Both the position numbers and the translations under genes were made by a program. A stretch of 33,491 bases of DNA from a virus, in the IMG/VR virus record IMGVR_UViG_3300020205_001780, positions 1-33,491 of that record; one strand, given 5' to 3'. This document shows positions 1 to 33,491 of this stretch, one piece after another (position 1 is the first letter of the stretch; each line of letters starts with the position of its first letter). Under the pieces are notes generated by a model that had not been told where the DNA came from, did not search any database, and worked only from the letters and a program-made list of their open reading frames with translations.

Positions 1-1
1 A

Positions 2-388
2 ACCTCACAATTCGAGGCGCTATTTAATGCTTTCGAAACTGCAAAGGGTAAGGGCGCTAAGCGTTTGACCCTACGATTCGAGGGTGTTAATGTTAAACCC
101 AACCGCGATCTTAGCGCCTTGTGGGTTACATCCCAAACCGAATTTGAGCAGGGCGATTATGGGATGCAACCAAAGTACCTTGGCAAAGTAACTAGAACCT
201 CGATTGATTCTAAATTCTCAGATACAGTTAGGGAGACCATTATGGGCGCCGCCAATGATCCTTTAACCGCTGCAATCCGTTACGGTAAGGTATCAGGATC
301 CTGCTCATGTTGCGGTAAAGAGTTAACAGTTAAAGAGTCAATTGATCGGGGCATTGGTCCTATCTGCGCCAGAAAGTTTGACTGGTAA
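2..388 (+). CDS. DUF6011-like zinc-finger protein, 5' end cut by window edge
   Basis: The frame is open from the left edge, so the true start lies outside the window; the TTG at 65 is only an internal possibility. The visible C-terminus carries the hallmark of DUF6011 proteins: a C-x-C-C-G-K-x-L-T cluster followed by an S-I-x-R-G-I-G-P-x-C segment at about nt 299-376. The cysteines probably bind one zinc ion. The family is common in phages and actinobacteria and has no established function; such zinc ribbons are often appended to DNA- or RNA-acting proteins. The region upstream of the zinc motif (FEGVNVKPN, then LWVTSQTEFEQGDYGM) is unrecognised. The gene is clearly richer in G+C than the structural genes (the line at 61-120 is 50% GC). 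A GC-rich hairpin follows the stop. I am confident the frame is real and fairly confident of the domain; the function is unknown. Confidence 0.8.
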   Translation, partial: TSQFEALFNAFETAKGKGAKRLTLRFEGVNVKPNRDLSALWVTSQTEFEQGDYGMQPKYLGKVTRTSIDSKFSDTVRETIMGAANDPLTAAIRYGKVSGSCSCCGKELTVKESIDRGIGPICARKFDW

Positions 389-396
389 GGTATATC

Positions 397-418
397 GGGG
401 GAGGCGCAATCCTCCCCC
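397..418 (+). terminator. GC-rich hairpin after the DUF6011 gene, possible terminator
   Basis: A perfect 8-bp stem is formed by GGGGGAGG (397-404) and CCTCCCCC (411-418) around a six-base loop (CGCAAT), starting nine bases after the stop codon. The position suggests transcription termination, but no U-tract follows, so it is not a canonical intrinsic terminator. It could instead stabilise the 3' end of the mRNA. Confidence 0.5.
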
Positions 419-518
419 CTAGGTATTCGTTCGTGGGCACAGTTGTTTATACTTAGTGCCCATACTTTCATTGATGAGGATACCTGATCGGTCCTATTCG
501 TTCGTATTTGCAGTCCTT

Positions 519-554
519 ATGGGTCGCCGGGGGGGCGCCCCTTAAGCCCATGGG
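519..554. repeat. Nested GC-rich palindromes
   Basis: GGGGCGCCCC (532-541) is a perfect 10-base palindrome. It is flanked by ATGGG (519-523) and CCCAT (547-551), which can pair around it. A second perfect palindrome, CCCATGGG, lies at 547-554. The block is a local G+C spike in an otherwise AT-rich phage and could form a cruciform or RNA hairpin. Confidence 0.6.
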
Positions 555-600
555 TCCCTCCCAATCTATAAACGACCCAGATCGACCTCTATATATCACT

Positions 601-659
601 CTCCACAAAAAAATTCCGCGACCCACAAAGATTCTCCAAGACCCACAAAGATTCCCCAA
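601..659. repeat. ~20-base tandem repeats (two good copies, one degenerate)
   Basis: Units at 620-639 and 640-659 each begin GACCCACAAAGATTC and differ at one base in 20. A degenerate preceding unit at about 601-619 (CTCCACAAAAAAATTCCGC) keeps the CCACAAA...ATTC core. Head-to-tail iterations directly upstream of a promoter-like element resemble binding-site arrays (iterons or operators). Confidence 0.65.
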
Positions 660-662
660 AAC

Positions 663-686
663 TTCAAAATACTATATAATTTTGAA
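663..686 (+). promoter_or_regulatory. TATAAT box inside an inverted repeat, candidate promoter/operator
   Basis: TTCAAAAT (663-670) and ATTTTGAA (679-686) are exact inverted repeats separated by eight bases. A perfect -10 consensus, TATAAT, lies at 675-680 within this structure. A -35 at the right distance (TTCCCC, 652-657, 17-base spacer) is poor. The element is 24 bases upstream of the start of the AbrB-like gene, so an autoregulatory operator is plausible but inferred. Confidence 0.4.
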
Positions 687-709
687 AAATGTAATACACA
701 ATACTTAAT

Positions 710-883
710 ATGAAAAAAAATCCCGGAGAAATTTTTGAGTCCGTACAGGTCGATCCAATTAGTGGAGATTATTATGTGATTATTCCAGAGAGTATTGCCA
801 ACGAACTCTCATGGTACGAAGATACTCAAATTAGTTTTAAAATCGAAGGAAATGACGTTATTCTCACAGAACACGAAGATTGA
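710..883 (+). CDS. AbrB/MazE-like swapped-hairpin small protein
   Basis: A 57-residue acidic protein beginning MKKNPGEIFE. The core V-Q-V-D-P-x-S-G-D-Y-Y-V-I-I-P-E-S-I, then a W-Y segment and I-S-F-K-I-E-G-N-D-V-I-L-T-E, follows the beta-hairpin / 'IPe.i...l.w..gd.v.....g..i.l' pattern of SpoVT-AbrB/MazE DNA-binding domains, here with an E-D-T-Q in place of the usual 'GD'. The family binds DNA as dimers and acts as transition-state regulators or antitoxins. No toxin-like partner gene is adjacent, so a regulator or an orphan fold is more likely than a toxin-antitoxin pair. A TATAAT box within an inverted repeat lies upstream. The -35 box of the next promoter overlaps its stop codon. The call rests on pattern similarity only. 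Confidence 0.6.
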   Translation: MKKNPGEIFESVQVDPISGDYYVIIPESIANELSWYEDTQISFKIEGNDVILTEHED

Positions 884-908
884 CAACGTATAGATAATGA
901 TGTATGAT
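880..908 (+). promoter_or_regulatory. Strong sigma70-type promoter (TTGACA-17-TATGAT)
   Basis: A perfect -35 consensus TTGACA (880-885) is separated by exactly 17 bases from TATGAT (903-908), which matches five of six bases of the -10 consensus. Transcription would start near 914-916, about 15 bases before the ATG at 931. T4-like cyanophages use host sigma70-type promoters for early genes, so the glycosyltransferase operon is probably early. Confidence 0.8.
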
Positions 909-930
909 ACTTAAGTAATCACTTGAAATT

Positions 931-1689
931 ATGGCAAAAGGATTTACAGTAAAAGCAAAGGCGCCCGAAACGTCTACAACAGTACCCGAATGGGACTACG
1001 AAAAAGCAAAAGAAATAATAAGGGGCAAATCCATTGTGTTTTGCCTTCCAGGTAGGGGAGTTTCTTACACCTACTTGAAGAGTTTTGTACAACTCTGCTT
1101 CGACCTCGTGCAATCGGGAGCAAGCATTCAAATCTCGCAAGACTATTCATCAATGGTAAACTTTGCAAGATGCAAATGTTTAGGGGCGAATGTACTGCGA
1201 GGACCTGACCAGATTCCCTGGGACGGAAAACTGAATTATGATTGGCAACTTTGGATTGACTCGGATATTGTTTTTAATTCTGAAAAATTTTTCCAACTAG
1301 TTCTGATGGAAAAAGATATCGCCGCCGGTTGGTATGCAACTGAAGATGGTGTAACTACATCAGTCGCTCATTGGCTCGAAGAAGATGATTTCCGCAACAA
1401 TGGTGGCGTTATGAATCACGAAACCGTTGAGAGTATCTCAAAGCGCCGCAGACCATTTACAGTTGATTATACTGGATTTGGGTGGGTACTGATTAAGAAT
1501 GGGGTATTTGAACACGCAGAAATGAAGTATCCTTGGTTCGCGCCCAAGATGCAAGTCTTTGATTCTGGCGATGTGCAGGATATGTGTGGGGAAGATGTAT
1601 CATTCTGCCTCGATGCTATCGCAGCAGGTTATGAAATTTGGTGCGATCCTCGTATTCGCGTCGGTCACGAGAAGACAAGGGTGATCTGA
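931..1689 (+). CDS. GT-A fold glycosyltransferase-like protein
   Basis: The 252-residue protein has the layout of a GT-A nucleotide-sugar transferase: an N-terminal I-V-F-C-L-P-G-R-G strand-loop (about residues 35-43), an S-M-V-N-F-A-R helix (74-80), and a D-S-D motif at 110-112 (W-I-D-S-D-I) expected to hold the metal and sugar nucleotide. Near the C-terminus, G-E-D-V-S-F-C and a final V-G-H-E-K are typical of the catalytic acidic pair and metal-binding histidine in family 2-like enzymes. It has no signal peptide or membrane segment, so it should act in the cytoplasm. Its acceptor (phage DNA, a virion protein or host polysaccharide) cannot be told. A consensus sigma70 promoter precedes it and G+C is high (52% in the line at 1321-1380), unlike the structural genes, consistent with separate acquisition. 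Confidence 0.75.
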   Translation: MAKGFTVKAKAPETSTTVPEWDYEKAKEIIRGKSIVFCLPGRGVSYTYLKSFVQLCFDLVQSGASIQISQDYSSMVNFARCKCLGANVLRGPDQIPWDGKLNYDWQLWIDSDIVFNSEKFFQLVLMEKDIAAGWYATEDGVTTSVAHWLEEDDFRNNGGVMNHETVESISKRRRPFTVDYTGFGWVLIKNGVFEHAEMKYPWFAPKMQVFDSGDVQDMCGEDVSFCLDAIAAGYEIWCDPRIRVGHEKTRVI

Positions 1690-1694
1690 TACAA

Positions 1695-1874
1695 ATGGCA
1701 GACGCATACAATATTCTTTGTAAAGGGAGAAGAATTTATTCACATCTCACAGAAGAAGAATACTTTGATGTGATGGAGGATCTGTCGTTAGAATTCTATC
1801 AGACAGGTTCTCCAGATCCACAAGATCTTGAAACTGAAATTTTGACTACTATTATGGAGAAAACTAATGTCTAA
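1695..1874 (+). CDS. Small acidic conserved-type phage protein, unknown function
   Basis: A 59-residue protein starting MADAYNILCKGRRIY. The ATG at 1695 is preferred over an in-frame ATG at 1638 because that would overlap the glycosyltransferase by about 50 bases; the chosen start lies five bases after its stop. The pattern 'Y-x-I-L-C-x-G-R-x-I-Y-x-x-L-T-E-E-E-Y-F-D-x-M-E-D-L' resembles small proteins seen repeatedly in T4-like cyanophages; no function is established. The C-terminal part is acidic and probably helical. Its last eight bases overlap the next ORF, and a GGAG in its final codons serves as the ribosome binding site for that gene, indicating translational coupling. Confidence 0.75.
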   Translation: MADAYNILCKGRRIYSHLTEEEYFDVMEDLSLEFYQTGSPDPQDLETEILTTIMEKTNV

Positions 1875-2010
1875 GCGTTCATCACTGAATGGTAAAGTTG
1901 TTGTTGAGTCAAAACCTAAGAAGTCTCGTCAAGGGGCTGGTGCTCATACCAAGTACTCCGCTTCTTCTCGTAACTCAGCTCGTAAAAGATACAGAGGACA
2001 AGGCAGATAA
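1867..2010 (+). CDS. 47-residue highly basic protein
   Basis: The ORF encodes MSKRSSLNGKVVVESKPKKS followed by an S/R/K/G-rich tail ending R-K-R-Y-R-G-Q-G-R. GGAG at 1856-1859 lies seven bases before the ATG, the best Shine-Dalgarno in this cluster. It overlaps the preceding gene by eight bases in another frame and the following gene by one base (TAATG). It is rich in Lys, Arg and Ser and has few hydrophobic residues after residue 14, so it is probably disordered and able to bind nucleic acid or an acidic protein. I recall similar short basic ORFs in marine T4-like phages but no assigned role. Confidence 0.7.
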   Translation: MSKRSSLNGKVVVESKPKKSRQGAGAHTKYSASSRNSARKRYRGQGR

Positions 2011-2129
2011 TGGCACCTAAAAAACCAAAGAAAAATCCAACATTTGGTAATGGTGATAAAAGAAAAGCAACTGGTCAATGTAGAACTAATGCTCAAAAGA
2101 AAGCATCAAACGCCAGAAAGAAAAAATAA
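2010..2129 (+). CDS. 39-residue lysine-rich protein
   Basis: The ORF starts MAPKKPKKNPTFGNGDKRKA and ends K-A-S-N-A-R-K-K-K; 14 of 39 residues are Lys or Arg. The start codon shares its A with the stop of the preceding basic ORF, a coupling arrangement used throughout this window. An AGAGGA sequence about ten bases upstream can act as ribosome binding site. No fold is recognisable; the composition suggests a disordered nucleic-acid-binding peptide. It is the last gene before an intrinsic terminator, which supports it being translated as part of the glycosyltransferase operon. Its size makes the call less certain than its neighbours. Confidence 0.6.
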   Translation: MAPKKPKKNPTFGNGDKRKATGQCRTNAQKKASNARKKK

Positions 2130-2131
2130 TC

Positions 2132-2158
2132 AAAGTGGGTCATGTACCCGCTTTTTTT
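2132..2158 (+). terminator. Rho-independent terminator
   Basis: AAAGTGGGT (2132-2140) pairs with ACCCGCTTT (2146-2154) with one G-U wobble, giving a nine-pair stem with a five-base loop. The U-run continues to 2158. It begins three bases after the stop of the lysine-rich ORF, so it ends the operon that starts at the promoter at 880. Confidence 0.85.
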
Positions 2159-2162
2159 ATGA

Positions 2163-2170
2163 AATAAATA
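2163..2170 (+). promoter_or_regulatory. Candidate late-type promoter before speD
   Basis: AATAAATA matches the T4 late octamer TATAAATA at seven of eight positions. It lies just after the terminator and 41 bases before the speD start. In AT-rich sequence a seven-of-eight match can arise by chance, so this is weaker than the sites at 17060 and 26364. Confidence 0.35.
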
Positions 2171-2210
2171 TTGTTTTACTAAACTTATTACAGAATTGGA
2201 AAAGTTTTCA

Positions 2211-2537
2211 ATGGGCAAACACCTATTATTAGAGGTGTATAATGTTAAATACGACCTTATTAATAATGGAATTGCTCTTGAAGAGGTAATGGTTAAAGGT
2301 ATCGAGCGGGCGGGAATGACCATCCTGAACGTCTTCCAACACTATTTTATACCACAAGGATGTACAATCGTAATTGCGCTCTCTGAGAGTCATGTATCAT
2401 GCCATACATGGCCAGAAGAAGGTTGTCTAGCAATAGATGTTTATACATGTGGTGAAGGAAATCCAAAATTAATTGCACTAGAGTTGTTAAAATATTTAAA
2501 TTCCGATAATTATTCTTTGCGAGAAGTAAATCGTTAA
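2211..2537 (+). CDS. speD: S-adenosylmethionine decarboxylase proenzyme (auxiliary metabolic gene)
   Basis: The 108-residue protein decarboxylates S-adenosylmethionine, giving the aminopropyl donor for spermidine synthesis. It is made as a proenzyme that cleaves itself to form a pyruvoyl cofactor. The L-S-E-S-H-V-S-C-H-T-W-P-E motif is intact: numbering from the ATG at 2211, Ser60 (pyruvoyl precursor, cut after Glu59), His65 and Cys80 (in Y-T-C-G) correspond to Ser63, His68 and Cys83 of the Thermotoga enzyme. Length fits the short bacterial class. The ATG at 2211 (MGKHLLLEVYNV) is chosen over a TTG at 2196 because the family starts right before this strand. speD is a known auxiliary gene of T4-like cyanophages. 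No speE is visible, so the product would feed host enzymes. Confidence 0.95.
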   Translation: MGKHLLLEVYNVKYDLINNGIALEEVMVKGIERAGMTILNVFQHYFIPQGCTIVIALSESHVSCHTWPEEGCLAIDVYTCGEGNPKLIALELLKYLNSDNYSLREVNR

Positions 2538-2576
2538 ATAGTCATAGGGGAGATAGCAACCTCCTTCCAAAAAAAG

Positions 2577-2600
2577 TTCTGTTTTTACTAAAAAACAGGA
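2577..2600 (+). promoter_or_regulatory. Hairpin containing the ribosome binding site of the next gene
   Basis: TTCTGTTTTT (2577-2586) pairs with AAAAACAGGA (2591-2600) around an ACTA loop, with one U-G wobble. The Shine-Dalgarno AGGAG (2597-2601) of the gene starting at 2607 lies in the 3' arm, so the folded RNA would hide it. It could be a translational switch. Termination is less likely because the U-run lies in the 5' arm. Confidence 0.5.
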
Positions 2601-2606
2601 GCTAAA

Positions 2607-2789
2607 ATGTTATTTGAATCCGGAGATTCTCAAAAAAGAATAATTCAAGAAGTCATGCACGATTATGCACCAAAGCATAATCTCAAAAAACAAACCGAAT
2701 TGCATGAAAAAATTCGCAATGATGAAGACTATGATGATTGGGACTATGGAACTGAACCAAACTATGGTTCTTCATGGAAATCGACATAA
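2607..2789 (+). CDS. Small acidic hypothetical protein
   Basis: A 60-residue protein beginning MLFESGDSQKRIIQEVMHDY. It is strongly charged, with an acidic aromatic stretch (N-D-E-D-Y-D-D-W-D-Y-G) in the second half and no cysteines. AGGAG at 2597-2601 sits six bases before the ATG, a good ribosome binding site that is however inside a hairpin. The gene lies between speD and gp25 and its stop codon overlaps a late-promoter octamer. I do not recognise a family with a known role; the composition suggests a small, partly disordered protein that contacts a basic partner. Confidence 0.7.
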   Translation: MLFESGDSQKRIIQEVMHDYAPKHNLKKQTELHEKIRNDEDYDDWDYGTEPNYGSSWKST

Positions 2790-2792
2790 ATA
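2786..2792 (+). promoter_or_regulatory. Late promoter ATAAATA for the baseplate operon
   Basis: CATAAATA (2785-2792) matches seven of eight bases of the T4 late octamer and lies 23 bases before the gp25 start, the spacing expected if transcription starts about a dozen bases downstream. It overlaps the TAA stop of the preceding gene. T4 late promoters are read by a phage sigma (gp55) with sliding-clamp help; cyanophages carry homologues. Confidence 0.65.
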
Positions 2793-2815
2793 AAATATAG
2801 AAATTTGATTCCCGA

Positions 2816-3217
2816 ATGGCAGTACAAAGGATATCTAGATCATTTAAAGATATTAGTTTATCCTTTGAACCCCATCCGGTGACAAAGGATCTACCTATAC
2901 TTAAAAATGAACGTGCAATTTCTAGATCAATTCGAAATCTGGTAGAAACAATTCCAACTGAAAGATTCTTCAATTCTTTACTTGGATCTGATGTTCGTCG
3001 TAGTTTATTTGAATTCTGTGACTATGGTACTGCATCTATAGTGCAGAATCAGATTGAAACTACAATTGAAAACTATGAACCAAGAGTGAATAACGTTCAG
3101 GTAGATGTAAATCCCAGACCTGATGATAATACATTTGAAGTTACTGTCATATTTGATATTATTGGGCAAGAAGTTCCAACACAGCAATTTACATTCCTAT
3201 TAGAGGCAACCAGATAA
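2816..3217 (+). CDS. gp25: Baseplate wedge protein gp25
   Basis: The 133-residue protein equals T4 gp25 in length (132) and has the GPW_gp25 fold pattern: an N-terminal D-I-S-L-S-F segment, an R-A-I-S-R-S-I-R-N-L helix, the F-E-F/Y-G-T-A-S block, and the diagnostic I-E-N-Y-E-P-R at residues 84-90 followed by V-x-V-x-V. gp25 sits at the centre of each baseplate wedge with gp6 and gp53, next to the tube-sheath interface, and helps start sheath assembly. The late octamer at 2786 drives it and no clear Shine-Dalgarno precedes the ATG. The next gene starts one base after its stop. Placing gp25 directly before gp6 is the cyanophage order, not the T4 order. Confidence 0.93.
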   Translation: MAVQRISRSFKDISLSFEPHPVTKDLPILKNERAISRSIRNLVETIPTERFFNSLLGSDVRRSLFEFCDYGTASIVQNQIETTIENYEPRVNNVQVDVNPRPDDNTFEVTVIFDIIGQEVPTQQFTFLLEATR

Positions 3218-3218
3218 A

Positions 3219-5120
3219 ATGCCTTTTACTAAATTTACAAATCTAGATTTTGATCAGATAAAGACATCCATCAAAGATTATCTTCGTGCTAACTCCACAT
3301 TCACGGATTTTGACTTTGAGGGTTCTAATTTTTCTGTCTTATTAGATACGTTAGCATATAATACATATATCACTGCATTTAACTCGAACATGATTGTGAA
3401 TGAATCCTTTTTGGATTCTGCAACATTGAGAGAAAATGTAGTCTCACTTGCAAGAAATATTGGTTATGTACCACGCTCTAGAACTTGCTCTAAGGCAGTT
3501 GTATCATTCAGTGGTTCAACTGATTCAACAACACCAACAATTACGTTGAAGGCGGGTTTAGTATGTGTTGGAAGCGCAGATAATACCTCATATACTTTTT
3601 CAGTACCAGAAAATATCACTCGTCCAGTAGTAAATAGTGCAGTAGGTTTTACTAGTATTACAGTCTATCAAGGAACATTTTTAACAAAGCAATTTGTTGT
3701 TGATGGATCTCTGGACCAAAGATTTGTTTTGGATAATCCAAATATTGATACTTCAACAATTTCAGTTTATGTTAAAGGTATTAATGATAGTGGACTTGGT
3801 TCAGAGTATTCATTAGTTGAAAATATTTTAAATATTGATTCAACTTCTGAAATTTATCTAATACAAGAAGTTCAGGATGAAAAGTATGAACTTTTATTTG
3901 GTGATGGGAGATTTGGTAAAAAACTAGAAAATAATGCAGTTATAACAGTCAATTATATTGTAACTAATGGTGAAGCGGGAAATGGATGTACAAACTTTTC
4001 TTTCCAAGGAAATTTAAGATCATCTGTAGATCAACCAATATCATTGGGAACAGTATCTGTCACTACAAATCAATCTTCTCAGAATGGTGCAGAAATTGAA
4101 GACCTTAATTCAATTAAATATTTTGCACCAAGAATCTACTCTGCCCAGTACAGAGCAGTAACTGCAAGAGATTATGAAGTAATTATCAAAAAAATATATG
4201 CAGATACAGAATCTGTTGCAATTATTGGTGGCGAGGAATTGGATCCACCAGAATATGGTAACGTTATTATAAGTATTAAACCGAAGAATGGTACATATGT
4301 ATCAGATTTCAATAAAGAATTGATTAAAAATAAACTAAAGCAATACAGTATTTCCGGAATTAATCAAAAAATAATTGATCTTAAGATATTATATGTTGAA
4401 ATTGATTCTTCAATTTATTATAATTCATCTCAAGTATCTTCCGTAGATTCTTTAAAAACTAAAGTATCAAATTCTTTAGAAAAATATTCAAATTCATTGG
4501 ATTTTAATAAATTTGGTGGGAGATTCAAGTATAGTAAGGTTCTTCAAATAATTGATAATACTGATAGTGCAATAACATCAAATATTACTAAGGTGAGAAT
4601 GAGGAGAGATCTTAAGTCCCTAACAAATCAATTCGCACAATATGAATTATGTTTTGGTAATAAATTCCATTTTAATATGGAAGGTTATAACATAAAATCT
4701 ACTGGGTTCAAAATTGCAGATGAACCTGATACAGTGTATTTAACTGATACCCCAAATGTTGGTACAGGAACATCAAGTACTAATGGAATAGTATCAATTG
4801 TTAAACCAACTGCACAGGGTAAAGTTCAAGTTATTGTAAAATCTGCAGGTAGTGTAGATTATGTGAAAGGTGAAATCAGATTAGGAACAGTTAATATCAT
4901 TTCAACATCATTACCAAATGATATTATTGAAATACAAGCATTCCCAGAATCAAATGACGTTATTGGTTTGAATGATTTATACTTGGTTTTCAATACTCCA
5001 AAAAGTTCAATAAATATGATCAGAGACGTAGTTGCTTCTGGTGATGAGATATCTGGAACAGTATTTTCTAGAGATTTCTATACATCAAGTTATCCAAACA
5101 GTAATCTAATAAGAGTGTGA
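3219..5120 (+). CDS. gp6: Baseplate wedge protein gp6 (baseplate J-like)
   Basis: The 633-residue protein is close to T4 gp6 (660). The N-terminus (F-T-N-L-D-F-D-Q-I-K, then S-V-L-L-D-T-L-A-Y-N-T-Y) and N-E-S-F-L-D-S-A-T-L-R with G-Y-V-P-R-S match the conserved start of the family. Around residues 225-255 L-F-G-D-G-R-F-G-K and V-N-Y-I-V-T-N-G-E-A-G-N give the baseplate-J signature. The block at about 302-355 (Y-R-A-V-T-A-R-D-Y-E, G-G-E-E-L-D-P-P-E-Y-G-N-V) is equally typical. gp6 dimers link neighbouring wedges and form the ring that keeps the baseplate together when it switches to the star form. It lies one base after gp25 and one base before the gp7-position gene, so the three are cotranscribed and coupled. 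Confidence 0.93.
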   Translation: MPFTKFTNLDFDQIKTSIKDYLRANSTFTDFDFEGSNFSVLLDTLAYNTYITAFNSNMIVNESFLDSATLRENVVSLARNIGYVPRSRTCSKAVVSFSGSTDSTTPTITLKAGLVCVGSADNTSYTFSVPENITRPVVNSAVGFTSITVYQGTFLTKQFVVDGSLDQRFVLDNPNIDTSTISVYVKGINDSGLGSEYSLVENILNIDSTSEIYLIQEVQDEKYELLFGDGRFGKKLENNAVITVNYIVTNGEAGNGCTNFSFQGNLRSSVDQPISLGTVSVTTNQSSQNGAEIEDLNSIKYFAPRIYSAQYRAVTARDYEVIIKKIYADTESVAIIGGEELDPPEYGNVIISIKPKNGTYVSDFNKELIKNKLKQYSISGINQKIIDLKILYVEIDSSIYYNSSQVSSVDSLKTKVSNSLEKYSNSLDFNKFGGRFKYSKVLQIIDNTDSAITSNITKVRMRRDLKSLTNQFAQYELCFGNKFHFNMEGYNIKSTGFKIADEPDTVYLTDTPNVGTGTSSTNGIVSIVKPTAQGKVQVIVKSAGSVDYVKGEIRLGTVNIISTSLPNDIIEIQAFPESNDVIGLNDLYLVFNTPKSSINMIRDVVASGDEISGTVFSRDFYTSSYPNSNLIRV

Positions 5121-5121
5121 T

Positions 5122-8100
5122 ATGATAGGGACTGGATTTGAATCTAGAGTTAAAGTACAGCAAATAGTTCAGAATCAACTTCCAGAATTTATACTGGATG
5201 AAAGCCCGAATGTAGTTGAATTCTTAAAGCAATATTATATTTCTCAGGAATATCAAGGTGGTCCTGTAGATATTGCGGAGAATTTAGATCAGTACTTAAA
5301 ACTAGATAATCTTACTCCAGAAGTAGTCGTAGATAGTACATACCTCACTTTAGGAATTTCTCCTATTGATAGCACAATTCGGGTCAGTAGCACAAAGGGA
5401 TTTCCACAAAAATATGGTCTTTTAAAGATTGATGACGAGGTTATTACTTATACTGGAATAACAACAAATACCTTTACTGGTTGTGTTCGTGGATTTAGTG
5501 GCGTAACTAGTTATCACCAAGATTTAAATTCGGAAGAATTGGTATTTTCCGAGTCGGAAAGTGTCCAACATACTGAAAACACTTCAGTAGAGAATTTGAG
5601 TTCATTATTTTTGAAAGAATTTTATGTAAAATTAAAATCAGCATTAACTCCTGGATTAGAGAATAATGATTTTGTTTCCGAGTTAAATGTTGGCAACTTT
5701 ATAAAAAATGCTAGATCTTTCTATCAGGCAAAGGGAACAAACGAATCATTTAGAATTCTATTTAATGTTCTTTATGGAGTAACCCCCACAGTTGTAAACT
5801 TAGAAGATTTTTTAATTAAACCCTCTTCTGCAAAGTTTATTAGAAGGGAAGTTGCAATAGCAGAAAAAATATCTGGAGATCCTTCCAAATTAGTTGGACA
5901 AACTATTAAAAAATCTATTAATGGTATTACCGATGATATTACAAGTGCATCAATTTCTGAAGTAGAACCATTTACCAGAAATAATACACAATACTTTAAA
6001 ATTTCACTATTTGTTGGATATGGTGATATTTCTGCAGTTGAAGGCAATTTTACAATTACACCAAATACAAAGTGTCTAGAAAATGTTTCTGTTGGATCTT
6101 CTGTAATTTCTGTTGATTCTACTATTTCATTTGCTGAGAACGGGACAATTATATCTGGCAACAATACTATTACATACGCAAGCAAAAGTATTAATCAATT
6201 TTTTGGATGTACTGGAGTTGAAGAAGAAATTTCTTCTGCAGATAATATAAGATATGATGAAGTTTATTATGGGTATGGAGGTGGAGATATTAATAAGAAA
6301 GTTGAATTGAGATTTACTGGAGTATTATCTAAATTTATACAAGTATCTGATAAGTTTGATGTCAGTGAAGGTGATACTATTTCAGTCAAAAATCTTGGAG
6401 AACTGATCAAAAATCCAGAGCAAAATAAAACATATAAAGAAATTTTTGCAAATTCTTGGATATACAATACTAGTTCAAGATACCAAATAAAAGATATTGA
6501 TACTTTTACATTAACTAGTCCAATCGATAAATCAAGTTTAAAAGTTGGAGATAGGATTGAGATTCTAGAGAGAAATACTAATAATATAGTATCTTCCGCA
6601 TATATTTCGAATATTGATGGACCTAATAATGCAGTTACTTTAAACAATAATACTAATCCAAATTTAGATGCTGACGTACAATATGATTTAAGAAGAAAAA
6701 TTAATACTGCAAGTAGCTCAGTAATTCCAATTGAATTTGGAAATAATGTTATATTATCAGATATACAAAATCTATATACTGACGAAAATTATGCATATGT
6801 TGCTTCAAATTCATTACCTTCCAATAACCAATCCAATCCCAATCAATCAATTCCGTACACATACCAAATAACAAAGACCACCAATAAAGCATCATTTAAT
6901 GGTAGCACAGTTGGAAGTTTAACAGACATAGCTGAAGATGGTGCATATTCAACTATAGTATTTGAAGATCCAGTTAGTTTTATCAATGGCGATAAAATTT
7001 ACTATCAACCAGCAGGAAGTCCTTTGGTTGGATTAGAAACTGGAAATTATTATGTTAAAATTGAATCCGTAGATAAGAAAAGAATTAAACTTTATTCATC
7101 CAGATCATTTGTTGGGGGATCGGATTATCTAACATTTAATCCATCAAGTGGTTTACATACATTCACATTAGATTCTCAGAAATCTGGTAAAATCGGCGCA
7201 CAAAAAATACTTAAAAAATTTCCACTAAATGGCAATATCACGAATGGAATTGGACAAGTAACAACTCCAGGAACAACTGGAATGTTAATTAATGGAGTAG
7301 AAATCAATAACTACAAATCAAATGATAAAATTTATTATGGACCTATAGAATCTATTAGCGTATTAAATGGCGGATTGAACTATGATGTCATTAGTCCACC
7401 ATTTGTATCAATTTCATCTGGATTAGGAACGACTGCTTTAGCGCAACCAGTAATTAGTGGTAGTGTAGTAAGCGTTAATATAGATGCTCAAGATTATGAC
7501 ATTGATACTGTTATATCGATTGGTGTAACTGGTGGGAACGGTTCTGGTGCTTCCCTAGAACCAATAATTAAAAAAAGAGTACGTGAAATTTTCTTTGATG
7601 GACGTACAACTACCAATTCTGGGGGAATTAGTACAAGTACAAGACAACTCACATTTCTAACTAATCACAATTTGGTTAATGGCGAAACCATAATTTACAA
7701 CACCAATGGAAATGCTTCAATTGGTGTTGGAATTGGAACTTCAACATTGGTCAATAATGCATCTTATTATGCAAAAATTGACAATAATACGACAATTAGA
7801 TTATATCAATCTATCTCAGATTATTCTGCTGGTATTAATACTATAAGATTTAGTGGGAATAATACTTCAGGAATCCATAAATTTAGAACCACTTCAGGTA
7901 AAAATACAATATCAGAAATTAAAGTACTTAATGGCGGAAGTGGATATACCAATAGGAAATTGATTGTTAAACCAATAGGAATATCCACAATTAATCATAC
8001 AATTAATTTTAAAAATCATGGATTTAGTAGTGGAGAGTTGGTAACATATACTTACGAAACTTCAACAATAGGTATTTCCACATTATCACAGTTTTATGTG

Positions 8101-11100
8101 TTAAAGAATGATGATGATTCTTTTAAATTGTGTGATGCTGGTATTGGTGGTACAAATACTTCAAATTATAATAGACAGAAGTATATTGAATTTTCTTCTA
8201 CTGGATCTGGATATCAGTACTTCAATTATCCAGACATCTCAGTTTCTATACAATATACTTCAGTTGGGTTTGGTACAACAACACAAGAATATCAAACACT
8301 TGTAGCAACTCCCAAAGTTAGGGGTAGCATTATCAATATTTACTTATATGAAAATGGAACTGGGTATGGATCAACAATTTTAAATCTGGAAAGAAAACCG
8401 TTAATAAGTGTCAAAAATGGTAAAGAAGCGCAACTGAAACCAATCTTTATAAATGGCACTGTAGATTCAGTAAATATTCAATATGGCGGATCAGAATATT
8501 ATTCAAATCCAGATTTAGTTGTAATTGATCCAACAGGTGCAGGAACTGGTGCAGAATTGATTCCGGTTATTAGTAATGCAAGAATAACTGATGTTAAAGT
8601 TATAAATCCCGGAATTGGATATTCAACCGCATCAACAATTCAAGTAAAACCGGTCGGTTCTAATGCAGTTTTTGATACCAACATCAGATCTTTAACAGTT
8701 AACAATAATATAAAATTTGGAAATGAACTTTTATTAGAAACTAAAAATAAATTACAATATTCTATTTGTGGGTATTTTAATACATTACAACAAGCATTTA
8801 ATGATAATGGATCTGTTTCCAATATAATTGGATGGGCATATGATGGAAACCCAATATATGGTGCATACGGATATTCTGATGCAAAGGATGCAAATTCCAT
8901 CCCTAAATTGTTAACTTCTGGATATCAATTAAATATATCAAATGTTATTGATAAACCAACCGGATTTTCAAATGGATTTTTTGTTGAAGATTATCAATAT
9001 ACAAACTTAGGAGATCTGGATGAAAATAATGGAAGATTTGGAAAAACTCCGGAATTTCCAAATGGAATCTACGCATATTTTGCTACTATTAATACCACAT
9101 CATTAGAACCACAATTCCCATATTTTATTGGAAATTCATATAGGTCTAATATTTTAGAAGAAAATTATACACTTGATCAATCGTTTGATTTTAATAGTTC
9201 CAATTTACTTAGAAATACTTTTCCATATAAAGTATCCGATAACTATGCAAATAATGACTTTATAATAGAAACTAATGAAGTTACGAGACAAAAATCTGCT
9301 ATCGAATCAGTAAGCACTGGTAGTGTAAATGATTTTGATATTATCAATTCTGGTTTAAATTATAATGTAAATGATACTTTAAACTTTGACAACAATGGTA
9401 CTGAAGGCAGTGGATTGATTGCAAAGGTATCTCATATAAACGGAAAGGATATTACAAATTTAAATACTTCTGTAGAAACTTATGAAAATGTAATTTTTAC
9501 TTGGAATAATGATAAAGAAATAAAAATTTCAATCTTACCATATCACAATTTATTAGATGATGATTATGTTACAATTTCTGGATTATCACCCGATTCAAAT
9601 TTAAGCAAATTAAATAATTCATATCAAATAAACGTACCTTCATATTATTCCAATCTTGTAAATAATCTTCCAACGTCATCTGTGGGATTAACAACAGAAA
9701 TATATGTAACACAACTTCCAGGATCAGTATCTGTTGGAAGTAGTATTAGAATTGGAACAGAAGTATTATCAGTACTAGAAGTATTTGGAAACTTAAATAT
9801 ACTCAAAGTAAAGAGGGGATCAACTGGAGTATCTCATACTGAAACTACACAAATAAATTTTATTCCTGATTCATTTACAATTTCCCAGAATATTGATTAT
9901 TTTGATTCCAAAGTTAATAATAAAGTATATTTTAATCCAACTAAATCTGTTGGTGTTGGAACTACAAGTGGAATTACAAATTCTATAACTTTACAATTTG
10001 GCAATTCTACTATCACAAGAAATATTCCAACACAAGGAATTTATATTGAGAATCACCCATTTACAACTAATCAACAAGTCACATTTATACCTAATGGTCT
10101 AGAGATTTCAGTTTCAGCTTCATCAACTTCAACTGCATTTGATCTACCACAAAATGTATATGTAACTAGTAAGAATAAAAATACTATTGGAATTAAAACT
10201 ACTCTCAATTCTTCTGATGTATTCTTCCTTAGTAACGGTTCTAATAGTGACAAATACTCTTTCGAAAGTACATATACCCAATTAACTGGAAAAGTTGAGA
10301 AAATCAAATCTACAGTTTCAGTTTCAACATCCCATGGGTTAACTGCCGGAGATATTATCAGTCTCAATGTTCAACCAAATCTTTCGGTTGGTATTGGAAC
10401 TTCAGCATCAGTTTATGTTAAAAGAGATGTAACTACTGGAAATATTTTAATCAATCCTATTGGATTTAATTCCACTGGTATTAATACAACAACTAGTACA
10501 ATTACAATTAACTCACATAATTTAAAAACCGGAGATAAAGTTTTATACTCTTCCAATTTGGTTGCATCTGGACTATCAATTAGACCTTACTATGTCTATA
10601 AAGTTGATAACAATAATATAAAACTTTCAGATACTTTGATTGATTGCAACACTATTCCACCAACTACAGTAAGTATTGCATCGACTGGGGGTGTAAACCA
10701 GTCTATTTCACCAATAAATCCACAAATTCAATCAATCAAAAATAACAATTTAATATTTAATTTATCAGACACTTCACTTTCTGGGTATAATTTTAAAGTT
10801 TATTACGATCAAGAATTTAAAAATGAATTTGTTTCTACTGGATCTGCTTCCGGATTTAATTTATCTGGTGTAGGAACTGTTGGAATTTCAACTAATGCAA
10901 CACTCACTATCAATTATGATGACCGTTTACCATCTCAATTATATTACAATTTGGAAAAATATGGAGATATCACTACACCTGATACAGAAGTAAATGATTA
11001 TTCAAAAATACTATTTGTAGATAGCAGATATATTTCAAATTATAAAGTTTATGGAATCGGGTCAACTACCTTCAATATTTCTTTGGTTAATGTTCCGGAA

Positions 11101-14100
11101 AAATTACAATATTCCCAGAATCAATGTGATATTTTAAATTATACCACAAATTCACTATCCGCAAAAGGATCTATTGATAAAATTAATATTGTTTCGAGTG
11201 GAACAGGATACAAAAAAATACCTACATTTGCAGGATCTAATTCTATAGAAGGTCAAGATGCTTATATTATTGCAAAATCCTCAACTATAGGCAATGCAAG
11301 AGAAGTGCGAATTATTAATGATGGATTTGAATACTCTTCAGATAAAACTCTGCAACCTACAGCATACATATCACCATCAATTACAATTAAAAATTCAAAT
11401 ACAATTGAGAATATTACAGTTACTGATGGGGGAAGTGGATATACTAATACCCCATCAATTGTGATTATAGATTCCATCACTGGAGAAGAAATTAATAGTG
11501 GAATTTTAGAAGCAGTTTTATCCGGAAATACAATCTCTTCAGTAAATATTATACAAGAACCAAAGGGTCTTCCAGAAACAACAGTACAATTATTCACAAC
11601 AAACAATACAAATGGTATTAGTATTCAAAAAGTAGAATCTTCTTCTAGCGGAATATTTACGTGTTTCATAACAACACCAGTGCTTGGATTTGCAATTAAT
11701 CCATTTAATGCTGGGGATAAAGTATTTGTGGAGGGTATTCAAAAAATTGGTACTTCCGGATCTGGATTTAATTCAAAAGATTATGGATACCAGTTCTTTA
11801 CCGTTAGTGGTTATTATGGGGGAGGCACTCTCGATAGAGTCGTATTTGATCTAAATGCTATTGGATTAACAACAAATACTGGAATAGCAAAAACTATCCA
11901 AGATTCGATTGGTAATATTATAAAGAGTACTGATTATCCATCATTTGAAGTTAAGCAGATACCAGCTCCGTTTCTTATTGGGGAGAAAATTATTTCCAAT
12001 AATGTTGAAAGGGATTTAACTATTACATCATATGATAAAAATTTTATTAAGGTATTTGGTTCATATGAATTATCTGTTGGAGAAGTTATTGAAGGTAAAG
12101 AATCTGGAAATATAGCGACCATTGATGCTCTTGAGAATAACTATGGAAGATTTGAAATTGATTATTCTGTTAGAAAAGATATTGGATGGATTGATGATAT
12201 TGGAAAATTAGACCAAGATAATCAAGTAACTTCAAATAATGATTATTATCAAAATCTATCGTATACAGTAAAAAGTCCAATTTCATATCAAGATCTAAAA
12301 GCACCAGTTAATAGTTTACTTCATACTAGTGGACTAAAGAACTTTGCAGATACTGGAATTACATCAACTACAACCTCTGGAATTTCATCATCATCAAATG
12401 CTACAACTATAATTTATGATATAATTGAAGAAAATAGAGTCGATACAATTTATGATTTTGATTTAGTTAAGGATATCGACACTGTTGGGTCATCTTCTAA
12501 GTTTTTAAAATTAAAATACAAAAAATTGACCGACTATATTGAGTGCAAGAGTAATGTAGTTTTAAAAATAGATGATATTAACAGACAATTTTCAAATTTA
12601 GATGGAGAACCAAGTGTATTTTTAAATATTCTTGATTTAGATTCTGCAGCATCTTATACTAACTTATTATTCAGAGTTTCCAATTCGAATAATTCCCAAA
12701 TTCAATTAACAGAATTGGTTATATTGAACAACGGTACTGATCGATTCATGTTAGAAAAAGGAACTGTAGTTAACGCTGGAACAGGAATTGAACATATTTC
12801 TGGAGAAGAGATCGGTTCATTCTCAATAGTTACAAATGAATTAGATGATACTTATCTAGAATTTACACCTACTGATCCATATAATGTTGATTATAATTTA
12901 AAACTGATTAAAAATCAGTTTAATTCAACTTTACCAGGTATTGGAACAACATCTATTGGTTTTATAGACTTAACAGGATCTAATGGAATTGCAACATCCG
13001 GAATAACAACTTCAATTATATCTGTAAATCCTAATAAATTTACTTCACTATACGTTAATGCTCATATTGTAAATGATGAAACAAATGATATGAACTTTGT
13101 TGAGTTATATTTGACTCATAATGGTGTAGATACTTATATTTCAGAATATTATTTTGATTCTGAATATCAATCTAGTAATTATTCTGGAAATTTTATAGGA
13201 TCATTTAGTGCAAATATTTCTCCTGGGACATTATCGTTAAATTATACAAATAATTCTTCCGATGATATTACGATTAGGTCAAAAATTGTTGGATTTGGTA
13301 CAACATCAGTTGGCACTAATCCATATCGTTTTAAATTACCAGGACAATTAAATGGATCTGAAAGAACTGCAATATATCAATCAGCATATTCGACGATAGT
13401 TTCTGTAGCATCAACGTCCATAATATCATTAAATAAAAATATTTTTAATGCGGTTAAGTCTTTAATTAAAGTTAGTGCTGGGTCAACTAGTGCTCTTCAC
13501 CAAATTATGTTAGTACAAGACACTACTAATGTTTATATTCAGCAATCACCATTCATTTCTGTTGGAAGTTCTACCGGAACTAGTACTTTTGACACCAACG
13601 GAATTGGAACTTTTGGTGGAGAATATTCTGGAAGTAATTTTGAATTAAAATTCTACCCAGACCCATCGATAACATCTCAAATTAATATTGTATCATTTAA
13701 TCAATGTTTATACACAGATTTGGATGATACAAATATTCCAAAAAATCTTGAATATGGGTCTGTATCAGAATCTGCACTTGTTAATTTTTACAATTCAATT
13801 AATGGAGATAGAATCAACAGAACTGATTTTAACTTAACTTCTAACACATATCCAATTTTTGCAAAAACATTCGACCCATCAGATTCAAATATCTTAAATC
13901 AATCTACAGGTGAATTTATAATACCGAATCATTTCTTTAGTAATTTGGAGGAGATTGCATATACTCCAAAATCAACATTCTTAGGAATTGGTGCAAGTTC
14001 GATGATGATTGGACCATCAACTAATTTACCATCAACAGTTTTTGTAATTAGAATTGATGATAATAAATTTAAATTGGCAACAACAAAAAACAATGCTCAA

Positions 14101-17064
14101 AATAGAATTGGTGTGACATTTACTTCTATTGGAGGAGGAAATGCCCATCAACTTGAAATGAAAAAGAAAAATGAAAAAGCAATTATTACTGTTGATAACT
14201 TAGTTCAATATCCATTAATATATACTCCAATATCACATACTTTATCTGGAAATGGTGGGCAAATTGGTACTGAATCTACAATATTTGCTTTAAGTGGAAT
14301 ATCTACAATAAAACCAAAAGATATTCTTAAAATTGATAATGAATATATGGGAATTATTAATGTTGGATTAGGAACCATTAATATTGGTCCTATAACCAAT
14401 AGTGGAACAATTTCTTTAGTTGAAGTTTCTAGAGGATTTGTTGGTTCATCTATAACTACACATACTGATTCAACAACAGCAAGAATTTATAAAGGTTCCT
14501 ACAATATTGTCGATAGTAAAATTTTCTTTACAGAACCTCCAAGAGGAAATCCACAAATAGAAAGGAATTCTAGTAATTTAATATTTGAAACATCCGATTT
14601 TACTGGTAGAGTATTTTTGAGAAATGATTATACATCAAATCAAATATATGATGATATATCCAATAAATTTACTGGTATTGGCAGAACCTTCACATTAACC
14701 GTTGGTGGAGCAAATACTATTGGATTTGGAACTACTGGTGGAAATGGAATTTTATTCATAAACAGTGTTTTCCAAACACCAACAACTGAGAATAATCCAG
14801 GAAATAACTTTAGAATTATTGAAGATTCGGTTGCAGGAATAAGTAGTGTAGTATTTTCCGGTATTACAGTACCAAATACCTTAAATATCTTTACTTCAGA
14901 ATTTGACATCAATCAAAATAAAACTCCTAGGGGTGGGATAATTATTTCTTTGGGATCATCTACCGGATTGGGATATGCCCCCCTTGTTGGAGCAGCAGTT
15001 ACTGCTGTCGTTGGAGCAGGTGGTAGTAGCATTGTTTCTGTTGGATTGGGAACTACAGATAATATTGGATCTGGATATAATGGTATCATCTCTATTGGAG
15101 TATCAGCATATCAGGATGGGCATACTGGAGTAGCAGCATCTATAAGAGCATCTGTTGGTGCAGGGGGGACCTTATCATTCAATATCATCAATGGTGGAAC
15201 TGGATACACAAATCCAAAAATATTTGTTTCCGAACCTTCCTATGAAAATCTTGAAGTGACTGGAATATCTAGATTGGGTATAGGTACAACAACAGATACT
15301 GGAATAGGTCTTTTATTAAATGTTGAAGTTGGTGCAAGTTCAACTACTGGAATAGGTTCAACATATTATGAAATAACTAGATTTAATATTTCTAGACAAG
15401 GATACAATTTCCAACGTGGAGATGTATTTAAACCAGTTGGTCTGGTTACCGATTCAAGATTAGGATCTCCACTATCAGAATTTAAATTAACTGTTATTAA
15501 TACATTTACAGATTCCTTTGCTGCTTGGCAATTTGGAGAATTTGATTACATTGACTCCATTGGAAATTATCAGGACGGAGTTAGGACTAGATTCCCATTA
15601 TACTATAACAATGAATTATTAAGTTTTGAATCCCAAGAGGGTTCTCAAGTAAATCTTGCAAATGCACTTTTAATTATTATCAATGGTGTGATTCAAGATC
15701 CTGAAATTGCATATCAATTTGATGGTGGAACATCCTTTGCATTTACAACTGCACCAAAAGCAGAAGATAATGTTGCAATTTTCTTTTATAGGGGGACCAG
15801 AGATGATGATAGTGAGTTATTTACTGGTATAAATGAAACTCTAAAGAGGGGTGATACTGTACAAGTATTTAAAAATAACAGTATTTCTGAAACAATATCA
15901 CAAAATAAGAGAACCGTATTTGATTTATCATCTCCAGATAAGTTTGAGACTAATTTGTATTCTGATCAGGGAGTAGATACCCAAAACAATAAACCATTAA
16001 GTTGGATTAAGCAAAAAGTTGATAGAAAAATTAATGGTGAAAATGTTTATAAGACAAGAGATTCCATTGAATCTTTAGTATACCCAACTGCAAGAGTTAT
16101 TAAAGATTTTTCTACTACCGATACTGAAATTTTCATAGATTATGGTCCAGGAATTGGAAAAACCATTAATTTATTTGAGTATGAAAATGATCCACCATTT
16201 AGTGGAATAATAATTTCTGGAAAATCTGATCCGGTATCCGCAGCAGTTACTGCAACAGTTTCTGCTGGTGGAACCATTCAATCATTATCAATTACTAATC
16301 CTGGAAGTGGATATACTGGATCATCAATTACTGTTAAAATTTCTGCACCATTAACTGTTGGTATCTCAACTCCATTACCTATGGGAGTGGGTATTGGTAT
16401 TGGAACTACTGCAACAGCAACTATTACAGTCTCTGCTGCAGGAACTTTGACAACACCAATTACAATTACAAATCCTGGGTTGGGATATAGTATTGGGATG
16501 CCACCAAGAGTTATTGTTCCATTCCCAGATCCAACATATGAAAATATTTCCAATATTTCTTTGGTTAATGGATTTTCGGGAATTATTACAGGAATTACGA
16601 CTACAACAGGTATTGGTGGAAATCCATTAGCACTTAAATTCTATTTAAATACTTCATCTTATATTGGATTGCAAACTGGATATCCAATTTATATTTTTGA
16701 TACTCGTGTTGGGAATGGAGTAACTTCTATTGACAATTCAAATACTGCAGTTGTCGGTATTGGTTCAACATTCTTAGATAACATTTACTATATTCATCAA
16801 TGGTCCTCAAGTGGCATTGTTGGAGTTATTACTTGTAATATACAATCAAATACATCTGTAGTTGGACTTGCATCTACGGGCAGTACATCAAATCCAGTAG
16901 GTAAATTCTCTTGGGGTAAGTTGTCAGGATTTGCTAGATCAACTTCTCCAATTTCAATAGGAGTCTCTGGAAACACTATAGATGTTGGATTGTCATCTTT
17001 CCCAACAATTCAGAGAAGAGGTACTGGTCTAAGATCCACGGGAGCACTCTCCAAACTCTTATAA
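5122..17064 (+). CDS. gp7: Giant baseplate wedge protein, gp7 position, 3980 residues
   Basis: Placed between gp6 and gp8, as gp7 is in T4. Its N-terminus (V-Q-Q-I-V-Q-N-Q-L-P-E-F-I; F-L-K-Q-Y-Y; A-R-S-F-Y-Q-A-K-G-T) resembles the conserved start of cyanophage gp7-like proteins. T4 gp7 has 1032 residues, so about 2900 are extra. Most of the length is repeated beta modules: about 13 'GxGY' units; seven or more 'H-x-L-x-x-G-D...YYV...iKLy' units (first near nt 6960, 7650, 8000); and three 'E-x-I-x-Y...RG...H' units (residues about 83-130, 1534-1580, 3067-3125). A YHYH-like domain (G-W-A-Y-D-G-N-P-I-Y-G, E-F-P-N-G-I-Y-A-Y-F-A-T, F-P-Y-F-I-G) occupies about residues 1213-1345. In T4, gp7 joins gp10 and gp8 at the start of wedge assembly. 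The gene has no frameshift over 11.9 kb. The role of the insertions is unknown. Confidence 0.85.
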   Translation: MIGTGFESRVKVQQIVQNQLPEFILDESPNVVEFLKQYYISQEYQGGPVDIAENLDQYLKLDNLTPEVVVDSTYLTLGISPIDSTIRVSSTKGFPQKYGLLKIDDEVITYTGITTNTFTGCVRGFSGVTSYHQDLNSEELVFSESESVQHTENTSVENLSSLFLKEFYVKLKSALTPGLENNDFVSELNVGNFIKNARSFYQAKGTNESFRILFNVLYGVTPTVVNLEDFLIKPSSAKFIRREVAIAEKISGDPSKLVGQTIKKSINGITDDITSASISEVEPFTRNNTQYFKISLFVGYGDISAVEGNFTITPNTKCLENVSVGSSVISVDSTISFAENGTIISGNNTITYASKSINQFFGCTGVEEEISSADNIRYDEVYYGYGGGDINKKVELRFTGVLSKFIQVSDKFDVSEGDTISVKNLGELIKNPEQNKTYKEIFANSWIYNTSSRYQIKDIDTFTLTSPIDKSSLKVGDRIEILERNTNNIVSSAYISNIDGPNNAVTLNNNTNPNLDADVQYDLRRKINTASSSVIPIEFGNNVILSDIQNLYTDENYAYVASNSLPSNNQSNPNQSIPYTYQITKTTNKASFNGSTVGSLTDIAEDGAYSTIVFEDPVSFINGDKIYYQPAGSPLVGLETGNYYVKIESVDKKRIKLYSSRSFVGGSDYLTFNPSSGLHTFTLDSQKSGKIGAQKILKKFPLNGNITNGIGQVTTPGTTGMLINGVEINNYKSNDKIYYGPIESISVLNGGLNYDVISPPFVSISSGLGTTALAQPVISGSVVSVNIDAQDYDIDTVISIGVTGGNGSGASLEPIIKKRVREIFFDGRTTTNSGGISTSTRQLTFLTNHNLVNGETIIYNTNGNASIGVGIGTSTLVNNASYYAKIDNNTTIRLYQSISDYSAGINTIRFSGNNTSGIHKFRTTSGKNTISEIKVLNGGSGYTNRKLIVKPIGISTINHTINFKNHGFSSGELVTYTYETSTIGISTLSQFYVLKNDDDSFKLCDAGIGGTNTSNYNRQKYIEFSSTGSGYQYFNYPDISVSIQYTSVGFGTTTQEYQTLVATPKVRGSIINIYLYENGTGYGSTILNLERKPLISVKNGKEAQLKPIFINGTVDSVNIQYGGSEYYSNPDLVVIDPTGAGTGAELIPVISNARITDVKVINPGIGYSTASTIQVKPVGSNAVFDTNIRSLTVNNNIKFGNELLLETKNKLQYSICGYFNTLQQAFNDNGSVSNIIGWAYDGNPIYGAYGYSDAKDANSIPKLLTSGYQLNISNVIDKPTGFSNGFFVEDYQYTNLGDLDENNGRFGKTPEFPNGIYAYFATINTTSLEPQFPYFIGNSYRSNILEENYTLDQSFDFNSSNLLRNTFPYKVSDNYANNDFIIETNEVTRQKSAIESVSTGSVNDFDIINSGLNYNVNDTLNFDNNGTEGSGLIAKVSHINGKDITNLNTSVETYENVIFTWNNDKEIKISILPYHNLLDDDYVTISGLSPDSNLSKLNNSYQINVPSYYSNLVNNLPTSSVGLTTEIYVTQLPGSVSVGSSIRIGTEVLSVLEVFGNLNILKVKRGSTGVSHTETTQINFIPDSFTISQNIDYFDSKVNNKVYFNPTKSVGVGTTSGITNSITLQFGNSTITRNIPTQGIYIENHPFTTNQQVTFIPNGLEISVSASSTSTAFDLPQNVYVTSKNKNTIGIKTTLNSSDVFFLSNGSNSDKYSFESTYTQLTGKVEKIKSTVSVSTSHGLTAGDIISLNVQPNLSVGIGTSASVYVKRDVTTGNILINPIGFNSTGINTTTSTITINSHNLKTGDKVLYSSNLVASGLSIRPYYVYKVDNNNIKLSDTLIDCNTIPPTTVSIASTGGVNQSISPINPQIQSIKNNNLIFNLSDTSLSGYNFKVYYDQEFKNEFVSTGSASGFNLSGVGTVGISTNATLTINYDDRLPSQLYYNLEKYGDITTPDTEVNDYSKILFVDSRYISNYKVYGIGSTTFNISLVNVPEKLQYSQNQCDILNYTTNSLSAKGSIDKINIVSSGTGYKKIPTFAGSNSIEGQDAYIIAKSSTIGNAREVRIINDGFEYSSDKTLQPTAYISPSITIKNSNTIENITVTDGGSGYTNTPSIVIIDSITGEEINSGILEAVLSGNTISSVNIIQEPKGLPETTVQLFTTNNTNGISIQKVESSSSGIFTCFITTPVLGFAINPFNAGDKVFVEGIQKIGTSGSGFNSKDYGYQFFTVSGYYGGGTLDRVVFDLNAIGLTTNTGIAKTIQDSIGNIIKSTDYPSFEVKQIPAPFLIGEKIISNNVERDLTITSYDKNFIKVFGSYELSVGEVIEGKESGNIATIDALENNYGRFEIDYSVRKDIGWIDDIGKLDQDNQVTSNNDYYQNLSYTVKSPISYQDLKAPVNSLLHTSGLKNFADTGITSTTTSGISSSSNATTIIYDIIEENRVDTIYDFDLVKDIDTVGSSSKFLKLKYKKLTDYIECKSNVVLKIDDINRQFSNLDGEPSVFLNILDLDSAASYTNLLFRVSNSNNSQIQLTELVILNNGTDRFMLEKGTVVNAGTGIEHISGEEIGSFSIVTNELDDTYLEFTPTDPYNVDYNLKLIKNQFNSTLPGIGTTSIGFIDLTGSNGIATSGITTSIISVNPNKFTSLYVNAHIVNDETNDMNFVELYLTHNGVDTYISEYYFDSEYQSSNYSGNFIGSFSANISPGTLSLNYTNNSSDDITIRSKIVGFGTTSVGTNPYRFKLPGQLNGSERTAIYQSAYSTIVSVASTSIISLNKNIFNAVKSLIKVSAGSTSALHQIMLVQDTTNVYIQQSPFISVGSSTGTSTFDTNGIGTFGGEYSGSNFELKFYPDPSITSQINIVSFNQCLYTDLDDTNIPKNLEYGSVSESALVNFYNSINGDRINRTDFNLTSNTYPIFAKTFDPSDSNILNQSTGEFIIPNHFFSNLEEIAYTPKSTFLGIGASSMMIGPSTNLPSTVFVIRIDDNKFKLATTKNNAQNRIGVTFTSIGGGNAHQLEMKKKNEKAIITVDNLVQYPLIYTPISHTLSGNGGQIGTESTIFALSGISTIKPKDILKIDNEYMGIINVGLGTINIGPITNSGTISLVEVSRGFVGSSITTHTDSTTARIYKGSYNIVDSKIFFTEPPRGNPQIERNSSNLIFETSDFTGRVFLRNDYTSNQIYDDISNKFTGIGRTFTLTVGGANTIGFGTTGGNGILFINSVFQTPTTENNPGNNFRIIEDSVAGISSVVFSGITVPNTLNIFTSEFDINQNKTPRGGIIISLGSSTGLGYAPLVGAAVTAVVGAGGSSIVSVGLGTTDNIGSGYNGIISIGVSAYQDGHTGVAASIRASVGAGGTLSFNIINGGTGYTNPKIFVSEPSYENLEVTGISRLGIGTTTDTGIGLLLNVEVGASSTTGIGSTYYEITRFNISRQGYNFQRGDVFKPVGLVTDSRLGSPLSEFKLTVINTFTDSFAAWQFGEFDYIDSIGNYQDGVRTRFPLYYNNELLSFESQEGSQVNLANALLIIINGVIQDPEIAYQFDGGTSFAFTTAPKAEDNVAIFFYRGTRDDDSELFTGINETLKRGDTVQVFKNNSISETISQNKRTVFDLSSPDKFETNLYSDQGVDTQNNKPLSWIKQKVDRKINGENVYKTRDSIESLVYPTARVIKDFSTTDTEIFIDYGPGIGKTINLFEYENDPPFSGIIISGKSDPVSAAVTATVSAGGTIQSLSITNPGSGYTGSSITVKISAPLTVGISTPLPMGVGIGIGTTATATITVSAAGTLTTPITITNPGLGYSIGMPPRVIVPFPDPTYENISNISLVNGFSGIITGITTTTGIGGNPLALKFYLNTSSYIGLQTGYPIYIFDTRVGNGVTSIDNSNTAVVGIGSTFLDNIYYIHQWSSSGIVGVITCNIQSNTSVVGLASTGSTSNPVGKFSWGKLSGFARSTSPISIGVSGNTIDVGLSSFPTIQRRGTGLRSTGALSKLL
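6960..8232 (+). repeat. Tandem 'H-x-L-x-x-G-D / YYV / iKLy' repeat units in gp7
   Basis: Three units are recognisable in this stretch, beginning near 6960 (F-I-N-G-D-K-I-Y-Y ... N-Y-Y-V-K-I ... I-K-L-Y-S-S), 7650 (N-H-N-L-V-N-G-E-T-I-I-Y ... S-Y-Y-A-K-I ... I-R-L-Y-Q-S) and 7998 (N-H-G-F-S-S-G-E-L-V-T-Y ... Q-F-Y-V-L-K ... F-K-L-C-D). Further copies lie near 10030, 10315, 10498 and 13915. They are divergent at DNA level, so the duplications are old. Confidence 0.65.
8761..9155 (+). other. YHYH-like domain embedded in the gp7-position protein
   Basis: This in-frame segment encodes G-W-A-Y-D-G-N-P-I-Y-G-A-Y-G-Y, then L-D-E-N-N-G-R-F-G, E-F-P-N-G-I-Y-A-Y-F-A-T and F-P-Y-F-I-G-N-S-Y. This succession follows the YHYH family seen in bacterial secreted proteins ('DGfPIYGpyG', 'lDecNGr', 'YPNGtYaYfat', 'fPYfiG'). 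The cysteine and the YHYH tetrad of the bacterial versions are replaced (N for C in D-E-N-N-G-R; Y-F-A-T at the end of the strand). Function is unknown; a structural or surface-binding role in the baseplate is inferred. Confidence 0.6.
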
Positions 17065-17067
17065 ATA
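17060..17067 (+). promoter_or_regulatory. Late promoter TATAAATA before gp8
   Basis: This is an exact match to the T4 late consensus octamer, 17 bases before the gp8 ATG and overlapping the TAA stop of the giant gene upstream. The very short leader fits with the absence of a Shine-Dalgarno. Confidence 0.75.
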
Positions 17068-17084
17068 TCTAAAAAACTATTAAT

Positions 17085-18638
17085 ATGGCAGCAGTCGTAA
17101 CAGAGCAATTTAGAATAGCGAATGCGAGCAATTTCGTAGATTCTGTAGTATCTAATAATAATTCATATTACGTTTTTTTGGGACTAGTCAATCCAGGATC
17201 AGTTGGATTTGGAAGAACTACTGATTGGAATACTGATGTACCAAACCCAACTGATAATCTTCAATATTCTGGGCATTATAGAGATACTGCTTTATTTGGT
17301 AAAAAAATAACTACTAGCAATATTAAAAGAATTATAAGAAAAGTAACTTGGGCAGCCAATACATCCTACGATATGTATAGGCATGATTATAATATCTCAA
17401 ATCCAACACCAAATTCAAACTCAAGTAGATTATATGATTCAAATTATTATGTAATTAATAGTGATTATAGAGTTTATATTTGTATCGATAACGGTTCTTC
17501 TGGGCAAATTCCTAAAGGAAATAAATCACAGGATGAACCAACATTTACAGACTTGGAACCATCTGCAGCAGGAGTAAGTGGTGATGGATATATTTGGAAA
17601 TATCTATTTTCAGTATCTCCAAGTGATATTGTAAAATTCGATTCTACTGAGTATGTTGTAGTTCCAAATAATTGGGAAACATCGACAGATTCTCAAATTA
17701 TTTCTGTTAGAGAATCAGGAGATTCCAGTATAAACTTTAACCAAATTAAGAAAGTATATATTGAAAATGGAGGATCTGGATATAATTCTGGAACTTCTGC
17801 AACTAAAAATGTCGATATTCTTGGAGATGGTAGTGGCGGTAAAGTCTCAATTACCACCACTAACGGTGTAGTTACTTCTGCTGTAGTTACTTCTGGTGGA
17901 AGTGGATACACTTGGGGGGTGGTTGATTTAGGTAGCATTCAACCAAGTCCTTTATCATCACCAGCAAAATTAATACCAATTATTCCACCATCTAGGGGAC
18001 ATGGATATAATATTTATTCGGAATTAGGTACTGATAAGGTATTAGTGTATGCTAGATTTGATGATTCAACTAAAGATTTTCCTACAGATACTAAATTTGC
18101 TCAGATTGGCATTGTAAAAAATCCAACCACTTTTACTTCCAATAATATTTTTACAGAAAATCAATACTCATCACTTTATGCAATAGGAATTACTACAACT
18201 TTCAGCGGGATTCCATCTATTGGGGAACAAATAACGCAAGTAAGAACAGATCAAAAAGTTGCAAAAGGATATGTAGCATCATATGATACTGAAACTAAAG
18301 TATTGAAGTATTTTAGAGATAGATCTTTATATTTTGGTAATAGTGAAAATGAAACTGACTATGATAATGTTACTTCAGATTCTAATGTATATGATTTCCA
18401 ATCTGACGGACAAAATATTATAGGAAATTCATTTACTGCATCAATTAATACTACATTGAATGATAATAAAATTATAATTGGTGGTAAAGTTGTAGATTTG
18501 GGAGCAACTTTTAGAAGTGGACTTGCAAATCCAGAGATAAATAAAAAGACAGGAGATATAATTTATATTGATAATAGACCCCTGGTTGTAAGAGACATCA
18601 GACAAAAAGAAGACGTTAAAATTATTCTGGAATTCTAA
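17085..18638 (+). CDS. gp8: Baseplate wedge protein gp8
   Basis: The 517-residue protein aligns by eye with T4 gp8 (334) at both ends. The N-terminal V-T-E-Q-F-R-I-A-N-A-S-N-F matches the 'VtskFRtekmlnFy' start. G-D-G-Y-I-W-K-Y-L-F-S-V (about residues 166-177) and E-Y-V-V-V-P-N-N-W follow the T4 'GDGYVWEYLFei...EYIVVPwp' block. The C-terminus G-D-I-I-Y-I-D-N-R-P-L-V-V-R-D-I, ending in I-I-L-E-F, matches T4 'GEMIYMENRPpii...ILFtF'. gp8 dimers join gp7 and gp10 in the outer wedge. Extra length includes two 'GxGY' modules at about residues 222-285 (G-G-S-G-Y-N-S-G and G-G-S-G-Y-T-W-G). It has its own late promoter overlapping the upstream stop codon. Confidence 0.93.
   Translation: MAAVVTEQFRIANASNFVDSVVSNNNSYYVFLGLVNPGSVGFGRTTDWNTDVPNPTDNLQYSGHYRDTALFGKKITTSNIKRIIRKVTWAANTSYDMYRHDYNISNPTPNSNSSRLYDSNYYVINSDYRVYICIDNGSSGQIPKGNKSQDEPTFTDLEPSAAGVSGDGYIWKYLFSVSPSDIVKFDSTEYVVVPNNWETSTDSQIISVRESGDSSINFNQIKKVYIENGGSGYNSGTSATKNVDILGDGSGGKVSITTTNGVVTSAVVTSGGSGYTWGVVDLGSIQPSPLSSPAKLIPIIPPSRGHGYNIYSELGTDKVLVYARFDDSTKDFPTDTKFAQIGIVKNPTTFTSNNIFTENQYSSLYAIGITTTFSGIPSIGEQITQVRTDQKVAKGYVASYDTETKVLKYFRDRSLYFGNSENETDYDNVTSDSNVYDFQSDGQNIIGNSFTASINTTLNDNKIIIGGKVVDLGATFRSGLANPEINKKTGDIIYIDNRPLVVRDIRQKEDVKIILEF
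18536..18543 (+). promoter_or_regulatory. Possible internal late promoter GATAAATA
   Basis: GATAAATA, seven of eight bases of the late octamer, lies inside the end of gp8 about 100 bases before the next gene. It could add transcripts for that long gene. It is also in AT-rich coding sequence (E-I-N-K-K codons), so chance is a real alternative. Confidence 0.25.
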
Positions 18639-18643
18639 AAAAA

Positions 18644-21600
18644 ATGGCACAAAAAACAGATTTAAACATTAGTCCATATTATGATGATTTTGATTCCGAA
18701 AAGAATTTTTATAAAGTCTTATTCAATCCAGGTCGTCCAGTTCAAGCAAGAGAACTAACAACTTTACAATCTATTTTACAAAATCAAATAGAATCTTTTG
18801 GAAGTAATATATTCAAAGAAGGTTCTGTAGTAATACCAGGAAATATTGCATATGATGGACAATTTTATTCTGTAAAATTAAATCCAACTAATTTTGGTGT
18901 TGATATTTCAATTTATATTAACAATTTTATCGGTAAAAAAATAACAGGACAATCTTCGGGAACAACAGCAACAATTCAATACGTTGCCTTTCCAGATAAT
19001 AATAATGTAGAATACTTAACAATATATGTAAAATACTTAGATTCTGACAATAATTTCCAATTCAATCCATTTGTAGATGGAGAGTCCTTAATTGCTGAGG
19101 AAAATATAACTTATGGCAATACTACAATTAATGCTGGAACTTCTTTTGCATCTTTAATTTCATTAAATGCAACTTCAATAGGATCTGCAGCATCTATTGC
19201 TGATGGTATCTATTTTATTAGGGGTTATTTTGTAAATGTATCTAAGCAAACTATAATTTTAGACAATTATACAAATACTCCGTCATATAGAATTGGATTG
19301 AAAATTGATGAATTAATTATTAATGCGAAAGATGATCCATCATTATACGATAACGCAAAGGGATTTACAAATTATGCCGCTCCAGGTGCGGATAGATTTG
19401 AAATTAATTTGACTTTAACTAAAAAGTTATTGTCTGATACTAATGATACTGATTTTGTCGAATTGCTGAGGGTTGAAAATGGAAAGATTAAGAAAATTGA
19501 AACAAAAACTCAATATAATATAATTCGTGACTATTTGGCAGAAAGAACTTATGATGAATCTGGAGACTACGCGGTAAGTCAATTTAATCCATCATTACAT
19601 AATTCATTAAATGATAGACTGGGCAATAATGGACTATTCTTTGATACTGAGACAACTGAACAGAGTAATACTCCTTCAGATGATTTAATGTGTGTAAAAA
19701 TATCCCCAGGAAAGGCTTATGTAAGGGGATATGATGTAGAAAAAGTTTCTACAACTATTATTGATGTTGAAAAACCAAGAGATACTCAATCAGTAGATAA
19801 TGCCAATATTCCCTTTGAAATGGGAAATATTTTAAGGGTTAATAATGTACTTGGTGCTCCCGCACAAAGATATGCAGTACAATTATATAATCAATTTGCC
19901 GGTGCAGGAACTCAAATTGGTGCTGCTAGAGTATATAATTTTAGTTTGACTGATGCTGCTTATAGTGGTGCAGTAACTAATTGGGATTTATATCTTTATG
20001 ATATCCAAACATATACAACTGTAGGTTTAAATACTTCAGTTTCAAATTCAGAATTACCTGCGACATCATTTGTAAAAGGTAAGAGTAGTGGTGCTAGTGG
20101 ATATGCAGTTTCTGCTGGTGGCGGATCTGCTACAATCAGTTTAAGTCAAACTTCAGGAACATTTTCAGTTGGAGAGCAGTTAATTATCAATGGAATTGAT
20201 TTTTCAAGAACTATTAGAACTGTAACCTCATATTCCACTGAAGATATCAAATCAGTATATCAAACGGGAGTATCTGGATATCCACCAACATTTACTGCAG
20301 ATTGCCTTCTCGAAAGATTTAGACTTCCAAATGGAGTAGTTGAGGTAAATATTAGTGGAACAACCGTAAAAAGTGCTGGAAAAGTATTTACTGGAGTAAA
20401 AGTTGGATCAATTATCAGATATCAAACTGGATCTAACGATGAAACATTTAATAGAGTAACTGAAGTTTCTCCTAGTGGAACTTCACTAACTATTGCCGCA
20501 ATTACTCCAAGTATTTCTGGTATTTACTCGGGAGCAGTTACAGATGGAAATTATCCAGTCACAATTGGCGCACCAATTATAAGAAATCAAGGTGCAGGAT
20601 ATCTATATGCACAACTCCCAGATTCGAATATTTCTTCAGTAAATCTTTCGGATTCAGTATTAACTATTACTAAGCAAATAACAGGAGAGACTACAGATGG
20701 TTCTGGAGTATTAACTTTTAACTTATCAGCAATTACTGGAATTACTAGCGCATTTTTTGCCCCATTTGATGAAGAAAGATATTCCGTCCATTATTCTGGA
20801 GGTGGAATTGCAGCAATAACTTCGGATCAATTTTCTCTTAGTGGCAATACAGTATCTATTAGTGGATTATCTGCTGGACAGACTGGTGTTACTGTAAATA
20901 CAACTCTAATTAAAAATGGAATTCAGAGCAAAATAAAAGAATATAATAGGAGCAAAACCCTATCAGTATCACTATCAAAATATTCACAATCTGGAAGTGG
21001 GATTAGTTCTTCAATTGGTGACGGACTTACATATAATCAATATTATGGATTGAGAGTTCAAGATGAAGAGATATCACTAAATTATCCAGATGTAGTGAAA
21101 GTAATATCAGTATATGAGTCATTTGATTCTTCGGCACCTACATTAGATCAGGTACAATTTACATCTAGTGCTAATGTATCTACAAATGCAATTATTGGTG
21201 AAGATATACTAGGAAATTCTAGTAAAGCAGTAGCAAGGATTGTTTCAAAACCATCAACAAATGTTTTGGGAATTGTATATTTAAATTCAGAAAGATTATT
21301 CGCAGGGGAAACCGTTGTATTTAAAGATTCAAATATAATTACGGAAATTGAATCCATTACTCCTGGCAAATATAAAGATATAACAAATTCTTATACTTTA
21401 GACAAGGCACAAAAAGATCAATACTACGATTATTCTAGAATTGTTAGAAATAAAGGTGAGGCAGAACCTGCTAAACAATTATTAGTAGTATTTGATTATT
21501 ATTCTGTACCATCTAATGATACTGGCGATGTATTTACAGTATTAAGTTACAATCAAGATAGATTTGCAACTGATATTCCAACTATTGGACCAAGATCGGT

Positions 21601-24600
21601 AAGATCAACAGATACTTTAGATTTTAGACCAAAAGTTCCTGTATTTTCTGGAAGTAGTTCATCACCATTTGATTTTTCTTCAAGAAATTCTACAACTGAA
21701 CCAAATTTAATTCTTTCACCAAATGAAAGTTCTTTGATTGGTTATGATTACTATTTACCAAGAATTGATAAATTATACCTTGATAAATTTGGAACTTTTA
21801 TACTTGAAAGGGGGATATCCTCAAGAGATCCTAAAGCACCAAATAAGAATGATGCTGTAATGGAAATTGCAACCATCAAGTTGCCTCCATATCTTTATAG
21901 TCCATCTGATGCTATCATTTCATTAGTGGATAATAAAAGATATACGATGAGAGATATTGGTTTAATTGAGGATAGAGTTCAAAATCTAGAAAGAGTTACT
22001 TCATTATCATTACTTGAAATTAATACACAAACTCTTCAAATTCAAGATTCCGAAGGTAGAAATAGATTTAAGAGTGGATTTTTTGTTGATGACTTTAAAA
22101 ATTATGCATTAATCAACAAACAATTATCAAATATTAGGGTCAATACCGCAGCAAATGAACTAACACCAATAACTAGTAGAAATTCACTAAAATCCCAAAT
22201 TGCTCCAGAAACAGCAGTTACTGATGAAGATTTGGATTTATCCGAGAATTTTAAATTATTAGATCCAAATATTCAAAAAACTGGAAATGCTGTAACTTTA
22301 AAATATGAATCTATTGGGTGGATTGAACAAGCATTTGCTACAAGAGTTGAAAACGTAAACCCATTTAATGTTATTGTTTATAGTGGAGATCTTAAATTAA
22401 GTCCAGAAATTGATACTTGGGTAAGAACAATTCAACTTCCAGATAAAAATATCGGCATAACACTTAATTCCACAAGAACACTTGAAAAAAATCTGGTAAG
22501 CAATGCTTTTGTTACACTAACTCCTATTCAAACTACAAGTAATAGTACAGTCAATCTTCCTGATATATTTGGTCATGGAAATTGGACCGAATCCAGCAGT
22601 TCCATATCAGAATCTTCATCAACTAGCACCAGTACCACATCTAATACAACACAAAGTATAGATTATGATACGACGAGTAATACTGACACTACTATCAGGA
22701 ATGTTTTAGTATCGTCATCCGATGAAACATTTATGAGATCCAGGAATACACAATTCTCTGCATCAAATCTTAAACCGGGAACACAATTCTACCAATTCCT
22801 TGATGGAAATAGTGGTGTTGATTTTATTCCAAAATTGGTTGAAATAGCAAATGATACCACATTAGCAAATTATGGTGCTTCTGGGGCATTTACAGTTGGT
22901 GAAACTGTGATTGGATCATCCAATGGAAATAATTTAATTTCATTTAGAGTTTCATCCCCAAATCATAAGTATGGACGATTCAATTCACCATCGACAACAT
23001 ATACAACGAATCCATATGTTAAGAGTGAATCCATACCATCCGCATATAGTCAATCATCAAAAATTCTGAATATTGATACAATTTCACTATCAGAAGAAGC
23101 TCAGGGAAAATATTCTGGATATTTAGTTAAAGGTATGAGACTGGTTGGGCAGACTAGTGGTGCAGTTGCCTATGTAAAAGACCTGAGACTAATCTCTGAT
23201 AATTATGGAGATTTGATTGGAGCATTCTATTTAAAAGATCCAAATGCAAATCCAACTCCAACTGTTAGGATTAATACGGGAACTAAGACATTTAAATTGA
23301 CATCAAGTTCAACAAATGATTTAGGTCTTCCTGGTAGTAATTCAATTTCATCTGCAGAAACAAATTATAATTCAGATGGAACTCTTGAGCAGTGGGAGAA
23401 TACTGTCACTGCAACTACAAGTAATTTAACAACACAAACAGTAACTAACTTAACAACAAATACAACACAATCAGTTACAACAATAAACACCCATACAACA
23501 ACAACAATTCAAAGATTTGTTGACCCACTTGCACAATCATTCGTTGTTGGTGGAAATGTAGAAGCACCTTCGCCAAATTCTACAAATGATGATGTAAATG
23601 GAGCATTCTTGACTGCCGTTGATTTATTCTTTGCAAGTAAGGATGGTGGTAACGCCCCAGTAAAAGTTGAAATAAGAACTGTTGAACTAAGTACACCTAC
23701 AAGAATTGTTATTGGAAATCCAGTTACATTAAGACCAGATCAAGTTAATGTATCCAGTAATGGGGAAACTGCAACTAATGTTACTTTTGATGAACCAATT
23801 TATTTGCCACCAGGAAGAGAGTATGCTGTTGTAATTATTTCGGAAAATAGTGATCAATATGAACTATGGACTGCTGTTATGGGTGAAAAGACAGTAAATA
23901 CCCAATCACTTCCAGATGCTGATAGTGTTACTTATTCCAAACAGTTCTCTATGGGTAGTTTGTTTAAGTCACAGAATGGATCTATATGGACTGCAAACCA
24001 GGAGCAAGATCTTAAGTTTAAACTTTATAAAGCGCAATTTACATCATCTACAGGAACTGCTTTCTTCTACAATCCAACACTGGATGAAAGTAATGGGTAT
24101 GTTCAAAGATTAGGAAATAATCCATTAACAACTCTACCAAAAACACTTACTGTTGGAATTACTACAACAACATCTGCCTCATTGATTGCAGATTTATCTA
24201 AAGGTAGAAAAGTTGTTGATGGGACAAAAAATAACGTTTATGGATATATTGTTGGAACAGGAAGTTCTATATCATCAGTAGGAGTTACTACTGGCGGAAG
24301 TAATTATGTCACCGATACTTCTGTAAATACTTACAATATTATTGGAAGTGGTTCTGGACTTGTATTGAATATCACAGCAACCAATGGCATAATTACCGGA
24401 ATATCCAGTATAATAAATCGAGGAAATGGATATGCTATTGGGGACGTGGTTGGAATAGTAACTTCTTCTGTGTCATCTAACACAGGAAAGGATGCAAGAA
24501 TTACTGTTGAAGCAATTGGCAGTAGTCTTGATACATTATACCTATCAAATGTTCAGGGAGAATCCTTTACTGTTGGCGCTGGAGTAAGTTATTATAATAA

Positions 24601-26008
24601 TAGTGGCACATTAGTATCTCTTGCAAGTACTTTTATTAGAAGTTCTTCAAATTCTGGAAATCAATATTCTGGGAACTTTATTAGAGTTGATCATTTTGAT
24701 CATGCAATGTACGGAAACACCAATAAACTTACCATCAGAGATGTTCAATCTAGCATACCACCAACTATTCTTTCTGCAACAGTAATCTCACAAGAAGTAT
24801 CAACAATCAGTATTGGGGATACTTCAAATTTTGGAACCTTTGAGGGAGTTGCAGTAGGTGGAGGAAATACTGGATATGTAAAAATTGAAAATGAAATTAT
24901 TGCATACACTAGCGTAGGAAATGGAATTTTAAACATTGCTTCTGGTGGAAGAGGTATTGATTCAACAATCGTAACCCCTCACGATTCTAATAGTTTAGTG
25001 TATAAGTACGAATTAAATGGAGTTTCTTTAAGAAGAATTAATAAAACTCACGATATTAGTGATGTAAATATTGGATTGGATAGGTATTATATTGAAATTG
25101 ATAGATCTTTAAATGGAACTAATAGAAGTACAGATGCAACGATGCCACAGTTGTCATTTACTTCAGAGGCAAATCTAGGAGGTTCTAAAGTACTTGCCAC
25201 TCAAAATATTCAATATAGTTCAATAGTACCTCATTATGATATCATTACTCCAGGTTCTTCTACTTCTGCCACATCAATAATTAGAACCACTTCCGGAACT
25301 AGTGTTGGTGGAAATGAAACATCATTCTTAGATAATGGATTTGAACCAATTCAACTAAATGCATTAAATCAATTAAGATCAGTAAGACTTGTATGCTCTA
25401 AGGAAAATGAAACTGAGTATCTTGACAATCTCCCTAGAAATAAATCATTTACTACCGGAATAACACTCAATACTTCAGATAGTAACTTATCTCCAATAAT
25501 TTATCTCAATACTGCTTTTACTGAATTTATTTCTAGTCGCTTAAATAATCCTATTTCAGATTATGCATCAGATGGTAGAGTTAATTCAGTATTAAATGAT
25601 CCACATGCTGCAGTATATGTCTCAAATACTGTAAACTTGGCACAACCAGCTACTACACTAAAAGTTATTTTATCAGCATATCGTCATTCTTCTGCCGATT
25701 TTAGAGTTCTTTATAGTTTAATTAGACCAGATTCTAGTGAAATTGATCAGTCATTTGAATTATTCCCAGGATACGATAATTTGGCATATACAACTGCTGA
25801 CGGATATAAAGTTTTAGATAAATCAAAGAATAGTGGATTACCTGACACTTTTGTATCACCAAGTCTTGATAACCAATTTTTAGAGTATCAATTTACTGCA
25901 GATAATCTAAGTTTATTTACTGGATATACCATCAAAATTGTAATGTCTGGAACTAATCAGGCATATCCCCCAAGAATTAAAGAACTTAGAACACTTGCGG
26001 TAAGATGA
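18644..26008 (+). CDS. Giant DUF4815 virion protein, gp9/gp10 position (2454 residues)
   Basis: The N-terminus (residues about 5-62: N-I-S-P-Y-Y-D-D-F, K-V-L-F-N-P-G-R-P-V-Q-A-R-E-L-T, L-Q-S-I-L-Q-N-Q-I) is the DUF4815 signature; V-K-I-S-P-G-K-A-Y-V-R-G-Y-D-V follows near 350 and a helical D-R-V-Q-N-L-E-R near 1110. Two Ser/Thr/Asn-rich linkers (about 1316-1345 and 1586-1624) flank a central segment. After the second comes a jelly-roll-like block starting D-P-L-A-Q-S-F (about 1627) with E-P-I-Y-L-P-P-G-R-E-Y-A-V-V. One 'E-I-I-A-Y...GRG...PHD' module (2053-2133) and 'GxGY' units resemble those in gp7. The end (F-T-G-Y-T-I-K-I-V-M-S-G-T-N) is typical of cyanophage homologues. Its place after gp8 is where T4 has gp9-gp12, so a peripheral baseplate or fibre-attachment role is inferred; I withhold a T4 name. 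Confidence 0.85.
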   Translation: MAQKTDLNISPYYDDFDSEKNFYKVLFNPGRPVQARELTTLQSILQNQIESFGSNIFKEGSVVIPGNIAYDGQFYSVKLNPTNFGVDISIYINNFIGKKITGQSSGTTATIQYVAFPDNNNVEYLTIYVKYLDSDNNFQFNPFVDGESLIAEENITYGNTTINAGTSFASLISLNATSIGSAASIADGIYFIRGYFVNVSKQTIILDNYTNTPSYRIGLKIDELIINAKDDPSLYDNAKGFTNYAAPGADRFEINLTLTKKLLSDTNDTDFVELLRVENGKIKKIETKTQYNIIRDYLAERTYDESGDYAVSQFNPSLHNSLNDRLGNNGLFFDTETTEQSNTPSDDLMCVKISPGKAYVRGYDVEKVSTTIIDVEKPRDTQSVDNANIPFEMGNILRVNNVLGAPAQRYAVQLYNQFAGAGTQIGAARVYNFSLTDAAYSGAVTNWDLYLYDIQTYTTVGLNTSVSNSELPATSFVKGKSSGASGYAVSAGGGSATISLSQTSGTFSVGEQLIINGIDFSRTIRTVTSYSTEDIKSVYQTGVSGYPPTFTADCLLERFRLPNGVVEVNISGTTVKSAGKVFTGVKVGSIIRYQTGSNDETFNRVTEVSPSGTSLTIAAITPSISGIYSGAVTDGNYPVTIGAPIIRNQGAGYLYAQLPDSNISSVNLSDSVLTITKQITGETTDGSGVLTFNLSAITGITSAFFAPFDEERYSVHYSGGGIAAITSDQFSLSGNTVSISGLSAGQTGVTVNTTLIKNGIQSKIKEYNRSKTLSVSLSKYSQSGSGISSSIGDGLTYNQYYGLRVQDEEISLNYPDVVKVISVYESFDSSAPTLDQVQFTSSANVSTNAIIGEDILGNSSKAVARIVSKPSTNVLGIVYLNSERLFAGETVVFKDSNIITEIESITPGKYKDITNSYTLDKAQKDQYYDYSRIVRNKGEAEPAKQLLVVFDYYSVPSNDTGDVFTVLSYNQDRFATDIPTIGPRSVRSTDTLDFRPKVPVFSGSSSSPFDFSSRNSTTEPNLILSPNESSLIGYDYYLPRIDKLYLDKFGTFILERGISSRDPKAPNKNDAVMEIATIKLPPYLYSPSDAIISLVDNKRYTMRDIGLIEDRVQNLERVTSLSLLEINTQTLQIQDSEGRNRFKSGFFVDDFKNYALINKQLSNIRVNTAANELTPITSRNSLKSQIAPETAVTDEDLDLSENFKLLDPNIQKTGNAVTLKYESIGWIEQAFATRVENVNPFNVIVYSGDLKLSPEIDTWVRTIQLPDKNIGITLNSTRTLEKNLVSNAFVTLTPIQTTSNSTVNLPDIFGHGNWTESSSSISESSSTSTSTTSNTTQSIDYDTTSNTDTTIRNVLVSSSDETFMRSRNTQFSASNLKPGTQFYQFLDGNSGVDFIPKLVEIANDTTLANYGASGAFTVGETVIGSSNGNNLISFRVSSPNHKYGRFNSPSTTYTTNPYVKSESIPSAYSQSSKILNIDTISLSEEAQGKYSGYLVKGMRLVGQTSGAVAYVKDLRLISDNYGDLIGAFYLKDPNANPTPTVRINTGTKTFKLTSSSTNDLGLPGSNSISSAETNYNSDGTLEQWENTVTATTSNLTTQTVTNLTTNTTQSVTTINTHTTTTIQRFVDPLAQSFVVGGNVEAPSPNSTNDDVNGAFLTAVDLFFASKDGGNAPVKVEIRTVELSTPTRIVIGNPVTLRPDQVNVSSNGETATNVTFDEPIYLPPGREYAVVIISENSDQYELWTAVMGEKTVNTQSLPDADSVTYSKQFSMGSLFKSQNGSIWTANQEQDLKFKLYKAQFTSSTGTAFFYNPTLDESNGYVQRLGNNPLTTLPKTLTVGITTTTSASLIADLSKGRKVVDGTKNNVYGYIVGTGSSISSVGVTTGGSNYVTDTSVNTYNIIGSGSGLVLNITATNGIITGISSIINRGNGYAIGDVVGIVTSSVSSNTGKDARITVEAIGSSLDTLYLSNVQGESFTVGAGVSYYNNSGTLVSLASTFIRSSSNSGNQYSGNFIRVDHFDHAMYGNTNKLTIRDVQSSIPPTILSATVISQEVSTISIGDTSNFGTFEGVAVGGGNTGYVKIENEIIAYTSVGNGILNIASGGRGIDSTIVTPHDSNSLVYKYELNGVSLRRINKTHDISDVNIGLDRYYIEIDRSLNGTNRSTDATMPQLSFTSEANLGGSKVLATQNIQYSSIVPHYDIITPGSSTSATSIIRTTSGTSVGGNETSFLDNGFEPIQLNALNQLRSVRLVCSKENETEYLDNLPRNKSFTTGITLNTSDSNLSPIIYLNTAFTEFISSRLNNPISDYASDGRVNSVLNDPHAAVYVSNTVNLAQPATTLKVILSAYRHSSADFRVLYSLIRPDSSEIDQSFELFPGYDNLAYTTADGYKVLDKSKNSGLPDTFVSPSLDNQFLEYQFTADNLSLFTGYTIKIVMSGTNQAYPPRIKELRTLAVR

Positions 26009-26205
26009 TAAGAGTAGAAGGACACCAAAATCTTTATAGAGATGAAAGGTCGGGGGCAATTGTAAATTGTGACTCTGCTGCATATAATCAATATTTGAGT
26101 TCATTATTGATTAGAGATTCTCAAAAAAGAGAATTAAATGAAATGAGGAAAGATATTGATGAAATTAAATCCCTTCTTAAGGAGTTGTTAAATGGATCCA
26201 AATAG
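26005..26205 (+). CDS. Small coiled-coil protein of the baseplate operon
   Basis: A 66-residue protein, MIRVEGHQNLYRDERSGAIV at the start, then a short N-x-Y-L segment and a long charged helix (residues about 36-63, R-D-S-Q-K-R-E-L-N-E-M-R-K-D-I-D-E-I) with leucine/isoleucine heptad spacing, predicted to be a coiled coil. The ATG overlaps the stop of the DUF4815 gene (ATGA), so translation is coupled. The N-terminal pattern 'G-H-x-x-L-x-R-D-x-x-S-G-A-I-V-N' is one I associate with small conserved myovirus ORFs found among structural genes. Function is unknown; its location suggests a small baseplate component or assembly factor. Confidence 0.75.
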   Translation: MIRVEGHQNLYRDERSGAIVNCDSAAYNQYLSSLLIRDSQKRELNEMRKDIDEIKSLLKELLNGSK

Positions 26206-26362
26206 TATTGATTTGGAAAGTATTGACAAATTATTTGAATATGAAAAACATTCGAGAGTAATAGACCAATTAAATCAAGATGAATTGAAAGATTTTGCAA
26301 AATTATATTGCAAATTATACCTTAAACAGCAAGAGGTAGTGGCATCTTTAGGTTCTTTGTAG
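26192..26362 (+). CDS. 56-residue helical hypothetical protein
   Basis: The ORF starts MDPNSIDLESIDKLFEYEKH and continues as a mainly helical, acidic-to-neutral protein with D-E-L-K-D-F-A-K-L-Y-C-K-L-Y-L-K-Q-Q-E and a single cysteine. It overlaps the preceding coiled-coil gene by 14 bases in a different frame, and AAGGAG at 26179-26184 lies seven bases before its ATG, a good ribosome binding site; start and overlap together indicate a real coupled gene. It ends two bases before the late octamer at 26364. No family is recognised; pairing with the neighbouring coiled-coil protein is possible but inferred. Confidence 0.7.
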   Translation: MDPNSIDLESIDKLFEYEKHSRVIDQLNQDELKDFAKLYCKLYLKQQEVVASLGSL

Positions 26363-26363
26363 A

Positions 26364-26371
26364 TATAAATA
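26364..26371 (+). promoter_or_regulatory. Late promoter TATAAATA for the neck operon
   Basis: An exact TATAAATA lies two bases after the stop of the 56-residue ORF and 25 bases before the next ATG at 26397. It probably drives the whole coupled run from 26397 through gp16. Confidence 0.75.
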
Positions 26372-26396
26372 GAAAGTAGATCTCCAAAATGGTTAA

Positions 26397-26741
26397 ATGG
26401 CAGCAGTATATGTCACTAATATAGTCATAAATTCTGGTGCAGATTTTATACAATCATTTTCTTTGGAAGGTGCTGAATCTGGATCTCCATTTGATTTGAC
26501 GGGACATGGTGTCAATGCTCAATTTAGAAAATGGTCTGGTAGTTCAACTTCTGTAAGTTTTGCTACTACCATAACCAACCCACCAACTTTGGGTGAAATA
26601 TATTTGTCATTGTCAGCAGAAGATACATTATCTCTAAAAGAAGGTAGATATGTATATGATATATTAATTACGGATAACGATGGAATTAAAACAAGAGTAA
26701 TTGAAGGTATGGTTCTTGTAAGGGAAGGAGTTACTCGATAA
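26397..26741 (+). CDS. Small beta-sandwich virion protein
   Basis: A 114-residue protein. The pattern F-x-L-E-G-A-E-S-G-S-P-F-D-L-T-G-x-G-V-N-A-Q-F-R-K, then L-S-L-S-A-E-D-T-L-S-L-K-E-G-R-Y-V-Y-D-I-L-I-T-D and I-E-G-M-V-L-V matches the small beta-sandwich domains (LtfC/p132/Gp6-like, also called baseplate upper-protein type) that many phages place next to fibre or neck genes. They are thought to be virion adaptors. An exact late promoter precedes it. A competing ATG eight bases upstream, in another frame, yields only 11 codons. Its stop overlaps the start of the next gene (TAATG). The role in this phage is inferred. Confidence 0.75.
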   Translation: MAAVYVTNIVINSGADFIQSFSLEGAESGSPFDLTGHGVNAQFRKWSGSSTSVSFATTITNPPTLGEIYLSLSAEDTLSLKEGRYVYDILITDNDGIKTRVIEGMVLVREGVTR

Positions 26742-27190
26742 TGTCAAATATAAGAGTAAGAGTTGGGCAACAAAATTCAGTAAAAGTAATTTCAACGGTT
26801 TCTGGAACCCCCTTCACTCAAAATGCCGTAAATGTAATTGGTGGAATTGCTTCAGTTACTCAACTGAATGTTTCTGGTCTATCCACATTTGTTGGTGTAG
26901 CAACTTTTGCCAATGATGTTTATATTGGCGGCGATCTTTATATACGAGATGATTTAAAAATTGATGAATTTACTGCCAGAAATGCTAATATAACTGGAAT
27001 TGCAACTGTTTCGGGTGCTTTTTATTATGGGTTATATAGCACTGGAGGAGTTGCTTATTTTGACTCCACTGGTCGTATGGTTTCTACTGGTTCAACTAGT
27101 TCTGCAATTAATTATACCAACTATATACTTACGACAAATAATGCCGGAATTACTACCTGGTCAAGTACCATAGACGGAGGAGAATACTAA
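26741..27190 (+). CDS. Fibre-like virion protein with beta-repeat stem
   Basis: A 149-residue protein starting MSNIRVRVGQQNSVKVIS. The middle part (L-N-V-S-G-L-S-T-F-V-G-V-A-T-F, then D-V-Y-I-G-G-D-L-Y-I-R-D-D-L and N-I-T-G-I-A-T-V-S-G) has the short 'x-V-x-G-x-S-T-F' strands seen in cyanophage fibre and structural proteins, which form trimeric beta-helical stems. There is no enzymatic motif. Both ends overlap neighbours by one base (TAATG), so it is produced stoichiometrically with gp13 and the beta-sandwich protein. In T4 the wac fibritin gene lies directly upstream of gp13; this protein is in the equivalent place and could be a neck-fibre analogue, though no sequence similarity to fibritin is visible. 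Confidence 0.7.
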   Translation: MSNIRVRVGQQNSVKVISTVSGTPFTQNAVNVIGGIASVTQLNVSGLSTFVGVATFANDVYIGGDLYIRDDLKIDEFTARNANITGIATVSGAFYYGLYSTGGVAYFDSTGRMVSTGSTSSAINYTNYILTTNNAGITTWSSTIDGGEY

Positions 27191-28032
27191 TGGCAAAACC
27201 AGCAAGTAGGCAACAACTTATAGACTACTGCCTAAGGCGTCTAGGTGCTCCTGTATTGGAGATTAACGTTGATGATGACCAGATAGATGATTTAGTTGAT
27301 GATGCCCTCCAGTACTTCCAAGAGAGGCACTTTGATGGTGTTGAAAGAATGTACCTCAAGTACAAAATTACTCAAGCAGATCTTGACAGGGGTAGAGGTA
27401 GAAATACTAATGGTGTTGGTGTAACTACGACTACAGCAACATCAAATGTTACTGGTATTGGAACTGTGTCATATAATTTTTATGAAACTTCAAATTATAT
27501 TCAAGTACCGGATTCTGTTATAGGTATTGAAAAAATCTTTAAATTTGATACTAGTTCTATTTCTGGTGGAATGTTTAGTATTAAATATCAGTTGTTTTTA
27601 AATGACTTATATTATTTTAACTCAGTTGAACTTTTACAATATGCTATGGTCAAATCATATCTCGAAGATATTGATTTTCTATTAACTACTGATAAACAGG
27701 TTAGATTCAATAAAAGACAAAATAGATTATATTTGGATATTGATTGGGCATCACAAGCGAAAGACCAATACATTGTTATCGATTGTTATAGGATATTAGA
27801 TCCCAACACATTTACCAATGTTTATAATGATAGTTTTATCAAAAAATATCTTACGGCATTAATTAAAAAGCAATGGGGACAGAATTTAATTAAATTTAGG
27901 GGAGTTAAACTTCCTGGTGGAATTGAATTAAATGGTAGGGAACTATATGACGATGCTGAAAGGGAATTAGAAGATATTAAACAAAGAATGGTACTTGAGT
28001 ATGAACTTCCACCTTATGATTGCATTGGTTAA
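27190..28032 (+). CDS. gp13: Neck protein gp13 (head completion)
   Basis: A 280-residue protein, near T4 gp13 (309). The N-terminus K-P-A-S-R-Q-Q-L-I-D-Y-C-L-R-R-L-G-A-P-V-L-E-I-N, the D-D-Q-I-D-D-L-V-D-D-A-L-Q-Y-F block, Y-I-Q-V-P-D-S-V-I-G-I-E-K-I-F and the C-terminal G-Q-N-L-I-K-F, G-x-x-L-P-G-G-I-x-L-N-G are signatures of the family. gp13 and gp14 form the neck ring that closes the DNA-filled head and accepts the tail. A short Gly/Thr-rich loop (residues about 73-98) replaces what is a compact turn in T4. The start shares one base with the upstream stop, and gp14 begins two bases downstream. Confidence 0.93.
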   Translation: MAKPASRQQLIDYCLRRLGAPVLEINVDDDQIDDLVDDALQYFQERHFDGVERMYLKYKITQADLDRGRGRNTNGVGVTTTTATSNVTGIGTVSYNFYETSNYIQVPDSVIGIEKIFKFDTSSISGGMFSIKYQLFLNDLYYFNSVELLQYAMVKSYLEDIDFLLTTDKQVRFNKRQNRLYLDIDWASQAKDQYIVIDCYRILDPNTFTNVYNDSFIKKYLTALIKKQWGQNLIKFRGVKLPGGIELNGRELYDDAERELEDIKQRMVLEYELPPYDCIG

Positions 28033-28034
28033 TT

Positions 28035-29414
28035 ATGGCACTCAATCCATTTTTTCTACAAGGTTCAGCAAATGAACAACGATTGATTCAAGAACTCATA
28101 AATGAGCAATTGAAAATATATGGAGTTGAAGTTACATACATTCCAAGGAAATTTGTAAGAAAAGAAACTATTATAAGAGAGGTAACATCATCAAAATTTG
28201 ATGATAATTTTGCGCTTGAAGCTTATGTGCAAAACTATGAGGGATATAGTGGATCTGGAGATATTTTAACAAAATTTGGAATGAGTTTAAAGGACGAACT
28301 TACTCTAATCATTTCAAAAGAAAGATTTGAAGATTTTATATCACCATTCCTAGAAGGAATGAGTGATGAGGAGATTGAATTATCAACTCGTCCAAGAGAA
28401 GGTGACATTGTTTATTTTCCTTTAGGTAGGAGATTATTTGAAATTAAATTTGTTGAGCACGAGCAACCATTTTACCAATTAGGTAAGACTTATGTTTATG
28501 AACTAAAATGTGAACTATTTGAATATGAAGATGAAGTTCTTGATACATCTATTGATGAAATTGACCAAACATTGCAGAATCAGGGTTATATCACATCTTT
28601 ACAATTAATATCGATAGGTTCTACTGCAACAGTAGCATCTACATTATCTACTGGATATGTTCAAAAAATTTATTTGACCAATGATGGATATGGATATAAT
28701 TCAGCACCAGTTATTGCAATATCCACTGCGCCTTCTGGTGGAATTGATGCACGTGCCGTTGCCATTACAACTAGTATCAATGGTTCATATTCCATTAAAG
28801 AGATTGTTTTGACAAATGCTGGTGCTGGATATACTATTGCACCTTCAATTATTATTAGTGGTGGTGGGGGATCTGGAGCAGCTGCAACTTGTGGAATACA
28901 AACTGTATATAATGGAATAAGAACTATTAGTATTGGAAATAGTGGAACTGGATATGCAGTTCCACCTACCATTTCAATTAGTTCCCCAACTATTGGACCA
29001 GGGATTGCAGCTTCAGCATTTACAGTACTCCAAGGTACAAATATTTCACAAATATATATTTCCAATGCTGGAGCAGGATTTACTGTATCGCCAACAATTA
29101 CAGTAAGTCCCCCACCAATTAATTCTGGTACTGGTAATTTTACTTTCAATGAGGAAGTGATCGGTTCTAGATCAGGAACTATTGCAAGAGTTAAATCTTG
29201 GGATAAAGACACTAATATCTTGGAAATATCAATTAATGATGGACAATTCTATCCTGGAGAAATTATTGTAGGATCTGCATCTTCTGCAAGATATTCAATT
29301 AAAGAGCATATTATGACTTCATTACATGATAAATATGAAGAAAATGATGAAATACAAACAGAAGCAGATTTTATTATAGACTTTTCAGAATCAAATCCTT
29401 TTGGTAACTATTAA
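28035..29414 (+). CDS. gp14: Neck protein gp14 with a large repeat insertion
   Basis: The N-terminal half (residues 1-175) is gp14: A-L-N-P-F-F-L-Q-G-S-A-N-E-Q-R-L-I-Q-E-L, Y-G-V-E-V-T-Y-I-P-R, E-L-T-L-I-I-S-K and P-R-E-G-D-I-V-Y-F-P. The last 35 residues (D-F-I-I-D-F-S-E-S-N-P-F-G-N-Y) are also standard. Between them lies an insertion of about 200 residues with four 'GxGY' units (nt near 28665, 28805, 28925, 29045) and one 'F-N-E-E-V-I-G-S-R-S-G' module. The total of 459 residues compares with 256 in T4. The ATG at 28035 is used because gp14 proteins begin M-A-L-N-P-F-F; a frame-compatible ATG at 28020 would overlap gp13. gp14 joins gp13 in the neck; the insertion probably projects from it. 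Confidence 0.92.
   Translation: MALNPFFLQGSANEQRLIQELINEQLKIYGVEVTYIPRKFVRKETIIREVTSSKFDDNFALEAYVQNYEGYSGSGDILTKFGMSLKDELTLIISKERFEDFISPFLEGMSDEEIELSTRPREGDIVYFPLGRRLFEIKFVEHEQPFYQLGKTYVYELKCELFEYEDEVLDTSIDEIDQTLQNQGYITSLQLISIGSTATVASTLSTGYVQKIYLTNDGYGYNSAPVIAISTAPSGGIDARAVAITTSINGSYSIKEIVLTNAGAGYTIAPSIIISGGGGSGAAATCGIQTVYNGIRTISIGNSGTGYAVPPTISISSPTIGPGIAASAFTVLQGTNISQIYISNAGAGFTVSPTITVSPPPINSGTGNFTFNEEVIGSRSGTIARVKSWDKDTNILEISINDGQFYPGEIIVGSASSARYSIKEHIMTSLHDKYEENDEIQTEADFIIDFSESNPFGNY
28660..29110 (+). repeat. Four GxGY beta repeats inside gp14
   Basis: Consecutive units read I-Y-L-T-N-D-G-Y-G-Y-N, I-V-L-T-N-A-G-A-G-Y-T, I-S-I-G-N-S-G-T-G-Y-A and I-Y-I-S-N-A-G-A-G-F-T, each followed by a 'P-x-I-x-I-S' strand and a glycine/serine loop. 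Spacing is about 40-47 residues. The same unit recurs in gp7, gp8 and the DUF4815 protein. Confidence 0.75.
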
Positions 29415-30211
29415 TGCTAGGAACTTACTACTATCATCAAATTATAAGAAAGACAATTATTGCTTTCGGAACATTATTTAATGAAATTCACATTCAGCAT
29501 CAAAATTCTAGTGATGCCACAATTAGTGACATGAGGGTCCCATTGGCATATGGACCAATGCAAAAGTTTCTGGCAAGAATTGAACAACAACCAGATTTAA
29601 ACAAACCAATTGCAATGACATTACCTAGAATGTCATTTGAAATGAATTATATTCAATATGATGCAACAAGAAAGGCAGGTGTTACTCAAACCTTTAAGGC
29701 ATCAGATGGTACAAATCTAAAGAAGGTTTTTATGCCGGTTCCATATAATATTGGATTTGAACTCAACATCCTTACAAAATTAAATGATGATGCTTTACAG
29801 GTTGTTGAGCAAATTTTACCATACTTTCAACCAGCATTTACATTGACGGTAGATCTTATAGATTCCATTGGAGAAAAAAGAGATATTCCAGTTGTTTTAG
29901 ATTCTGTATCTTTTAAAGATGACTATGAAGGAGATTTCTCTACTAGAAGATCTTTAATATACACTTTACAATTTACGGCAAAGACATATCTGTTTGGACC
30001 TATTGCTAATACTACAGATGGACTCATCCGTAAGGTTCAGGTTGACCTTTATGCTGGTACTGATCAAACAACTGCTAAGCGTGAAATGAGATATACAGTG
30101 ACCCCAGATCCGATTGATGCTGGACCAGATGACGATTTTGGATTTAATGAGAATTGGGAAGTCTTCAACGATTCCAAGACTTATAGTCCAACACAACAAG
30201 CGGATATTTAA
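29414..30211 (+). CDS. gp15: Tail terminator / sheath stabiliser gp15
   Basis: A 265-residue protein (T4 gp15 has 272). The start M-L-G-T-Y-Y-Y-H-Q-I-I-R-K-T-I-I-A-F-G-T-L-F-N-E-I-H-I, the block V-P-L-A-Y-G-P-M-Q-K-F-L-A-R, M-T-L-P-R-M-S-F-E-M and Q-F-T-A-K-T-Y-L-F-G-P-I are strongly conserved in this family. gp15 forms a hexameric ring that caps the finished tube and sheath and docks to the neck. The gene overlaps gp14 by one base (TAATG) and gp16 starts six bases after it. Nothing is unusual except an acidic C-terminal tail (D-A-G-P-D-D-D-F-G-F). Confidence 0.94.
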   Translation: MLGTYYYHQIIRKTIIAFGTLFNEIHIQHQNSSDATISDMRVPLAYGPMQKFLARIEQQPDLNKPIAMTLPRMSFEMNYIQYDATRKAGVTQTFKASDGTNLKKVFMPVPYNIGFELNILTKLNDDALQVVEQILPYFQPAFTLTVDLIDSIGEKRDIPVVLDSVSFKDDYEGDFSTRRSLIYTLQFTAKTYLFGPIANTTDGLIRKVQVDLYAGTDQTTAKREMRYTVTPDPIDAGPDDDFGFNENWEVFNDSKTYSPTQQADI

Positions 30212-30217
30212 TAACTT

Positions 30218-30640
30218 ATGACAAATAATTATGCAGACATTGATAATGCACTCAATATTGAGAGTAGTATAATCGAGGTAGAGAAACCTGTAGAAAAAAT
30301 TGATGTCATGCCATCAAGACCGGATGATATTATAAAAGATTATGAATATACTCGTGCCAATCTTTATTCATTGATTGAGAAGGGGCAAGAGGCAATTAAT
30401 GGAATTATGGAACTTGCCGGTGAAGGTGGAAGTCCTAGGGCATATGAGGTTGCGGGGCAATTAATAAAGAGTGTTGCTGATACAACTGATAAGTTAATTG
30501 ATTTGCAGAAGAAACTAAAAGATGTTGAAGAAGACGTTGTAAAGACTACTAGTAATGTTACAAATAATGCAGTATTTGTTGGATCAACTTCAGAACTGCA
30601 AAAATTGCTTAAACAAGGTTTTCTAAATAATAAAGAATAG
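30218..30640 (+). CDS. gp16: Terminase small subunit gp16
   Basis: A 140-residue protein, slightly shorter than T4 gp16 (164). Residues about 35-125 carry the family core: R-P-D-D-I-I-K-D-Y-E-Y-T-R-A-N-L-Y-S-L-I-E-K-G, G-S-P-R-A-Y-E-V-A-G-Q-L-I-K-S-V-A-D, and T-D-K-L-I-D-L-Q-K-K-L-K, a long helical hairpin that assembles into rings. The C-terminal V-F-V-G-S-T-S-E-L-Q-K-L-L-K is also typical. gp16 recognises or presents concatemeric DNA and stimulates the gp17 motor during head filling. In T4 and most relatives gp17 follows immediately; here another gene starts 12 bases downstream. Confidence 0.92.
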   Translation: MTNNYADIDNALNIESSIIEVEKPVEKIDVMPSRPDDIIKDYEYTRANLYSLIEKGQEAINGIMELAGEGGSPRAYEVAGQLIKSVADTTDKLIDLQKKLKDVEEDVVKTTSNVTNNAVFVGSTSELQKLLKQGFLNNKE

Positions 30641-30652
30641 TCTTTATATGCA

Positions 30653-32122
30653 ATGAACGAGCAACTGAAACCATATAAAACTGTAGAGCAAATTGCGAGG
30701 AAACATCGCATGAATGTCTCTGATATTCAGAAGCAACTTGATATGGGAGCACCTATTGAACATGAGCACACAAAAAATCAAAAACTTGCTGTTGAGATTG
30801 CTCTTCAACATCTTGACGAGTTTCCAGATTATTATACTCGTCTGAAAAAAATGGAAGCAGATGCTAAAAAGGAGCATAAAAAATTCAAGGATGTAAAAGA
30901 AGATGCAGTAACTGACCTTCAAAGAGGTATTGTTGAGTTAGATGATGCATCTTATGATTCCATTGATAGTTTAATGAGACGTATTATGAAGAAGAGAAAA
31001 GTGACTGCTAAGCAACTTCATAATGATTTTGTCGATAAACACAATCAAACTCCAGATACTTGGGCAAAAAAGAACATGAAAGAAGAGAAGAATGGTCTTT
31101 GGGACAATATACATGCTCGCAGAAAGAAAGGACTTCCTAGAAAAAAACCAGGACAAAAGGGATATCCAGAAACTCTCAATATTGATGAAGATTTGAAGCA
31201 AGCACGTAAAAATGTTGGTGCAAGTAAGTGTTGGACTGGTAAAAAAGTTGGCAGTCCTGCAACTAAAATGAAGGACGGTAAAGAAGTTCCCAATTGTGTT
31301 CCAGTAAATTCTGAAAGTACTGATTCACTTGGATATGATTGGAATACTCCAGTCCGTGAAAGACCAGATAGATATTGCCCCAAATGTGAAAAACTTGAAA
31401 GAAGAACCGAATGTAAATATGGTACAAAATATTGGGATATGTTCTCTTTACCAGCAGAAATAATTAGTTCAAAAAAAGATTATAATATAACAATGCCACA
31501 TCCTGGAAATATGCCAGAAGAAAAGGATCATGAGTATTCAATGGCACGTTCAGAACTTTCTACAATCGTCACTGCTGCCAAAAGATTAAGGAAAAAAATT
31601 GGCAAAGGTGAAGGTAATCTTAAATCTTGGGTCCAATCTAAGATTACAAAAGCAGCAGATTATATTGACACCGCTGCAGATTACATTGATAGTGGTGAGA
31701 TGAAGAAGGAATCAGTAAGTATAGAAGATGCTAATGGAAATCATTATGCACAGTTTATCGATATTATAAAAACACAACCACTAAAGGCAAGCAAAGGTAT
31801 TGGGAGTAGACTTCTTGGGGAATCAAAGTCATTCAACAATTTTATGATTGAAGCAAAGAAATCAGAGATGAAGTGTAACTCCCCAAAGTCCCAACCCGTG
31901 GGTGATTCACTCACGGGAAAGTCACATGTAGTTAAAGCATGTGAGAATGGGAAAGAAAAACTCATTCGTTTTGGTCAAAGAGGTGTAAAAGGTTCTCCAA
32001 AGAAAAAAGGTGAATCAAAGGAGTATGCAAGTCGTCGTAATAGATTTAAAACTAGACACGCAAAGAATATTGCTAAAGGTAAAATGTCTGCAGCATATTG
32101 GGCAAATAAAGTGAAATGGTAA
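30653..32122 (+). CDS. Mosaic of small phage domains in the place of gp17
   Basis: The 489-residue lysine-rich protein strings together segments that I recognise separately in marine phages. 1-78: E-H-E-H-T-K-N-Q-K-L-A-V-E-I-A-L-Q-H-L-D-E (DUF5661-like). 79-140: D-S-I-D-S-L-M-R-R-I and K-Q-L-H-N-D-F. 141-178: G-L-W-D-N-I-H-A-R-R-K-K-G (DUF5872-like). 179-225: G-A-S-K-C-W-T-G-K-K. Near 240: C-P-K-C-E, a possible zinc site. About 295-345: a helical K-S-W-V-Q-S-K-I-T-K-A-A-D-Y segment. 396-489: a basic tail ending S-A-A-Y-W-A-N-K-V-K-W. None has a proven function. The last module occurs in several cyanophage virion or late proteins. A packaged or DNA-associated late protein is a reasonable inference. 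Two hairpins lie in the region encoding the tail module. Confidence 0.7.
   Translation: MNEQLKPYKTVEQIARKHRMNVSDIQKQLDMGAPIEHEHTKNQKLAVEIALQHLDEFPDYYTRLKKMEADAKKEHKKFKDVKEDAVTDLQRGIVELDDASYDSIDSLMRRIMKKRKVTAKQLHNDFVDKHNQTPDTWAKKNMKEEKNGLWDNIHARRKKGLPRKKPGQKGYPETLNIDEDLKQARKNVGASKCWTGKKVGSPATKMKDGKEVPNCVPVNSESTDSLGYDWNTPVRERPDRYCPKCEKLERRTECKYGTKYWDMFSLPAEIISSKKDYNITMPHPGNMPEEKDHEYSMARSELSTIVTAAKRLRKKIGKGEGNLKSWVQSKITKAADYIDTAADYIDSGEMKKESVSIEDANGNHYAQFIDIIKTQPLKASKGIGSRLLGESKSFNNFMIEAKKSEMKCNSPKSQPVGDSLTGKSHVVKACENGKEKLIRFGQRGVKGSPKKKGESKEYASRRNRFKTRHAKNIAKGKMSAAYWANKVKW
31895..31944 (+). repeat. Two consecutive inverted repeats inside coding sequence
   Basis: CCCGTGGGTGA (31895-31905) pairs with TCACTCACGGG (31907-31917), eleven pairs with one G-U and almost no loop. 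TCACATG (31922-31928) pairs with CATGTGA (31938-31944) around nine bases. They encode P-V-G-D-S-L-T-G-K-S-H-V-V-K-A-C-E. The first is a conspicuous GC-rich palindrome within AT-rich surroundings. Confidence 0.65.
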
Positions 32123-32129
32123 AAATTAA

Positions 32130-33002
32130 ATGAACGAACTGTCAGAACTTTTTAAATTAGTAGCACAAGAAAAGAAACAAAAAAAAGAAGAGTATCAATC
32201 TTTAGTTGGTGACTTGGGATTAGATTCTATCTTTGAAGAAGTTTCTATTCTTAAAACTAAAAGTAAAATAAAAAATAAAAAAGGACATAAAGCACTCAAA
32301 GTATTTGAGGACTTCTCATCTTCCAATGAAATAGAACCAATTAACGAAGAAGTAATTGAAGAAATTGTTGAAGTAGTAGAAGAACTTCAAGAAGAACTCG
32401 AAGAACCCAAAAAACCAACTTTAATTGAAAAGTCATTAGGTCTTCTTGCCGAACCATCAAATACTAAAGTTCAGCAAGACCCTCTAACACCACTCAATCA
32501 AAACTTCGCAACACTTGAAGATTTAGATAAGCATTATAAACTCTTTCTTAATCGTATTCAACAACAACTCTCCACATTAGGTGGAGGTGGTGAAACTCGT
32601 CTTGAGTTCTTGGATGATATTGATAGAAACTCTGCAAAGACTGATAATTACTTTCTCAAATATGATGCAACGCTCAATAAGTGGATAGGAGACCCTGCTG
32701 ATGGCGTAGGTATTACAAGTATCGTATCCATTACAGGAGTTACCACATACTATCAAGCAAATGATGCTGATGATTACATTGGTGTAAGTGCTAATGTTCC
32801 TGTGACGATTGTATTACCACAAATACCTTCTTATGGTAAAAAACTTATAGTCAAAGATGAGGGAAATCAAATAAATACATATAATATTACAGTTCAAGCA
32901 GGTATTGGTAAAAGTGTTGAGAATGATATTTCAGTCACTATGAGTAGCAATCACCAATCCTTTAGTTTTTTCTATAATGGTTCCAACTGGTATATCGTAT
33001 AA
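32130..33002 (+). CDS. Virion/fibre-like protein with acidic coiled-coil N-terminus
   Basis: A 290-residue protein. Residues 1-30 (M-N-E-L-S-E-L-F-K-L-V-A-Q-E-K-K) are helical; residues about 72-95 are an unbroken Glu/Val/Ile stretch (E-E-V-I-E-E-I-V-E-V-V-E-E-L) likely to form a coiled coil; 105-150 include a second helical region (N-Q-N-F-A-T-L-E-D-L-D-K-H-Y). After a G-G-G-G hinge comes T-R-L-E-F-L-D-D-I-D-R and F-L-K-Y-D-A-T-L-N-K-W-I-G-D-P, a junction I associate with cyanophage structural proteins. The C-terminal 90 residues (V-T-I-V-L-P-Q-I, L-I-V-K-D-E-G, F-F-Y-N-G-S-N-W-Y-I-V) resemble a trimeric fibre-tip beta domain. It starts seven bases after the mosaic gene and overlaps the next start by one base. 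Its exact role is unknown. Confidence 0.7.
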   Translation: MNELSELFKLVAQEKKQKKEEYQSLVGDLGLDSIFEEVSILKTKSKIKNKKGHKALKVFEDFSSSNEIEPINEEVIEEIVEVVEELQEELEEPKKPTLIEKSLGLLAEPSNTKVQQDPLTPLNQNFATLEDLDKHYKLFLNRIQQQLSTLGGGGETRLEFLDDIDRNSAKTDNYFLKYDATLNKWIGDPADGVGITSIVSITGVTTYYQANDADDYIGVSANVPVTIVLPQIPSYGKKLIVKDEGNQINTYNITVQAGIGKSVENDISVTMSSNHQSFSFFYNGSNWYIV

Positions 33003-33491
33003 TGTCTTATAATCCTCTTCCACAACCAGCAGATGTAGTAGTTAATACAGGTGTATCTACAAGTCCTGTAAGTTTTTCCAATCCATTTCCAGTATCATTA
33101 GGTTCTTCCAATATTACGATTACTGGCGATGTAAATGTAGGAACAACAGTATCAGTCACAAGCACTCCAGAAAATCCAGTTCATAATCACCTCACAGAAG
33201 TTGGAACAAGTGATATTCTCACAACTCCATATCTTCCTGTTGGTGTCGGAACAGTAAATCTAAATCTTTCGTATCTTCCAGTTGGTATTTCAACTCTACT
33301 GAATACAGTATCAATCTCAAATACAAGTTTTTATATTCTAAATCCAGTCACGTCAGTAACCGTAGGTGGAACTGTTTCTATTGCCAATACAGTATCAATC
33401 TCTAATACCGCCTTTTATGTAACTGGAATTGGTGGTTCAGTATCTGTTGCCAATACAAGTTTTTATGTTCTAAATCCTGTTACTAATGTGA
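33002..33491 (+). CDS. Repeat-rich fibre-like protein, 3' end cut by window edge
   Basis: The frame opens with ATG at 33002, sharing a base with the preceding stop (TAATG), and stays open to the right edge (163 codons visible). It begins MSYNPLPQPADVVVNTGVST and is made of short alternating strands: 'P-V-S-L-G-S-S-N-I-T-I-T-G-D-V-N-V', 'N-T-V-S-I-S-N-T-S-F-Y-I-L-N-P-V-T', then near-copies 'N-T-V-S-I-S-N-T-A-F-Y-V' and 'N-T-S-F-Y-V-L-N-P-V-T'. The copies are also near-identical in DNA, so duplication is recent. Such stacked strands suit a beta-helical fibre or spike shaft. H-N-H in the segment near residue 62 is not an HNH nuclease motif in context. Function as a virion fibre is inferred. Confidence 0.75.
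   Translation, partial: MSYNPLPQPADVVVNTGVSTSPVSFSNPFPVSLGSSNITITGDVNVGTTVSVTSTPENPVHNHLTEVGTSDILTTPYLPVGVGTVNLNLSYLPVGISTLLNTVSISNTSFYILNPVTSVTVGGTVSIANTVSISNTAFYVTGIGGSVSVANTSFYVLNPVTNV
33302..33480 (+). repeat. Near-identical direct repeats in the fibre gene
   Basis: Two repeat types alternate. A 23-base unit beginning AATACAGTATCAATCTC occurs at 33302-33324 and 33386-33408 with one difference (84 bases apart, 28 codons). A 29-base unit beginning AATACAAGTTTTTAT occurs at 33320-33348 and 33452-33480 with two differences (132 bases apart, 44 codons). Spacings are multiples of three, so recombination between copies changes repeat number without shifting frame. Confidence 0.8.

Follow-up and report, generated by a model that had tools for sequence, protein, structure and literature searches.

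Background

Optional accessory domains of virion proteins affect adsorption and particle behaviour. The standard example is provided by Ig-like domains, which occur in virion proteins of tailed phages such as the lambda tail-tube protein (as its C-terminal domain), T4 Hoc and others. Each is a single two-sheet domain of about 90 residues, and weak surface adhesion has been proposed as its role. Here we examined a different module, encoded in a 33,491-nucleotide stretch of cyanophage DNA (IMG/VR record IMGVR_UViG_3300020205_001780, hereafter the window). It is a repeat unit of about 42 residues. A long strand leads into an N-x-G-x-G-Y turn, which is followed by a short strand (P-x-I-x-I), a Gly-rich loop and a third strand; from there the chain turns directly back into the first strand of the next unit. 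We will call it the GxGY unit. It is deployed singly, as pairs and in longer arrays, and is present in gp7 (about 12 copies), gp8 (two), the DUF4815/VrlC protein (two) and the neck protein gp14 (four; Table 1).

Results

A sequence-only reading of this DNA had assigned about 13 units to gp7, two to gp8, two or three to VrlC and four to gp14, and had regarded all of them as one family. In HMM searches, every coordinate named for gp7, gp8 and gp14 proved to be a real unit. About 12 units were found in gp7 (by HMM, strict motif and conservation in relatives), two in gp8 (aa 221 and 267) and four in gp14 (aa 209, 254, 295 and 337). As for VrlC, the sites at nt 24280 and 24415 (aa 1876 and 1923) were retained, but the one at nt 20580 is not a unit; the motif is missing there in all five relatives. 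Taken singly, several of the gp7, gp8 and VrlC copies score only few bits.

The strict motif matched gp7 ten times (0.21 expected from local shuffles, P about 0.001), gp14 four times (0.03 expected, P about 0.001) and gp8 once (0.02 expected, P 0.02), while no match was found in VrlC. An HMM restricted to this phage's own four gp14 units proved too narrow, missing gp7 and finding only gp8; rebuilt from 80 further gp14s, it recovered the units of both proteins. At a threshold of at least 7 bits, the gp14-derived HMM gave eight real matches in gp7 against 0.01 per decoy, and one in gp8 against none in decoys. Profile comparison, named in the sequence-only reading as a way to refute the family, instead showed relatedness: hhalign aligned the gp14 arrays with a gp7 segment (96% probability, E 4e-9) and with gp8 (68%, E 5e-5), and gp14 with a set of tail-tube, sheath and other domains (E 3e-17); the negative controls (gp6 and the protein at nt 32130) stayed below 0.3% probability. 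In PHROG, neck, wedge and fibre families likewise match one another through the unit. In T4, the unit census returned a sole match, a marginal one of 11 bits in the sheath protein.

It is highly improbable that unrelated Gly/Tyr-rich beta turns of gp7, gp8 and gp14 have been taken for one unit because they resemble each other in composition. The low-complexity composition of the units and the low single-copy scores would fit such an explanation; however, shuffles preserving local composition yielded almost no matches, both profile-profile E-values are small with clean negatives, and unit positions are conserved across genera. Judging from the HMM searches against shuffles and from hhalign, the GxGY units of gp7, gp8 and gp14 are one homologous family, to which the two VrlC units are assigned as well.

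Table 1. Coordinates of GxGY units, their host proteins and adjoining modules in the window
Feature	Position (nt)	Strand	Evidence
gp7-position giant baseplate protein, 3980 aa	5122..17064	+	phrog_2885 (baseplate wedge) E=0; PF23786 weak
gp7 unit, aa 742-785	7345..7476	+	HMM 13-14 bits; G, F/Y retained in P-SSM2, S-SRM01, Bellamy
gp7 unit, aa 930-953	7909..7980	+	HMM; comparison with relatives
gp7 unit, aa 1070-1110	8329..8451	+	strict motif IYLYENGTGY; conserved
gp7 unit, aa 1114-1152, tandem with next	8461..8577	+	HMM; relatives
gp7 unit, aa 1155-1195	8584..8706	+	HMM; relatives
gp7 variant unit GYxxGD, aa 1404-1438	9331..9435	+	widened HMM 18 bits; conserved
gp7 unit, aa 2018-2055	11173..11286	+	HMM; hhalign; relatives
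gp7 degenerate unit, aa 2059-2092	11296..11397	+	4 bits; strict motif; within hhalign match
gp7 unit, aa 2095-2145, clearest of gp7	11404..11556	+	18.6-23.5 bits; hhalign with gp14 E 4e-9
gp7 unit, aa 3350-3390	15169..15291	+	HMM; relatives
gp7 unit, aa 3719-3772, tandem with next	16276..16437	+	22 bits without null2, 4.6 with null2
gp7 unit, aa 3778-3800	16453..16521	+	HMM; relatives
gp8, 517 aa, with two-unit domain	17085..18638	+	PF09215 E 3e-13; phrog_438
gp8 unit 1, aa 221-260	17745..17864	+	9.7-10.5 bits; widened HMM 23 bits; hhalign with gp14 array E 5e-5
gp8 unit 2, aa 263-290	17871..17954	+	2-3.5 bits; widened HMM 8 bits
gp8 possible second shared module GExxxG..A.V..W..xTKVL, aa 374-415	18204..18329	+	hhalign with gp14 C-terminal module 66%, E 5.5e-5
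DUF4815/VrlC protein, 2454 aa	18644..26008	+	phrog_358 E=0; S-SSM5 homologue annotated VrlC
VrlC unit, aa 1876-1915	24269..24388	+	conserved in S-SRM01, Bellamy; weak alone
VrlC variant unit, aa 1918-1960	24395..24523	+	HMM; relatives
gp14 core, T4-like neck domain, aa 1-171	28035..28547	+	PF11649 E 7.7e-32; T4 gp14 structures 9mkb/9lu4 E about 5e-24
gp14 unit 1, aa 209-249	28659..28781	+	HMM; AlphaFold; gp14 comparison
gp14 unit 2, aa 254-293	28794..28913	+	HMM; AlphaFold; gp14 comparison
gp14 unit 3, aa 295-335	28917..29039	+	HMM; AlphaFold; gp14 comparison
gp14 unit 4, aa 337-373	29043..29153	+	HMM; AlphaFold; gp14 comparison
gp14 C-terminal module FxxGExVxGxxSGxxAxV, aa 369-427	29139..29315	+	HMM 83 bits
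gp14 C-terminal arm ..IIDFSESNPFG.., aa 432-459	29328..29411	+	retained in array-less Kyanoviridae gp14s compared, degenerate in some

When gp7 was compared with its counterparts in P-SSM2, S-SRM01 and Bellamy, the Gly/Tyr of most units proved to be preserved in place in two or all three of them. At some units these residues are gone in single phages of the three, and the pair at aa 3719/3778 is lost from S-SRM01 gp7. In the clearest gp7 unit, AF2 placed strands at segment residues 162-167, 178-184 and 187-195; the gp7 segment was poorly predicted overall (mean pLDDT 53), too poorly for fold comparison. The T4 gp8 has 334 residues, as against 517 here, and the second gp8 unit can be aligned to the two-unit domain found in tail tubes and sheaths. 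Both VrlC units score weakly from a single sequence; S-SRM01 and Bellamy share them, whereas they are not conserved in P-SSM2, S-SSM5 and HTVC008M.

The neck core of gp14 matches PF11649 with 111 bits (Pfam gathering cut-off 25), and all 61 aligned homologues match this family too. A 280-aa gene at 27190-28032, itself without Pfam match, occupies the place of annotated gp13 by synteny with P-SSM2 and S-SSM5, and gp15 (29414-30211; PF16724, E 6e-89) follows gp14. T4 gp14 (PF11649; 9mkb, 9lu4-9lu7) belongs to the same neck-core family over the N-terminal 171 residues and likewise continues into a C-terminal arm, but lacks both GxGY units and a GExxxG module in the stretch from core to arm, which is where the array is placed here. 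The units make up most of an insertion missing from T4, in agreement with the initial proposal. In T4, the gp14 arm (aa 178-256) binds gp15 (PMC12270204). AlphaFold predicted a recurring pattern of three strands for the array (pLDDT about 87-95), and predicted the neck core poorly. The HMM of the C-terminal gp14 module has a further match in VrlC (31 bits, aa 475-513).

Presence and absence of the units among relatives

The gp14 core is retained whatever the number of units, which ranges from zero to eight. No units were present in gp14 of S-SSM5, S-CAM1, S-RIM44, S-CRM01, MA10, phiM12, OC and T4. Two were detected in S-RIM2 and ACG-2014a, about three in P-HM1, four in most members of this clade and eight in S-PRM1. 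The arrays occupy two different sites, the second of which, used in S-RIM2 and ACG-2014a, lies within the C-terminal module. In the tree, S-SSM5 gp14, which has no units, groups with the two-unit pair with 100/100 support. From this comparison of homologues, the gp14 array is optional.

Evidence for gain or loss of the module comes from gp14, from gp7 aa 3719-3800 and from a fixed tail-tube site (see below). Spread by recombination, as had been supposed, holds in the sense that the pattern is one of a module entering and leaving virion proteins; we saw no sign of recent gene-to-gene copying in this genome. The unit positions in gp7 and gp14 are common to other Kyanoviridae genera, indicating that the units are old.

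Distribution beyond cyanophages

The units had been described from T4-like baseplate and neck proteins, but they are not restricted to these: a genome scan revealed the family throughout bacteria, archaea and unrelated phages. Some lambda-like tail tubes (Phage_TTP_11, PF16460) have the same two-unit domain, inserted at one fixed place, although both the host protein and the phage type, with its non-contractile tail, are different. In Pseudomonas, where these are prophage proteins, it was found in six of the 16 genomes with this gene and was missing in ten, with clean absence in close relatives. A locus without the domain (L186) and one with it (L187) share 82% DNA identity on both flanks, and the Pseudomonas tail-tube tree requires at least three gains or losses. 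Six units are present in a sheath protein on a Nostoc contig (PF17482), and two in Acetobacter sheaths (DUF3383/phrog_205). A tblastn search of phages with the tail-tube and sheath arrays gave no match, which we ascribe to low-complexity masking rather than absence.

The unit also occurs in SusD proteins (twice) and in a PL8 polysaccharide lyase (once), a context that may be due to chance, as most bacterial matches are large proteins without assigned function. Closer inspection of five genomes showed that hits with E<=1e-3 were confined to one to three open frames in each. The commonest run was two units, but the scan had started from a pair, the natural two-unit domain of S-RIM2, and such a query favours a copy number of two. 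We do not claim that units are always paired, since runs of at least three in cellular genomes were even in 21 cases and odd in 15.

Possible role of the GxGY domain

We consider it probable that the domain is a promiscuous, dispensable accessory domain decorating virion surfaces, used like the phage Ig-like domains although it is a different module. Phages would place it into loops of virion proteins that tolerate an extra domain, i.e. in gp14, gp7, gp8 and VrlC, and elsewhere in tail tube and sheath; on either side of the insertion the host protein is intact. Since tail-tube and sheath subunits, which are packed round the tail channel, are among the hosts, the domain would have to point outward from the virion. 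With six gp14 copies, as in T4, 24 units would be arranged round the neck. More tentatively, the benefit might be low-affinity attachment to cell-envelope or particle glycans. Such adhesion is plausible, being suggested by the occurrence of the unit in a polysaccharide lyase and in SusD proteins. The conserved residues (Gly, Tyr and Pro) look structural and so do not point to a binding site.

Of the common purposes considered at the outset, surface decoration is still the best reading, while stiffening of the baseplate cannot serve as a general one because the same domain occurs in a non-contractile, lambda-like tail tube. A related explanation, that the units are structural spacers which lengthen and rigidify baseplate and neck arms so that wedge proteins and neck reach each other or the fibres, seems unlikely. 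The giant wedge proteins do contain many units, the gp14 array separates the neck core from the gp15-binding arm, and the repeat number varies as that of a ruler might. However, the core is retained in array-less gp14s, gp8 has merely two units, and in lambda-like tail tubes, where no spacing is needed, the domain is optional. We regard as still less likely that the domain is a self-folding, tolerated passenger that spreads by recombination without benefit to the phage. This would account for its scattered presence at a single site, where it was gained or lost several times, and for its very wide distribution among unrelated proteins, but not easily for gp14 units 1-4 and many gp7 units, which keep their positions and G/Y across genera though deletion is evidently possible; this suggests selection for their retention.

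Beyond this genome, we lean slightly towards the broader view that the units constitute an undescribed, prokaryote-wide beta-repeat family, with no Pfam entry or solved structure, which acts as a mobile outer-surface decoration in tail proteins of nearly all classes (tube, sheath, neck and baseplate) and offers clean natural insertion/deletion pairs. If so, a second, unrelated module would be used in the manner of Ig-like domains, and would be common in marine and freshwater cyanophages. As the same tail-tube protein occurs naturally in both forms, with the domain and lacking it, the role of such decorations would be directly testable. Defining the domain would also stop annotation pipelines from using it to pass on labels like 'baseplate wedge' or 'head closure'.

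Comparison with described families and structures

No Pfam or NCBIfam model covers the gp14 arrays or the two-unit domains; matches to xylulokinase, including those in NCBIfam, were taken as composition artefacts. Profile searches of the PDB gave no chains at E<=10 with the two-unit profile and no accepted match with the profile of the window units (best E 0.44). Foldseek found no PDB structure at E<=0.001 for the gp14 model, in which the poor neck core may reduce sensitivity; its one Ig match was titin (E 0.12, probability 0.11). No description of the motif was found in the open-access literature on the motif itself and on cyanophage neck and baseplate structures. The profiles of PHROG 460, 701, 708, 2885, 5342 and 19630 contain the units and cross-match via them, but these are whole-protein families, none of which sets the unit as a domain.

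The closest parallel is offered by the phage Ig-like domains. Like these, the GxGY domain is an optional accessory beta domain of several virion proteins (neck, wedge, tail tube and sheath), and both occur in tail tubes and in bacterial surface proteins. In contrast to the Ig-like domains, it is built from a three-strand repeat of about 42 residues, is inserted internally and often forms arrays, and the unit regions matched no Ig-type Pfam family.

GxGY units in the window proteins

The window makes up an entire virus record of 33,491 bases. It encodes gp25, gp6, a gp7-position protein of 3980 aa, gp8, the DUF4815 protein VrlC, a gp13-position gene, gp14 and gp15, in the gene order of P-SSM2 and S-SRM01, and its gp14 is 63.5% identical to that of S-SRM01. 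From these genes and the nearest named relatives, the phage can be placed in the Kyanoviridae (T4-like cyanophages). Upstream of the baseplate genes lies a small protein equivalent in size and position to the annotated S-adenosylmethionine decarboxylase of S-SRM01.

A profile of the GxGY unit (a beta-module of about 42 residues) was built only from gp14 units of the window phage and 80 related gp14s. Run over the window proteins, it detected four units in gp14, 10-12 in gp7, two in gp8 and two weaker ones in VrlC. Against local shuffles preserving composition, the strict motif was found ten times in gp7 (0.2 expected) and four times in gp14 (0.03 expected); at ≥7 bits, the profile gave eight real units in gp7 versus 0.01 per decoy, and one in gp8 versus none. 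Judged by the profile and by comparison with relatives, the units had been located correctly in the sequence-only reading, except for one VrlC site (nt 20580), which was dropped as its counterpart is absent in five relatives.

The proposal of a single family across these proteins was borne out by profile-profile comparison, in which gp14 arrays matched a gp7 segment (96% probability, E 4e-9) and gp8 (68%, E 5e-5), while the negative controls, gp6 and another window protein, stayed below 0.3%. In PHROG, the families for neck, wedge and fibre proteins likewise match one another via GxGY units, and by sequence the units of different proteins are related. As VrlC was compared as a single sequence and reached only E 0.09, its units are assigned to the family on conservation and position.

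Most gp7 units keep Gly and Tyr at an unchanged position when P-SSM2, S-SRM01 and Bellamy are compared, although individual phages have lost some; S-SRM01 lacks the final gp7 pair, and the VrlC pair is conserved only in S-SRM01 and Bellamy. The copies of the window phage are thus old and common to other genera. Taken over the whole family, the suggested spread between genes is supported; inside the window genome, recent copying was not seen. A YHYH domain (PF14240, E 1.6e-28) lies between unit clusters of gp7.

Array variation and fold in gp14

Residues 1-171 of gp14 represent the T4 gp14 core. Residues 178-256 of T4 gp14 are disordered in isolated necks and contact gp15 extensively in the virion (PMC12270204); the conserved '..DFSExNPFG..' tail at the C-terminus of Kyanoviridae gp14 is probably the equivalent of this arm. 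Between core and arm sit the GxGY array and, adjoining it, a second module (FxxGExVxGxxSGxxAxV), also found in VrlC and probably in gp8.

Among 21 gp14s, the unit number was 0, 2, about 3, 4 or 8, with two clear and two degenerate units in ACG-2014f. The eight-unit gp14 of S-PRM1 (656 aa) is the longest neck protein in this analysis. In the gp14 tree, S-SSM5 (no units) forms a fully supported clade with its sisters S-RIM2 and ACG-2014a, which carry two units at a different site, within the second module. Since S-SSM5 groups with this pair, apart from a separate clade of ten gp14s whose array occupies the first site (support 88/88), arrays have most likely been gained or lost at least twice, and at two or more sites. 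In S-SRM01 and MA10, annotated homing endonuclease genes lie beside gp14.

Positions of features in the window and other loci. The second module is FxxGExVxGxxSGxxAxVxxW...xLxV..G.FxxGExIxG.
Feature	Record	Position
Decarboxylase-like small protein	window	2211-2537
YHYH domain, gp7	window	8779-9099
Last gp7 unit pair	window	aa 3719-3800
Second module, gp8 (probable)	window	18204-18329
Second module, VrlC	window	20066-20182 (aa 475-513)
Second module, gp14	window	29139-29315
Homing endonuclease gene	S-SRM01 (L094)	32513-33040
Homing endonuclease gene	MA10 (L108)	1814-2467
Eight-unit gp14	S-PRM1 (L104)	298-2268
Curli-annotated genes	HTVC008M (L096)	7562-9557
Tail-tube gene running into gpI-like protein	Pseudomonas (L192)	1447-2559

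In an AlphaFold2 prediction from 61 gp14s, the array reached pLDDT of about 87-95, whereas the neck core was predicted poorly in that run. The predicted repeat comprises a long, a short and a third strand, the last turning within a few residues into the first strand of the next unit. The gp7 segment model was poor overall (53), but in its best part a short strand, a third strand and a tight turn like those of the array recur. Foldseek gave no convincing match among solved structures and many viral matches among predicted ones, such as neck and structural proteins of cyanophages, P22-gp10-like proteins and one giant-virus protein. Sequence profiles retrieved no solved structure, and Pfam and NCBIfam contain no family for the unit. 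No description of the repeat was found in the open-access papers searched, the 2025 Pfam or the 2026 NCBIfam, and as far as these sources go it is unnamed.

Occurrence beyond cyanophages

Used as a query against prokaryote genomes, the two-unit domain that occurs naturally in S-RIM2 gp14 matched 56 loci, in archaea as well as in many phyla of bacteria. Hosts of the unit include a lambda-like tail tube (PF16460), tail sheaths (six units on a Nostoc contig, two in Acetobacter), SusD proteins and one polysaccharide lyase. In five genomes examined further, matches were confined to one to three open frames each. As a separate matter, the annotation of Pelagibacter phage HTVC008M names genes for the curli components CsgF, CsgG and CsgB.

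In Pseudomonadaceae, 5 of 198 genomes had the domain, in tail-tube-type frames of 255-267 aa. When the tail-tube flank alone was the query, making the search unselective for the domain, it was present in six of 16 Pseudomonas genomes and absent from ten. The insertion site is constant, between '..GWSDG..PT' and '..FxLPxTRTWF', and DNA on either side of the gap is ~82% identical between two loci, L186 without the domain and L187 with it. The tail-tube tree needs five changes, at least three being forced by well-supported branches. One Pseudomonas gene runs from the insert directly into a lambda gpI-type-like tail assembly protein, which looks like a prophage deletion or assembly error.

Possible function

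The GxGY unit is one homologous, optional module, inserted at several sites and leaving the conserved parts of its host proteins intact. The second rival to a role on the virion surface would have it as a passenger domain; the main rival is stiffening or spacing. Because the hosts include tail-tube and sheath subunits, the domain would have to face outward and so decorate the virion; a neck with six gp14 subunits would bear 24 units. We consider surface decoration moderately probable. As SusD proteins and a lyase carry the unit, the domain might also adhere to glycans, although this is rather doubtful.

The unit is distinct from phage Ig-like decoration domains: neither its sequence nor its fold matched Ig, and it is less than half their size; as virion decoration, the GxGY domain would nevertheless work likewise.
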